Shown piece by piece: positions 1 to 64,000 of a stretch of 64,000 bases of DNA. Position 1 is the stretch's first letter. Each line of letters begins with the position of its first letter. Position numbers and translations under genes: made by a program. A model generated the notes under the pieces. It was not told the DNA's origin and made no database searches. It saw only the letters and a program-made list of their open reading frames with translations. Origin of the DNA: Rhodoligotrophos appendicifer (GTDB lineage Bacteria > Pseudomonadota > Alphaproteobacteria > Rhizobiales > Im1); contig NZ_VHKL01000011.1 in the NCBI RefSeq assembly GCF_007474605.1, forward strand, positions 124,001 through 188,000. Reading direction: 5' to 3'.

Positions 1-372
1 CTCGATGAGCCCGTTGCCCACGTCGGCGCGATATTCCACGACTGAGCGCGATTGCAAGGGAAGGCTCAGGCCCACCTCCTCCAGCAGGCGACGCGGCGCA
101 CAGTCCGACGGGCTTTCGCCCCAGTGGGGATGCGTGCAGCAGGTGTTGGCCCATAAGCCGCCGCAATGGTACTTGCCGAGCGCGCGGCGCTGGATCAGCA
201 GCCGATCGCCGGCGAAGACGAAGACGGAGACTGCAAGGTGCTTCTGGCCCACGCGATGGGCGTCGAGCTTGCCGATGGGAAACAAGGTCCCGTCCTCGGC
301 GATCGCGGGGATCACGGCTTCGTCGCCGGTCGCGGATCGGCGTGGTTCAGCGCTCCGGATCATGACGGTCAT
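1..372 (-). CDS. idi: isopentenyl-diphosphate delta-isomerase, type 1 (partial)
   Basis: Interconverts IPP and DMAPP, supplying prenyl units for carotenoids and the bacteriochlorophyll tail. The first 124 residues are visible; the 3' end runs off the left edge. The segment NTCCTHPHWGE carries the catalytic Cys of type 1 (Nudix-fold) isomerases, and the Nudix helix region (RRLLEEVGL) follows. The ATG at 372 gives MTVMIRSAEP; a second ATG lies at 363. It is the last visible gene of the superoperon, 19 nt after the hemA stop, and idi is a common member of photosynthesis clusters. Confidence 0.9.
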   Translation of the reverse strand, partial: MTVMIRSAEPRRSATGDEAVIPAIAEDGTLFPIGKLDAHRVGQKHLAVSVFVFAGDRLLIQRRALGKYHCGGLWANTCCTHPHWGESPSDCAPRRLLEEVGLSLPLQSRSVVEYRADVGNGLIE

Positions 373-391
373 CGAAGGGCCCCCTTCCGGG

Positions 392-1606
392 TCAAGCGAC
401 AGCGCGGGCAATCGCGCATTGCGACCAAAGATCGGACAAGGCTCCGATGAGGTGATCGATGTCGGCATCCGTATGCAACGGAGACGGCGTGATGCGGAGC
501 CGCTCGGTCTTCCGCGGCACAGTCGGATAATTGATCGGCTGCACATAGATGCCGTAATTGTCGAGCAGCAGATCGCTGATCCATTTGCACTTGACCGCAT
601 CGCAGACCATGACGGGCACGATGTGGCTCGGGTTCGGCATTGTCGGGATCCCCAGGCCGTCGAGCCGGGAGCGTACTTTCCTGACGCGCTCCTGGTGGCG
701 GGCGCGCTCCAGGCCGCTCTGCTTGAGATGCATGATGGAGGCCCGGGCGCCGGCGGCCACGGCGGGCGGCAGCGCCGTGGTAAAGATGAAGCCCGAGGCG
801 AAGCTGCGGATGAAGTCGCACATGGCGGCAGAGCCCGCGATATAACCGCCGACCACGCCGAATGCCTTGCCCAGGGTTCCCTCGATGAGGGTCAGGCGGT
901 CCATGACGCCGTCACGCTCGGCGATGCCGCCGCCGCGCGGGCCATAGAGGCCGACCGCGTGAACCTCGTCGAGATAGGTCATGGCGCCGTGCTTGTCGGC
1001 GACGTCGCAGATCGCCTTGATGGGCGCGATGTCGCCATCCATGGAATAGACCGATTCGAAGGCGACCAGCTTGGGGACGTCGGCGTCGTATTCGGAGAGG
1101 ATCCGGTCCAGATCGGCCGGATCATTGTGCTTCCAGAGCCGCTTCTCGGCGCGAGAATGGCGGATGCCTTCGATCATGGAGGCGTGGTTGCCCTCGTCGG
1201 AGAAGATCACGCAGCCGGGGATATTCGCGCCAAGGGTCGACAGAGCCGCCCAGTTGGAGACATAGCCCGAGGTGAACAGCAACGCGGCCTCCTTGCGATG
1301 AAGGTCGGCCAGCTCGCGTTCCAGGAGGACATGGTCGTGGGTGGTGCCGGAAATGTTACGGGTGCCGCCGGCGCCGGCGCCGCAGCGATCGAGCGCTTCG
1401 TGCATGGCCGCGATGACTTTCGGGTGCTGTCCCATGCCGAGATAATCGTTCGAGCACCAGACCGTGACATCACTCGTGGATCCGCCCAGATGACGCCTGG
1501 CGCGCGGAAACGACCCGGCCTGACGCTCCAGCTCGGCGAATACGCGGTAGCGTCCTTCCTTGTGAAGGCCGTCCAACCGGCTGGAGAAGAAAGCTTCGAA
1601 ATCCAT
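392..1606 (-). CDS. hemA: 5-aminolevulinate synthase
   Basis: PLP-dependent condensation of glycine with succinyl-CoA to 5-aminolevulinate, the first step of tetrapyrrole synthesis in alphaproteobacteria. The 404-residue product has the usual length. The motif GTLGKAFG holds the PLP Lys, and [12 protein letters not shown] holds the PLP ring-contacting Asp and His. I chose the ATG at 1606 ([10 protein letters not shown]) because the family normally begins this way and AGGGAG lies about 9 nt upstream; an in-frame GTG at 1648 would add 14 residues. It sits at the end of the puh-acsF segment and probably boosts precursor supply during phototrophic growth. Confidence 0.95.
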
Positions 1607-1686
1607 TTTTTTCAACTCCCTGGACAACCGGCAAAGCGGCTGGTTCACGTTTGCCCTGTTGAGCGGCGGTGTTCAATGCATAGATC

Positions 1687-2529
1687 TCAAACTGGTAATC
1701 GCCGCGGTGGAACGGTCTTCAGAGCGGGCATGTCAGAATGGCCCGCCCGCATCGGGTCGTGCTTGGGCGTCGTCTCCCGCGACTTCATGCTCCAGTTCCA
1801 CATGGTCTCCGCCGGAATCGGCAGAACGAGGAACCAGTGCTCGAGGATCGCCAGCGCCATCATGGTGGCCAAAAACGTAAAGCCTGCCGTTTCGAAGGCC
1901 GTTTCCGCGAGGACCGCCTCGGTGGCGAGCACCGAACAGATCACCGTGGAAATCGAAACGGAGAATGGGAAGAGCAGATTCATGGGCTTATTGTTCAGGA
2001 AGCTCTTCAGATAGGCAAGATGCTCGGGGAGAAACTGAGCATTCAGGTTGCGAACGCCGAGGAAGACATTCAGCCGCGCGCTTTCGTGCATCCACCACAG
2101 GATCACGAAAGTCCAGACGCCGATCTGGTTTGCGCCGCCCTGGGTGAGCGCCAGGATGACGACAAAAGAGACGATGATGGCCAGCTCGTGCCACAGGCTG
2201 GCCATGAGGGCATGGCCGAAATGGGCCCATCCCTTGCAGCCGTCCCGGCAGGCATGTTTGCGGGGACCCGTCACATAGCCCATGTAGAAGCTGATCTCAT
2301 GCCAGCCCCAGGCGAGGAGCGCCGAGGCAAAGGCGATGTAGGCGCCGTTGACCGTGGTGTCATCCGCGCTCACCCAAAGCCCGTAGAGCGCCGCGGCGAA
2401 CAGCGCCGTCGCGCCCATCATGCTCCATTTGAACGTCCTGGTGGGCAGCCCATCGAGATAGATGATGGCACCGGTCGAGAACCACCAGACAAACAGCGCG
2501 AACAGGATGGGGCAGAGGTAGGCGGTCAT
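1687..2529 (-). CDS. puhE: photosynthetic complex assembly protein PuhE (DUF3623)
   Basis: A 280-residue polytopic membrane protein, recognised from the family start (MTAYLCPILFALFVWW), the internal segment KPMNLLFPFSVSIST and its place after acsF. About seven hydrophobic segments are visible. In Rhodobacter, PuhE affects reaction-centre/LH1 assembly and bacteriochlorophyll levels; the biochemical role is not settled. It follows acsF by 20 nt and precedes hemA by 80 nt, so the three are probably cotranscribed. Confidence 0.9.
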   Translation of the reverse strand: MTAYLCPILFALFVWWFSTGAIIYLDGLPTRTFKWSMMGATALFAAALYGLWVSADDTTVNGAYIAFASALLAWGWHEISFYMGYVTGPRKHACRDGCKGWAHFGHALMASLWHELAIIVSFVVILALTQGGANQIGVWTFVILWWMHESARLNVFLGVRNLNAQFLPEHLAYLKSFLNNKPMNLLFPFSVSISTVICSVLATEAVLAETAFETAGFTFLATMMALAILEHWFLVLPIPAETMWNWSMKSRETTPKHDPMRAGHSDMPALKTVPPRRLPV

Positions 2530-2549
2530 CGACTGGGTCCCCCCCCTTG

Positions 2550-3617
2550 CTACCAGACCGGCTCCATCCGGCTCGTTACGGGCAACTGGTTTCCCTTGGC
2601 GGGAAGGATGAACAGGCCGGCGAAGATCCTGAATGCCGAGGCTCCCAGGGCCAAGCGCCTGGCGCGAGCGATGAGGCCGGTGTCCTTGGCAATGGCAGCG
2701 GCCTTCTCATTGATCACGCGCAGCTTCTCCAGGCCCCTGCGGAACTTCGGATTGTCGATGTCGAGGACCAAGGGAAAGACCTGGCGGGAGATTTCGTTGG
2801 TGAGATGAAAGACCCGGTAGTCGTAGTCGGTGGGGTCGATGCCGAGCGCCTTGTGGAACTCCGGGCGGGCATGGTCGCGGACATACATGGTGGCATAGAC
2901 CGCAAGCAGGAAGAAGCGCACCCAGAGCTTGTTCAAACCCTGCAAATATTCGGGGTTCGCCCGCATCAGCAGAGCGAAGGCCTCGCCATGACGAAACTCG
3001 TCATTGCACCATTCCTGGAACCACTTGAAAATCGGATGGAAGCGGTTTTCCGGGTGCCGCTCCAAATGGCGGAAGATGGTGATGTAGCGGGCATAGCCGA
3101 TCTTCTCGGAGAGGTAGGTCGCGTAGAAGATGAATTTCGGCCGGAAGTAGGTGTATTTCTTGGCCTTCGTCAGGAAGCTCAGATTGACGCCGATCCCGAA
3201 CTCCTTGAGGGCGTCGTTGATGAAGCCGGCATGGCGGGCCTCGTCGCGGCTCATATAGGAGAACAGCCGGACGATCTCCGGATTGGTCCCGCGCTTCTTC
3301 ATCTCCTTGTAGAGCACGCAGCCGGAGAATTCGGCCGTCAGGGAGGAGACCATGAAGTCGGTGAACTCGTTGCGGAGACCCTCCGGGAGAGCGTCGAAGT
3401 CGATATGATCCCAGTTCTCGTTGCGCTTGAAGTGGCCCTTGTTCGGGTCGCTCTCCATCTCGGCCAGCAGCGCGTCCCATTCCGTACGCACGCTGGAGAC
3501 GTCCATGCGGTCGAGAGCGGCGAAATCGGTGGTGTAGAAGCGTGGTGACAGAAGCGTGCTTTCGCGGGCCATGCCGTCCGTGTCGGTCGCCCTCAGTGAC
3601 ATTTTCTCGATGGTCAT
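2550..3617 (-). CDS. acsF: Mg-protoporphyrin IX monomethyl ester oxidative cyclase
   Basis: Oxygen-dependent diiron enzyme that forms the fifth ring (ring E), giving protochlorophyllide. The 355-residue protein shows ferritin-like diiron signatures RDEARHAGF and [10 protein letters not shown] (ExxH ligands) plus an upstream Glu in [14 protein letters not shown]. The ATG at 3617 gives [10 protein letters not shown] with GGGAG upstream and overlaps the preceding stop as ATGA. Having acsF indicates bacteriochlorophyll can be made with oxygen present; the anaerobic cyclase gene bchE is not in this window. Confidence 0.96.
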
Positions 3618-3919
3618 AGCTTTTCTCCCGAGGAGAAGCTGAACTCCAGAAGTTCCATGAATTCCAAATCGCCCGTCATCTTGACCCAAAGGCGCTCGGG
3701 CGAGCTCGCCTTGGTGACCGTCGCCACCCGGTGGAGGATGCAGCGCTCGCCATAGGGCACGACGATCTCGCCACCCTGGACGTGGACCTCGTCGCCGGGC
3801 TCGACGGTGACGTCACCCTCCAGCTGGACGTGGGCGTGAAGGCTCTCCCAGGTGTTCTCGATCTCGATCGTGCACGGCACCTGCAGCACGGTCTTTGCCA
3901 GTCTCAGGCCCTGCATCAT
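3614..3919 (-). CDS. conserved protein of unknown function in the puh-acsF operon
   Basis: A 101-residue protein with no membrane segment or motif I can assign. The middle looks beta-rich with alternating hydrophobic and acidic residues ([21 protein letters not shown]). A short ORF of this size between puhC and acsF is a recurring feature of alphaproteobacterial photosynthesis clusters as I recall them, but I know of no established function. Its start overlaps the puhC stop and its stop overlaps the acsF start, both as ATGA, so translation is probably coupled to cyclase synthesis. A second Met at 3916 could also be the start. Confidence 0.8.
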
Positions 3920-4371
3920 TGCGTCATCCTCCCATGGTCGAGCAGCTCTGCGAAAACGCGTTCGTTGGATGGACCGAAGGCATTCAGCAGCATGCGGCGT
4001 CCAGTCAGCCTGTCGGTCAGAATGAGGTCGCCATCCTTCAGGCGCAGAAGGGTGAAGGGCTCCTCGGCGGTCATGCCGCGCTGCTTCCGGGCGCTGGCGA
4101 AACTCCGCATGGTCACCCGGATGAATCCGCCGACGCCCGGGCCGAGACGCTCGATCTCGGCACCGGTCAGGGCATCGGACGCGATCACGGTTCCGTCGGA
4201 GAGATCCGTGAAGTGAAGCTCGACCTGGCGGGTCACAGCGGCCGGATCGATCACCAGCTCGCGCGGTCCCTGGCGGCCGAACAGGACGAGGCCGATGGCG
4301 ATGACGATGAGACCTCCACAGGCCATGATCGCCTTTCGCTGGGGGTCCCTGTTTTTCGGGCTGTCGCTCAT
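3916..4371 (-). CDS. puhC: photosynthetic complex assembly protein PuhC
   Basis: A 151-residue protein with one N-terminal transmembrane helix (about residues 14-32, AIMACGGLIVIAIGLVLFG) and a periplasmic domain. Family members support reaction-centre and LH1 assembly. The C-terminal part (GGFIRVTMRSFASARKQRG, then LTDRLTGRRMLLNAFGP) is typical. I prefer the ATG at 4371 because GGGGAG lies 8 nt upstream; the in-frame GTG at 4380 is too close to that site. It lies between puhB and the 101-residue ORF, overlapping the latter. Confidence 0.9.
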   Translation of the reverse strand: MSDSPKNRDPQRKAIMACGGLIVIAIGLVLFGRQGPRELVIDPAAVTRQVELHFTDLSDGTVIASDALTGAEIERLGPGVGGFIRVTMRSFASARKQRGMTAEEPFTLLRLKDGDLILTDRLTGRRMLLNAFGPSNERVFAELLDHGRMTQ

Positions 4372-4384
4372 GTCGGTCACTCCC

Positions 4385-5059
4385 CTAGGCCGCGACAGCG
4401 CCGGCCGGCGCGTTATCAGGACCGGCCTGACCGGTCAGCCCGGTGCGGAGGGGTGTCCGCAGGCGAGCGCCACCGGCGTCGGCCTCCAAAGCGGAGGTGA
4501 CCAGAGAGGCCACGGTTTCGGCCTGCCTGATACAGCGCAAGGCGGGCTGCGGGTTGGTCAGCGTCCATGGGCGCACATTCGGCCAGACCACGAGATAGGC
4601 GATCCGATTGGGCTTCGTGACCTGCATGGCGACGGTGCCGATGTCACCACCCTGCCTGGCCAGGGAGGCCGAATCGATGAGCGCCAGCGGCAGGTTCAAA
4701 GTCACCGGCAGGGCCAAGCCGGAGCGCATGACGACGCGCTTGGTGGTCAGGGTATAGATCGTGCCGCGGGCGTAGAAAAAGGCCAGCAGACACAGGATGC
4801 CGATGGCGGCCGCGCCGATCCCGGCGAGGATGCCGGAGGTCGCGAGAAGGCCCGCAACGGTCGCGCCGTCATTCCACTCCCGGGCGCATTGCCAGATCAG
4901 GATAATGCCGAAATATGCGGCGATCTTGCGGATATGAAAGACCGACACGGCCAGGGCGAACCAATCCGGCGAGCCTTGCCAGAGCATTCTTTCGCCCTCG
5001 GGAAGCTTTTCGGGCAGTCCCGGAAGGGGCTCGAAGGCGAAGTCATCATGATTTTCCAT
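4385..5059 (-). CDS. puhB: photosynthetic complex assembly protein PuhB
   Basis: A 224-residue membrane protein of the PuhB family, which in Rhodobacter capsulatus affects assembly of the reaction centre and then LH1. The N-terminus is soluble (MENHDDFAFEPLPGLPEKLP), followed by two or three hydrophobic segments between about residues 40 and 105 and a PH-like segment (FYARGTIYTLTTKRVVMRSG). The start is coupled to the puhA stop as TGATG. The C-terminus is Ala/Gly/Pro-rich and unlikely to be structured. Confidence 0.92.
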   Translation of the reverse strand: MENHDDFAFEPLPGLPEKLPEGERMLWQGSPDWFALAVSVFHIRKIAAYFGIILIWQCAREWNDGATVAGLLATSGILAGIGAAAIGILCLLAFFYARGTIYTLTTKRVVMRSGLALPVTLNLPLALIDSASLARQGGDIGTVAMQVTKPNRIAYLVVWPNVRPWTLTNPQPALRCIRQAETVASLVTSALEADAGGARLRTPLRTGLTGQAGPDNAPAGAVAA

Positions 5060-5823
5060 CACACGAGCGGCTCCGACCGCATAGGCGTTGCATAGAGATG
5101 GCCGCCGGCGAAATAGGCGCAGATCTTGTCCTCCTCCAAGAAGGTCACGGAGTCGGGAGATGCGAGGCGCGGCACCTGGGCAAACTGGGACGACAGGATC
5201 GATTTGACCGAGACGCGGAGGTAATCGATCTTGGACAGGTTCATGGGCAGGAGCAGGGTCGGACCTCCGTCGAGGGGCTCGACCTCGAGGTAACGGATCA
5301 CGTGCTCGGCGCGGTCGATCCAGAGATCCGTGACCGTCCCGGCAGGCTTGTGATCGGCGCCGAAGACCTTGAGGCCCCGGGGATCGGGATCACCGGTTGC
5401 CACGACATAATGAGGATCAATGCGGGTCGGCACGATCTTGTTCTTGCCGTCCCATGTCTGGTCGGGCCGGTCGGCGCGTTCGGCCCAGGCCGCGGGTCCG
5501 ACACCATCCACCATGGCATTGCCGGTGGGGACGAGAGGAGCGCCCGGCCAATTGCCGGCGCGGCGGGCCGCAACGGGCCGTTCATCCCGACGGAAGTTCG
5601 GTGCCGTCACCGAGCGGCCATCGCGGGTGAGAAACGTCTTCGGCTTCGGGAGCAGCAGGAAGCCGCGGTCCTTGACCCTGCCGGTGGGGTCCGACTCCAG
5701 CGGATAGCCCTCGCGCCGGTCCTCCTTTCGCAGCCAGAAGACCAGGCCGAAAAAGAACGCCCAGAACACGTAAAGCGTCACTTGCGCCACATCGAGGTAG
5801 CTCGTGATTTCGCCGTTCTCCAT
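5059..5823 (-). CDS. puhA: photosynthetic reaction centre H subunit
   Basis: The H subunit caps the L/M reaction-centre core on the cytoplasmic face and forms the proton path to QB. The 254-residue protein begins with one transmembrane helix (about residues 12-31) followed by WLRKEDRREGYPL, then a PRC-barrel domain (FGADHKPAGTVTDLWIDRAE and LPMNLSKIDYLRVSVKSI). Genes for L, M and the LH1 subunits (puf) are not in the window. It lies 20 nt after lhaA, and puhB follows with a TGATG overlap. Confidence 0.96.
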   Translation of the reverse strand: MENGEITSYLDVAQVTLYVFWAFFFGLVFWLRKEDRREGYPLESDPTGRVKDRGFLLLPKPKTFLTRDGRSVTAPNFRRDERPVAARRAGNWPGAPLVPTGNAMVDGVGPAAWAERADRPDQTWDGKNKIVPTRIDPHYVVATGDPDPRGLKVFGADHKPAGTVTDLWIDRAEHVIRYLEVEPLDGGPTLLLPMNLSKIDYLRVSVKSILSSQFAQVPRLASPDSVTFLEEDKICAYFAGGHLYATPMRSEPLV

Positions 5824-5843
5824 CTCCGCCTCCCTAGTACGGT

Positions 5844-7280
5844 TCAGCCCGGAAACTCTGCCAAACCGAATTGTCTATTGCCGTCGGACGGCTCCGCCTG
5901 CGCATAGCGAACGAGCGGCCCGACAGCGACCAGTGTTGCAAACAGCAAAACGATTTCAATGTGATAGACCACGCCGTAGGACGCGCTGCGATCCGCAAAG
6001 GCGGGGCCCAGGACGTTGCGGTCAGCCATGGCCTGGACCAGATCGCGGATGGCGCCACCGGCCGCGACGGCGAGCCCCATGGCTGTCGCCTGCACCGCGC
6101 CCCAGGCTCCCAAGGCGATGCCGCTGTCGCTCTTGCGTGCGAGATCCATGGCGGCGGTGAGCATGCCGACGCCGAACAGGCCGCCGCCAAAGCCGATCAT
6201 CACCGTGCCGGCGCGAAAGATCGCGACGGAGTCCAGGGGGGCGGAGAGGATGACGCAGGCGAAGGCCGGCAGTCCGGCCAGCGCCCCGAAGGCCGCCAGC
6301 CGACAGGGATCGAAGCCCGCGCTCAGTGCCCGGGCCGCCAGTGCCAGGCCGGCGATGGTACCACCCGCCAGGAGGGCGGTCAGCATGGTTGTGGCGCCCA
6401 CGCCCAAATTGAGAACCTGGCCGCCATAGGGCTCGAGCAGGACGTCCTGCATGGAGAAGGCGGCCGTTCCCAGTGCTACGGTGACGAGCAGGCGCTTGGC
6501 CCGCGACGAGGCGGCAAAGACGGACCAGGCGCCGCGGAAGGAAGCGCGCTCCCGGTTGGGATCGGTGCGGGAAGGATTGCGGCCCTCCTGTTTCCACAGC
6601 GCGATCATGTTCAGGACCACCGTGATGGTGGCGGCGCCCTGGACCACCTGGATCAGCCTGAGATGGCTGAAATCGGCCAGCAAAGCGGAGAAGAGCAGGG
6701 CCGAGACCAGCATGCCGACGAGCAGCATGACATAGAGCATGGCGACGACGCGGGGGCGGGTCTCCTCCGGTGCCAGATCGCAGGCGAGGGCGAGGCCCGC
6801 CGTCTGCGTGATGTGCACACCGGCACCGACCAGGAGGAAAGCCAGGGCGGCGCCGATTTCGCCGGCATAGGGCGTCGATGCCTCGCCCTGGCCGGTCAGG
6901 ACCAGGAGCGCGAAGGGCATGATGGCGAAGCCGCCGAACTGCAGCATGGTGCCCATCCAGATGAAGGGCACGCGACGCCATCCGAGGAAGGAGCGATAGG
7001 TGTCGGAGCGGTGACCGATGAGGGCGCGGATGGGCGCAAAGACGATGGGCAGCGCCACCATGAAGGCGACAACAGAGGCCGGAACGCCCAGCTCGACAAT
7101 CATCACGCGGTTCAAGGTGCCGGTCAGCAGGACCATGGCCATGCCGACGGAGACCTGGAACAGCGAGAGGCGGATCAACCGGCCCAGAGGCAGGCCGTCG
7201 CTCGCGGCATCGGCGAAGGGCAGGAAGCGGGTCCCGACCTTGATCCAGGCTCTGGCCAGTCGCTTGCCGCCGATCATCAT
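5844..7280 (-). CDS. lhaA: light-harvesting complex assembly protein LhaA (BCD/PucC MFS family)
   Basis: A 478-residue, roughly 12-helix major facilitator of the BCD family. LhaA is needed for LH1 assembly, possibly as a bacteriochlorophyll carrier. Family features are LTGTLNRVMIVELGVPA near the N-terminus, FLGWRRVPFIWMGTMLQFGG, and SMQDVLLEPYGGQVLNL in the second half. The start overlaps the bchM stop (ATGATGA). Its position between bchM and puhA, not within puc or upstream of bchP, separates it from the other PucC homologue at 19627. Confidence 0.93.
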   Translation of the reverse strand: MMIGGKRLARAWIKVGTRFLPFADAASDGLPLGRLIRLSLFQVSVGMAMVLLTGTLNRVMIVELGVPASVVAFMVALPIVFAPIRALIGHRSDTYRSFLGWRRVPFIWMGTMLQFGGFAIMPFALLVLTGQGEASTPYAGEIGAALAFLLVGAGVHITQTAGLALACDLAPEETRPRVVAMLYVMLLVGMLVSALLFSALLADFSHLRLIQVVQGAATITVVLNMIALWKQEGRNPSRTDPNRERASFRGAWSVFAASSRAKRLLVTVALGTAAFSMQDVLLEPYGGQVLNLGVGATTMLTALLAGGTIAGLALAARALSAGFDPCRLAAFGALAGLPAFACVILSAPLDSVAIFRAGTVMIGFGGGLFGVGMLTAAMDLARKSDSGIALGAWGAVQATAMGLAVAAGGAIRDLVQAMADRNVLGPAFADRSASYGVVYHIEIVLLFATLVAVGPLVRYAQAEPSDGNRQFGLAEFPG

Positions 7281-7977
7281 GACCTGGCGACCTCCATCAT
7301 CTGGGACTTGTAAAAGCCGTGATTGACGCGTTCTGTCCGCCCGGTGCGCCAGGCCGACAGTTCGGGCATGGCGGCAATCCGGCGCGCCATGTCCTCGGGA
7401 CGGACAGGCACGATGGAGGGCGCGCGATCGGCCCGGGGAAACAACCTGCCCATGGCGTGCATGGTGGCCAGAGCGGGGGTGCGGGGGGCGAAGGTGAAGA
7501 CGATCAGCCGTTTCGTGCGCGCCGCCAGGGCGGCCACGGCCGCGGCTGCATCGGCCTCCTGGTAATGGATGAGGGAGTCCATGGCCACCACGGCGTCGAA
7601 TGTGCCCAGCGAGGGGCTCAGCATGTCGCCGGAGTGAAACTCGATGCGGCCCGGGCCATGATCCGCCGGCAGGGTCTCCCGGGCAAAGCGGATGATCTCG
7701 GGCGCGAGATCGATGCCGACCACATCGGCTCCGCGGCGAGACAGTTCGAGGGCCATGGCACCGGTGCCGCAGCCGGCATCCAGCACACGCCAGGCGGAGA
7801 GATCGAGGGGCAGAGAGCGCAACATGGACGCGCGCATCATGGCGCGGCCCTCACGCACGGTGGCCCGAATGCGGCCCAAGGGAGCCTCGGTCGCAAAGCG
7901 CTTCCAAGCCTCGACCGCGGTCCGGTCGAAATAGGTCTGGATCTCCCCGCGGCGCCGATCGTAGCTGGCATCGAGCA

Positions 7978-7978
<1 letters not shown>
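7277..7978 (-). CDS. bchM: Mg-protoporphyrin IX O-methyltransferase
   Basis: SAM-dependent methylation of the C13 propionate of Mg-protoporphyrin IX, the step before AcsF. The 233-residue protein carries SAM motif I (VLDAGCGTGAMALEL, about residues 65-79) and the acidic SAM-ribose residue in VVGIDLAPE. Family-specific ends are YFDRTAVEAWKRF near the N-terminus and RTERVNHGFYKSQMMEV at the C-terminus. It is coupled to bchL by a TGATG overlap and to lhaA by an ATGA overlap. Confidence 0.95.
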
Positions 7979-12621
<4,643 letters not shown>

Positions 12622-12647
<26 letters not shown>

Positions 12648-14180
12648 CGTACAGATCCTCGACGGTGATGATGCTGAGCCCTTGCTCAAGTGCGTATTTC
12701 TCGGTGTTGCGCCGCGCCTTGCCGCGGACAAAGAACGGGATCTTCTTCAATTCGCGCTCGGCCTCATCGGCCCAGGGGGGCTCGATCGTCACGCTCGGGG
12801 AGGCAGGGAGCGTCGTGGCCTGCTGCAGGACGGGCTCCCGCTCGACCGGCGGCGAGACCGGCGCGAGATGGGAGGGGGCCGCACCATCGTTGAACTCGAA
12901 ATCATCGCGGAACATGCCAAGCAGATGTTCCTCGAGGCCCATCATGAGGGGATGGACCCAGCTGTCGAAGATCACGTTAGTGCCCTCGTAGCCCATCTGG
13001 GGCGAGTAGCGAGCCGGGAAATCCTGGACATGGACGGGCGAGGAAATCACCGCGCAGGGAATGCGCAGGCGCTTGGCCACGTGCCGTTCCATCTGGGTTC
13101 CGAGCACCAGCTCGGGCTGGGCGGCGATGATCGCCTCCTCGACCTCGAGATGGTCGTCGGTGATCAGGGGCTCGACGCCGCATTCTGCAGCGGCGCTGCG
13201 GAGCTCCCGGGCGAATTCGCGCGAGTAAGTCCCGAGACCGCACACCGTGAAGCCGAGCTCCTTGGCGGCGATGCGGGCGGCGGCGATGGCGTGGGTCGCG
13301 TCGCCGAAGATGAAGACCCGCTTGCCGGTGAGGTAGGTCGAATCGATGGAGCGCGAATACCAGGGCAGCCGAGAGCCGGCTCCGGGTCGGTCTTGGGGCG
13401 CCAGTCCCGCGTGGGTGGCGACAGCGGCGATGAAGGTTTCCGTGGCGCCGACGCCGATGGGAGTGATGGTCACCGAGGGCTGGCCGTGGTTGCGGGCAAG
13501 CCAGTCCGCAGCGACGCCGGCGATCTCCGGATAGAGGACGATATTGAAGGCCGCCTCCGGCAGCAGCGCCAGATCGGCGATGTCGGCCCCCAGCGGGGCC
13601 ACCACGTTCACGGCGATCCCTAAGCTCTCGACCAGGCGGGTGATCTCGACGATGTCGTCGCGGTGGCGAAAGCCCAGCGCGGTGGGGCCGAGGATATTGC
13701 AGATGCGGCCGGGGGCCCGCGTCTCAGCACGTGCGGCGGGCGCTGGCGCGAAGGTGCGCACGAGGCGGTAGAAGGTCTCGGAGGCGCCCCAGTTCTCCTT
13801 CTTCTGATAGGAGGGAAGTTCGAGCGGGATCACCGGAATGTCGAGATCGAGCGCCTTGGCGAGGCCACCCGGATTGTCCTGAATCAGCTCGGCGGTGCAG
13901 GAGGCGCCAACGAGGACCGCATCGGGCCGGAACCGCTCGACGGCCTCGCGGCATGCGGTCTTGAAGATCTCGGCGGTATCGGATCCAAGGTCGCGGGCCT
14001 GGAAGGTGGTGTAGGTCACGGGAGGGCGCGTGTCGCGCCGCTCGATCATGGTGAAGAGCAGATCGGCATAGGTATCGCCCTGGGGCGCATGCAGGACATA
14101 ATGCACGCCGCGCATGGAGGCCGCGATGCGCATGGCTCCGACATGGGGCGGTCCTTCGTAGGTCCAGACGGTGAGCTGCA

Positions 14181-14181
<1 letters not shown>
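12622..14181 (-). CDS. bchB: light-independent protochlorophyllide reductase subunit B
   Basis: Catalytic NifK-like subunit that with BchN binds protochlorophyllide and the 4Fe-4S NB-cluster. The 519-residue protein starts [18 protein letters not shown], contains [17 protein letters not shown] and [15 protein letters not shown], and ends in the family's C-terminal domain ([19 protein letters not shown]). The start is coupled to the bchN stop as TGATG. The linker before the C-terminal domain (about residues 420-455) is Pro/Ala-rich. Confidence 0.97.
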
Positions 14182-15979
<1,798 letters not shown>

Positions 15980-16041
15980 CGATACCCCTTAACGTGACAG
16001 TCCGCTGATTGCCGGACCAACTGTACGCCATCAATTCGGAG

Positions 16042-16059
16042 TGTCAATCTGGAGTTACG
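16042..16059. promoter_or_regulatory. candidate PpsR/CrtJ box in the bchF-aerR intergenic region
   Basis: The sequence TGTCAATCTGGAGTTACG fits TGT-N12-ACA with one mismatch (ACG) and keeps the TGTCA left half. PpsR/CrtJ represses bch, crt and puc operons from such sites under aerobic conditions. It lies between divergent bchF (start 15979) and aerR. The rest of this 286-nt gap includes an A/T-rich tract at about 16060-16085; no other clear signal is visible. Confidence 0.6.
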
Positions 16060-16265
16060 TAAAAAATATTTTACAGATTTTTTGTTGACGGTTACATTTC
16101 CCGCTGGAAACGGCGCCCGTCCGCGAGTACGGTTTTTTCGCTAGGGATGGGGCCGGGTGTGGGGATGCACCGCTTGCCACAGGCTCGAGGGAGCACGGCA
16201 AGAGGGGGCGCGACAGGCAAGATCGCGGCATCTCCGTTCTGGCAAAACGCGCGGGATCGCCAATC

Positions 16266-17180
16266 ATGGGACACGGCCGCAGCTGCTTTTCGGAACAGTC
16301 AGATCATCCATATTCCGGCTCCGGCGGGCCGGAGATGGCGCAGCGATTCGATCAAGCGGAGCAGGCGCTGCACGGCAGCAAACCGCCCCCCAAGGTGACC
16401 GAAGCCATCGTCTCCGGCGTGCTTCCCGACATCACCGACCTCTGGGTGGCCGAGAGCTTTGTGCGAAAGCGGCTGCTTGCCCAGACCAGGACCGCGGCGG
16501 AGCGCCACCGAGTCGACCGGTTCGTGGAGGCGCTGTTCGAAGGTGAGGTCGAGGAGTGCGAGTGCATCGTCGATTCGGCCATGGACGAGGTCGGAGACCC
16601 GCAGAGGGTGGTCGAGGTGCTCTTCGAGCCCACCGCGCAGATCATCGATCACGCCTGGCGCAACGACGAGAGGGATTTCCTGAAGATCACGGCGGCGATG
16701 TACCGAATGCAGAGGGTGTTCCGGCGGCTGACGTCGCTGCACCCGCCTGCCGCCGATATCGAGCCCGTGCGCTGCGCCCTGCTGGCGCCGGCCCCGGGCG
16801 AACAGCACATGTTCGGGCTCTCCGTGGTCGATGACGCCTTTCGACGGGCTGGTTGGGATGTGGATTGCTGCGGATGCGAGGAAGAGGCGGCCATGTTCAG
16901 CCTCGCCGCGGCGAATGAGTACCGGGTGATCGGGCTCTCGATCAGCACGGACCGGGTGGCGCCCGACATCTCCTCCATCGTCGGCAGGCTCCGATGCACT
17001 TCGCGCAACAAGTCGGTCGTGCTCATGGCGGGGGGAAGCTGGGTCATCGGAAGCCCACAATCGGCCATCGATGCCGGCTTCGATCTGGTCGCGGCGGATG
17101 CGATCTCGGCGGTGAAGACCGCGCGCCGGATCGTGAGCGCACGGGCCCGCATCGACTTCCCATCGATGGCGGCCGAATAG
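16266..17180 (+). CDS. aerR: cobalamin-binding photosynthesis regulator AerR/PpaA
   Basis: A 304-residue homologue of AerR/PpaA, the B12-dependent antirepressor partner of CrtJ/PpsR. The C-terminal half is a B12-binding fold: APGEQHMFGLSVVDDAFRR carries the His next to the cobalamin-binding loop, followed by GLSISTDRVAPDISS and VVLMAGGSW. The N-terminal helical part (about residues 25-150) is typical. The start is uncertain: the ATG at 16266 has a weak ribosome site, and the ATG at 16335 would give 281 residues. It sits directly upstream of ppsR (23 nt gap), the standard arrangement. Confidence 0.88.
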   Translation: MGHGRSCFSEQSDHPYSGSGGPEMAQRFDQAEQALHGSKPPPKVTEAIVSGVLPDITDLWVAESFVRKRLLAQTRTAAERHRVDRFVEALFEGEVEECECIVDSAMDEVGDPQRVVEVLFEPTAQIIDHAWRNDERDFLKITAAMYRMQRVFRRLTSLHPPAADIEPVRCALLAPAPGEQHMFGLSVVDDAFRRAGWDVDCCGCEEEAAMFSLAAANEYRVIGLSISTDRVAPDISSIVGRLRCTSRNKSVVLMAGGSWVIGSPQSAIDAGFDLVAADAISAVKTARRIVSARARIDFPSMAAE

Positions 17181-17203
17181 CATGAGGGTGTCAACAGAGG
17201 CCT

Positions 17204-18637
17204 ATGGAAAAACTCACTTCCGTTGAGGCGGCTCGCACATTGCAAAACCCGGGGGAGCTCTTCTCCGGGCTCGACGCCGATGCGTTTGCCAGAATCACGA
17301 CCGCCACTTCGGATGTCGCCGTCGTGCTGTCGCCCGACGGACTGGTCCTCGACATCGCGTATCGCGACCGGAGCCTGAAGGCCTGGGACCTCGAGGAGTG
17401 GGTCGGACGCTCCTGGAGCGAAACCGTCACCACTGAGAGCCGGGACAAAATCGACAATCTGCTGCTGGAGGCGGAGGTCCGGTCGCTGACCCGGTCGCGG
17501 CAGGTCAACCATCCCGCGAAAGGCCGGCACGACCTTCCCGTGGGTTACCTCGTCGTGTCGTTCTTCGAGTCTCCCTATCGAATCGCGCTGGGGACGGACC
17601 TGCGCGTCATGGCGCAGATGCAGCAGCGACTGGTGCGCGCGCAGATCGACATGGAGAAGGATTACCGGAAGCTGCGGGACATCGAGCAGCGCTATCGGAT
17701 CCTGTTCCACATCGCCGCCGAGCCGCTGTTCGTGGTGGATGCGCAGACACTGAAGATCCTCGACGCCAATGAGGGGCTCGCCCGGCTCCTGAACAAGCCC
17801 ATCAAGAAGCTGCTCGGGCTGCCCGCCGCCTTCGTCTTCGCCAAAGGCGACCAGACGCTGGCGGTGGAGAGATTGTCGGCGATGACCGGCCGGTCCAGTT
17901 CCGAGGTGTTCCACGCGTATCCCGCCTCCGAGACCGACTCGATGGTGGTCACCGTGACCCCGTTCCGGGAGACGGGACGGACCAATCTCCTGGTGTCGCT
18001 CACCACCGACGAGGGCATCCCGGCGGAGGGGGCCGCCTCCAAGGCGAATATTGCCGAGGTCGTCGAGAACCTGCCGCTGGGCGTGGTGATCATCGATTCG
18101 AGCGGCATCATCATCGAGGCGAACCCGGCCTTTCTCGACCTGATCCGGGTGGTGACGCTGGATCTGATCGAGGACCGGGGCTTGGACAAATGGCTGGGCG
18201 GATCGAGCGTCGACCTGCAGGTCCTCATGGCCAATCTGCGCGAGCATGGCGCGGTGCGCCGATTTTCATCGGTCATCCGCAACGAGGGGGGCGGCACGGA
18301 ATCCGTTGAGATCTCCGCGGTGCGCGTGGCGGGCCGGGACGGCGTCGTCTTCGGGCTGGTGATCCGGGAGATGCCGCCGCAGAGCACCCAGCCGCCGGAA
18401 CTGGGGGGCGAGCCGGGGGGATCGACGAAGCTCACCGACCTGGTGGGCCGGGTGCCCCTGAAGGACCTGGTCCGGGACACTGCGGAGATCATCGAAAAGC
18501 TCTGTATCGAGACTGCGCTCAGCCTGACCGACGACAATCGGGCCTCCGCCGCCGACATGCTCGGCCTGAGCCGCCAGAGCCTGTACAACAAGCTCAAACG
18601 ATATGGCATCCTGCAAATGGACGATGCCGGCGAGTAA
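17204..18637 (+). CDS. ppsR: photosynthesis repressor PpsR/CrtJ
   Basis: A 477-residue redox- and light-responsive repressor of photosynthesis genes. It has an N-terminal PAS-like domain, a helical linker (MAQMQQRLVRAQIDMEKDYRK), two further PAS domains (about residues 160-280 and 290-395) and a C-terminal Fis-type helix-turn-helix (NRASAADMLGLSRQSLYNKL). The whole protein has a single Cys, Cys434, just before the HTH, matching the conserved redox Cys of the family; the second Cys used for an intramolecular disulfide in CrtJ is missing. AGAGG precedes the ATG. It is cotranscribed with aerR by position. Confidence 0.95.
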   Translation: MEKLTSVEAARTLQNPGELFSGLDADAFARITTATSDVAVVLSPDGLVLDIAYRDRSLKAWDLEEWVGRSWSETVTTESRDKIDNLLLEAEVRSLTRSRQVNHPAKGRHDLPVGYLVVSFFESPYRIALGTDLRVMAQMQQRLVRAQIDMEKDYRKLRDIEQRYRILFHIAAEPLFVVDAQTLKILDANEGLARLLNKPIKKLLGLPAAFVFAKGDQTLAVERLSAMTGRSSSEVFHAYPASETDSMVVTVTPFRETGRTNLLVSLTTDEGIPAEGAASKANIAEVVENLPLGVVIIDSSGIIIEANPAFLDLIRVVTLDLIEDRGLDKWLGGSSVDLQVLMANLREHGAVRRFSSVIRNEGGGTESVEISAVRVAGRDGVVFGLVIREMPPQSTQPPELGGEPGGSTKLTDLVGRVPLKDLVRDTAEIIEKLCIETALSLTDDNRASAADMLGLSRQSLYNKLKRYGILQMDDAGE

Positions 18638-18668
18638 GTTCACAGCATCGCGAACTCCTCCGCAGAAG

Positions 18669-18686
18669 TGTCAATTGAAGTTGACG
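18669..18686. promoter_or_regulatory. candidate PpsR/CrtJ box upstream of bchG
   Basis: TGTCAATTGAAGTTGACG is a near-perfect inverted repeat TGTCA-N8-TGACG, one base from the consensus TGT-N12-ACA. It lies 30 nt before the bchG start and 31 nt after the ppsR stop, so it could control the bchG-bchP operon separately from ppsR. It has the same final ACG as the site before bchF. Confidence 0.65.
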
Positions 18687-18715
18687 ATCTGGACTGTAAA
18701 TATTAGCGTTTATGC

Positions 18716-19624
18716 ATGACCGATCCTGTCGCCGTACAGCGCCGCATCACGGTTCCCAGCCTCGCTGCGACGCTCGAGCTGCTGAAGCCGCTGACATGGT
18801 TCGCGCCCATGTGGGCCTTTGGTTGCGGTGTCGTCTCGTCGGGAATTTCCGTCACCGACCGGTGGCCCTATGTGGTGGGCGGCATCCTGCTGGCCGGGCC
18901 GCTGGTGTGCGGCACGAGCCAAGCGGTCAATGACTGGTATGACCGGGACGTCGACGCGATCAACGAGCCGCACCGGGTCATCCCCTCAGGCCGCATGCCG
19001 GGGCGATGGGGCTTCCATGTGGCGGTCGCCAACACGATCCTGTCGCTGTTCGTCGCCTATTGGCTGGGGCCGTGGGTGTTCGGCGCGGCGATCATCGGGC
19101 TGGCGCTGGCCTGGGCCTATAGCGCGCCGCCGCTCCGGCTGAAGCGCAGCGGCTGGTATGGGCCGGGCGCGGTGGGGCTGTGCTACGAGGGCCTGCCCTG
19201 GTTCACCGCGGCGGCAGCGGCCTCGGGCGGATTTCCCGGCACCGCCGTGGTCTGGGTGGCCCTGCTCTACAGCATCGGCGCCCATGGGATCATGACCCTC
19301 AACGATTTCAAATCCGTGGAGGGCGACCGGCAGATGGGACTGGCGAGCCTGCCGGCAGTGCTCGGCGTCGACCGGGCGGCCCGGCTCGCCTGCATCATCA
19401 TGGCCGTGCCCCAACTGGCGGTCATCGCGCTGCTGGTCGGCTGGGGCTATCCGCTGCACGCTCTGATCGTCGCCGTCCTGGTCGCCGGGCAGATCGGGTG
19501 CATGGCGCGCATGTTGCGGGATCCGCTGCGGTTTGCGTCCTGGTACAATGCCACGGGGACGACGATGTATGTGTCCGGCATGCTGGCCTGCGCCTTCGCC
19601 ATCCGCTCGCTGCAGGGAGGCTAG
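18716..19624 (+). CDS. bchG: bacteriochlorophyll synthase (geranylgeranyl transferase)
   Basis: Membrane UbiA-type prenyltransferase that esterifies bacteriochlorophyllide a with geranylgeranyl or phytyl diphosphate. The 302-residue, roughly eight-helix protein has the first Asp-rich motif NDWYDRDVDAINEPHR followed by VIPSGRMPG, and the second motif LNDFKSVEGDRQMGLASL. No clear Shine-Dalgarno sequence precedes the ATG. It heads the bchG-pucC-bchP operon. Confidence 0.96.
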   Translation: MTDPVAVQRRITVPSLAATLELLKPLTWFAPMWAFGCGVVSSGISVTDRWPYVVGGILLAGPLVCGTSQAVNDWYDRDVDAINEPHRVIPSGRMPGRWGFHVAVANTILSLFVAYWLGPWVFGAAIIGLALAWAYSAPPLRLKRSGWYGPGAVGLCYEGLPWFTAAAAASGGFPGTAVVWVALLYSIGAHGIMTLNDFKSVEGDRQMGLASLPAVLGVDRAARLACIIMAVPQLAVIALLVGWGYPLHALIVAVLVAGQIGCMARMLRDPLRFASWYNATGTTMYVSGMLACAFAIRSLQGG

Positions 19625-19626
19625 AG

Positions 19627-20979
19627 ATGGGGGCGACGCCTCTCGGTTGGATCGGCATCCTGCGGCTGGCCCTGGTTCAGGCCTCGCTCGGATCGATCGT
19701 GGTACTGACGACATCGACGCTCAACCGGATCATGGTGGTCGAGCTCGGGCTGGCGGCGACCATTCCCGGGGCTCTGGTGGGGCTCCATTACGGGGTGCAG
19801 ATCGCCCGGCCCTTGTGGGGCCATGGCTCGGACAGAGGGGGGCGGCGGACGCCGTGGATCATCGGCGGCGTCGCCCTGCTGGCGTTTGCGGGGACCGGAG
19901 CTGCCGTTGCCACCGCGGTCATGGCGGAGCATTTCGCGCTCGGGCTCACGCTGGCCATCCTCGACTTCATGCTGATCGGCTTCGGGGTGGGTGCGGCCGG
20001 CACCTCGCTCCTCGCACTTCTCGCCTCCAAAGTGGCGCCCGAACGCCGGCCGGCGGCGGCGACCGTCGTGTGGGTGATGATGATCTTCGGGATCGCCGTC
20101 ACCGCGATCGTGTCCGGGCGGTTCCTCGATCCCTTCTCCATGGAGCGGCTCATCGAAGTGACGGCCGTCACGGGCCTGCTGGCGCTTGCGGTGACCTGGA
20201 TCGCCGTGGCCGGCGTCGAGGGGCCGGCGCCTGAGGCCGCTGTGCCGAAGGAGGGCCGCGCCCCGCCCGCCGCGACGTTCCGCGAGAGCCTGGAGGATGC
20301 CTGGGCCGATCCGGCGGCGCGGCTGTTCACGATCTTCGTGTTCGTCTCGATGCTGGGATACAGCATGCAGGACCTCATCCTGGAGCCGTTCGCCGGCCTC
20401 GTCTTCGCCATGACGCCGGGCCAGACGACCACCCTGTCCGGCATCCAGAATGGCGGCGTGTTCATGGGGATGGGGCTGGTGGGCATCGCCGGCAGCCTGC
20501 TGGCGAAGTCCCATCCATGGCTGCTCCGGGCCTTTACCGTGGGTGGCTGCGTCGCCTCGGGCCTGGCTCTCGCGATGCTCGCCGCGTCAGCCTGGGCCCC
20601 TTCGTCCTGGCCGCTCACGGCGAATGTGTTCGCGCTGGGCTTTGCCAATGGGGTGTTCGCCGTGGCGGCGATCGCGTCGATGATGGCGCTGGCGGGTGCC
20701 GCCGGACCGTCACGGGTCGGTCTGCGCATGGGCCTCTGGGGGGCCGCGCAGGCGATCGCCTTCGGGCTCGGAGGCTTCGCGGGAACAGTCGCCGTGGACA
20801 TGGTGCGCGTGCTGGGCGGTGCGATCCCGCTGGCCTATGGATCGGTGTTCCTCCTGGAGGGCGCGATCTTCCTCGCTGCGGCCGGACTCGCCCATCGCAT
20901 CGGCATCATGAACGCGACCACGCCGAGCCCGGGACACAAGCGCATTGCCTATGCGGCGACAATCGAGGGCGCACAATGA
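19627..20979 (+). CDS. PucC-family (BCD) transporter of the bchG-bchP operon
   Basis: A 450-residue, 12-helix major facilitator of the BCD family, homologous to the ORF428/bch2 product usually found between bchG and bchP. Family features are LTTSTLNRIMVVELGLAA and SMQDLILEPFAGLVFAM. The role is thought to be bacteriochlorophyll handling or light-harvesting assembly. The ATG at 19627 starts MGATPLGWIG after GGGAGG and follows the bchG stop by 2 nt; the longer in-frame extension into bchG is not used. The stop overlaps the bchP start (ATGA). Compare lhaA at 5844. Confidence 0.92.
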   Translation: MGATPLGWIGILRLALVQASLGSIVVLTTSTLNRIMVVELGLAATIPGALVGLHYGVQIARPLWGHGSDRGGRRTPWIIGGVALLAFAGTGAAVATAVMAEHFALGLTLAILDFMLIGFGVGAAGTSLLALLASKVAPERRPAAATVVWVMMIFGIAVTAIVSGRFLDPFSMERLIEVTAVTGLLALAVTWIAVAGVEGPAPEAAVPKEGRAPPAATFRESLEDAWADPAARLFTIFVFVSMLGYSMQDLILEPFAGLVFAMTPGQTTTLSGIQNGGVFMGMGLVGIAGSLLAKSHPWLLRAFTVGGCVASGLALAMLAASAWAPSSWPLTANVFALGFANGVFAVAAIASMMALAGAAGPSRVGLRMGLWGAAQAIAFGLGGFAGTVAVDMVRVLGGAIPLAYGSVFLLEGAIFLAAAGLAHRIGIMNATTPSPGHKRIAYAATIEGAQ

Positions 20980-22181
20980 TCAGCACACGGAGCGAAAGAC
21001 CCGATTACGACGTCGTCATCGTTGGCGGAGGTCCCGCGGGGGCCACTGCGGCCACGGATCTCGCGACCGCTGGCCGGCGGGTCCTGCTGCTGGACCGGGA
21101 GGGGCGGACCAAGCCCTGTGGCGGAGCCATCCCGACGCGGGCGATCACCGATTTCGACATCCCACCGCAGATGATCACCGCCCGCATCCGATCGGCGCGG
21201 ATCGTCGCTCCGTCGGCCATGAGCGTCGACATGAAGATCGATGACGGGTTCGTGGGGATGGTCGACCGCGACGTGTTCGATGGCTGGCTGCGGCAGCGCG
21301 CCGGCGCGACGGGCGCCGAGGTGCGGGCGGCGACCTTCTCCAGCTCGGGCCGTGGCGCAAAGGGCGAGCTGACCGTGTCGTTCGTGGAGAAGGGGGCGGA
21401 ACGGACCAGCCGCACCGTGACCGCGGGCATGATCATCGGGGCGGACGGGGCGAATTCCGCGGTCCGGAGGGCCTGTTTCGGCAAGGATGTGAAGCCGCCT
21501 TACGTCTTTGCCTATCATGAGATCATCCGCTCGCCCGAGGCGAAGAGCGAAGGGTTCGATCCGCAGCGCTGCGACGTCTACTACCAGGGACGGATCTCTC
21601 CGGATTTCTATGGGTGGGTGTTCCCGCATGGCGAGACGACGAGCGTCGGGGTCGGAAGCGCCGTCAAGGGCTTCGACCTCAAGGAGGCGACCCGGCTGCT
21701 GCGCGAGACCGCCGGGCTCGGCAGCTCCAGCCTGATCCGCGAGGAGGGAGCGCCCCTGCCGCTGAAGCCCTTGCGGCGATGGGACAATGGAAAGGATATC
21801 CTGCTGGCCGGAGATGCCGCCGGGGTGGTCGCGCCGTCGTCGGGGGAGGGGATCTATTACGCCATGCTGTGCGGGCGCCTGGCGGCCCAATCGGCGACCG
21901 AGTTCCTGGAGAGCGGAAATCCGAGGGCGCTCGCCAGCGCTCGAAAGCGGTTCATGCGCGAGCATGGACGCGTGTTCCTGATCCTCGGCTTCATGCAAGC
22001 CTTCTGGTATCGGAACGACAAGCGGCGGGAGCGCTTCGTCGCCATCTGCGCCGATCCGGACGTGCAGCGGCTGACCTGGGAGTCCTACCTCAACAAGCGG
22101 CTGGTCTGGAGCGATCCGCTCGGCCATATCCGCGTGTTCTTCAAGGATCTTCGCCAGATCTTCCGGCTGGCCTCACAGTAA
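20976..22181 (+). CDS. bchP: geranylgeranyl reductase
   Basis: Flavoprotein that reduces the geranylgeranyl tail of bacteriochlorophyll to phytyl in three steps. The 401-residue protein has the FAD dinucleotide fold VVIVGGGPAGATAATDLA at residues 13-30 and the second FAD motif LLAGDAAGVVAPSSGEGI. DREGRTKPCGGAIPTRA is typical of the family. The start overlaps the preceding gene as ATGA. Confidence 0.95.
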   Translation: MISTRSERPDYDVVIVGGGPAGATAATDLATAGRRVLLLDREGRTKPCGGAIPTRAITDFDIPPQMITARIRSARIVAPSAMSVDMKIDDGFVGMVDRDVFDGWLRQRAGATGAEVRAATFSSSGRGAKGELTVSFVEKGAERTSRTVTAGMIIGADGANSAVRRACFGKDVKPPYVFAYHEIIRSPEAKSEGFDPQRCDVYYQGRISPDFYGWVFPHGETTSVGVGSAVKGFDLKEATRLLRETAGLGSSSLIREEGAPLPLKPLRRWDNGKDILLAGDAAGVVAPSSGEGIYYAMLCGRLAAQSATEFLESGNPRALASARKRFMREHGRVFLILGFMQAFWYRNDKRRERFVAICADPDVQRLTWESYLNKRLVWSDPLGHIRVFFKDLRQIFRLASQ

Positions 22182-22196
22182 CCAGGGACGTCTCCG

Positions 22197-22469
22197 GTGA
22201 TCGAGTCCCTGGTGCTGAGCGGTTGGATCTGCATCGTCGCCATCGTCGTGCTCGGGCTCGAGGCCGCCCTGGTCCTCAGCCTGCTGAAGGGGAGGAACGG
22301 GGGCCGAAAGGTCCTGGTGCCCTTCGTGGCCAATCTGTGCGCCGGGCTGTTCCTGATCCTGGCGCTTCGGGCCGCGCTCGTCGGATCGGGCGCCATCGCC
22401 ATCGCGATCTGGCTGAGCCTGGGATTTGCGGCGCATATCGCCGACAGCTGGTCCCGGCTCAGCCGCTAG
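22197..22469 (+). CDS. small inner-membrane protein downstream of bchP, unknown function
   Basis: A 90-residue protein with three hydrophobic stretches (about residues 5-30, 41-60 and 64-82) separated by a basic loop KGRNGGRK. It starts with GTG 15 nt after the bchP stop and ends the bchG operon, so it is probably cotranscribed with chlorophyll genes. I do not recognise the family. Possible roles are a membrane factor for bacteriochlorophyll synthesis or an unrelated passenger. Confidence 0.7.
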   Translation: MIESLVLSGWICIVAIVVLGLEAALVLSLLKGRNGGRKVLVPFVANLCAGLFLILALRAALVGSGAIAIAIWLSLGFAAHIADSWSRLSR

Positions 22470-22579
22470 CCCGACCAAGGTTCAGCCTTCCGCTTTCAGT
22501 GATTTTCCGAAGAGATGATGCCGTAGGCGTTTTATACGTAGCGGAATTTCCACGATGGTCATGTTGACGCGCGACACCA

Positions 22580-22673
22580 TATAATAAACGTCAGAGGCGA
22601 TCTTACCAGATCGACACGACTCGACATCTCCGTTGCTTGAGGCAACGGGAGAATTCTTGCTCAAACAAGCAAG
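22580..22673 (+). promoter_or_regulatory. possible -10 element and structured leader of the DUF2189 gene
   Basis: TATAAT at 22580-22585 could be a -10 box; I see no well-spaced -35. Downstream are three perfect short stem-loops: 22598-22613 (CGATCT/AGATCG), 22630-22648 (CCGTTGC/GCAACGG) and 22656-22673 (CTTGCT/AGCAAG). The last 3' arm reaches into AAGGA, the likely ribosome site of the gene starting at 22684. Confidence 0.35.
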
Positions 22674-22683
22674 GACTTCAGCC

Positions 22684-23496
22684 ATGTCAAAGTCTCACGT
22701 TCTCACACATTCTCTTGCAGCGTCCATTAGACCTGAAGTCAGACAGATCACGACCGCGGACGTGTTCGACGCCCTCCGTCTCGGGTGGCGGGATTTTCTC
22801 AAGAAGCCATCCCATCTGATTTTCCTCGGCCTGATCTATCCCCTGCTGGGATTGATCCTGGCCACGTGGGCATCGGGTGGCAACGCGCTGCAGTTCATCT
22901 ATCCGCTGATCTCCGGATTCGCGTTGCTCGGGCCTCTCGCTGCGATCCTGCTCTACGAGATCAGCCGTCGCGCCGAACTGAAGATGGATACAAGCTGGGG
23001 AGAGCTCATCGACCTGTGGAGGTCGCCGGCGCTGCCCGCGCTGGGGCTGGTCGGCCTGATGCTGCTGGTCGTGTTCGTCGCCTGGCTGTTCTCTGCACAG
23101 CTGCTGTATGAGTGGCTGTACGGTCCGATCGCACCGGAAACGGCGTCGGGATTTCTTGCAGATGTCTTCACCACGCAGCGCGGCTGGACATTGATCGTGC
23201 TGGGGAACCTGATCGGCCTCCTCTATGCGTTCGTGGTTCTGAGCACGACGGTGGTGGCGTTTCCGTTGATTCTCGACCGCCAAGCCGGTCCGGTCACGGC
23301 GATACAGACCTCGTTGCGGGCGATGATGGCCAATCCGGTTCCGGTGATGCTGTGGGGTCTGATCGTGGCGGTCGGGCTCGTGCTGGGATCGCTGCCGCTG
23401 TTCGTGGGGCTCGCGGTCGTCATGCCGGTGCTCGGACATGCAACCTGGCATCTCTACCGGAAGATCGTGCGGGCTCCCGACGGCGTTAGGCTCTAG
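22684..23496 (+). CDS. DUF2189 family integral membrane protein
   Basis: A 270-residue membrane protein of the DUF2189 family, with about six hydrophobic segments, a cytoplasmic N-terminus (ITTADVFDALRLGWRDFLKKPSHLIFLG) and the family's central TVVAFPLILDR segment. Members are widespread in alphaproteobacteria and are often described loosely as linked to the cytochrome c oxidase region; the function is unknown. The ATG at 22684 has AAGGA upstream; an in-frame start at 22633 would lie within the hairpin leader. The gene ends tail-to-tail with cbbY, overlapping by 4 nt. Confidence 0.85.
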   Translation: MSKSHVLTHSLAASIRPEVRQITTADVFDALRLGWRDFLKKPSHLIFLGLIYPLLGLILATWASGGNALQFIYPLISGFALLGPLAAILLYEISRRAELKMDTSWGELIDLWRSPALPALGLVGLMLLVVFVAWLFSAQLLYEWLYGPIAPETASGFLADVFTTQRGWTLIVLGNLIGLLYAFVVLSTTVVAFPLILDRQAGPVTAIQTSLRAMMANPVPVMLWGLIVAVGLVLGSLPLFVGLAVVMPVLGHATWHLYRKIVRAPDGVRL

Positions 23497-24236
23497 GGAC
23501 GGTGGACATAGGCGGCTCCGGCCCCGGTTGAGCCCAGCTGCACCAGACGGTCGAGGGTCAGAGCGTCGCTGCGGTCGAGGATCAGATCGGCCATGGTGAC
23601 GTCCTCGCCTCGACAATACAGGCTCGGAACGACCACGACGCGAAGGCGTGCGGCCTTTGCCGCAAGCACGCCGTTGCGGGAGTCCTCGATCGCCAGGCAA
23701 CGGGCCGGCGGCAGGTCAAGGCGCTGGCAGGCCAGGAGGTAGGCATCGGGAGCCGGCTTCTTGCGGGCCACCATGCCTCCGGCCACGATGACCGGGAACA
23801 GACGCCGAGCCTTGCAGCCGAAGGTCGCCTCGATGAGAACCTCGACATTCTCCAGGCTGGTGGTGGTGGCGATCGCGAGCCGCAGGGAGGCCGCCCGGGC
23901 CGCTTCGACGAGTGCGGCGATGCCAGGCCTGAGCACGACCGCCCCGGCTTCCACAAAGGCCGCATAGGCCGCGTTCTTGGCCCGGTGGAGATGCTTGAGC
24001 TCCGCATCAGTGGCCGGCATGCCCACCAGGTTTGCATAGTGGCGCATCCGCTCGATCCCGCCGGTCACGGCCAGCAGCTGCCGGTAGAGGTCGACATCCC
24101 AGGACCAGCCGATCCCCGCGTCCGAAAACGCCAGATTGAAGGCCTGGCGATGATGATCCTCGGTTTCCGCCAGAGTGCCATCAACGTCGAAGATCAGGGC
24201 CTCGACCGCTGGGGCGGCACGCCCGCGACTGCTCAC
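23493..24236 (-). CDS. cbbY: CbbY-type HAD phosphatase
   Basis: A 247-residue haloacid-dehalogenase hydrolase. CbbY in Rhodobacter dephosphorylates xylulose-1,5-bisphosphate, a RuBisCO inhibitor. HAD motif I is [12 protein letters not shown] (residues 16-27), motif II is [11 protein letters not shown], the motif III Lys lies in [10 protein letters not shown], and motif IV is [10 protein letters not shown]. It starts with GTG overlapping the epimerase stop and is the last gene of the cbb operon. Confidence 0.92.
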
Positions 24237-24898
24237 GACACCGTCTCAATGGAGCGGCGGATCGCGGCGATGTTGGAGGCATAGGCGGAGGGGCCCTCCT
24301 GGAAGATCGCCGAGCCGGCAACGAGGATGTCGGCTCCCGCCTCCACGACCCAGGGGGCGGTCAGAGGGGTCACTCCACCATCGACCTCGATAAGGATCGG
24401 GCGGCGGCCGATCATCTCCTTCACCCGTCGCACCTTGTGGACGATGGAGGGGATGAAGGCCTGGCCGCCAAAGCCCGGGTTGACGGTCATGAGCAGGATC
24501 AGGTCGAGACGGTCGAGCACATAGTCGAGGACGCTTTCGGGCGTCGAGGGATTGAGGGATACGCCGGCCTTCTTGCCCAAGGCGCGGATCGCCTGGAGCG
24601 AACGATCGAGATGGGGGCCCGCCTCGGCATGCACCGTGATGACGTCGCAGCCGGCCTCGGCAAAGGCTGCAAGATAGGGATCGGCGGGCGCGATCATGAG
24701 GTGACAGTCGAAGGTCTTGGAGGTGAGGCCGCGCAATGACTTGATGACCGGCGGCCCGAAGGTGATGTTGGGCACGAAGTGGCCGTCCATGACGTCGAGA
24801 TGGACCCAATCGGCGCCGGCGGCCATGACGGCGTGGATCTCTTCGCCCAGCCGGGAAAAATCGGCAGACAGGATGGACGGCGCGATGAGGGTGGTCAT
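24233..24898 (-). CDS. cbbE: ribulose-phosphate 3-epimerase
   Basis: Interconverts ribulose-5-phosphate and xylulose-5-phosphate to feed phosphoribulokinase. The 221-residue TIM barrel has the family sequences [31 protein letters not shown] (metal ligands), [18 protein letters not shown] and [10 protein letters not shown]. The start overlaps cbbX as ATGA and the stop overlaps cbbY. Because it lies in the cbb operon I use cbbE rather than rpe; a separate housekeeping copy may exist elsewhere. Confidence 0.95.
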
Positions 24899-25788
24899 GG
24901 AGGGCTTTCCAGATGATCGGAGCCGCCGGAGAAGACGCGGCTCGCCCGAACGTCGGATTCACGGATGGTGGTCAAGTCCTCGGCGGTGACGGGCCGGTTG
25001 ACCTCGAAGACGCGGCTGGCCAATCGCAGGCGCATGCGATCGAGGGCGTTGCGGATGGAGCGGGCATTGGCAAAATGCGGCTGAGTCCGGCGGATGCCGA
25101 CATAGTCCGCAAAGGCCTGGCGGGCGGCGGCGTCGAAGCGGTAGGCCTGCTTCTCCAGCATCAGATCCGCGATCTTCAGGAGCTCGGCGTCGGCATAGTC
25201 GGGGAAATCAATGTGGTGGGCGATGCGGGAGCGGAAGCCAGGATTGGCCCTGAAGAACTTGTCCATGCGGTCGGCATAGCCCGCGAAGATGACGACCAGG
25301 TCGTCGCGATTGCTTTCCATGACCTGGAGCAGGATCTCGATCGCCTCCTGGCCATAGTCGCGCTCGTTCTCAGGGCGGTAGAGATAATAGGCCTCGTCGA
25401 TGAACAGGACGCCGCCCATGGACTTCTTCAGCACCTCCTTGGTCTTGGGCGCCGTGTGGCCGATATACTGGCCGACGAGGTCGTCGCGGGTGACGGAGAC
25501 CAGATGACCGCGCCTGATATAGCCGAGCTTGTGGAGGATTTCGGCCATGCGCAGGGCGACGGTAGTCTTGCCGGTGCCGGGATTGCCGGTGAAGCTCATA
25601 TGCAGGGTGGGGGTCTCGCTGACGAGACCGAGCTGCTGGCGCGCCCGGTCGACGAGCAGAAGGGCTGCCGTCTCGCGGATGCGGGTCTTGACCGGCTTCA
25701 GGCCGATGAGCTCATCGTCGAGCTTCGCCAGGACGTCGGCGATGCCGGAGCTGACGAAGTCGGCGTGCAGATCGATCGCTTCGCTCAT
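24895..25788 (-). CDS. cbbX: red-type RuBisCO activase CbbX
   Basis: AAA+ ATPase that pulls on the C-terminus of red-type RuBisCO large subunits to release inhibitory sugar phosphates. From the ATG at 25788 the protein has 297 residues: Walker [10 protein letters not shown], the loop [19 protein letters not shown], Walker [13 protein letters not shown], the Arg-rich segment [11 protein letters not shown] and sensor sequences in [14 protein letters not shown]. An in-frame ATG at 25857 overlaps the cbbS stop as TGATG and would add 23 residues. The shorter form fits family lengths. See the leader ORF and repeat entries. Confidence 0.93.
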
Positions 25789-25830
25789 GGCCACTACCGC
25801 TTCGCTTTGGACTCTATCGCTTCGCTCATG
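25775..25830. repeat. duplicated 15-bp start-codon sequence with a third partial copy
   Basis: ATCGCTTCGCTCATG (plus strand) occurs at 25775-25789 and 25816-25830, 41 bp apart. The core CGCTTCGCT also occurs at 25798-25806, giving three copies spaced 21 and 20 bp. Each full copy includes an ATG read on the minus strand followed by GCGAAGCG-type codons; the second full copy is the cbbX start. Confidence 0.75.
25794..25829 (-). CDS. possible 11-codon leader ORF before cbbX
   Basis: A minus-strand mini-ORF reads [11 protein letters not shown] and stops with TAG 5 nt before the cbbX ATG at 25788. AGGTG 4 nt upstream is a better ribosome site than anything before cbbX itself. Its first 15 nt copy the sequence around the cbbX start. 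It may be a coupling or leader peptide, or a chance by-product of the duplication. Confidence 0.3.
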
Positions 25831-25856
25831 TTCACCTGCCGACGCCGGGCTGCGCA

Positions 25857-26273
25857 TCAGTAACGGTGGCCTTCCGGCCGGTCCGTCGCATAGGCCTGGA
25901 TGGTGTAGCCGACCTGGCGGCCCTTGCCCTCGGCCCGCACGAGGCGGAAGCCAGGCTCTTCCCTGGGGCGGTTGACGATGAAGGCGAGCCGGACGGATTC
26001 CCAGCCCGGCGTCGCATCAAAGGCCATGACGCGGATATAGGTGTTGCCATGGGCCTTGCGGCATTCATTGAGCTCGAAGACCAGGGCGGCGGCGTCGGGA
26101 TTGTCGAACATGGGATGGCCCCACATCTCCCAATAGCTGTTGCGAGGATGGGGATCGTCGGTCCATTCGAGGCTCACCGCCCAGCCCTTGTCGATGCAGT
26201 ATTGCACCTGGGTGGCGATCTGGTCGTCGGTGAAATCCGGCAGGAAGGAGAAGGCTCCATGGGTGATGCGCAT
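25857..26273 (-). CDS. cbbS: RuBisCO small subunit, form I red-type
   Basis: A 138-residue small subunit with the red-type C-terminal extension (after about residue 110) that forms a beta-hairpin at the centre of the holoenzyme. Family sequences are [36 protein letters not shown] and [18 protein letters not shown] precedes the ATG. It lies 11 nt after cbbL, and the red-type pair matches the presence of cbbX. Confidence 0.96.
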
Positions 26274-26284
26274 GATCTTTCCTC

Positions 26285-28865
<2,581 letters not shown>

Positions 28866-28866
28866 C

Positions 28867-30894
28867 TCAGGCTCCTTCGTGGGGGCTGCCGGCCAGCAGG
28901 CTGCTGGCCGCTGTCAGGATCGCGTCCCGGGTGATCCCGAAATGAGGGTAGAGGTCGCTCGCCGGCGCGCTGGCACCGAAGCCGGTCATGCCGATGAAAA
29001 CACCGTTCTCACCGATCCAGCGGTCCCATCCAAGGCGGCCGGCCGCCTCGATGGCGATCCGCGGTGCTGCGCCCAAGATGGCGCGACGATAGTCCGGCGT
29101 CTGCTGCTCGAAGCGTTCCCAGCAGGGCATGGAGACGACGGCAACCTTCACACCCCGCTCCTGGAGGGCGTCGGCTGCGGCAATGGCGATCTCGACCTCG
29201 GACCCGGTGGCCAGAAGGGTCAGATCGCGACCGGTGCCGGCGTCCCGCAGCAGGTAAGCCCCCAGAGCGCTGCGGTTCTCATCGGCGGAGATGCGCAGCA
29301 GAGGCAGGTTCTGCCGGGACAGGCAGAGGACCGAGGGCGTGGCTTCGGCAGCAAGGGCGAGTTCCCAGCATTCGGCCGTCTCCACGGCATCGCAGGGGCG
29401 GTAGACATGAAGGTTCGGCGTGGCCCGAAGCATGGCCAGATGCTCAATGGGCTGGTGGGTGGGGCCGTCCTCGCCAAGCCCGATGGAATCGTGGGTCATG
29501 ACGTAGATGACGCGCTGGCCCATGAGGGCGGAGAGGCGCATGGCGCCGCGGGCATAGTCGGCGAAGACCAGGAAGGTGCCGCCATAGGGGATGAAACCAC
29601 CATGGAGGGCGATGCCGTTCATGGCGGCGGCCATGCCATGTTCGCGAATGCCGTAGCGGATGTAGCGGCCGGAGAAGTCACCTTTCGCGAGGGAGACCAT
29701 CCCCTTGGAAATGGTCAGGTTGGAATGAGTGAGGTCGGCCGAGCCGCCAAGGGTCGTCGGCACCAGGTCATTGATGACTTCGAGGGCCATCTCGGAGGCC
29801 TTGCGGGTGGCGACCTTCATGTCCTTCGCGATGAGGTCTCGCTTGAAGGCGGCCATGTGCGTCCCGAGCTGCGGGGGCAGGTGGCCGGACAAGGCCGCCT
29901 TGAAGGATGCAGCGCGCGGGCTGGCGGCGAGCCGCCTCTCCCAGTCCTGGCGCAGTGGCGCAGAGCGGCGCCCCGCATCACGCCAGGCGGACAGACAGGC
30001 GGCGGGGATTTCGAAGGGTGGCGAGGTCCAGCCGAGGGTCTGGCGCGCCGCTGCGATCTCCGCTTCGCCGAGCGGGGCGCCATGGGTCGATTCCGAGCCC
30101 TGCTTGTTGGGGGCGCCGTAGCCGATGATGGTGCGGCAGGCGATCATGGAGGGGCGAGGATCCGTCCTGGCTGCGGCGAGGGCCTGCCGGATGGCTGCGG
30201 GGTCGTGGCCGTCAATGGCGATCACGTGCCAGCCGGCGGCCTCGAAGCGCAGCGTCTGGTCCATGCTGGTCGAGAGGGAGGTGGGACCGTCGATGGAGAT
30301 GCGGTTGTCGTCCCAGAGCACGACCAGGCGGCCGAGTCCCAGATGGCCGGCAAGGTCGATGGCCTCGTGGCTGATGCCTTCCATCAGGCAGCCATCGCCG
30401 GCGATCACATAGGTGAAATGGTCGACGAGCTCAGATCCGAAACGGGCGGCCAAGGCGCGCTCGGCGATCGCCATGCCGACGGCGGTGGCGAGGCCCTGAC
30501 CCAGCGGGCCGGTGGTGGTCTCGATGCCCAGGGCGTGACCATATTCCGGATGGCCCGCCGTGCGCGCCCCCAGTTGCCGGAAGCGCATCAACTCGTCGAT
30601 GGGCATGTCCGGATAGCCGAGCAGATAATGAAGCGCGTATTGCAGCATGGACCCGTGACCGGCCGAGAGCACGAAGCGGTCGCGATCGGGCCAGTGGGGG
30701 GCGGCCGGATCGAGCTTGATCACCTCGGTAAAGAGGATGGCAGCGACGTCGGCCATCCCCATGGGCATGCCGGGATGGCCGGACTTGGCCTTTTCGACGC
30801 TGTCCATGGCCAAAGCACGGATCGCATTGGCCCTGTCGCGATCGGTGACTGCGGGGCCGGCGTCAGGCCGTTCGATGGTCGCGGTTTCGGTCAT
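28867..30894 (-). CDS. cbbT: transketolase
   Basis: Thiamine-diphosphate enzyme that moves two-carbon units in the Calvin cycle. The 675-residue protein has [14 protein letters not shown], the TPP/metal motif [22 protein letters not shown] and the pyrimidine-domain segment [17 protein letters not shown]. Length and domain order (PP, Pyr, C-terminal) are standard. Part of cbbFPTALSXEY, 22 nt after cbbP. Confidence 0.96.
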
Positions 30895-30916
30895 GGGGAG
30901 AGCCTTTCTGGCGCGG

Positions 30917-31792
30917 TCACAGCGAGCGCCGCCGCCGTTCGACGAGTTTGAGGATCATGGGCGTCAGGATGAGCTGCATGGCGATGTCCAGCTTGCCGCC
31001 AGGGATCACGATGGAATTCGCGCGGCTCATGAAGCTGTTCTGGATCATGGAGAGCAGGTAGGGGAAATCCAGGCCGCGCGGGTTGCGGAAGCGGATGACC
31101 ACCATGGATTCGTCGGGCGTGGGGATCCAGCGGGCGATGAATGGGTTCGAGGTGTCGACCGTGGGCACCCGCTGGAAGTTGATGTCGGTCTCGCTGAATT
31201 GCGGGCAGATATAGTTGATGTAATCGGGCATGCGCCTGAGAACGGTGTCGGTGACCGCCTCGGTGGAATAGCCGCGCAGGGAGCGGTCGCGGTGCAGCTT
31301 CTGGATCCACTCCAGATTGATCACCGGGACGACGCCGATCTTGAGATCGACATGCTGGGCGATGTTGACGGTCTCCGTCACGACGGCGCCATGCAGACCC
31401 TCGTAGAAGAGAACGTCGGAGCCCGGCGGGAAGGCATACCAGTCCGTAAAGGTGCCGGGCGGGGCGCCATGCATCTCGGCTTCGACGTCGTCATGGACGT
31501 AGTGGCGGGTCAGACCGCCGCCATTGGCGGCATAGTCGGCGAAGGTCTTCTCCAGTTCCTCGAAGAGGTTGGAGTAGGGGCCGAAATGGCTGTAATGGTG
31601 ATTTCCGGTCGTGGCCGCGGAGGCCATCTTCTCGCGCATCTCGGCCCGGTTGAACCGATGGAAGGCATCGCCCTCGATATAGACGGCATCGACCTTCTCG
31701 CGCCGGAAGATCTGCTCGAAGATCCGCCGCACCGACGTCGTACCCGCCCCGGACGAGCCGGTGATGGCGATGATGGGATGCTTCACTGACAT
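30917..31792 (-). CDS. cbbP: phosphoribulokinase
   Basis: ATP-dependent formation of ribulose-1,5-bisphosphate, specific to the Calvin cycle. The 291-residue bacterial-type enzyme has the P-loop variant [40 protein letters not shown] and [10 protein letters not shown]. It is preceded by cbbF with a 22-nt gap. Confidence 0.96.
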
Positions 31793-31814
31793 CGGAGAGA
31801 CCTCATCTGATCCA

Positions 31815-32858
31815 TCAGCGGCGCATCAGGCCGCGCCTGCCGAACAAGGGCGACAGATCGGCCGAGTCCTCGGTTTCGAGGTGGTAGCGCCTGATGCGGG
31901 CGACGGTCTGCATGGAGCCGAACACCAGGGGGACACGCGCATGTAACGAAGCGGGCTGATGGTCGAGGATGCGGTTCACGCCGTCGGTGGCGGCGCCGTC
32001 GGCCTGCTCGATCAGGAAGGCGATGGGGCTGGCCTCATAGACATGACGCAGACGGCCACGCTCATAGCCATGGCGGCTGTCGGCCGGATAGAGGAAGGCT
32101 CCCCCGCGCATGAGGATCCGATAGGCGTCGGCCACGAGGGAGGCGATCCAGCGCATGTTGAAATTGCGGCTCATGGGGCCGTCGGTGCCGCTCACGCAGT
32201 CGTTGACATAGGCCTGAACCGGAGGATGCCAGAAGCGGTAGTTCGAGGCGTTGATGGCGAATTCGGGCACGTCCTCGGGGATCGACAAGGACAGGGCCGT
32301 CATCACAAAGTCATCAGATTCCGGATCGTGGGTGGCTGCGTGGGTCCCCGTCCCGGTCGTGAAGACGATGGAGGCCTGGGGCCCGTAGATGAGGAACCCG
32401 GCGGCCTTCTGCCGGTGTCCCTGGATCAGGAAGTCGCCGGGTTCAGCCGACCGGCCGGGTGCGGCAGGCAGGATCGAGAAGATCGTGCCGATGGAGACGT
32501 TGGTCTCGATATTCGACGACCCGTCGAGAGGGTCGATCGCCACCAGAAACTCGCCGTCGGCGGAGACCGAATGGGGCTCATCGGCTTCCTCGGAGGCGAT
32601 GGCGCGCACACCGGCGACCTGAAGCCCGTGCAGAAACTGGCGATCGGCCAGGACGTCCAGGGCCTTCTGAACATCGCCGTCCTTGTTGGAGCCCCCACTC
32701 CCGGCGCCCAGAGATCCGAGGATGGGACCGCGGCGGATCATGGCGATGAGCGGGCGGGAGGCGTCTGCGATGGCAGAGACAAGGGCGGCGATGCCGGGCT
32801 CCGCCGTGTCAGCGAGGTAGTCCCGCAGAGATAGACCAAGCCCGGCGCCGGACGTCAT
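31815..32858 (-). CDS. cbbF: fructose-1,6-/sedoheptulose-1,7-bisphosphatase
   Basis: Class I bisphosphatase of the Calvin cycle, 347 residues. Metal-binding motif IDPLDGSSNIETNVSIGTIF and the early Glu motif ASEEADEPH are clear, and the substrate-binding region GGAFLYPADSRHGY is present. It is the first gene of the cbb operon, divergent from cbbR across a 124-nt gap. Confidence 0.95.
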   Translation of the reverse strand: MTSGAGLGLSLRDYLADTAEPGIAALVSAIADASRPLIAMIRRGPILGSLGAGSGGSNKDGDVQKALDVLADRQFLHGLQVAGVRAIASEEADEPHSVSADGEFLVAIDPLDGSSNIETNVSIGTIFSILPAAPGRSAEPGDFLIQGHRQKAAGFLIYGPQASIVFTTGTGTHAATHDPESDDFVMTALSLSIPEDVPEFAINASNYRFWHPPVQAYVNDCVSGTDGPMSRNFNMRWIASLVADAYRILMRGGAFLYPADSRHGYERGRLRHVYEASPIAFLIEQADGAATDGVNRILDHQPASLHARVPLVFGSMQTVARIRRYHLETEDSADLSPLFGRRGLMRR

Positions 32859-32982
32859 TGCGTTCTCCCATGGAGCGGGGATTTCTTCGCATCCGCTGCT
32901 CTTCGAACTTCACCATGGCTGGTTGCGAAAAAAAGAAAACTGACATATTTTTTGATATCATTAGAAAAAATTGAAACGGTCG
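32859..32982. promoter_or_regulatory. cbbF-cbbR divergent control region
   Basis: This 124-nt gap should hold the cbb promoter and CbbR sites. It contains an A/T-rich stretch at about 32926-32972 with the palindrome TGATATCA at 32953-32960, flanked by T-runs on the left and A-runs on the right. I could not place a textbook CbbR TNA-N7-TNA pair with confidence. Confidence 0.5.
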
Positions 32983-33921
32983 ATGGCGCCGCGCATTTTC
33001 TCCTTGAAACAGATCGAGGCCCTGCAAGCGATCGCGCGAGCGGGAAGCCTCGTGGGCGCTGCACAGATCCTGAATATGACGCCCGCGGCCATGACGGCGC
33101 GGGTCAAGGGGCTGGAGGACAGTCTCGGCCTGCTCCTGTTCGACCGGACCTCGAATGGATTGCGCGTCAGTTCAGCCGGCGAAATCGCCCTGGCGGCAGC
33201 GGAGAAGATCGAGCGCGCCGTGCGCGACTTCGGCGATACGATGGAGGCGGTGCGCACCGGCCGCGGGGGGCGCCTGGCCGTGGCGGCCGTCTCCACCGCC
33301 AAATATTTCACGCCTCGGCTGATCGCGGCCTTCGTGCAGCAGTATCCCGGGATCGAGCTGCGCTTCCTGATCGGCAACCGAACGGAGACCATGGCTTCGC
33401 TGCGCAATAGCGATGTCGACGTGGCGCTGATGGGACGACCACCGGCGGATCTGCGCGTGTCGCAAATCGCCATCGGCCCGCACCCCTATGTGATGATCGC
33501 AGCGCCGGCGCATCCGCTGGTGGAAAGGCGGGCGATCGAGAAGACCGAGCTTGCGGGTGAGACCTTCCTGTTCCGCGAGGAAGGGTCCGGCTCGCGATCG
33601 CTGTTCGACTATTTCGTCGGAGACATCGCCGTCCAACGGTCCCAGCTCGGCATCGAGCTGGGGTCCAACGAGACCATCAAACAGGCTGTCATGGCGGGCC
33701 TGGGGGTGGCCTTCATCTCGGCCCACACGATCGCCGCCGAGGTCGCGGATGGCCGTCTCGCCTGCCTCGACATTGTCGGCCTGCCGATCATCCGGCAATG
33801 GTATGTGGTCCACCGGACGGATCGCGAGCTGTCACCCACCGCTCAGCTGTTCCGCGACTTCACCGAACTCCGGTGCGCGCACTTCCTGCCGCAGCTCGGC
33901 ACGCGGAAGTCGACGGCCTGA
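32983..33921 (+). CDS. cbbR: LysR-type regulator CbbR
   Basis: A 312-residue LysR-family activator, divergent from cbbF as is usual for CbbR. The N-terminal winged HTH is LKQIEALQAIARAGSLVGAA through ARVKGLEDSLG; the rest is a periplasmic-binding-like effector domain (VSTAKYFTPRLIAAFVQQYP is typical of CbbR). The ATG at 32983 is preferred to an in-frame TTG at 32971. The assignment rests on both family features and position. Confidence 0.93.
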   Translation: MAPRIFSLKQIEALQAIARAGSLVGAAQILNMTPAAMTARVKGLEDSLGLLLFDRTSNGLRVSSAGEIALAAAEKIERAVRDFGDTMEAVRTGRGGRLAVAAVSTAKYFTPRLIAAFVQQYPGIELRFLIGNRTETMASLRNSDVDVALMGRPPADLRVSQIAIGPHPYVMIAAPAHPLVERRAIEKTELAGETFLFREEGSGSRSLFDYFVGDIAVQRSQLGIELGSNETIKQAVMAGLGVAFISAHTIAAEVADGRLACLDIVGLPIIRQWYVVHRTDRELSPTAQLFRDFTELRCAHFLPQLGTRKSTA

Positions 33922-33952
33922 ACGCGGCACAGCGGCCTTGCGCACTTGCGTT

Positions 33953-34939
33953 TCAGCGCAGTGCCGGGTCGCAGGGGATCGGGCTCAACTCCGTCTTGAT
34001 CTTGAAATAGGCTTTGTAGAAGGCGCCCTTGCCGGTGAAGGGCTCTTCCTGGCCGGCTCGGGGCGGCCAGTTGATCTGCACATCAAAAGGCAATGCAGGG
34101 TCCGAGCGGATCGAGTTTTCATAGAAGGCCTGATCGGCGAATTCGATCAGATTGGCGGCCGGAACATAAAAGGACTTGCTGCCCAGCAAGTCATCCGCCA
34201 GCGCTTCCGCTATCACACCCGCCAATTCGAGGGTGACGACCCGGAACGGCTTCACGCCGGCGATCTCGAACTCCGTGACGTCGCCGACAGCGCCGGCGGT
34301 GACGGCGGGATCCGAGCCCAAGGCGCCGCCGGCGATCGCCTGTTGCGCCGCCTTGGTGGCCTGTTCGATCGCGGCCGCCACCTTCTGGCGGATCTCATCG
34401 ACATCGCCGGATTCATGGTCCCACAGGGACACATGGATCGAGATGCCGCTCCCCACCACCGGGACATTGCCGATGGTCATGTTCCTGAACACCGTGTCCC
34501 CCGATTTCGTGTCGGTGATGGGCGTGTTCATCGTGCAGACGGTCTGGTCAATGCCGGATGCATTGGGATTCACGCAGGTGAGGGAGACAATTGCGAACAA
34601 CTCGTCCGTTTCCACGTCCTGAGCAGCAAAGCATCTGATGCCTGAAAGAGTGACGGTCGTGGAGTAATTCTGCAGGGCGGCACAGGGGCTGGACACGTCG
34701 GACAGGGTTATCGTGCCGAGCTGCGTGTCCGCCATGTAGCCGCCGTCACCGTGAGGCTGTATGGGGTTCGTCAGGGGACCGAGAGGGCCGAACTTCCCTC
34801 CGGTCCTGCGATGGAGATCGCGAATCTCATATTCCGCAATACAGCGGGTCATCGATCCGGTGTTGTATTTCGCAGTCAGCGCGTGAAGGGATTTGCTGCC
34901 GGGACTGGCCTTGGCGAGAACTTCGGACAGGCTTCTCAT
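33953..34939 (-). CDS. uncharacterised protein with LGFP-like and beta-sandwich-like regions
   Basis: A 328-residue protein I do not recognise as a whole. Residues about 45-78 (GGKFGPLGPLTNPIQPHGDG, then LGTITL) resemble one LGFP repeat, a motif of cell-wall-associated proteins. The next region has SGIRCFAAQDVETDELFAIV and ISIHVSLWDHESGDVDEI, an acidic pattern reminiscent of C2-like calcium-binding beta-sandwiches. An Ala-rich helix (about 170-200) follows. No signal peptide is visible. Its stop lies 31 nt from the end of cbbR, in opposite orientation. The next gene upstream, 40 nt away, may be its operon partner. Confidence 0.7.
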   Translation of the reverse strand: MRSLSEVLAKASPGSKSLHALTAKYNTGSMTRCIAEYEIRDLHRRTGGKFGPLGPLTNPIQPHGDGGYMADTQLGTITLSDVSSPCAALQNYSTTVTLSGIRCFAAQDVETDELFAIVSLTCVNPNASGIDQTVCTMNTPITDTKSGDTVFRNMTIGNVPVVGSGISIHVSLWDHESGDVDEIRQKVAAAIEQATKAAQQAIAGGALGSDPAVTAGAVGDVTEFEIAGVKPFRVVTLELAGVIAEALADDLLGSKSFYVPAANLIEFADQAFYENSIRSDPALPFDVQINWPPRAGQEEPFTGKGAFYKAYFKIKTELSPIPCDPALR

Positions 34940-34979
34940 TCTACTGCTCCGAGCGTTACCTGCGACCTCGACTTCTGCT

Positions 34980-35441
34980 TCAGCGGGTCCCTACCACGGG
35001 GTCTCCCAACATGACCTGGGACCATTGCGCTTCACCGCCGATTTCCGTCTGGCCTACGCACAGCCAGAGATTCACCGGACCCGGCCGGGTGTCCATGAAG
35101 GTGGTGCCGGGGACCGGACCCGATATGGTCGTCTGGATCAATTTGAGGTCCCCGATCTGTGCCGATTTTGGCAACATCGCATCGCCCGAGGACTGCTTCT
35201 CAAGCTTCAGATTGACAACTCCGCTATTGATCTTCGTGCCGCCTGGATAATCATGGGCAAAGTTGACGATCAGGCTGTCATCTTCTCCGTGAACGAGAGC
35301 TCTCCTAAACCGACCGCCGTGACTGGAGCGGCGGGCATCGGCGTGCAGCATAAAATCAGATGCCTTGGTCTCCAAAACGACGGCTTCTATAGTGACCCAG
35401 TCCTGGTGACTGCCGTTGTTCAACTTCACATCTGTAGCCAT
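34980..35441 (-). CDS. uncharacterised beta-rich protein
   Basis: A 153-residue protein from MATDVKLNNG; an in-frame start at 35474 would add 11 residues. It looks all-beta, with conserved-looking turns such as HDYPGGTKINSG and PGPVNLWLCVGQTEIGG. No signal peptide, membrane segment or catalytic motif is visible. It is followed at 40 nt by the LGFP/C2-like gene and preceded by an AT-rich gap, so the two probably form a transferred operon. I do not assign a function. Confidence 0.65.
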   Translation of the reverse strand: MATDVKLNNGSHQDWVTIEAVVLETKASDFMLHADARRSSHGGRFRRALVHGEDDSLIVNFAHDYPGGTKINSGVVNLKLEKQSSGDAMLPKSAQIGDLKLIQTTISGPVPGTTFMDTRPGPVNLWLCVGQTEIGGEAQWSQVMLGDPVVGTR

Positions 35442-35724
35442 TGTCCATTCTCCAGAGATGAATGTTCTTGACACAAGACGATTAGAAAAATTTATGGAAT
35501 TGCATGCTTGATGGGAAGGCGCATGAACTTGAAGAAGTTATGACGCAACGCAATACCGGAGGTCCGTTTACTTTCAGACACCCTATTATCAACATAAATT
35601 TTATTTGGTCAATCCATGTGAATTGCAGTGACCGCAATCCCTCGGCAGGGATCCGGCGCGAGATATGGGGATACAGTGCTGCGGGCAGGATTGTGTCGGC
35701 TGCGCGCCTGGCGTCCGCTCGGGC
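35442..35724. other. AT-rich gene-free gap
   Basis: The stretch from about 35460 to 35640 is clearly poorer in G+C than its surroundings (for example ATTAGAAAAATTTATGG and TTATCAACATAAATTTTATT). It probably holds the promoter of the minus-strand gene at 35441. I see no insertion sequence, inverted terminal repeat or tRNA gene. A plus-strand open frame crossing the gap (35504-35758) has no protein-like features. Confidence 0.5.
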
Positions 35725-36135
35725 TTACCAGGTCAGATCCGCTCCCCAGAAGCGGTGATAGATGTTCAGGCCGATGCCGAGGCAGACGATGCTGATGAGC
35801 AGGCCGAGCAGAGCGCCGAACATCGAGATCGCCACACTGTAGGGCATGGCCGTTTGACGGTCCTTTTCCTCATGCATGTGCAAGCGATGATGCCAGTCCA
35901 CGAAGAGGATGCAGAAATAGGCGATGGTCGAGCAGAGCAGGCCATAATTGGCGAGGACCACCATTCTTCCGATCAAGGAGAAGAGCTTGGGTTTCTCGTA
36001 GACTTCCGAGAGGACATAGGCGGAGGTGAGAAGGACACCCGCATTGGCGAGGATGAGGGCCCATGAACCCTGCCGGATCATTCCAAACAGATGACCGCGG
36101 AAGGAGGCGGGAATATTGTGGTGAGGTTCCGACAT
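35725..36135 (-). CDS. small integral membrane protein, unknown function
   Basis: A 136-residue protein starting MSEPHHNIPASFRG at 36135; an upstream in-frame ATG at 36168 is less likely. It has three hydrophobic helices (about residues 23-45, 56-82 and 100-126) and a His-rich loop DWHHRLHMHEEKDRQ between the second and third, which could bind metal. I do not recognise the family. It stands alone between the AT-rich gap and the DUF2188-like gene. Confidence 0.65.
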   Translation of the reverse strand: MSEPHHNIPASFRGHLFGMIRQGSWALILANAGVLLTSAYVLSEVYEKPKLFSLIGRMVVLANYGLLCSTIAYFCILFVDWHHRLHMHEEKDRQTAMPYSVAISMFGALLGLLISIVCLGIGLNIYHRFWGADLTW

Positions 36136-36305
36136 GCATGTCTCCGATCGCGCGCCGACGATAGCCAAAAGCGTCGCTTGTGGACATGAGATTTAAAACC
36201 TGTGCGAGAGGGGGCGCCACGCGAATCGTCGCCGGCACCAAGGGTCTCCGCCCGTCTCCAGAGATCAGCGTTCGTCGAGCCGCTCGGCCTTGCGCGTCGC
36301 AGCGG

Positions 36306-36512
36306 TCAGCTGGGCGAGGCCCAGAGAGAGTACCAGCCGCCGCGATCATTCGGCGACATCACATGGGCGTCTTCACCCTCGCGCGTGGCGGCCTTCGCCG
36401 CCTCGATCGCTGCCCCGCAGGCCTCGATCCAGCTGGTGAATTTCTCGGAGGGCTGGCCGTCCACTTCAAACTTCCAACCGTCTCCGTCCTTGATGAAAAA
36501 AGTCTTTGCCAT
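36306..36512 (-). CDS. DUF2188-like small protein
   Basis: A 68-residue protein that resembles the DUF2188 fold: an N-terminal strand (MAKTFFIKDGDGWKFEVDG), a helix (SWIEACGAAIEAAKAATREG) and a final strand with DAHVMSPNDRGGW. Family members are small cytosolic proteins of unknown role. It has no close operon partner. Confidence 0.6.
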   Translation of the reverse strand: MAKTFFIKDGDGWKFEVDGQPSEKFTSWIEACGAAIEAAKAATREGEDAHVMSPNDRGGWYSLWASPS

Positions 36513-36623
36513 CTCACTGCCCCTGGCTGTGAGGCGGTATGGTCGCGCATGCTATCCTAATGTTCAATAGTCTTTGCCGATTTTGTGCTCTCGGTCGAAG
36601 CGGAAGATTCACGATCCGCCTCC

Positions 36624-39600
36624 CTACACGTCGGAAGCATCGCCAAGGGCGTCCAGCCATTGGATCACCGCCTGCAGGCGCTCCCGCGGATCCGCGACCG
36701 CTCGCTTCAGCACGGCCCGGTCCCCGCTCCAGCCCGTCTCCGCCAGGCGCGGCGGGACCCGCTCGCGACCCTCGGCGGTGAAGGTTGCGGCAATGGCCTT
36801 GGGGCCAGCGTCGAGACGGGTGATCTGCAACCGGCGGCAGAGCGCCCGCACTCCGGCGACCGCCAGGAGGTCATGGACGCTGGCAGGCAGCGGGCCGAAA
36901 CGGTCGGCCAGCTCAGCCGCAAAGGCCTCGACACCGGCCGTGCCGTCGATCTCCTCGGCTTGCGCATAGAGACTGATCCGCATGTCCGGCTCCGGCACGT
37001 AGTCCGACGGGATGACGCCCGAGACTTCGAGATGGAGGTCGGGTGCCGACTGCAGGCGCCGCGGCTCATTGCGGACGGCCCGCAACGCATCCTCTAGCAA
37101 GCGCTGATAGAGGCTCAGGCCGATCTTCTTCACATGGCCCGCCTGAGCCTCGCCGAAGAGATCGCCTGAGCCGCGGGTGTCGAGATCGCGGGCACTGACC
37201 TCGAAGCCGGCTCCGAGACGATCGAGAGCCTCCAGGGTGCGGAGACGCTTGAGGGCGGCGGCGCCGGGCGGATGTGCAGGATCCGTCATCAGATATACGG
37301 TTCCGCGGCGGCTGCCGCGCCCGACCCGGCCGCGCAACTGATGCAATTGGGCGAGGCCAAACTGTTCCGGGCGCCAGACCAGCATGGTGTTGGCGCGGGG
37401 CACGTCGAGACCGCTTTCGACGATGTTGGTGGCCAGCAGAACATCGCCTTCGCCTTCCGCAAAGGCGAGCATCACATCATCGATCTCCGCGGGCGCCATC
37501 TTGCCATGGGCGGTCAGGACGGTCAGTTCCGGCACCAGATCGCCGAGACGATCCGCCATGGAAGGCATGTCCTCGATGCGGGGGCAGACGACGAAGCTCT
37601 GCCCGTCCAGCCTGCGCTCGCGCAACAGGACGTCGCGCAGGGCGGAGGCGTCGAGGGGGGCGAGCAGCATCCGCACGGGCCGACGCGTCGTGGGGGGCGT
37701 GGCGATGATGCTGAGCTCCTGGAGGCCGGCGAGGCTTGCCTGCAGGGTGCGCGGAATGGGCGTGGCCGTCAGCGTGAGGACATGGAGATCCGCGGCGAGG
37801 GCCCGCATTTTCTGCTTCTGGGCCGTGCCGAAGCGCTGCTCCTCGTCGATCACCACGAGCGCCAGATCGGCGAATTCGACACCCTTCCCGGCCAGCATAT
37901 GCGTGCCCACAACGACGCGGATCCTGCCGTCGGCGAGGCCGACCTTGACCTGTCTCGCTTCGGCTGCCGGCGTGAGGCGCGACAGGTAGGCGACCTCGAT
38001 GCCAAAGGGGGCAAAACGGCGGTGGATGCTGCGGTAATGCTGCTGCGTCAAGACGGTGGTGGGCGCGAAAATCGCCACTTGCCGCCCGGCAAAGGCCACT
38101 GCCGCCGCTGCCTGCAAGGCAATTTCGGTCTTGCCGAATCCCACATCGCCGCAGATCAGGCGATCCATGGGGCGGCCTGACGCAAGGTCACCCAGCACGG
38201 CCTCGACGGCTGCGGCCTGGTCCCTGGTCAGCGGGTGCGGAAAGCGTGCACGAAACCGGGCCATATCGCTCGCCGGAGCCTTCAGCCTGGGGGCGCTCGA
38301 GCGGCGTCGCCGATCGGCGAGTGCGACCATCTTGTCCGCGGCGCGGGCAATCTCCACCGTCGCCTCATCGCGGCGCTTGATCCAGGCCTCGCCCTTCAGG
38401 CGATCCAAAGATACGGCATCGGGATCTCCGCCATAGCGATGCACTGCGCCGATCTCGTCCACCGGGACCATCAGGATGGCATCGTCGGCGTAACGCAGGC
38501 GAAGCATCTCGCTGACTCGTTCCTCGCCGACCACGATTTCCTCGATGCCCTCCAAGCGGCCGAGGCCGTGATCGGTGTGAATCACAACATCGCCAATCCG
38601 CAGGGTCACCTCTCCCACAGGGAAGTGCCGCCGCTCGGCGCGAGGGGACGACAGGCGATCACCGAGCACATCTCGCGCCGTGACCAGAACGATGGCCGGA
38701 TCCCGCATGGAAAAGCCCGCATCGAGGGGCGCCACGAGGGTCAGCAGCGTCCCGGGCTGCACATCGCGCCAGGCAGACCCGGATCTCAGAGGGGAGGGGC
38801 TGCACCCTGCAGCCTGTTCAGCCTGCCGGGCGAGTTTACGCAGCGCCTTCTCGTCCGGGCTTGCCAGGATCACGCAGGCGCGCTCGATCTGGTCCGCGAT
38901 GACGGCGCCAAACGCTGCTGCGGGATTCCCGGTTTCCGAAAAGCGCGTCAGGGGCGAGGCGGGAGGCCATTCGCATCCAACGAGGGCATGGTCTTCCATC
39001 GCCCGTGTCCACGCCTCGGGGCTCATGAATGCGGTCTGCGCAGATTCGGTCGGGTGCGGTTGCCGGACCAAGGCGCGCAGCTTGACCCGGGCCTCCCGGG
39101 CCTCGGCGATCTCCTCGAAGAAGGTCGCGGCCCGGCGCTGCGCTCCGGCGCTCAGGATCACGCGGGCGGAGGGGGCATAGTCGAACAGGGTCTCCAGCCG
39201 CGGATAGAACGCTCCCAAGGCATGGATCTCACCGTGCGGAAACGTTCCGCGCTCGCTGTATTCCGCCGGCGTGAGGGCGATCTCCGAGGCCGGTTCGAGG
39301 AGAAGGAGTTCGGTTTCCGCTTCCGATCTCTGCGAGATCGGATCATAGGAGCGTATGGAGATGATGCGGCCGCTCTCGTGCTCGATGCGGCAGGGGAGGG
39401 GTGCTGCGGCCGGGAAGAGATCGATGACCCGGCCACGCAGCGCAAACTCGCCGGGCTCATCGACGCGATCGTCCAGGATGTAGCCGATGGCGCCCAGCGA
39501 GGAGGGGAGGGTCTCGATGTCGATCACCTCTCCCACACGAAAGGCGAGATGGTTCGCGTCGATGACGGACCGCGGCGGCACGCGCCGGATGAGCGCCGGT

Positions 39601-39935
39601 GGCGTGGTCAGCACCAGTCGCGGAGGATTTGCCTCGTCCCGCAGCCAGCGCAGCGCGGCCATTCGCGCTCCCATGACCGCCCGAGACGGGGGAGAACGGT
39701 CATCGGGGGCGCAATCCCAGCTGGGAAACCAGGCCAGACGAAGATCGGGCGCCAATGCCAGCAGAGCCTCCCGCAAGAGGTGCGCGGAGCGGCTGTCTTC
39801 CGGGATGTGGACGAGGAGTCCTGGCGTGGCCTCGCCCTGCAGCAGAAGCCGCAGGGCAACGGAGGCGACGGGTTCCGGCGCCATCTCTCCGTTATGGGAG
39901 CTGGCCGCGTCGGTCTTCAGGCGACGTGACGTCAT
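36624..39935 (-). CDS. mfd: Mfd-type transcription-repair coupling translocase
   Basis: A 1103-residue SF2 translocase with the Mfd domain order: N-terminal UvrB-like region (1-300), RNA-polymerase-interacting CarD-like domain (LRIGDVVIHTDHGLGRLEGI), RecG-like motor with Walker A CGDVGFGKTEIALQAA and DEEQ box LVVIDEEQRFGTAQKQKMR, motif VI region QLHQLRGRVGRGSRRGTVYL, and a C-terminal TRCF domain. It is slightly shorter than typical Mfd. I chose the ATG at 39935. Some alphaproteobacteria carry a second, divergent Mfd homologue; whether this is the only copy cannot be judged here. Confidence 0.88.
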   Translation of the reverse strand: MTSRRLKTDAASSHNGEMAPEPVASVALRLLLQGEATPGLLVHIPEDSRSAHLLREALLALAPDLRLAWFPSWDCAPDDRSPPSRAVMGARMAALRWLRDEANPPRLVLTTPPALIRRVPPRSVIDANHLAFRVGEVIDIETLPSSLGAIGYILDDRVDEPGEFALRGRVIDLFPAAAPLPCRIEHESGRIISIRSYDPISQRSEAETELLLLEPASEIALTPAEYSERGTFPHGEIHALGAFYPRLETLFDYAPSARVILSAGAQRRAATFFEEIAEAREARVKLRALVRQPHPTESAQTAFMSPEAWTRAMEDHALVGCEWPPASPLTRFSETGNPAAAFGAVIADQIERACVILASPDEKALRKLARQAEQAAGCSPSPLRSGSAWRDVQPGTLLTLVAPLDAGFSMRDPAIVLVTARDVLGDRLSSPRAERRHFPVGEVTLRIGDVVIHTDHGLGRLEGIEEIVVGEERVSEMLRLRYADDAILMVPVDEIGAVHRYGGDPDAVSLDRLKGEAWIKRRDEATVEIARAADKMVALADRRRRSSAPRLKAPASDMARFRARFPHPLTRDQAAAVEAVLGDLASGRPMDRLICGDVGFGKTEIALQAAAAVAFAGRQVAIFAPTTVLTQQHYRSIHRRFAPFGIEVAYLSRLTPAAEARQVKVGLADGRIRVVVGTHMLAGKGVEFADLALVVIDEEQRFGTAQKQKMRALAADLHVLTLTATPIPRTLQASLAGLQELSIIATPPTTRRPVRMLLAPLDASALRDVLLRERRLDGQSFVVCPRIEDMPSMADRLGDLVPELTVLTAHGKMAPAEIDDVMLAFAEGEGDVLLATNIVESGLDVPRANTMLVWRPEQFGLAQLHQLRGRVGRGSRRGTVYLMTDPAHPPGAAALKRLRTLEALDRLGAGFEVSARDLDTRGSGDLFGEAQAGHVKKIGLSLYQRLLEDALRAVRNEPRRLQSAPDLHLEVSGVIPSDYVPEPDMRISLYAQAEEIDGTAGVEAFAAELADRFGPLPASVHDLLAVAGVRALCRRLQITRLDAGPKAIAATFTAEGRERVPPRLAETGWSGDRAVLKRAVADPRERLQAVIQWLDALGDASDV

Positions 39936-40033
39936 GGGTTGCCCTCGTAGCAAATCGCACTGCGCAGAAGCCCATAACTGACGAAGGAGAGAAGCGATCC
40001 ATTTGAGGAGGGTTCAACGAGCCTCCTTGATCC

Positions 40034-40052
40034 CGTATCGCGCTACGATATA
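40034..40052. promoter_or_regulatory. candidate IclR operator upstream of iclR
   Basis: CGTATC-GCGCTAC-GATATA, an imperfect inverted repeat 87 nt before the iclR ATG. It shares the CGTATC-N7-GATAYR layout with the perfect site before livH, which suggests that IclR represses or controls its own gene and the transport operon. Confidence 0.45.
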
Positions 40053-40138
40053 GTCGCATCATCCGGATATTTCCCCTGCCGGTGGGCGCGCGCCTGTCTT
40101 CCCGGGCGGCTCCAGATGTTGGACATTCAGGATCTTTC

Positions 40139-40945
40139 ATGGGCAAGCAGTCTGCAAAGTCGGCGAAGAAGGAGGCTGTGACGTCCTCCAAATCGGGGGA
40201 GAACGGGCAGTTCGTGGACGCCGTGGTGCGCGGCATGCGCCTGCTCGAAGCCTTTTCCGCGACGCCGAGGCCCATGTCGCTCTCGGAACTGGCAAAGGCG
40301 GCCGGATTCGACAAGAGCGCGGCGCAGCGCCTGACGCGGACCTTGGTGGGCCTGGGCTATCTGGAGAAGACCGCGGGCGGGGTCGTACCGGGGCGGCGGA
40401 TCCTGGAGCGATCCTTCGACTATCTAAGGGCGCACCCTCTCGTCAGCCGTGCCGTCCCGATCCTGGCCGACCTGCGCAGGACCGTGAACGAGCGCGTGGA
40501 TCTCAGCCTCTTCGACGACACCTCCATGATCTACATCGTCAGGATGCAGAGCAAACGCGACACTTTCTATGCCCATCTCATCGGGGCTCGCGTTCCGACC
40601 TACTGCACGTCGGGCGGGAGAGCGGTGCTCAGCCACCTGACGCCGGAGCATGCGATGGACATCATCGAGCGCTCTGACCGCAGCAAGTTGACGCCGCGCA
40701 CGACCACCGAGGTAAAGGACATCCTGCAGCGCATCGCAGAGATCCGCGAGACCGGATATTCGCTGGCGCTGGAAGAGGTCGTCGTGGGCGAGGTCGCCGT
40801 CGGGGCCGCGATTCTCGACGCGAATGGGTTTCCCATCGCCGCCCTGCATGTGGTCGGCTCTCTCGCCGAATGGGCTCCGCAAGATTTCGTGCAGCGCGTG
40901 GGGCCTCTGGTCACCGCAGCGGCGAATGGCCTGCGCGCTCCTTGA
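40139..40945 (+). CDS. IclR family transcriptional regulator
   Basis: A 268-residue IclR-type regulator. The N-terminal winged HTH (residues about 24-85) includes FVDAVVRGMRLLEAFSATPR and MSLSELAKAAGFDKSAAQRL; the C-terminal effector-binding domain includes YCTSGGRAVLSHLTPEHA and GYSLALEEVVVGEVAVGAAI. It is upstream of and in the same direction as the liv operon and is the likely pathway-specific regulator. The ATG at 40139 starts MGKQSAKSAKK; the upstream frame to 40082 looks non-coding. Confidence 0.92.
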   Translation: MGKQSAKSAKKEAVTSSKSGENGQFVDAVVRGMRLLEAFSATPRPMSLSELAKAAGFDKSAAQRLTRTLVGLGYLEKTAGGVVPGRRILERSFDYLRAHPLVSRAVPILADLRRTVNERVDLSLFDDTSMIYIVRMQSKRDTFYAHLIGARVPTYCTSGGRAVLSHLTPEHAMDIIERSDRSKLTPRTTTEVKDILQRIAEIRETGYSLALEEVVVGEVAVGAAILDANGFPIAALHVVGSLAEWAPQDFVQRVGPLVTAAANGLRAP

Positions 40946-41037
40946 GCAACACGCGGTGTTCGAACCCGCGAGGCGCTTGCCTTACGGGACGCGCTTGACT
41001 CACGGGAAGAAGGAGCCCTAGAATTCCAACGGTTCGA

Positions 41038-41058
41038 TCGTATCTCTAGGAGATACGA
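41038..41058. promoter_or_regulatory. candidate IclR operator upstream of livH
   Basis: TCGTATCTC-TAG-GAGATACGA is a perfect inverted repeat with 9-bp arms and a 3-bp spacer, 29 nt before the livH start. As CGTATC-N7-GATACG it matches the layout of the weaker site before iclR. Its position would suit repression or activation of the liv-OYE operon. Confidence 0.55.
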
Positions 41059-41087
41059 AACGGACGGCCATTGCGCTCGGGGACGGC

Positions 41088-41966
41088 ATGGAAGAACTGA
41101 CGATCATTCTGGTCCGGGGATTGGGGCTCGGTGCCATCTATGCGCTGATCGCGATCAGCCTGAACGCCATCCACCGCGCCACCGGCATCTTCAATTTCGC
41201 CCAGGGAATGCTGTTCGTCGTCGCCGGCATCCTGGCGGCGCTGACCATGCCCTCGACGCCCAATCCGTATCTCTGGCTCGCGCTCCTTCCCTTGGCCGCC
41301 GTGGCTCTGGCTGCTGCGATGGCCGTGCAAGGCTACATCACCCTGCTGCCGCTCCGCTCCTCGGTCGAGCAGCATTCCTGGCTCGTTTCGACGCTGGCCG
41401 TGTCGGTCCTGATCGGGGCCATCATCCTGCTGATCCAGGGCAACAACCAGATCCTGACCACCAGCCAGTTCCCCAGCTTTCCGGTCTTCGGCACGCGGAC
41501 GCCGGCGCCCTATGTGCTGGCGATCGCGGCTGCCCTGCTCTGGTGGGCCGCCTTGCGCTGGTTCCACACCAAAACCCTGACCGGCCTGTCGATCAGCGCC
41601 ATCGCCCAGGACCTCGATGCGGCCAGCGCCGCGGGGTTGCGGGTCCGCCGGCTGCAGGTGCTGGCCTTCGGCATCAGCGGGCTCATCGTCGGTTCGGCTG
41701 GCTTCATCGCCGCGCCGATCGTCGCGCTGGCCAATGACAGCGGGCTTGCCTATGTGACCAACGGCTTCGTCGCCGCCGTCGTCGGCGGCATCGGCAGCGA
41801 CACGGGCGCGCTGGTGGGCGGGGCCCTGGTCGGCGTCATCTCGATGTATGCCGCCTTCGAATATGGCGGCGAGTTCCAGAACGTCGTCACCCTCGGGCTT
41901 CTCGTCCTGGTTCTGATGGTTCGGCCAGAAGGGCTTTTCGGCACTCCAGCGGCACGGAAAGTCTGA
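41088..41966 (+). CDS. branched-chain-amino-acid-type ABC transporter permease (LivH-like)
   Basis: A 292-residue polytopic permease of the HAAT family. Family hallmarks are GAIYALIAISLNAIHRATGIFNFAQG at the start and the EAA-like GIGSDTGALVGGALVGV near the C-terminus. It partners the LivM-LivG fusion downstream (1-nt gap). The substrate is unknown; the surrounding catabolic genes suggest an amide or heterocycle rather than Leu/Ile/Val. Confidence 0.92.
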   Translation: MEELTIILVRGLGLGAIYALIAISLNAIHRATGIFNFAQGMLFVVAGILAALTMPSTPNPYLWLALLPLAAVALAAAMAVQGYITLLPLRSSVEQHSWLVSTLAVSVLIGAIILLIQGNNQILTTSQFPSFPVFGTRTPAPYVLAIAAALLWWAALRWFHTKTLTGLSISAIAQDLDAASAAGLRVRRLQVLAFGISGLIVGSAGFIAAPIVALANDSGLAYVTNGFVAAVVGGIGSDTGALVGGALVGVISMYAAFEYGGEFQNVVTLGLLVLVLMVRPEGLFGTPAARKV

Positions 41967-41967
41967 G

Positions 41968-43797
41968 ATGACACAGTCCTCTTCGATCACCGAACAGCGT
42001 GAGCCGCCGGTCACCGAGCGCTCGGGATGGTCCGCCCTGTTCGGAGACGCCCATGGGGGAAGCACCCTGCAAGTGGTCCTCGGGATCGTGCTCGTCGTCT
42101 CGAGCATCGCCGTGCCGGCGCTGACCGGGCAGGCCTATTGGGCGCATAATTTCCTCGTGGTGAACCTGTTTGTCACCGTGGCCGTGCTGCAGAACCTGCT
42201 CTTGTCGGATGCCGGCCAGCTGTCCTTCGGCCAGGGCGCGGTGTTCGGCATCGGTGCCTATATGACCGGCATCGTGTCGGGTCTGTGGGGCTTCAGCTAT
42301 CCCGTGGGCTTTCTCGGCGGGGTCGCTGCGGCAACCGTGATGGGTCTGCTGTTCGCCGCTCCCGCCCTGCGCGTGCAGAGTTTCTATCTGGGGTTCGTGA
42401 CGCTGAGCGCCGCCCTGGTCTTTCCTGAAATGCTGGTGGCGTTCAGCGACGTGACCAATGGCATCAACGGCATCGCCCGCGCGGTCCCGGATCTCACGGC
42501 GCCGCTGGTCGGCGGCTTGAGCTGGCTGTCCTTCATCATCATGGGATTGGCCAGTGCCAGCCTGATCGGGCATGCCTGGTTCCGCCGCACAGCGCTGGGG
42601 CGACGGATGCGGGTGGCGGCCCACAGCCCAGAAGCCGCGGTGACCATGGGCTGGAGCCCGGGCCAGCTGCGCTTCATCGCCTTCACGATCGCGGCCGTCG
42701 GCACGGGAATCGCCGGGGCGCTCTATCTGCCGGTGATCGGCTTCGTCAGTCCCTATGCCTTCCGCGTCGAGCTTTCGATCTTCTTCTTCTTCTCCGTCAT
42801 CGTCGGCGGACAGGGCAAGCTCATCGGGCCGGTGATCGGCGTCTGGGTGCTCTATCTCATTCCAAACGTGATCCTGGCGGACCTGGCCGTCTATCGCCTG
42901 CTGGCCTACGGCATCATCGCGCTGGTGATCATGCTGGCCTTTCCCGACGGGATCGTGGGCACGGTGCAGAAGGCGATCCAGCGGCATCGGCTGCGCAGCA
43001 GGACCGGCGAGATCGATTTCGATGCCGTCCTCAGCACCAGCCTGACGCCGACGGCCGGGGTGCAGAAGAACACCCGGGGGATCGAGGTCAAAGGCGCCAC
43101 CAAGGCCTATGGCAAGATGGTCGCGCTCAACGCGGTCGACGTCACCATCGTGCCGGGCACCATCCACGCGATCGTCGGTCCCAACGGTTCGGGCAAGACC
43201 ACGCTGCTCAACGTGATCTCCGGACTGGCCCGGGTCGATGAGGGCCATGTCCTCATCGGCGGCGTCGATACGACCCACAAGGCGAGCTACAGCACCGCGC
43301 GCCTCGGGCTCGGCCGGACGTTCCAGACGCCGAGAGTCTTCGAAGAGATGTCGATCTGGGACAACATCATGATCGGCGCCGATGCGAGGACCACCCCCGG
43401 GGAATCCTGGCTGCTGGACTCCCTGGAGCCGCATCGACAGGCGTGGAGCGGGCAGATGCCCGACATCCTGCCGCATGCGCAACGGCGCCTGCTGGAGATC
43501 CTGCGGGTGCTGGCCATGGATTCGGAAATCATCCTCCTGGACGAACCGGCGGCGGGCCTGTCGTCGGCGGAGCGGCTGAAGCTGTCGTCCCTGCTCCGCC
43601 TGGTGCGGGACAGGATGGGGAAGACGGTGGTGCTCATCGAACACGACCTGCATCTCGTCTGGGACGTCGCCGATCAGATCACGGTGCTCGATGCCGGGGA
43701 GGTCGTGGCCGACGGGGCGCCCAAGGACATTCTCAACGAGGCCCGAGTCCGCAGCCTTTTCGCAGGGACAGTGCAGAAGGCCGGTGCCGATGCTTGA
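41968..43797 (+). CDS. fused LivM-type permease and LivG-type ATPase
   Basis: A 609-residue fusion. Residues 1-340 are a LivM-like permease (LLLSDAGQLSFGQGAVFGIG, SPYAFRVELSIFFFFSVIVGG); residues about 365-609 are an ABC ATPase with Walker A GPNGSGKTT (404-412), Q-loop GRTFQTPRVF, Walker B IILLDEPAAGLS and the switch His in VLIEHDLH. The signature motif is degenerate: LPHAQ at 501-505 in place of LSxGQ, with the key Ser and Gly both lost. The stop overlaps livF by 8 nt. Confidence 0.93.
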   Translation: MTQSSSITEQREPPVTERSGWSALFGDAHGGSTLQVVLGIVLVVSSIAVPALTGQAYWAHNFLVVNLFVTVAVLQNLLLSDAGQLSFGQGAVFGIGAYMTGIVSGLWGFSYPVGFLGGVAAATVMGLLFAAPALRVQSFYLGFVTLSAALVFPEMLVAFSDVTNGINGIARAVPDLTAPLVGGLSWLSFIIMGLASASLIGHAWFRRTALGRRMRVAAHSPEAAVTMGWSPGQLRFIAFTIAAVGTGIAGALYLPVIGFVSPYAFRVELSIFFFFSVIVGGQGKLIGPVIGVWVLYLIPNVILADLAVYRLLAYGIIALVIMLAFPDGIVGTVQKAIQRHRLRSRTGEIDFDAVLSTSLTPTAGVQKNTRGIEVKGATKAYGKMVALNAVDVTIVPGTIHAIVGPNGSGKTTLLNVISGLARVDEGHVLIGGVDTTHKASYSTARLGLGRTFQTPRVFEEMSIWDNIMIGADARTTPGESWLLDSLEPHRQAWSGQMPDILPHAQRRLLEILRVLAMDSEIILLDEPAAGLSSAERLKLSSLLRLVRDRMGKTVVLIEHDLHLVWDVADQITVLDAGEVVADGAPKDILNEARVRSLFAGTVQKAGADA

Positions 43798-44509
43798 GGT
43801 GCGCGACCTTCACGCAGGCTATGGCCGCGTCCCCGTGCTGCATGGGATCAATCTCAGCCTGAAGGCCGGGGAGATCGTGCTCGTGCTGGGGGCGAATGGT
43901 GCGGGAAAATCAACGCTGCTCAGGACCATTTCCGGTTTCATCAAGCCCACATCCGGCTCGGTCCTCTATGAGGGCGTCGACATTACCGGTCGGCGACCGG
44001 AAGAATCGGCGCGGGCGGGACTTCGCCTCGTGCTCGACGGACACCGCGTGTTCCCGAACATCTCGGTTGCCGACAATATCCGGCTCGGTGCCGTGATGCA
44101 TGGCGGCAAGCATTCCTTCGAGGATCTGGCCGGACCGGCGCTCGAGATGTTCCCGATCCTGCGCGAGAAGCTGCACCAGCCGGCGCGCGAACTCAGCGGC
44201 GGGCAGCAGCAGATGGTCGCGCTCGCCCAGGCGTTTGCGGCAAAGCCGAAGGTCCTGTTGTGCGACGAGCCCTCGCTCGGCCTCGCGCAGGCGCTGCTGC
44301 CGCCGATCCTCGAATTCCTGAGCAATTGGGCGAGGTCGGGCACCGGGATCATCATCGTGGAGCAGCAGATCGGGGTGGCGCTGCATGTGGCCGACCGGGC
44401 CATCGTCATCGAGCGCGGCGAGGTCAAGCTGACCGGGACGGCGGACGAAATCCGCAACAACCCCCGGGTCCAAGACATCTATATGGGTATCCAGTCCGAT
44501 GCACGGTAA
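43790..44509 (+). CDS. ABC transporter ATPase (LivF-like)
   Basis: A 239-residue ATPase with Walker A GANGAGKS (34-41), intact signature LSGGQ (135-139), Walker B VLLCDEPSLGLA and switch His replaced by Gln in IIVEQQIGVA, as is normal for LivF. The start ATG at 43790 lies inside the end of the LivM-LivG gene. The stop overlaps the next gene by 11 nt, indicating coupled expression of transporter and reductase. Confidence 0.94.
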   Translation: MLEVRDLHAGYGRVPVLHGINLSLKAGEIVLVLGANGAGKSTLLRTISGFIKPTSGSVLYEGVDITGRRPEESARAGLRLVLDGHRVFPNISVADNIRLGAVMHGGKHSFEDLAGPALEMFPILREKLHQPARELSGGQQQMVALAQAFAAKPKVLLCDEPSLGLAQALLPPILEFLSNWARSGTGIIIVEQQIGVALHVADRAIVIERGEVKLTGTADEIRNNPRVQDIYMGIQSDAR

Positions 44510-45683
44510 ACGCCAGAGCGCGCTGCTCAGCCCCCTGCAGATCCGCGACACGGTGTTCAAGAACCGGATCGTGATCTCGCCGATGCAACAATATGCGGCG
44601 ACGGTCGATGGCAAGGTCGGGCCCTGGCATCGCGCGCATCTCGGCCGCCTGGCGGCGGGGGGCGCCGGCCTCGTCTTCGCCGAGGTAACGGCGGTCAGCC
44701 CCGAGGGGCGGAACACGTATGCGGATACGGGATTGTGGTCCGATGACCAGATCGACGGCTGGTCGCGGCTGACCGAGGAGATGGCAGCGACGAGCATTCC
44801 GGGCATCCAGATCGGACATTGCGGCCGCAAGGCTTCGATCCAACGTCCCTGGGACGGGTTCGGGCCGCTGACGGAAGCGGATGCGGCGCGGGGGGAGGCG
44901 CCGTGGCCGGTGGTCGGACCGTCGGCGATCGCGTCGAATCCGGGATGGCCGGTTCCCGCCGAACTCACGCTCGACCAGATCAAGGTGCTCGTCGATCAGT
45001 TCGCCAGCGCGACGCGACGTGCATTGGCGGCCGGATTCCAGGCCCTCAACATTCATGGCGCCCATGGCTATCTCATCCATAGCTTCCTCTCACCGCTGAG
45101 CAACCAACGGAGCGATGCCTATGGCGGCGATCGGGCCGGGCGGATGCGGTTTGCCCTGGAGGTGGCAGAGGCCGTCCGCGCGAATTGGCCGGGCACGCTG
45201 CCGATCTTTTTCAGGATCTCGGCCATCGACGGTCTGCCGGGCGGCTGGGAGATTGAGGATTCCATCGCCCTCGCTCGCGCGCTGAAAACGCGCGGGATCG
45301 ATGTGATGGACTGTTCTTCGGGCGGCCTCACCGCGCGGTCGACGACAGCGGCGGTGCCCCGCCCGGAAGGCTACCAGGTGCCGCTCGCCGCCGCCGTGCG
45401 CGATGGCGCGGACATCGCCACCATGGCCGTGGGGCTGATCCGCAACCCCAGTTTCGCGGAGGCGGTTGTGGCGGAGGGATCGGCTGATTTCGTCGCGATC
45501 GGCCGGGAGAGCCTGAACGACCCGTTCTGGCCGTTCCGCGCCGCGGTCGACCTGATGGGCGAGGCCGAGGGCTATGCAGCCTGGCCGAAACGCTATGGAT
45601 GGTGGCTCGAACGCCGTGCCGAGCAATTGCGGCTCGACCCGTCGGCGAGCGCCCCCCAACCCAAGGCCAAGGCCTCACAATAA
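44499..45683 (+). CDS. old yellow enzyme family NAD(P)H:flavin oxidoreductase
   Basis: A 394-residue FMN TIM-barrel oxidoreductase of the YqjM/NamA-like branch. Evidence includes NRIVISPMQQYAATVDG near the start, QIGHCGRKAS (substrate-anion-binding His region), NIHGAHGYLIHSFLSPLSNQ and the FMN-phosphate segment VAIGRESLNDPFW. Enzymes of this type reduce activated C=C bonds; here it may reduce an unsaturated ring or enone of the imported compound. It overlaps livF. Confidence 0.9.
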   Translation: MHGKRQSALLSPLQIRDTVFKNRIVISPMQQYAATVDGKVGPWHRAHLGRLAAGGAGLVFAEVTAVSPEGRNTYADTGLWSDDQIDGWSRLTEEMAATSIPGIQIGHCGRKASIQRPWDGFGPLTEADAARGEAPWPVVGPSAIASNPGWPVPAELTLDQIKVLVDQFASATRRALAAGFQALNIHGAHGYLIHSFLSPLSNQRSDAYGGDRAGRMRFALEVAEAVRANWPGTLPIFFRISAIDGLPGGWEIEDSIALARALKTRGIDVMDCSSGGLTARSTTAAVPRPEGYQVPLAAAVRDGADIATMAVGLIRNPSFAEAVVAEGSADFVAIGRESLNDPFWPFRAAVDLMGEAEGYAAWPKRYGWWLERRAEQLRLDPSASAPQPKAKASQ

Positions 45684-45706
45684 GCGGCCGATCAGCGAGG
45701 AAGAGA

Positions 45707-46834
45707 ATGGATTTCAGGGCACTGCCGTTCGATACGGAAACGATGCTGGCGGGGCTGCGACCCTGGATCGAGTGCGAGAGCCCGACCTGGGATGCGTCGG
45801 CGGTCAACCGGATGATGGACCTGGCATCGAAGGACCTCGCCGAGGCGGGCGCCGAGCTCACGCGCTTTCCGGGGCGCCAGGGCTTCGGGGATTGCGTCCG
45901 GGCGGCGTTTCCGAGCCGGAGCGATGCACCCGGCGTCCTCATCATGGGCCACATGGATACGGTTCATCCCATCGGGACGCTCCAGCAGTTGCCGTGGCGC
46001 CGTGAGGAAGAGAAATGCTTCGGTCCGGGGATCCTGGACATGAAGGGCGGCAACTTCATCGCTCTGGAGGCAGTGCGCCAGCTGCGGCGGGCCGGTCTGG
46101 ACACGCCGCTCCCGGTGACGATCCTGCTCACCAGCGACGAGGAAGTGGGCAGCCCCAGCACCCGGGAGCTGATCGAACAAGAGGCCAGCAAGCACAAATT
46201 CGTCCTGGTGCCGGAACCGGGCATGGCGGATGGCGGCGTCGTCTCGGGCCGCTATGCGATCGCCCGGTACAATCTCGAGGCGGTCGGCAAGCCGAGCCAT
46301 GCGGGCGCCCGGCTGGCGGAGGGACGTTCCGCCATTCGCGAGATGGCCAAGCAGATCCTGGCCATCGGCGACATGACGACGGAAGACTGCACCTTCAGCG
46401 TCGGCGTCGTGCATGGTGGCAAATGGGTCAATTGCGTGCCGACTGTCTGTACAGGCGAGGTGCTCAGCATGGCGAAGCGCCAGAGCCATCTCGATGCGGG
46501 CGTGGCGAAGATCATGGGTCTTTCGGGGCGGCATGACGGGGTGGATTTCACCGTGACCCGAGGCGTGACCCGGCCGGTGTGGGAGCCAGCGCCCAATACA
46601 GTCGAGCTCTTGGAGATCGCGCGCGGGGTCGGGCGATCCCTGGGGGTGGAGCTGAGCGACCGCAGCGTCGGCGGCGGATCCGACGGGAACTTCACGGGAT
46701 CCATGGGGATCGCGACCCTGGACGGGCTCGGCTGCATGGGCGACGGCTACCACACGCTGGAGGAGTATATCACCATCTCCAGCCTCACCCTGAGGGCCAA
46801 GCTGCTGGCGGGCCTGCTGATGGAGCTCCGATAG
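45707..46834 (+). CDS. M20 family metallopeptidase (carboxypeptidase G2-like)
   Basis: A 375-residue di-zinc hydrolase that probably removes an amino acid from an N-acyl or amide conjugate. Metal-binding motifs are MGHMDTVHPIG, GPGILDMKGGN and LLTSDEEVGSPS; the dimerisation/lid domain spans about 180-290, with GKPSHAGARLAEGRSA; and the last ligand His lies in DGYHTLEEY. GAGGAAG precedes the ATG at 45707. Members cleave C-terminal Glu from folates or N-acyl amino acids; the substrate here is not known. Confidence 0.9.
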   Translation: MDFRALPFDTETMLAGLRPWIECESPTWDASAVNRMMDLASKDLAEAGAELTRFPGRQGFGDCVRAAFPSRSDAPGVLIMGHMDTVHPIGTLQQLPWRREEEKCFGPGILDMKGGNFIALEAVRQLRRAGLDTPLPVTILLTSDEEVGSPSTRELIEQEASKHKFVLVPEPGMADGGVVSGRYAIARYNLEAVGKPSHAGARLAEGRSAIREMAKQILAIGDMTTEDCTFSVGVVHGGKWVNCVPTVCTGEVLSMAKRQSHLDAGVAKIMGLSGRHDGVDFTVTRGVTRPVWEPAPNTVELLEIARGVGRSLGVELSDRSVGGGSDGNFTGSMGIATLDGLGCMGDGYHTLEEYITISSLTLRAKLLAGLLMELR

Positions 46835-47397
46835 TGGCGCAGTCGCTCTTCGAGCTCCGGCAATACAGGGTCGCCGACGGGCGGATGCAGGAGGAGATCG
46901 ATCGCGCCCTGACCTGCATCCTGCCGCCGGAAAAAGGGGGGCTGGGGCTTTTCGCGCGCTATGGCATCCCGGCTCCGGTCGGCATGTGGAGAGCAATCAG
47001 CGGGCCGAATCTGCCCTGCGTGGTGTTCGTGTATGAATGGCCGAGCGTGGCGGCCAGGGCCGCCGCGTTCGAGAGCTTCTATGTGGATCCGGCGTGGCAG
47101 GAGGAGCGTGCCCGGAGCAATGGCGGCCAGGAGATCGTGGACCGCTTGGACGATCTGCTGCTCGTCGGCGAAAAGCCTCGCCCGATGACGGCGGGGCAGA
47201 TCTATGAATTTGCGCGGGCGACGTCGGGGAGGGCACCCGAGGGCGTGGTCGCGTCGTTCTCGCCGCTTTGCGGAAACGACATCTCGGATGTCTGGATCAT
47301 TGCCCATTCCTCGCTGGTTGCGGCGGTCGAGACGCCCAGCGACGATCCGGGGTCGCGGCTGTTCTGCGAGCTGATCGATCCGGGCATCGCCGCATGA
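46834..47397 (+). CDS. NIPSNAP-like protein
   Basis: A 187-residue protein that starts with GTG overlapping the peptidase stop (TAGTG). The opening MAQSLFELRQYRVADGRMQE and the later VFVYEWPSVAARAAAFESF, then WQEERARSNGG, match the ferredoxin-like dimeric alpha/beta barrel of NIPSNAP proteins. Such proteins recur in degradation operons with no clear catalytic role. The stop overlaps the next gene (ATGA). Confidence 0.75.
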   Translation: MAQSLFELRQYRVADGRMQEEIDRALTCILPPEKGGLGLFARYGIPAPVGMWRAISGPNLPCVVFVYEWPSVAARAAAFESFYVDPAWQEERARSNGGQEIVDRLDDLLLVGEKPRPMTAGQIYEFARATSGRAPEGVVASFSPLCGNDISDVWIIAHSSLVAAVETPSDDPGSRLFCELIDPGIAA

Positions 47398-47876
47398 GGG
47401 AGGTCTTTCGCATCGGCGTGGCGGGCAGGGCCATCCACATCAGGCGGTGGCCGAGCTGGGAGGCCTTCGATGCCGAAAGGCCGGGGCCGATCGACATGCC
47501 CTGCGTGCTGGCCTATGCCGATGGCGAGGTGCGCCTGGAGGCCACGGACGGCGCGGGTTTCGAGATCCAGCGCATCCGAGTGAACAATGGCGCCGGATCG
47601 GCGGCGCGAACGCTCATCGCGGCAGATCTCGCCGCCTGGCAGGATGCCGGGGCCACAGTGATCGGCAGCTTCGAGATCGTGCATGGCCACGACCTGCCGG
47701 CGCGGGTCCTGATTTTGAACTGGACCAGCATCGAGCAGGCCGGAGCCGCTCAAAGGACCATCGAATCCGATCCGGGAGCCCAAGCACGACGGCGCACCGA
47801 ACGGACGGGCGCCCATCGATCCGCCATTCGCATCAGCAGCCGGCTCTTGGGCTGCACCTTGTCCGTAGCACGCTGA
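47394..47876 (+). CDS. second NIPSNAP-like or related small protein
   Basis: A 160-residue protein beginning MREVFRIGVAGRAIHIRRW. The first half has RWPSWEAFDAERPG and the second has ILNWTSIEQAGAAQRTIESD, both reminiscent of alpha/beta-barrel domains like its neighbour, but the match is weak. The C-terminal 25 residues are basic and low-complexity. It is coupled to the NIPSNAP-like gene by ATGA and may form a heterodimer with it (inference). Confidence 0.6.
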   Translation: MREVFRIGVAGRAIHIRRWPSWEAFDAERPGPIDMPCVLAYADGEVRLEATDGAGFEIQRIRVNNGAGSAARTLIAADLAAWQDAGATVIGSFEIVHGHDLPARVLILNWTSIEQAGAAQRTIESDPGAQARRRTERTGAHRSAIRISSRLLGCTLSVAR

Positions 47877-47951
47877 ATGGCGCGTGCACGTACAGCTTAC
47901 CAAGACGAGAACGAACCATCTGGAGTGGGAATAATGAAGGAGGAGTGGTCA

Positions 47952-49160
47952 ATGAACGCTATTCGATTCACATCGCAGCGGCGGGTGCTTGCCGCCGCAA
48001 TCCTGGCGGCGAGCCTGCCAATGGCACCGGCCATCGCACAGGAGGCGCCCGCCAAGATCGGGCTGTTCCTGGAACTCACGGGGGGATCGGCGTCGACGAC
48101 GTCGGAAGCGAGCCAGTTGGGCGTCGAGCTCGCCATCTCGGAAATCAACGCCGCGGGAGGGATCGGGGGCCGCAAGCTGCAAATGGTGGTCGCCGACACG
48201 CAGACGGATGCAACCGTGGGCGTCGGCGAAATGAAGCGGCTCGTCCTCCAGGACGAAGTGGATTTCGTCTTCGGGCCGGTGATCAGCCAAGTGTTCATGG
48301 CCGCCGCCCCGGTCGTCAATGAGGCGAAGGTCAGTTCCATCGGCTCCACGGGATCGATGGCCATCACTCCGACCTTCGCGCCCTATTATTTCAGCACCCT
48401 CATCAATGCCGAGGTCCAGGCAAAGAAGATGGTCTCGCAGGCCGTCGATGTTCGCAAGGCCAAGAAGGTCGCGATCCTCTCGGATACCGGTGCCCAGGCC
48501 AAGGATTTCGTGGCCGCGGTGAAAAAGGAACTGGAGGCGCGCGGCGTCGAACTGACGGGTACGCAAGAATATCAATACCGGGCTACGGACATGACCCCGC
48601 AGTTTCTGGCGCTGCGCCGGAGCGAACCCGAAGAGCTCCTGTTCTTCACCTCCAGCGGCGAGGATGGCGGTCACGCCCTCAAGAGCCTCAGCGAGCTGGG
48701 ATGGGACATCCATGTGACCGGCAATTGGAGCATCGGTGCGTTTGCGGAGATCGTCGAGCAGATCGCCGGAAAAGAGGCGATGAAGAACGTGACCGGCGCG
48801 AATTACCGCGGGTTCACCTATTGCAAGGGCGGCGAGCAGCCGACGGCCTTCCTCGATCTCGTGGCGAAGGCCAAGACATTCGCACCCGATCGGGCGGCGC
48901 GGGCCTCCATGACCTTCGTGGCGCTGTTCTATGACGCGACCTATCTGATGAAGGCTGCCGTCGAGGGGACAGGAAACAAGTGGGAAGGACCGGCGATCGC
49001 CGCGTGGATCGAGAAGAATGCCGGCTCCGTCAAAGGTGTGACCGGTGTCTACACCCCGTCCGCGACCTCGCATTTCCTTTATGACGCCAATGCCGTGGTG
49101 ACCGTCATTCCGAGCGAGCGTGGCGAAGCCAACATCCAGGAAAGAGCCGACTGCTCTTGA
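47952..49160 (+). CDS. periplasmic substrate-binding protein of the Liv-type transporter
   Basis: A 402-residue type I periplasmic binding protein (Peripla_BP_6). A signal peptide is visible (RRVLAAAILAASLPMAPAIA, with cleavage likely after AIA), then KIGLFLELTGGSAS and AISEINAAGGIGGRKLQMVV, the family's N-terminal core. AAGGAG lies 7 nt before the ATG at 47952. It belongs with livH, livMG and livF upstream and is followed by a strong hairpin. Confidence 0.93.
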   Translation: MNAIRFTSQRRVLAAAILAASLPMAPAIAQEAPAKIGLFLELTGGSASTTSEASQLGVELAISEINAAGGIGGRKLQMVVADTQTDATVGVGEMKRLVLQDEVDFVFGPVISQVFMAAAPVVNEAKVSSIGSTGSMAITPTFAPYYFSTLINAEVQAKKMVSQAVDVRKAKKVAILSDTGAQAKDFVAAVKKELEARGVELTGTQEYQYRATDMTPQFLALRRSEPEELLFFTSSGEDGGHALKSLSELGWDIHVTGNWSIGAFAEIVEQIAGKEAMKNVTGANYRGFTYCKGGEQPTAFLDLVAKAKTFAPDRAARASMTFVALFYDATYLMKAAVEGTGNKWEGPAIAAWIEKNAGSVKGVTGVYTPSATSHFLYDANAVVTVIPSERGEANIQERADCS

Positions 49161-49203
49161 AGCCCACAAGGCTTGGCCGCGCAGACGGCCGCTCTTGAAC
49201 CTC

Positions 49204-49234
49204 GGGACGCATCCAGGCCAACAGGATGCGTCCC
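49204..49234 (+). terminator. strong hairpin after the binding-protein gene
   Basis: GGGACGCATCC and GGATGCGTCCC form a perfect 11-bp stem with a 9-nt loop, 43 nt after the binding-protein stop. Only TTC follows, not a long T-run, so it may be a weak terminator or an mRNA-stabilising structure. It separates the binding protein from the next genes on the same strand. Confidence 0.6.
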
Positions 49235-49266
49235 TTCACACCATCTTCCGAGGAGGGCGCATTCCC

Positions 49267-49911
49267 GTGCCGTCGCTGATTTACACCGCCGAGCTTCTCC
49301 TGGATCAGGAAGACCGAGAACCGTTCCTGCAGTGGTATGCCTATCGGCATGCGCCGGATCTGTTTCCCATCGGGTTCCAGGTCTGCACCTGCTACCAGGC
49401 CGTGATCGGGGACATGACCTTTCTCGACATCTATGAAATCCCCGAATGGGAGATCTTCACCGGCAGGCCGTATGCGCGCATGGCCGAGAAGGACGTCTAT
49501 GCGGGCGAGGTCCTGGCCAAGCGCCGCGACAAGGCCCATACGCTGTACCAGCACCGGCAGCTGGCGCCCGAGGGCGCGACCACCGAGGTGCTGGCCGATG
49601 CGGATTGGGTGTCCGTGCTGCGTTTCAACTCGAGCCTCGATGCCGAGGACATGCAGGCGGCCCTACAAGCCGAGGCGTCACGGCTCGCCGCGGATGGCGC
49701 CACGGGCGTGCGCTTTGCCGAGCGCAGCCGAGACCATCCGGTCTACACCACCCACCGACCCCACTACATGCTGATGGCGGAATGGCCGGAGCGTCCGTCC
49801 TCGGAGGCATCGCTGTTCGACCGTCTGCCGCAGCAGCTTCCCGGGGCCTTGTCGGAGATCACCCCCTTTCTGGGGCGGCGCGTCTATCCCTGGCCGAATA
49901 CCCGCGCGTGA
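49267..49911 (+). CDS. uncharacterised protein, possibly dimeric alpha/beta barrel
   Basis: A 214-residue protein starting with GTG at 49267 (MPSLIYTAELLLDQEDREPF) after GAGGAGG. The pattern LLLDQEDREPFLQWYAYRHA followed by a short strand (FLDIYEIPEWEIF), repeated in a weaker second half, suggests two ferredoxin-like domains. I do not recognise a named family. It lies between the transporter operon and the dehydrogenase, and might act on or bind the pathway intermediate. Confidence 0.6.
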   Translation: MPSLIYTAELLLDQEDREPFLQWYAYRHAPDLFPIGFQVCTCYQAVIGDMTFLDIYEIPEWEIFTGRPYARMAEKDVYAGEVLAKRRDKAHTLYQHRQLAPEGATTEVLADADWVSVLRFNSSLDAEDMQAALQAEASRLAADGATGVRFAERSRDHPVYTTHRPHYMLMAEWPERPSSEASLFDRLPQQLPGALSEITPFLGRRVYPWPNTRA

Positions 49912-49945
49912 GCCATGGCCCGAGATCAAGCTTGAGGAGATCCGC

Positions 49946-50677
49946 GTGAGACTTGAAGGGCGACGTATCCTGATCACGGGAGCCGGTTCGGGGATCGGGC
50001 TCGCCGCGATGCACATGCTGCAGCGGGAAGGTGCGCGCGTCGGCGCGATCGATCTGAAGCCCATGGAGATGACGGCGGGAAGCATTGCCGCGGTGGCCGA
50101 TGTGAGCCGAGAGGATGACGTCATGGACGCGGTCGAGATCCTCGCCAAGGGTCTCGGCGGGCTGGACGGCGTCGTCAACTCGGCAGGCATCGATTTCATC
50201 CGGCAGTTCTCCGAGATGGCGTCGGCCGATTGGCACCGGATCATGGCGGTCAACCTCAACGGGCCGTTTCATGTGTGCAAGGCCGCGCTGCCGCATCTGA
50301 AGCAGGCGGGAGCGGGGACGATCGTCAACATCTCGTCGGCGGCGGGATTGCGTCCTCTCGAACACAGGACGGCCTATTGCGCGTCGAAGGCGGGCCTGGT
50401 GATGTTCACCAAGACCCTGGCGGCCGACCTCGCCGGCGATGATATCCGCGCGAATGTCATCTGCCCGGGGATCGTCGATACTCCCCTGTTCCACGCCTCG
50501 TTCGAACAGGCGGCCGACCCACACGCCGAGCTGGCCCGGATCAAGGACCGCTATGTGATCAAACGGGCGGCGCGACCCGACGAGATCGCCGCGGCGGTGG
50601 TGTTTCTCTCCAGTGCGGAGTCGTCCTATATCACCGGCACGGCGCTTGCCGTCGACGGAGGGCGAAGCTTCCACTAA
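49946..50677 (+). CDS. short-chain dehydrogenase/reductase
   Basis: A 243-residue classical SDR with the cofactor motif TGAGSGIGLAA (residues 11-21), the structural NSAG motif, the catalytic Ser in NISSAAG and the YxxxK pair in AYCASKAG. C-terminal SYITGTALAVDGG is typical of the FabG/BDH-like group. The start codon is GTG. The substrate is unknown; it may oxidise or reduce an alcohol or keto intermediate of the IclR-controlled pathway. Confidence 0.9.
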   Translation: MRLEGRRILITGAGSGIGLAAMHMLQREGARVGAIDLKPMEMTAGSIAAVADVSREDDVMDAVEILAKGLGGLDGVVNSAGIDFIRQFSEMASADWHRIMAVNLNGPFHVCKAALPHLKQAGAGTIVNISSAAGLRPLEHRTAYCASKAGLVMFTKTLAADLAGDDIRANVICPGIVDTPLFHASFEQAADPHAELARIKDRYVIKRAARPDEIAAAVVFLSSAESSYITGTALAVDGGRSFH

Positions 50678-50714
50678 CGCTGCGGGACTCGAGCTTGATT
50701 TTCCACGGTACAGC

Positions 50715-51926
50715 ATGACGGCAAAGGCGGCGGAGCCGCAGATGATGGCGCGGTCCGCCGTTCTCACCACTCTGGGGCTGACGACGGCCGTGCAGGTGTT
50801 GAGCTCCTTCCTCGCTCTCGGGGTTCCGGTGCTCGCTCCGGCGATCGCCGCAGACCTGGCCATCGATCCAGACAGCATCGGCTATTATCCCGCCCTCATG
50901 TATTCCGCTGCCCTGGCGATCTGCATCATCGGCGATCCGCTGCTGTCACGGGCGCGGCCGATGTTGCGCAGCCTGATCTGCGTCGCCGTCAGCACCGTGG
51001 GGTTCGCCCTGCTGCTGGGGGCGAGCCTGCCCATCTTCATGGTGGCGGCCGTCCTGATCGGGGTCGGCTATGGTCCCGTCGTGCCGGCGACCTCACAGAT
51101 CCTGTCGGCGCGGACGCCGAGCCGCTATGCGAACCTGATCTTCTCCCTGAAGCAGTCGGGGGCTCCGCTCGGGGGCGCCCTTGCCGGGCTCTCCCTTCCG
51201 CTTCTGGTGGGGCTGACCGGGGGGTGGTGGAGCACGGTCAGCATCGTCTCAGTCAGCTGTGCCGTCCTGCTGCTCTTGCTCGGGTCTTCGGTTCCGTGGC
51301 TCGACCGCGATGCCGTGCCGATCCGCTCCGCCGGCATGCTGGGACCCATCAAGGCGGTCACCGCGCTTCCCCCGCTCCGGCGCCTGGTGATCATGTCGTC
51401 CTCCTATGGCGCGATGCAGCTGTGCCTGGGCGCCTTCCTCACGGTCTATCTGGTGCATGCGGTCGAGCTCGATCTCGCCTCGGCCGGTTTCATCTTCGGC
51501 GTGAGCCAAGCCGCCAGCATCGTCGGGCGATTGTTCTGGGGCTATGTGGCGGACCGGTTCTTCTCGCCGCGGGCCGTCATGGCGTTTCTCGGCTTCGCCA
51601 TGGCGGCGACCGCACTGGGCGTCGCGAGCTTTACGGCGGACTGGCCGATGGCCGCGGTCCTCGCGGTGGCCTTCCTCTATGGAGCCACCGCCATGGGGTG
51701 GAACGGGGTGCTCCTGGCCGAGGTGGCGCGATTGGCTCCGCCGGGGCAAATCGGCCGGCTGACAAGCGGCGTGATGAGCGCCAATTATGCCGGAGTGGTG
51801 GTGGGCCCGCTCCTGTTCACCGCCATCGCCGCGGCCGCAGACACGCAGCGGGCGGGGTTCATCGCCATGGGCGTCATCACCGCCCTGTGCGCTGCCTTCT
51901 CGCTGGTGAAGTCCGGTCAGCGCTGA
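50715..51926 (+). CDS. major facilitator superfamily transporter
   Basis: A 403-residue, 12-helix MFS permease. The ATG at 50715 (MTAKAAEPQMMARSAVL) is chosen because the upstream frame overlaps the dehydrogenase end. Typical MFS features are GYGPVVPATSQILS and the central loop RLFWGYVADRFFSPR. It resembles CynX/NarK-like or sugar/anion carriers only at a general level. It is the last plus-strand gene of this block and may export a product or import a related substrate. Confidence 0.88.
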   Translation: MTAKAAEPQMMARSAVLTTLGLTTAVQVLSSFLALGVPVLAPAIAADLAIDPDSIGYYPALMYSAALAICIIGDPLLSRARPMLRSLICVAVSTVGFALLLGASLPIFMVAAVLIGVGYGPVVPATSQILSARTPSRYANLIFSLKQSGAPLGGALAGLSLPLLVGLTGGWWSTVSIVSVSCAVLLLLLGSSVPWLDRDAVPIRSAGMLGPIKAVTALPPLRRLVIMSSSYGAMQLCLGAFLTVYLVHAVELDLASAGFIFGVSQAASIVGRLFWGYVADRFFSPRAVMAFLGFAMAATALGVASFTADWPMAAVLAVAFLYGATAMGWNGVLLAEVARLAPPGQIGRLTSGVMSANYAGVVVGPLLFTAIAAAADTQRAGFIAMGVITALCAAFSLVKSGQR

Positions 51927-51960
51927 CCGAGGATACCGTATGGAGGTACGGGCGGTGAGG

Positions 51961-52743
51961 TCAGGAATAGGCTCCGTCGATCGGGAGATCCACGCCGGAC
52001 ACATAGCTGGCGGCTTCCGAGACCAGGAACTCGATGGCCGCCGCCACCTCGTCGGGAGAGCCCGGGCGGGCAATGGGATAGGCGGCGAGCATGCGGGCCC
52101 GCTCGGTTTCGGGCAGGGTATCGAACCGATCGCGGATGCGGGTGCCCGGATCGCCCAGGATCAGTCCGGGGGAGAGGGTGTTCACCGTGATGCCATGGGC
52201 AGCCACGTCCTTGGCAAGCTGCGCCGTGAAGCCGATGAGCGCGGCCTTGGCCGTCGCATAGGGCAGGCGGGCGGTGACGGTGGTGGGCACACCCTTCTCA
52301 CCATAGGCGATGACGGAGGACAGGTTGACGATCCGACCGTAATTGCGCTCGCGCATGGTCGGCATGACGGCGCGGCAGAACAGGAAGGTGCTCTTGAGGT
52401 TGAGCTCGATCACATGATCCCAGACATCGATGTCGATGTCGTCGATCTGATAGGCTTTGCGGGGGCCCGCGCCGCCCGCAATATTCACCAGGATGTCGAT
52501 GCGGCCGAACTTCGCCAGCACAGCGTCGACGCAGGCCGTGACATCGGCCGGCCGCGTCACATCCACGAGCTGCGTCATGATCTCGCCCGGCCCGCCGGCG
52601 AGCTTCCGGCCCGCGGTTTCCAGAGCATCGGAGTCGCGGTCGACAATGAGGACATCCACGTTCCGGGCGGTCAGTCTTGCGGCCGTGGCAAACCCGATGC
52701 CCCCCGCCCCACCCGTCACGATGGCTAATTGCTTCTCAGTCAA
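51961..52743 (-). CDS. short-chain dehydrogenase/reductase
   Basis: A 260-residue SDR with TGGAGGIGFATAA near the N-terminus, NIAGGAG, catalytic Ser in NLSSVIAYG and YxxxK in PYATAKAAL. It is convergent with the MFS gene (34-nt gap) and divergent from the deacetylase. About as long as the dehydrogenase at 49946 but clearly a different paralogue. Confidence 0.9.
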   Translation of the reverse strand: MTEKQLAIVTGGAGGIGFATAARLTARNVDVLIVDRDSDALETAGRKLAGGPGEIMTQLVDVTRPADVTACVDAVLAKFGRIDILVNIAGGAGPRKAYQIDDIDIDVWDHVIELNLKSTFLFCRAVMPTMRERNYGRIVNLSSVIAYGEKGVPTTVTARLPYATAKAALIGFTAQLAKDVAAHGITVNTLSPGLILGDPGTRIRDRFDTLPETERARMLAAYPIARPGSPDEVAAAIEFLVSEAASYVSGVDLPIDGAYS

Positions 52744-52850
52744 CGCAGGACACCTCGCTGGTCACCAGGACGATGGTAGCGTATTTCAATTTCCGTGAAT
52801 GAACAGATCTTTCAGGAGCGCCGGTCGCGGGGCAGGCAAGGATAACGCAG

Positions 52851-53699
52851 ATGAGCTGGATGAATGGTGCGAAATGCGTGGTCATGCTGACCTTCGATTT
52901 CGATGCCGAAACGCTTTGGCTGGGCCGCGATGCCACCAATTGGGATCGGCCGGGCGTCCTCTCGCAAGGTGCCTATGGGGCAAGGGTGGGCGTGCCGCGG
53001 ATCCTCGAGCTGCTGAAGGAGGAGGACCTGCCGGCCACGTTCTTCGTTCCCGGCTGGGTCGCGGAATTCCACCAGGAGAAGGTGGAGGCGATCGTCGCCG
53101 CGGGCCATGAGGTCGGACATCACGGCTATCTGCATGAGTGGATCGATCCCTCGGAGCCCGACCGGGAACGGGAAGCGATCGAGAAGGGGCTCGAGGCACT
53201 GAAGCGGATGGTGGGTGTGGTTCCCAAGGGATACCGATCACCGGCGGGCGAGACCGGCTATCACGTGGCGGAACTCCTGAAGGAGAAGGGCTTCCTCTAT
53301 GACAGCTCCATGCTGGACGATGTCTTTCCCTATCGGATGACGCTGCGCGGCGGCATTCCGGGTGTCGTGGAGATCCCGTGGAGCTGGTCGCTCGACGATG
53401 CGCCCTATGCGTTGTTCAGCATCAAGAATCCGCGGCCGATCTTCACCAATGATCATATCCTGAAGGTCTGGAGCGACGAGTTCGATGCGATCTACCGGTG
53501 GGGCGGGATCGTCAATCTGGTGATGCATCCGCAGGTCACGGGACGACCCTCGCGGCTCGAGCTGCTGCGCCGCTTCATCCAGCACGCCCGGAGGTTTCCG
53601 GATGTTCACTTCGCCGAGGGGACCGAGGTGGCGGAGTGGTTCGTCGCGCAGGAGCCGCCGTTCGAGGCGAGGAAGATCCCCGTGCGCCCGACGCCGTGA
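52851..53699 (+). CDS. polysaccharide-deacetylase-fold hydrolase (PuuE/imidase-like)
   Basis: A 282-residue NodB-fold metal hydrolase. The metal site is built from Asp16/Asp18 in TFDFDAET and His86/His90 in HEVGHHGYLHE; GYRSPAGE and VMHPQVTGRPSR follow. The short form without a signal peptide is closer to allantoinase PuuE and cyclic-imide hydrolases than to cell-wall deacetylases, so opening of a cyclic imide, hydantoin or lactam is a reasonable guess. It lies next to a racemase-like gene and a RidA gene, which fits nitrogen-compound breakdown. Confidence 0.8.
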   Translation: MSWMNGAKCVVMLTFDFDAETLWLGRDATNWDRPGVLSQGAYGARVGVPRILELLKEEDLPATFFVPGWVAEFHQEKVEAIVAAGHEVGHHGYLHEWIDPSEPDREREAIEKGLEALKRMVGVVPKGYRSPAGETGYHVAELLKEKGFLYDSSMLDDVFPYRMTLRGGIPGVVEIPWSWSLDDAPYALFSIKNPRPIFTNDHILKVWSDEFDAIYRWGGIVNLVMHPQVTGRPSRLELLRRFIQHARRFPDVHFAEGTEVAEWFVAQEPPFEARKIPVRPTP

Positions 53700-53708
53700 C
53701 GCAGGAGA

Positions 53709-54467
53709 TCAGATCCCGCGCGGCCAGGCGCGGGGGCGCAGGCCGGCGTGAAACCAGGTGATCATGGAATAGATGTCGTAAATCGGCAGCCCGAGATCTT
53801 CGCGAAGAGCAGCCGCATAAGGCGGCATGTTGGTGCATTCCAGCACGATCGCACCGATCGTCGGGTCCCGCGACACGAGCGCGCGGCCGGCGTCGAGAAT
53901 GTCCTGGCGCGCCAGATCGATGTCCAGATCCGTCTTCTCGGCCTTGATGAGGACGCGAAAGAACTCGCGGCCCTGCTCGGTGCCGGCGATCGGCGTGTCC
54001 GACGGTACGCCCGCGGCTGCCAGATGATCGGGCGTGAGGGTCGCCGCGCTTATGGTGATGATGCCCACGCGCTGGCCCGGGGGGAGGGTCGCCTGAATCC
54101 AGGGGACCTGCATCAATGCGGAGGTCGCCACGGGGACCCGGACATGGGCGGAAATCTCCCGCTGGAACAGAGACAGGAAGCCGCAATTGGTGGTGATGGC
54201 CTCGGCGCCCAGGGCGACCAGGCCCTCCGCGGCCTCCAAGAAGTCCGGGAGGAGGCCATGGCCTTGGCGGAGAACCACTTTTTCAGGGCTGGCACCGCGG
54301 ACCACGCTGTACAAGACGGGAAACGGCCAGGTCTGCGCGTTGCCCATATCGCCGGGGATGCGCGGAAAGCGGGCATCCAGCATGAGAATGCCCAACGGGG
54401 CTCCATAGACGGCCTTGCCGCCCCGAGCCATGGAGGTGAGCGAGGATCCGGCGTGGTGGTCTGACAT
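53709..54467 (-). CDS. Asp/Glu racemase superfamily protein
   Basis: A 252-residue protein with the two active-site Cys of the Asp/Glu/hydantoin racemase superfamily: Cys95 in TTNCGFLS and Cys211 in VLECTNMPPY. Members racemise amino acids or hydantoins, isomerise maleate or decarboxylate arylmalonates; which of these applies cannot be told. The ATG at 54467 (MSDHHAGSSL) is preferred to one 10 codons upstream. It ends tail-to-tail with the deacetylase. Confidence 0.85.
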   Translation of the reverse strand: MSDHHAGSSLTSMARGGKAVYGAPLGILMLDARFPRIPGDMGNAQTWPFPVLYSVVRGASPEKVVLRQGHGLLPDFLEAAEGLVALGAEAITTNCGFLSLFQREISAHVRVPVATSALMQVPWIQATLPPGQRVGIITISAATLTPDHLAAAGVPSDTPIAGTEQGREFFRVLIKAEKTDLDIDLARQDILDAGRALVSRDPTIGAIVLECTNMPPYAAALREDLGLPIYDIYSMITWFHAGLRPRAWPRGI

Positions 54468-54527
54468 CTTGCTCCCCTCATCGCTGAGACCGGTCACACT
54501 CGGATCCGGTCGAGGCTTGGTGCGAGC

Positions 54528-54878
54528 TCAGCGGGCCGCGACCACGACGATCTCGACCAGAAGGTCGGGATCAGCGAGCTCGACCTTGCCGCAGCAGCGG
54601 GTGGGCGTCGCGCCCGGCACAACCCAAGCATCCCAGACCGCGTTCATGGCGGCGAAATGGTCCATGGTGCTGAGCCAGATCTGGGCGCTCAGCAGGCGGG
54701 ATTTGTCGGAGCCGGTCGATGCCAGCAACGCGTCCACCTTGGCCAACGTCTGCCGGGTCTGCTCTGCGATATCGGCTGTCTTGTCGTCGGCGACCTGGCC
54801 GGCAAGGTAGATCGTATCGCCATGGACCACGGCGCGGCTGCGGCGCGTATTCTGATCGAATCGTTGGATGTCAGGCAC
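54528..54878 (-). CDS. RidA/YjgF-family protein
   Basis: A 116-residue RidA-family protein, which deaminates reactive enamine/imine intermediates or protects the cell from them. VVHGDTIYLAGQVADDK and the C-terminal Arg-containing segment GATPTRCCGKVEL (family: the substrate-carboxylate Arg) are visible. It lies between the racemase and dehydrogenase genes on the same strand, which is consistent with an amino- or imino-acid intermediate in the pathway. Confidence 0.9.
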   Translation of the reverse strand: MPDIQRFDQNTRRSRAVVHGDTIYLAGQVADDKTADIAEQTRQTLAKVDALLASTGSDKSRLLSAQIWLSTMDHFAAMNAVWDAWVVPGATPTRCCGKVELADPDLLVEIVVVAAR

Positions 54879-54915
54879 AATTTTGCTCCGGGATCTGAGG
54901 CAGGCTCGGTTGCGA

Positions 54916-55860
54916 TTACGACGCGGCCATGATGCGGCGACAGTGGTCGCGCGCCGCCGCGAGAAGATTGTCGCTGGCTTCCGGCGTGCGGAAGGCAGAA
55001 TGGGCCGAAAGGGTCACGTTCTCAAGCCGCGTGAACGGATGGCCGGCCGGCAGAGGCTCGGTGTCGAAGACATCCATGGCGGCATGAGCGAGGGGGCCGT
55101 GCGTCAGCGCCTCGATCAAGGCCTCATCGTCGATCAAGGCGCCGCGCGCCGTGTTCACGAGAATGGCGCCGGGCTTCATAGCCTTCAGGCGCTCGCGGGA
55201 CATGAAGCCCCGCGTCTCGTCGGTGAGGAGCAGATGGAGCGAGACGACATCGCTCTGAGCAAGCAGGTCCGGCACGTCCAGAAAGTCCACGCCGGGATGA
55301 GACCTGGGGGTGCGGTTCCAGGCCACGACCTTCATGCCGATGCCCAAAGCCAAGCGAGAACACTCAGTGGCAATGCCGCCGAAGCCGACCAGGCCCAGGG
55401 TCTTGCCGGTCAATTGCAGGCCGTTGGTGCGCAGCCACCGGCCTTCCCGGATCCCGCGATCCATAGTGGCCAGACCTTTGGCCGCCGCCCACATCAGAGA
55501 GATGGCGAATTCGGCGACGGCCGTGTCGCCGTAGCCTTTGATGGTGTGAACGGTGATGCCGATCGCCTGCAGTTCCTCGGGGTTCATGTAGCTGCGCGCG
55601 CCGGTGCCGAGGAACACCACATGGCGCAGGTCGGTGCATTTCTCCGCGATCTCCCGGGAGAGGGCGGTGTGATCGATGATCGCGACCGACGCACCCTTCA
55701 GCAGCTCCGGCAGAGAATCGGGCTTTATTCCGGGATCGCGATTGATGGAGAACTCAAGCCCCTCCAACTGAACGACCCGTTCGGCGACCGCCGCGAGAGT
55801 TTCATTGGCATCCACAAACACTACACGTAGCAAGATCACCTCGCGCAAACAGACGGACAA
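54916..55860 (-). CDS. D-2-hydroxyacid dehydrogenase family protein
   Basis: A 314-residue NAD(P)-dependent 2-hydroxyacid dehydrogenase. The NAD-binding Rossmann motif is GLVGFGGIATECSRLA; the catalytic Arg lies in VNTARGALIDDEAL, the Glu in MDVFDTEPLPAGHPF, and the His in SAHSAFRTPE. A TTG at 55833 with GAGGTG upstream is an alternative start. The palindrome at 55924-55935 sits upstream and may control this gene and, by readthrough, the RidA and racemase genes. Confidence 0.9.
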   Translation of the reverse strand: MSVCLREVILLRVVFVDANETLAAVAERVVQLEGLEFSINRDPGIKPDSLPELLKGASVAIIDHTALSREIAEKCTDLRHVVFLGTGARSYMNPEELQAIGITVHTIKGYGDTAVAEFAISLMWAAAKGLATMDRGIREGRWLRTNGLQLTGKTLGLVGFGGIATECSRLALGIGMKVVAWNRTPRSHPGVDFLDVPDLLAQSDVVSLHLLLTDETRGFMSRERLKAMKPGAILVNTARGALIDDEALIEALTHGPLAHAAMDVFDTEPLPAGHPFTRLENVTLSAHSAFRTPEASDNLLAAARDHCRRIMAAS

Positions 55861-55923
55861 CTTCCCCTCGAAGCGGAGCTGAGGATATCGCGGCGCAATA
55901 CGAAGTTCAAAGAAGAATTACGA

Positions 55924-55935
55924 CCTGTATACAGG
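55924..55935. promoter_or_regulatory. CCTGTATACAGG palindrome, GntR-like operator candidate
   Basis: A perfect 12-bp palindrome in the gap between hyuB and the D-2-hydroxyacid dehydrogenase gene. The TGTATACA core matches operators of GntR regulators of the FCD subfamily. No GntR gene is in the window. Its position 63 nt before the dehydrogenase start would suit transcription control. Confidence 0.4.
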
Positions 55936-55955
55936 AAAAGCCCGCGTTGCCAGTT

Positions 55956-57953
55956 TCAGGTGAAGGCCACTGCCGCAGCGCCCGTGGACAAGACACGCTC
56001 CAGTTCGCCCTGCACCCGCGACTTCAGGTCGCCATCCGACAAGCGGAGAATATCGGGGTCACGCTCGATCATGCCGTAGAGCCTCCCCCGCGCATATTGA
56101 CGAACCGAGGCAGGCCGATCCGCGAGAAGGGCTGCGACCAGATCCTGGAACGCTGGGGTCAGCACCTGCTCATAGGCGATCCGTTCCTTGCCAAAGGAGA
56201 ATTCCGCCCCCCGGGGCGCCTCATTCAGGCGGTGTCGGGCCGCTTCCGTGCGGGTGTCGTCAACCGCCCCATCGGATAGGACCACGCCATAGATCTCCTC
56301 GGCGGCAGCGGGGGTGACGAAGCTGTTGACCACGTCGTGGAGGACCTTGGCGGGTTCGCGATCGCGAGGCTCGCCATAGCCTCCGCCGCCGGGAGAATAG
56401 ATGCGCACAACGTCGCCGCGTTCGAGCTTCAGGACCTCGATCTTGGAGATCTGGCGCTCCTTCGGCGTTCCGGGATCCAGGATGCAGGAGCCGAGCGTCC
56501 CCGCCTCCGCCCCTTTGCGGCCATAGGGGCGCAGCTTGAAGCGATCCATGCCGCGGGCCGTGACGATGGCCTCCGAGGCCAGGCATTTGAACTCCAGCAC
56601 GACCCCGGTTCCGCCACGATACTGGCCTGCGGCGGCCTCATCCATGAGCATGTATTTGGTGACGAATACCGGGGCCTCGAGCTCGATGGATTCGGTCGGA
56701 ACATTGCGCAGCGTGCCGGCCGAGAAGTTCACGCCGTCGATTCCATCCTTGATCGGCCGGGCGCCCGAGCCGCCCTGCATGGGCTGCAGAACGCTGACCA
56801 TGTAATTGCCCGTGGACGGATCGAGATGGGAGAACAAGACGATCGCAACCTGGCCGGCGCCGGCTGCCGGTATGGCATCCGGCACGGCCTGGCTGAGCGC
56901 GCCGAGCACCGCGTCGGCAACCCGGTAACCCGTGGTGTGGCGGACGCCGGTCGCCGCGGTGGCGGTCGGATTGAGGACGCTGCCCGGCGGGGCCTTGACG
57001 GAGGTCGACCGCAAGATGCCGCGGTTCAGCGGCAGGCTCGGATCGGTGGTCCGCAGAAAGTTCACAATGGCGAGCACCAGCCACTGGTTGGGCCTGCCGA
57101 AGCTCGGGATGTTCAGAGCCGCCCGGACTTGCGGATCTGTGCCGCTGAAATCCAGAGTGACGCTGTCGCCGGCGACGATCAGCTTGACGTTGAGCCGCAC
57201 ATGGTAGGGCGAGACGTAGTCGACCTCGACATAATCATGGAAGTCGTATTCGCCGTCGGGGATCTTCGAGAGAATTTCGCGGGCGCGGCTCTCGCCGTAA
57301 TCGAGCAGCGAATAGATGCCGTCATCCACCGCATCGAAGCCGTAACGGGAGACGAGATGGCCCATGCGGCGCTCGCAGATCGTCAGGGAGGCGAGGAGGG
57401 CGCGCATGTCGCCCCAGTTCTGCTCCGGAATGCGGCAGTTCGCGAGGATCAGGTCGCGCAGGCCCTCGTTGAGCACGCCGCGGCTGTAAAGCTTCGTGGG
57501 CGGGATGCAGATCCCTTCCTGATAACGGTCGAAGGCCGCCGGCGAGATGCTGCCAGGGACGAGGCCGCCCACGTCGGAGGAGTGCACGAAGCACCAGGCG
57601 AAACAGAGGAGCCTGTCTTCGTAGAAGAGCGGCTTGAACAGCATGATGTCGGGCATATGCGTGCACATGCCCTGGGTCGTCTTGGGGTCGTTGGTGACGA
57701 TGATGTCGCCGGGCTCATAGGTGTCGATACAGGCGATCGCCGGCCCCATGTCGATGCCGATCATGTTGCCGACCCCGATGTTGCGGGGATGGCAGAAGAT
57801 CTCGCCCTCCTTGGTGATCAGAGAGGTGTCGAAATCCCAGGTTTCCTTCACGAAGACAGTATAGGCGGCGCGATGGATGACATAGCCCATCTCTTCGACG
57901 ATGCCGTTGAAATGATTGTTGAAGATTTCCAGCTGGACCTTGTCAGTCGACAT
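55956..57953 (-). CDS. hyuB: hydantoinase/oxoprolinase family protein, subunit B
   Basis: A 665-residue HyuB-type subunit of N-methylhydantoinase/5-oxoprolinase-like, ATP-dependent cyclic-amide hydrolases, a family that also includes acetone carboxylase subunits. Recognisable segments are LEIFNNHFNGIVEEMGYVIH, GDIIVTNDPKTTQGMCTHMPD and GGTGVVLEFKC. The ATG at 57953 overlaps the hyuA stop by 11 nt. The extra 13 residues of the longer frame are not needed. Confidence 0.92.
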   Translation of the reverse strand: MSTDKVQLEIFNNHFNGIVEEMGYVIHRAAYTVFVKETWDFDTSLITKEGEIFCHPRNIGVGNMIGIDMGPAIACIDTYEPGDIIVTNDPKTTQGMCTHMPDIMLFKPLFYEDRLLCFAWCFVHSSDVGGLVPGSISPAAFDRYQEGICIPPTKLYSRGVLNEGLRDLILANCRIPEQNWGDMRALLASLTICERRMGHLVSRYGFDAVDDGIYSLLDYGESRAREILSKIPDGEYDFHDYVEVDYVSPYHVRLNVKLIVAGDSVTLDFSGTDPQVRAALNIPSFGRPNQWLVLAIVNFLRTTDPSLPLNRGILRSTSVKAPPGSVLNPTATAATGVRHTTGYRVADAVLGALSQAVPDAIPAAGAGQVAIVLFSHLDPSTGNYMVSVLQPMQGGSGARPIKDGIDGVNFSAGTLRNVPTESIELEAPVFVTKYMLMDEAAAGQYRGGTGVVLEFKCLASEAIVTARGMDRFKLRPYGRKGAEAGTLGSCILDPGTPKERQISKIEVLKLERGDVVRIYSPGGGGYGEPRDREPAKVLHDVVNSFVTPAAAEEIYGVVLSDGAVDDTRTEAARHRLNEAPRGAEFSFGKERIAYEQVLTPAFQDLVAALLADRPASVRQYARGRLYGMIERDPDILRLSDGDLKSRVQGELERVLSTGAAAVAFT

Positions 57954-59997
57954 GGGTGGCCTCCCCGACGAGATTTCCGTAACGATCGACATTCACCCGG
58001 AAGCCGGGCGTCACGAAGACGGTCGTGTCATATTGCTCGACGATGGCCGGACCATCGAAGGCGAAGCCCGGAGGCAGCTCTCCGCGCTGGTAGACTTTCG
58101 CTTTCCAGGTCGTTCCATCGAAATAGATGTCGCGCTCGCTCATGGAGGGCGGCGTGTCGGTCGAGACGGAGAAGTGAGCCATGCGCGGCTTCGGATTGAC
58201 GCCGATCACGGTGACGCGAATGTCGAGAATCTCGACCTCCGCGGTCTCATCGGTGTAGCTGTAGACCTGCCGATAGAGCTCGTGGAATTTCTCGCGCAAG
58301 GCGGCCCCGCTCCGGTCGGCGACGATCGTGGGGGTGATGGTCACGGCGAGTTCGAAGGATTGGCCGACATAGCGCATTTCGGCGGTGCATTCGATCCGGC
58401 GCTCCAGGAATGCGAGGCCCAGCGTATCGAGCCAGGAACCGCCCTCGTGCGACAGTCTCTCCATGGCCTCCTCGATCTGCGCGAGCACGCTTTCGGGCGA
58501 TTTGAGCTGCCGATGGATGGTCTGTACCAGGTCCTTGCGGACGTCGGCCGCCAGGGATCCGGCCGCGCATAGGGTGCCGGGATAGAGGGGGATCATCACC
58601 CGGCTGATGCCGACATCCTGCGCCAGCATGAAGGCATGGCAGGGACCGCCCCCGCCAAAGGCGAGGAGGGTGTAATCCTCATAGTCGATGCCCTTGCGCG
58701 CCAGCAGGGGCACCAGAGCCGAGTACATCTGCGACGTGGCCACCCGAAGCACCGCCTCGGCACTTTCGCGCATGCCGAGGCCGAGGCGCTTGCCCAACTC
58801 GGTCAGCGCGGCTTCGGCCAAGGACTGCTCCAGCGCCACCGTGCCGCCGAGAAAGGCTTTCGGATCGATGAGCCCGAGGCAGACATAGGCGTCGGTGACC
58901 GTGGGCTCCTTGCCGCCGCGGCCGTAGCACACGGGACCGGGGGCTGCTCCTGCGCTGCGCGGGCCGACCTTCAGGACACCGCTCGCATCCGTCCAGGCGA
59001 TCGATCCGCCGCCCGCACCGATGGAGGTCACGTCGACGGCGGGCAGGATCACCGGCAGCCCGCCCACCTCGCTCTCGGTCGAGTAGCGGGGGGTTCCCTC
59101 GATGACGGCGACATCGGCGCTGGTGCCGCCCATGTCGAAGGTGATGAGGTGGTCGTGGCCGCTGGTGGCGCCGACAAAGGCCGCGCCGATCACGCCGGAT
59201 GCGGGGCCCGACAGAAGGGTTTCAACCGGTCGCGCTCCCGCCTCCGAGGCGGGCATGATCCCGCCATTGGATTTGGTGGACAGAACCGGTGCGGCGATGC
59301 CCAGGCTGCGCACACCCGTCTCAAGGTCGCGAAAATAGCGCCGCATGCGCTGTCCGACATAGGCGTTCATGACGGCCGCAAGGGCGCGCTCATATTCGCG
59401 CATCTGAGGCCAGATGTCGGAGGAGACAGAGATGTAGACGCCGGGCGCCTCGGCCTCGAGAATGGCCCGGGCGACCTCTTCGTTGGCGCCGTTTCGATAG
59501 CTGTGAAGAAAGCAGATGGCGACCGCCTCGACGCCGCCGGCCAGGATCGCGCGCGCCGCAGCCCGCACCGCCTCCTCATCCACCGGCTTGAAGATCGTCC
59601 CATCGCTCAAGGAACGCTCCGGGATCTCGTAGGTCTCCGACCGCGGCACCAAGGGCGGGGAGACATCGGTGAAGAAGTTGAAGACATCCGGGATGCGATG
59701 TCTGCCGATATTCAAGATGTCGCGAAATCCCTCCGTGACGAGGAGCGCGGTCTTCAAGCCATTGCGCTGGATGATGGTGTTCACCGCAAGCGTGGTTCCG
59801 TGGATGAAGTATTTGACATTGGCGGGGTCGACCCCGAACTTCTCGGAGACCTCGCGGATACCGTTGAAAATCGCCTCTTCGGGCTTTGCCGGCGTCGACG
59901 ACGTCTTCAGATTGCTGATCTCGCCCGTCGCATCATCCAGAACGTAGAAGTCCGTGAAGGTTCCGCCGATATCGATTCCCACCCTGTAATCCGTCAT
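57943..59997 (-). CDS. hyuA: hydantoinase/oxoprolinase family protein, subunit A
   Basis: A 684-residue ATP-binding HyuA-type subunit. The N-terminal ATPase fold has VGIDIGGTFTDFYVLDD, the internal FIHGTTLAVNTIIQRNGLKT and ITFDMGGTSADVAVIEG, all typical. With HyuB it should form a heteromeric ATP-dependent hydrolase of a cyclic amide such as a hydantoin or 5-oxoproline-like ring. GAGGAAGG precedes the ATG. It is divergent from the LysR gene and is probably controlled by it. Confidence 0.93.
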   Translation of the reverse strand: MTDYRVGIDIGGTFTDFYVLDDATGEISNLKTSSTPAKPEEAIFNGIREVSEKFGVDPANVKYFIHGTTLAVNTIIQRNGLKTALLVTEGFRDILNIGRHRIPDVFNFFTDVSPPLVPRSETYEIPERSLSDGTIFKPVDEEAVRAAARAILAGGVEAVAICFLHSYRNGANEEVARAILEAEAPGVYISVSSDIWPQMREYERALAAVMNAYVGQRMRRYFRDLETGVRSLGIAAPVLSTKSNGGIMPASEAGARPVETLLSGPASGVIGAAFVGATSGHDHLITFDMGGTSADVAVIEGTPRYSTESEVGGLPVILPAVDVTSIGAGGGSIAWTDASGVLKVGPRSAGAAPGPVCYGRGGKEPTVTDAYVCLGLIDPKAFLGGTVALEQSLAEAALTELGKRLGLGMRESAEAVLRVATSQMYSALVPLLARKGIDYEDYTLLAFGGGGPCHAFMLAQDVGISRVMIPLYPGTLCAAGSLAADVRKDLVQTIHRQLKSPESVLAQIEEAMERLSHEGGSWLDTLGLAFLERRIECTAEMRYVGQSFELAVTITPTIVADRSGAALREKFHELYRQVYSYTDETAEVEILDIRVTVIGVNPKPRMAHFSVSTDTPPSMSERDIYFDGTTWKAKVYQRGELPPGFAFDGPAIVEQYDTTVFVTPGFRVNVDRYGNLVGEATHVD

Positions 59998-60093
59998 GGA
60001 CCTTCCTCAAGCGTTGCGTCGGCCGGCTCTCAAGCGTGTGCGCCGATTGTTGCGGCGCAGCAGAGGATGGGATAGCGATATATTCTCCCGACA

Positions 60094-60112
60094 TCATGAG
60101 TTATGCTCATGA
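60094..60112. promoter_or_regulatory. LysR-type operator between hyuA and lysR
   Basis: TCATGAG-TTATG-CTCATGA is a perfect inverted repeat with 7-bp arms and contains the T-N11-A core (T at 60097, A at 60109) typical of LysR-type regulators. It lies 30 nt before the LysR start and 97 nt from hyuA, in the right place for divergent control and autoregulation. Confidence 0.6.
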
Positions 60113-60142
60113 CCTCTCTAGAAGGGGTGCCTGTGTGAGCCT

Positions 60143-61120
60143 ATGAGACGAAACATCCCGTCGCTGAGCGCCCTGCAGGCCTTCGAGAGTGCTGCCCGCC
60201 TCTCGAGCTTCACCCGCGCATCGGGGGAGCTCAACCTCACGCAAAGCGCGGTGAGCCGCCATGTGCGGGCCTTGGAGGAGGAGCTGGGTTGCCTGCTCTT
60301 CCACCGCTCGAAGCAACGTGTCTCGCTCACGGAGGCCGGACGCCAGTATCTCGACGGAATCACCGGCAGCCTGGACGCGATCGAAGCCTCGACCGCACGG
60401 CTCCGCGCGCGCGAGAAGAAGGACGGCGTCCTGACATTGGTCACGCTCCCGACCTTCGGCTCACGATGGCTCGCGCCCCGCCTGTCGGAATTTGCGCGCG
60501 ATCATCCGGAGATCGACCTCAGGCTGAGCGTCAGGACGGATCTGGTCGGACTTCCCGCGACGGATTTCGATGCGGCGATCTTCTTCGGCCAGCCGACGGC
60601 ACCCCACACCGTCTTCGACCTGCTGATCGGGGACGAATTGGTGCCGGTCTGCAGCCCCACACTGATCGAACCCGGGACAGGGTCCGACGATCTTGCGAGG
60701 CTGGCGACCTATCCGCTCCTCGAACTCGCCATTCCGGATGCCTGGCGAAAGCTGTTCAGCTCGGCGGGCCGACCGGAGCTGAGCGGTACGCCCGTCTCCC
60801 GCTACGAGTATTTCGCGCTCGGCATCCAGTCCGCCATTGCCGGCCTGGGGATCCTGCTCGTCCATCCCTTTCTGATCGCAGACGATCTGGCGGCCGGCCG
60901 GCTGGTCATCCCCTCGTCGCGAACCGTCCAGTCTGATTTCAATTACTACCTGACCTATCCGCGATCGCGGTCCGGGCAGGTGTCGATCCGGAAATTCCAG
61001 CGCTGGATCCTGCGGGAGGCCGCCGCAACCACCCAAGACTGCCACCTGCTCATGCAGAAAGCGGCGGTCTATGGCGACGGGCGCTGCTTGACGCAGAGCG
61101 GGGGGACGCCCAGCCTCTGA
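60143..61120 (+). CDS. LysR family regulator, GcvA-like
   Basis: A 325-residue LysR-type regulator of the GcvA branch: HTH PSLSALQAFESAARLSSFTR and TQSAVSRHVRALEEELG, then a binding domain beginning LTLVTLPTFGSRWLAPRLS. It is divergent from hyuA across 145 nt that carry a palindromic T-N11-A site. Its 3' end overlaps the amidase gene tail-to-tail by 52 nt. Confidence 0.93.
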   Translation: MRRNIPSLSALQAFESAARLSSFTRASGELNLTQSAVSRHVRALEEELGCLLFHRSKQRVSLTEAGRQYLDGITGSLDAIEASTARLRAREKKDGVLTLVTLPTFGSRWLAPRLSEFARDHPEIDLRLSVRTDLVGLPATDFDAAIFFGQPTAPHTVFDLLIGDELVPVCSPTLIEPGTGSDDLARLATYPLLELAIPDAWRKLFSSAGRPELSGTPVSRYEYFALGIQSAIAGLGILLVHPFLIADDLAAGRLVIPSSRTVQSDFNYYLTYPRSRSGQVSIRKFQRWILREAAATTQDCHLLMQKAAVYGDGRCLTQSGGTPSL

Positions 61121-62487
61121 CGGCCCGTGCCGAGCACGCGCTCGAGGGCGCATGCGACGATGAGCAAGGTTTCATCTTCGCCGTTGCGAGCCATGAGGTG
61201 GAGGCCGACAGGCATGCCCGTTGCGTCCAGGCCGACGGGCATGGTCAGGGCGCACAGATCGAGAAGATTGGCGGGGCTCATGTTACGCACCGCCATCCGG
61301 TTGATGCGCTTGTAGGTCTCGGGATCGAGCAGGGCGTCGATGGCAGGCGAGCTCATGGGCGACGTCGGACAGACGACGACATCGAAGGGAGCCAGCGTAT
61401 GGTCGGCGGACCGACGCAACTGAGCGAGCTGCCGGCATCGTTTCAGATAGGTGATCGCGCTCATGTCCTCGCTCAGCCTCAGCTGCGCGCGGGCGCCGGG
61501 ATGCAGGGTCTCGACCCATTCCGGCAGCTCCGATTGAAGGAATTCGCTGAACTCCACACCGGAGATCCCCCAGTCCCAATCCGGAGAGATGTCCCGCAGC
61601 GCCGCCACCTCCGGAAGCGAACATGCTTCGAGCTGCGCGCCCGCTTCACGCAACTCATCCAGGGCCGTCCCGGCCGCCTCCGCGATCCCCGGATCACAGT
61701 CGTTCCAGAAAAAGTCGTCGAGGACGCCGATGCGGAAGGCGGCGAGTTCGGCGTCGGCGCTACGGGCTGCAAAGCGCGAGGCCTCGAGATGCGGATCAAG
61801 GGCTGCGAAGGCGAATGCCGCGTCTTGGGCGGTGCGCGCCAGAAGTCCCGGTCCATGGAGATGAGGGCCCGGGGGCACGAGGCCCGCGCCCGACCATCGG
61901 CCATGGGTCAGCTTCACTCCGACGATGCCGGTCATGTTGGCCGGCTCGCGTGCGGAGCCGCCGGTGTCGCTGCCGAGGCCCAGCATCGCGGAGCCTTCGA
62001 TCACGCTGATGGCGGCGCCCGTGGATGATCCGCCGGCCGGACGCGGCACGTGGGGGTCCCAGGGACTTCGCGGGGTGCCCCAATGAATGTTGTGGCCGCA
62101 GACACCGAAGCCGAGCTCCGAGGTGAGCGTCTTACCCATGAACAGGGCAATTTGCGATCGCAGGGAGGCTATGATCGGGCCGTCCTGCTCGAACTTGGCC
62201 GGCAGCCGTTTCGGCGAGCCGCCATAGGTCGGCAGACCGGTGACGCCGAAGAGGTCCTTGATCGAGACCGGAATGCCCTGCAGGAGCCCGTGCCGGTCTC
62301 CGCGCGAAAAGGCGTCATCGGCTGCGCGCGCCATTTCACGGGCGAGATCGGGAGCCCAGGAGAGATAAGCCTCCAAGCGGGACGAGGCTCGCGCCGCAAT
62401 GGCGGCCTCGGCGAGGTCGGCGGTTGTGAGCCGGCCAGTCTCCAAGGCTTCGGCGATGGCTCTCAAGGGTGCTGTCGCGAGATCCAT
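61069..62487 (-). CDS. amidase signature family hydrolase
   Basis: A 472-residue amidase with the Ser-cisSer-Lys triad: Lys in PVSIKDLFGV, cis-Ser in PAGGSSTGAAIS and nucleophile Ser in GLGSDTGGSAREPA. C-terminal LCALTMPVGLDATGMPVGL is typical. It follows the permease gene by 13 nt on the same strand, so it may hydrolyse an amide taken up by that transporter or a half-amide made by ring opening. Confidence 0.92.
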   Translation of the reverse strand: MDLATAPLRAIAEALETGRLTTADLAEAAIAARASSRLEAYLSWAPDLAREMARAADDAFSRGDRHGLLQGIPVSIKDLFGVTGLPTYGGSPKRLPAKFEQDGPIIASLRSQIALFMGKTLTSELGFGVCGHNIHWGTPRSPWDPHVPRPAGGSSTGAAISVIEGSAMLGLGSDTGGSAREPANMTGIVGVKLTHGRWSGAGLVPPGPHLHGPGLLARTAQDAAFAFAALDPHLEASRFAARSADAELAAFRIGVLDDFFWNDCDPGIAEAAGTALDELREAGAQLEACSLPEVAALRDISPDWDWGISGVEFSEFLQSELPEWVETLHPGARAQLRLSEDMSAITYLKRCRQLAQLRRSADHTLAPFDVVVCPTSPMSSPAIDALLDPETYKRINRMAVRNMSPANLLDLCALTMPVGLDATGMPVGLHLMARNGEDETLLIVACALERVLGTGRQRLGVPPLCVKQRPSP

Positions 62488-62500
62488 GGGGCCCCGCGGC

Positions 62501-63286
62501 CTATAACACCAATCGCGACCGCGAGAGGCGGTTGGCGATGATGATCAGGGAGGTCACCACGACGATCTGAATGGTCGAGGCGGCGGCGATCGTCGGGTCT
62601 CCCTGCCACTGGATGTCGGAGAAGATGTGCAAGGGCAGGGTGTTCGTGCTGGGGCCGGAGAGGAACAGGGCCACGTTGATGTCGCTGAAGGACAGGATGA
62701 AGGCGAACACGCCTCCCGAGACCAGGCTCGATCGGATGAGGGGAAGCGACACCTTCCAGAATGCCTGGACGCGATTGCAGCCCAGATTGACCGCTGCCTC
62801 CTCGATCGACGGATTGATGCCCGAAAGGCCCGCGACCACGATCCTGATGACGAAGGGGATGCCGATGAGCGTGTGACCGATGATCAGGGGAAACAGGGAG
62901 CCGTTCGACTCCAGCCGGGCGAAGAAGAGATAGAGGGCGGCGCCCAGCAGGATCCCCGGGATCAGCACCGGGATCATGAAGATCGATTCCAGAAGGGACT
63001 TGCCCATGAGGGTCAGGCGCGACAGGGCAATCGCCGTCAGCGTGCCGATCACGGTCGCCAGCACGGCCGAGATGGTGGCGAGGGGCAAGGTCACCAGGAA
63101 CAGGGCGTTCACATATTCCGCCCGCGAGAAGAATTCGCGATACCAGGTCAGGGACGGGGTGAGCGGCGTGATGATGAAGCGGCTGGTCGGATTGAACGAG
63201 ACGCCGATGACCACCAGCAGGGGCAGGACGATGAGAAGGAAGATCAGGTAGACGAAGGATTTGAGCAGCCAGCTGCGCGCCATCAT
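62501..63286 (-). CDS. ABC transporter permease, PotC-like
   Basis: A 261-residue, six-helix permease of the spermidine/putrescine-type group. The EAA loop is EEAAVNLGCNRVQAFWKVSLPLI, and FAFILSFSDINVALFLSGP is the usual PotC-like segment. The start overlaps the PotB-like gene as ATGA. The substrate is not known. Confidence 0.92.
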   Translation of the reverse strand: MMARSWLLKSFVYLIFLLIVLPLLVVIGVSFNPTSRFIITPLTPSLTWYREFFSRAEYVNALFLVTLPLATISAVLATVIGTLTAIALSRLTLMGKSLLESIFMIPVLIPGILLGAALYLFFARLESNGSLFPLIIGHTLIGIPFVIRIVVAGLSGINPSIEEAAVNLGCNRVQAFWKVSLPLIRSSLVSGGVFAFILSFSDINVALFLSGPSTNTLPLHIFSDIQWQGDPTIAAASTIQIVVVTSLIIIANRLSRSRLVL

Positions 63287-64000
63287 TGGACCGTTCGCCT
63301 CCCGCGCATGATCGTCAGCAGAAGCGACATGGAGATCACGATGAGGATGATGAGGGCGATGGAGAGGCTGGAGGCGAAGGGCCAGTTGTAGGCGGTGATG
63401 ACCTGATCGTAGATCTCGTTGCCGATCATGCGGCCGGCGCGGCCTCCGACCAGTGCCGCGGTCACTACGACGCTGATGGCGATGGAAAAGCAGAGGATCA
63501 GGCCGGATGTCAGGCCTGTGCGACTTAAGGGAACGATGACACGGAAGAAGGTCGAGACGGGCGAGGCTCCGAGATTGATCGAGGCCTCTTCGAGGCGGAC
63601 CGAGATCTTCTCGATGGAGGCCATCAGGGGCAGCACCATCAACGGCAGAAGAAAGTGCACCAAGGCAATGACGACTGCGGCTTCGGTGTAGAGGATTGTG
63701 ACATTACTCTCGATGCCGAGTGCGGCGAGGGCGCCGTTGAGCAATCCGTTGCGGCCGAGAATGACGATCCAGCCGAAGGAGCCGACGACCGCGCTGACCA
63801 TCAGCGGCATGATGAGGATGAACATGCCGACGGCCAGTGCACGCCGCGAACAGCGGGCCAGGTAATAGGCGATCGGATAGCCGAGCAGGACGCAGCCCAA
63901 GGTCGCGGTCGCACCGATGCGCAGGGTGCGGATGGCGATGCCGCCGAAATAGGGCGTGAAGATCTGCCGGTAGTTGTCCAAAGTGAAGTCGGGGGTCCAG
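63283..64000 (-). CDS. ABC transporter permease, PotB-like (partial)
   Basis: The 3' part of a PotB-like permease; the gene runs off the right edge. The visible frame begins WTPDFTLDNYRQIF and continues to the EAA loop EEASINLGASPVSTFFRVIVPL. Five hydrophobic helices are visible. The matching ATPase and binding protein are expected beyond 64000. It pairs with the PotC-like gene downstream. Confidence 0.92.
   Translation of the reverse strand, partial: WTPDFTLDNYRQIFTPYFGGIAIRTLRIGATATLGCVLLGYPIAYYLARCSRRALAVGMFILIMPLMVSAVVGSFGWIVILGRNGLLNGALAALGIESNVTILYTEAAVVIALVHFLLPLMVLPLMASIEKISVRLEEASINLGASPVSTFFRVIVPLSRTGLTSGLILCFSIAISVVVTAALVGGRAGRMIGNEIYDQVITAYNWPFASSLSIALIILIVISMSLLLTIMRGRRTVQ

Follow-up and report, generated by a model that had tools for sequence, protein, structure and literature searches.

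Gene content of the locus

The window (the whole stretch of 64,000 nucleotides that was analysed) encodes the genes and features below, called from open reading frames and profile scans:

40082..40945, + strand, IclR-family regulator (IclR_C, 5.2e-33)
40995..41024, + strand, promoter-like site ahead of LivH (consensus scan only, 10/12 matches)
41088..41966, + strand, LivH-type permease (BPD_transp_2, 4.9e-28)
41968..43797, + strand, fused LivM permease and LivG ATPase (BPD_transp_2 and ABC_tran within one frame)
43790..44509, + strand, LivF ATPase (ABC_tran, 2.2e-32)
44499..45683, + strand, old-yellow-enzyme (OYE) reductase (Oxidored_FMN, 3.5e-62; closest solved structures YqjM/XenA-like)
45707..46834, + strand, M20 metallohydrolase
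46834..47397, + strand, NIPSNAP protein 1 (NIPSNAP, 2.9e-07)
47394..47876, + strand, NIPSNAP-like protein 2 (weak)
~47952..49160, + strand, periplasmic binding protein of the importer (Peripla_BP_6, 5.4e-48)
~49267..49911, + strand, unnamed protein of ~214 aa (no Pfam match)
49946..50677, + strand, SDR1 (adh_short_C2, 2e-56)
~50715..51926, + strand, MFS transporter (MFS_1, 4.1e-31)
51961..52743, - strand, SDR2 (adh_short_C2, 3.9e-50)
52851..53699, + strand, PuuE/NodB-type hydrolase, proposed cyclic imidase (Polysacc_deac_1, 5.4e-20)
53709..54497, - strand, Asp/Glu-racemase-type protein (PRK07475)
54528..54878, - strand, RidA (Ribonuc_L-PSP, 2.6e-24)
54916..55860, - strand, D-isomer 2-hydroxyacid dehydrogenase (2-Hacid_dh_C, 3.7e-55)
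55956..57992, - strand, HyuB-type subunit (Hydantoinase_B, 1.1e-141)
57943..59997, - strand, HyuA-type subunit (Hydantoinase_A, 5e-91)

We refer to positions 40082-52743 (IclR, Liv importer, OYE, M20, NIPSNAP-like pair, binding protein, SDR1, MFS and SDR2) as block A. From LivH to NIPSNAP-like protein 2, neighbouring genes overlap or lie at most 23 bases apart, and the SDR2 and PuuE-type genes are divergent, with 107 bases in between. Promoter-like consensus sites in the region number five, against a mean of 2.0 in shuffles. An AS-type amidase is encoded at 61069-62487, past HyuA and a LysR gene.

The initial annotation, covering 41088-55860, listed a Liv importer, OYE, M20 protein, two SDRs, and PuuE-type, racemase-type, RidA and 2-hydroxyacid dehydrogenase proteins, all of which are present. 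The IclR regulator, binding protein, MFS transporter, unnamed protein and HyuAB were absent from that list; IclR lies before the start of the span, and HyuB and HyuA (55956-59997) lie past its end.

Block A and its conservation in congeners

The M20 protein exceeds the cut-off of the NCBIfam model PRK07473 (649.5 bits; cut-off 386), a model named simply for M20/M25/M40 family metallo-hydrolases, and carboxypeptidase G2 is its closest relative among solved chains (1cg2, 4.3e-36). The initial annotation also named two NIPSNAP-like proteins. This holds for NIPSNAP protein 1, which scores above the PF07978 gathering score (31.0 bits vs 22.3), and less well for protein 2, which has no Pfam match up to an E-value of 5 and resembles protein 1 weakly in profile comparison (probability 70 over 54 columns). 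A plasmid search with NIPSNAP protein 1 returned 10 records with a top identity of 38%, and the one neighbourhood examined (L067) bore no resemblance to block A. The unnamed protein shows no similarity to NIPSNAP protein 1 in profile comparison (probability 0.1) and reached a mean pLDDT of 42 in single-sequence structure prediction; a 36% relative adjoins an OYE in Roseomonas haemaphysalidis. For the binding protein, a scan of genome contigs with two exact peptide patterns, an insensitive procedure, found one 25% relative (L087). The solved chains nearest to SDR1 indicate no particular substrate, and SDR2 has no solved chain at 1e-40. Block A contains no gene recognised as a ring hydroxylase.

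Block A is present in one of the two other congeners examined (G001), at 57-89% identity (IclR 86%, NIPSNAP-like protein 2 57%) and in the same order, but with SDR2 at the opposite end; in both genomes the LivM-LivG fusion is a single 608-aa frame. The congener has no PuuE-type gene at block A; its PuuE-type relative lies far off, within another Liv cluster, together with an AAT-family protein, HyuAB and an M20 protein. The view of the 15 kb as one inherited island is thus abandoned, and the best available reading is still of a catabolic locus, so far undescribed, that acts on an amide or N-heterocycle.

The PuuE/NodB-type hydrolase

The best match of the PuuE-type hydrolase among solved structures is 3rxz (212 bits), followed by HpPgdA (3qbu, 144 bits). 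Against the allantoinase model TIGR03212 it scores 99.2 bits, below the cut-off of 424.6, and an allantoin pathway was dropped for this reason. The candidate metal residues D16, D18, H91, H95 and H226 occur in all 41 aligned sequences, and in the HGYxHE stretch the hydrolase retains the second His, a residue that the PuuE allantoinase lacks in the alignment.

We collected 40 PuuE-type loci: all 17 further hits from the order search, 13 of 14 class-search matches (one, in G522, partial at a contig end, was excluded), eight of the 20 plasmid matches listed (611 records matched) and two of three paralogues from the same genome. Counts refer to the 27 loci with at least 55% identity and to genes within 10 kb, with bit cut-offs of our own setting; 12 of the 27 come from one genus, and some stretches extend less than 10 kb on one side. 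An SDR gene is found at 20 of these loci (8/15 outside the dominant genus) and an IclR gene at 16. OYE genes occur at two (Sulfitobacter, L091; G577, L144), where three genes compare with 0.12 expected at the rate in 41 genomes; by Poisson arithmetic, the chance of OYE in two or more loci is ~0.007. The Sulfitobacter indolifex locus, like the window, encodes an OYE, an SDR and a NodB-type protein together. M20, RidA and HyuA were found at three loci each, and NIPSNAP protein 1, NIPSNAP-like protein 2 and the unnamed protein at none of the 27. In one further genome (G293, L115), an OYE gene clipped by the end of the stretch lies ~9 kb from the PuuE-type gene and was not counted.

An AS-type amidase gene adjoins the PuuE-type gene in Agrobacterium and in genomes G002, G029 and G557, and a P450 lies near the module in G029 and in all five loci of one genus in which a suspected open reading frame was scanned. 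In G002, relatives of the PuuE-type protein (87%), SDR2 (65%) and IclR (61%) are encoded in one cluster.

SDRs for a tree were taken from 35 loci with a simple gene caller, some of whose starts and small genes are approximate and which missed both SDRs of the L092 pair and the one next to the L142 PuuE-type gene. In this tree SDR1 groups, with 100/100 support, with SDRs that directly neighbour a PuuE-type gene; these come from three genomes in two families (G581, G557 and G429). SDR2 groups at 100/100 with the SDR of the G002 cluster and with SDR2 of the congener; support for its wider group (82/86) is below the tree tool's star. The window's IclR falls among IclRs of PuuE-type clusters (16 rows; 80/88, also below the star) in a tree with few unlinked IclRs as contrast; the IclRs of two other PuuE-type clusters (L123 and L126) fall outside this group. 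Because SDR1 firmly, and SDR2 and IclR less firmly, group with PuuE-linked genes, the PuuE-type hydrolase probably belongs to the same pathway as block A. The link between these two parts is indirect, in that it derives from the joint recurrence of the SDR, IclR and PuuE-type families elsewhere.

Racemase-type protein, RidA, 2-hydroxyacid dehydrogenase and HyuAB

The racemase-type protein scores 327.6 bits against PRK07475 (cut-off 231). Neither this protein (at a 50-bit cut) nor the 2-hydroxyacid dehydrogenase was found at any of the 27 PuuE-type loci or at seven HyuA-centred loci. The interpretation given in the initial annotation is partly supported: block A is kept in a congener and the SDR, IclR and PuuE-type genes recur jointly, but the racemase and dehydrogenase show no recurrence in these loci. 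Racemase neighbourhoods in two Ruegeria records, one Chelatococcus record and one Agrobacterium plasmid share no theme with the locus, except that one (L161) has a RidA gene and both Ruegeria records a TPP enzyme. L093 and L141 do carry annotated racemase-family genes at most 10 kb from a PuuE-type gene, and L125 carries racemase fragments of 36-38% identity there, all below the 50-bit cut. RidA and HyuAB appear to have a weaker tie to the pathway than the hydrolase.

Proposed pathway and alternatives

The genes, the conservation of block A in a congener and the repeated occurrence of SDRs and IclR next to PuuE-type genes are observed, and each reaction, the reaction order and the substrate class are inferred. 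The locus may serve, under IclR control, to break down a small N-heterocycle or an N-acyl derivative of one, a reading to which we give slightly less than an even chance. The Liv-type ABC importer, and perhaps also the MFS protein, would take up the compound, the M20 protein may remove an acyl or amino-acid portion attached by an amide bond, and the OYE would saturate a conjugated C=C bond; in other loci, P450 or other oxidases might oxidise the N-heterocycle instead of this reduction. One or both SDRs would oxidise a carbinol in the ring, giving a cyclic imide, which the PuuE/NodB-type metallohydrolase would open, and a further amide hydrolase would release ammonium. HyuAB may open a ring as well, in an ATP-dependent reaction. 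Counting against this reading are the lack of the NIPSNAP-type and unnamed proteins and the scarcity of M20 and OYE at the 27 loci, the seven of these loci that have no SDR, and the distance between block A and the PuuE-type gene in the congener. The sequence of uptake, C=C reduction and ring or amide opening suggested in the initial annotation fits the order of a fungal route (PMC9304392), with the reactions at this locus putative; for its suggested amino acid release, the one point of support is the likeness of the M20 protein to carboxypeptidase G2.

It is possible, but doubtful, that two unrelated catabolic units chance to abut: block A would degrade an enone or N-acyl compound via OYE, M20 and the SDRs, and the PuuE-type protein, with the racemase, RidA, 2-hydroxyacid dehydrogenase and HyuAB, would degrade a different lactam, hydantoin or ureide. 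This is consistent with the congener, in which block A lacks a PuuE-type gene and the PuuE-type relative keeps company with AAT, HyuAB and M20, and with the absence of the racemase and dehydrogenase from the 27 loci; against it stand the grouping of SDR1, SDR2 and IclR with PuuE-linked genes and the single cluster of G002.

Scavenging of peptide or amino-acid conjugates around the carboxypeptidase-G2-like M20 protein, with the OYE and SDRs processing the freed acyl part, is improbable. It would suit the M20 protein's closest solved relative, the gamma-glutamyltranspeptidase gene upstream of block A in the congener, and the M20 relatives near BPD_transp_1-type importer genes in other genomes, but it gives the PuuE-type protein no role, and M20 genes accompany few PuuE-type loci (3/27). 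We consider ureide or allantoin-type catabolism improbable as well. Here the PuuE-type protein would be an allantoinase or a hydantoinase-like cyclic ureide hydrolase and the racemase and HyuAB would be hydantoin enzymes, as might be expected from the PuuE allantoinase among its solved relatives and from certain relatives of ~48-53% identity that adjoin creatininase-, agmatinase- or amidohydrolase-type genes. However, the allantoinase score (99 bits against 425) and the His retained in 41/41 sequences and missing in PuuE argue otherwise, and the OYE and SDR pair would be unexplained.

On a wider scale, it is conceivable, though on balance unlikely, that a bacterial cyclic-imide route for N-heterocycles recurs in Alphaproteobacteria with a shared core (IclR, an SDR pair, a NodB-type metallo-imidase and an amide hydrolase) and interchangeable importers and first steps (OYE; P450 with ferredoxin and reductase; luciferase-like monooxygenase; dioxygenase; molybdenum hydroxylase). 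If so, the ring-opening logic of one fungal pathway would exist in bacteria as a mix-and-match module, ‘polysaccharide deacetylase’ genes beside such SDRs would encode small-ring imidases rather than sugar deacetylases, and there would be a route to naming orphan catabolic clusters and to finding lactam- and imide-active enzymes.

Comparison with known systems

HyuA and HyuB resemble the ATP-dependent lactamases (caprolactamase, 5-oxoprolinase and N-methylhydantoinase) in that both subunits carry their Pfam domains, and their solved relatives are named N-methylhydantoinase and 5-oxoprolinase. They differ from caprolactamase in scoring under its cut-offs of 1000 (NF050156/NF050157; 520.5 bits for HyuA against alpha and 245.2 for HyuB against beta), and a caprolactam pathway was dropped for this reason. 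The PuuE allantoinase belongs to the same superfamily as the window's hydrolase, from which it is set apart by the model score and the HGYxHE stretch. The cyclic imide hydrolase of Pseudomonas putida (AAY98498; likened by class) and the HpPgdA/HP0310 fold group are also NodB-type small-molecule hydrolases, the latter differing in that the top solved match of the window's hydrolase is 3rxz.

There is also a parallel with the nicotinate (hxn) route of Aspergillus nidulans, in which HxnT (OYE), HxnW (SDR), HxnM (NodB-type imidase) and HxnN (amidase) act consecutively (PMC9304392); its discoverers had encountered these steps in the hxn pathway alone. Among the matches listed in our literature search, there was no bacterial cluster of the hxnT-W-M-N kind. 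The window's cluster is bacterial and includes an ABC importer, IclR, two SDRs, M20 and NIPSNAP proteins; no nicotinate hydroxylase or counterpart of HxnX/HxnV was recognised in block A, and the OYE is more like YqjM/XenA, whereas HxnT is modelled on OYE1 (PMC9304392). The likeness is one of enzyme classes and not of orthology to Hxn proteins: OYE, SDR and NodB-type cyclic imidase in the window, and an AS amidase in relatives of its cluster. In many fungi hxnW and hxnM form a divergent gene couple (PMC8478523), as do SDR2 and the PuuE-type gene in the window, a parallel that may be due to chance. Were the route recurrent in Alphaproteobacteria, the window would represent its OYE variant and would have converged on the same steps as the fungal hxn pathway.

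Gene organization of the catabolic locus

The locus is real and probably coherent, and the following genes were identified in it.

36624-39953, helicase Mfd, the gene called left of IclR
40082-40945 (+), IclR
following IclR (+), in order: LivH, fused LivM-LivG, LivF, old-yellow-enzyme reductase (OYE), M20, NIPSNAP1
ending at 51926 (+), in order: weak NIPSNAP-like protein, periplasmic binding protein, unnamed protein, SDR1, MFS transporter
51961-52743 (-), SDR2
52851-53699 (+), PuuE/NodB-type hydrolase (PuuE-type)
ending at 59997 (all -), in order: racemase, RidA, 2-hydroxyacid dehydrogenase, HyuB, HyuA

Mfd is taken as the left edge. From LivH to the NIPSNAP-like protein, genes overlap or are separated by at most 23 bases, and beyond it, as far as MFS, neighbouring genes lie about 34-106 bases apart; given this tight spacing, LivH to MFS likely form one predicted operon. 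Two adjacent NIPSNAP-like proteins had been noted in the initial annotation; NIPSNAP1 is one, but the second is only weakly NIPSNAP-like.

Elsewhere in the window, Calvin-cycle genes are present (RuBisCO large subunit, 26285-27883, -; transketolase, 28867-30894, -), and 61069-63981 (-) holds an AS-family amidase gene together with the permease genes of a further ABC importer. G+C falls to 0.575 within 34001-36000, against about 0.65 around it, and the ORF at 33953-34939 has no Pfam match.

Conservation of block A

Of the two further congeners covered, G001 has the genes from IclR to SDR2 (block A) in one cluster, at 57-89% identity: IclR, Liv genes, OYE, M20, both NIPSNAP-like genes, binding protein, unnamed protein, SDR1, MFS and SDR2, the last upstream of IclR, unlike in the window. 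Within the 38 kb covered there, no matches to the PuuE-type protein, racemase, RidA, 2-hydroxyacid dehydrogenase or Hyu proteins were listed, and in this respect the catabolic island of the initial annotation is not kept whole; one 28% RidA relative lies about 13 kb past MFS. Among 397 genomes of the order, G001 was the only one besides the own genome with a strong NIPSNAP1 match (the following hit had 1.1e-9, 38 bits), and none was found at 1e-12 in 288 other genomes of the class; to the extent that this marker is a guide, the whole of block A is therefore rare. The same importer type occurs in a different neighbourhood on a Rhizobium gallicum plasmid (L088 11896-16618; binding protein 39%, LivH 54%, fused LivM-LivG 46%, LivF 53% identity).

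Probable association of the PuuE-type gene with block A

We examined 40 other loci with a PuuE-type relative, 27 at ≥55% identity and 13 more distant, counting neighbours within 10 kb. SDRs, mostly adjacent, occur in 20/27 and IclR in 16/27 of the closer loci, compared with 6/13 and 1/13 of the distant ones; a single genus supplies 12 of the 27, all with SDRs, which are present in 8/15 of the rest. Gene sets found together include IclR, Dpp-type importer, PuuE-type, SDR, SDR and OYE (Sulfitobacter indolifex), IclR, SDR, SDR and PuuE-type (Roseomonas marmotae), and Liv importer, SDR, amidase and PuuE-type (Agrobacterium). Distant relatives on Agrobacterium and Sinorhizobium plasmids have argininosuccinate-lyase- and MmgE-type neighbours without an adjacent SDR pair. 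In G001 (L071 13920-15134), an AAT-family gene and a binding protein precede the PuuE-type gene, with HyuA, HyuB and M20 downstream; a relative of the AAT gene also adjoins the PuuE-type gene of G453 (L143).

Indirect evidence from an SDR tree (46 SDRs), an IclR tree (21 rows) and the G002 cluster makes it probable that the PuuE-type gene and block A form one unit. SDR1 groups (100/100) with its G001 counterpart and SDRs directly adjoining PuuE-type genes in G581, G557 and G429, nested in a 15-row group (96/90). SDR2 groups (100/100) with SDRs of G002 and G001; the 19-row group that contains them is less well supported (82/86). Another 12 rows, 7 from other places and 5 from PuuE-type loci, belong to neither the 15-row nor the 19-row group. 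The window IclR lies in a 16-row group (80/88) whose other members, all but one, come from clusters with a PuuE-type gene; the IclRs of L123 and L126, also from such clusters, lie outside it. In the congener G002, the closest PuuE-type relative (87%) shares a cluster with SDR2 (65%) and IclR (61%), to which a further SDR, an amidase, an FMN reductase and a luciferase-like monooxygenase also belong. Genes for CofD and F420 ligase (L111 1095-2820) adjoin the Liv, monooxygenase and PuuE-type cluster there, so an F420-dependent step is possible in G002.

The neighbourhood check proposed in the initial annotation bears out block A, kept in G001, and the recurrence of SDR and IclR beside PuuE-type genes, but not the racemase or 2-hydroxyacid dehydrogenase, each in 0/27 loci (the latter in 1/13 distant ones). 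None of the 27 has NIPSNAP1, its weak NIPSNAP-like neighbour or the unnamed protein, and RidA and M20 occur in 3/27 each. OYE is present in 2/27 (L091, S. indolifex; L144, G577, which has two OYEs as well as RidA and HyuAB); at the rate seen across 41 genomes (40 OYEs, 171 Mb), 0.12 OYE genes would be expected. OYE recurs near small proteins of EthD, NIPSNAP or unnamed kind: a relative of the unnamed protein adjoins OYE in Roseomonas haemaphysalidis, EthD adjoins it in G206, and NIPSNAP lies about 3 kb away in Azospirillum. The window OYE (44499-45683) and its G001 counterpart read SPMQQY where YqjM/XenA-type enzymes have a redox-active Cys. HyuA occurs in 3/27 (L071, L143, L144), and one of seven HyuA-centred loci (G003) has a PuuE-type gene (38%) and SDR (30%); the association is weak because HyuA relatives are common, with 12 in the own genome. 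G002 has 13 and G001 has 10, and all three counts exceed those of the other genomes among the 41 searched.

Active site and proposed route

D16, D18, H91, H95 and H226 of the PuuE-type protein are kept in 41/41 sequences; following the NodB pattern, one Asp and two His are presumably metal ligands. Aligned HpPgdA keeps these candidates, and aligned PuuE allantoinase is without the second His. HpPgdA is described as able to bind an active-site metal, unlike PuuE (PMC3084791). In the fungal route, as outlined in PMC9304392, a hydroxypyridine is saturated by the OYE HxnT, the SDR HxnW yields 3-hydroxypiperidine-2,6-dione, a cyclic imide that the imidase HxnM (closest structural homologue, HpPgdA) opens, and the amidase HxnN releases ammonium.

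From this order and the enzyme kinds in the window and relatives, we propose a plausible route in which the compound would be imported, optionally trimmed by M20, reduced by OYE, oxidized by an SDR to an imide and opened by the PuuE-type protein as imidase, with amide hydrolysis following. The 2-hydroxyacid dehydrogenase, linked to the unit by nothing found, could oxidize a hydroxy acid, e.g., alpha-hydroxyglutarate. The first step looks different in loci outside the window: P450 is present in each of five one-genus loci whose suspected ORF was scanned (with ferredoxin and reductase alongside, scanned in one of the five) and in G029, a TauD-type dioxygenase in G558, and in G001 a molybdenum hydroxylase at a distance of about 9.5 kb from the PuuE-type gene.

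Comparison with known systems

The initial annotation knew of no described pathway with this set, and the locus indeed matched no single described system: the PuuE-type protein scores below the cut-off of the allantoinase model, and HyuA/HyuB below those of the caprolactamase models. Among the matches listed in the open-access literature, with most subscription papers outside this scope, no bacterial cluster of this kind appeared. Compared with the fungal hxn steps, the window has the first three enzyme kinds (OYE, SDR, imidase-type), and the amidase is present in the relatives G002, Agrobacterium, G029 and G557, and, by sequence comparison only, in L126, L153 and L154. The window OYE apparently belongs to another subclass than that of the hxn pathway. 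If the model is right, the locus would work like the hxn steps, a likeness of enzyme kind only and not a claim of hxn membership.
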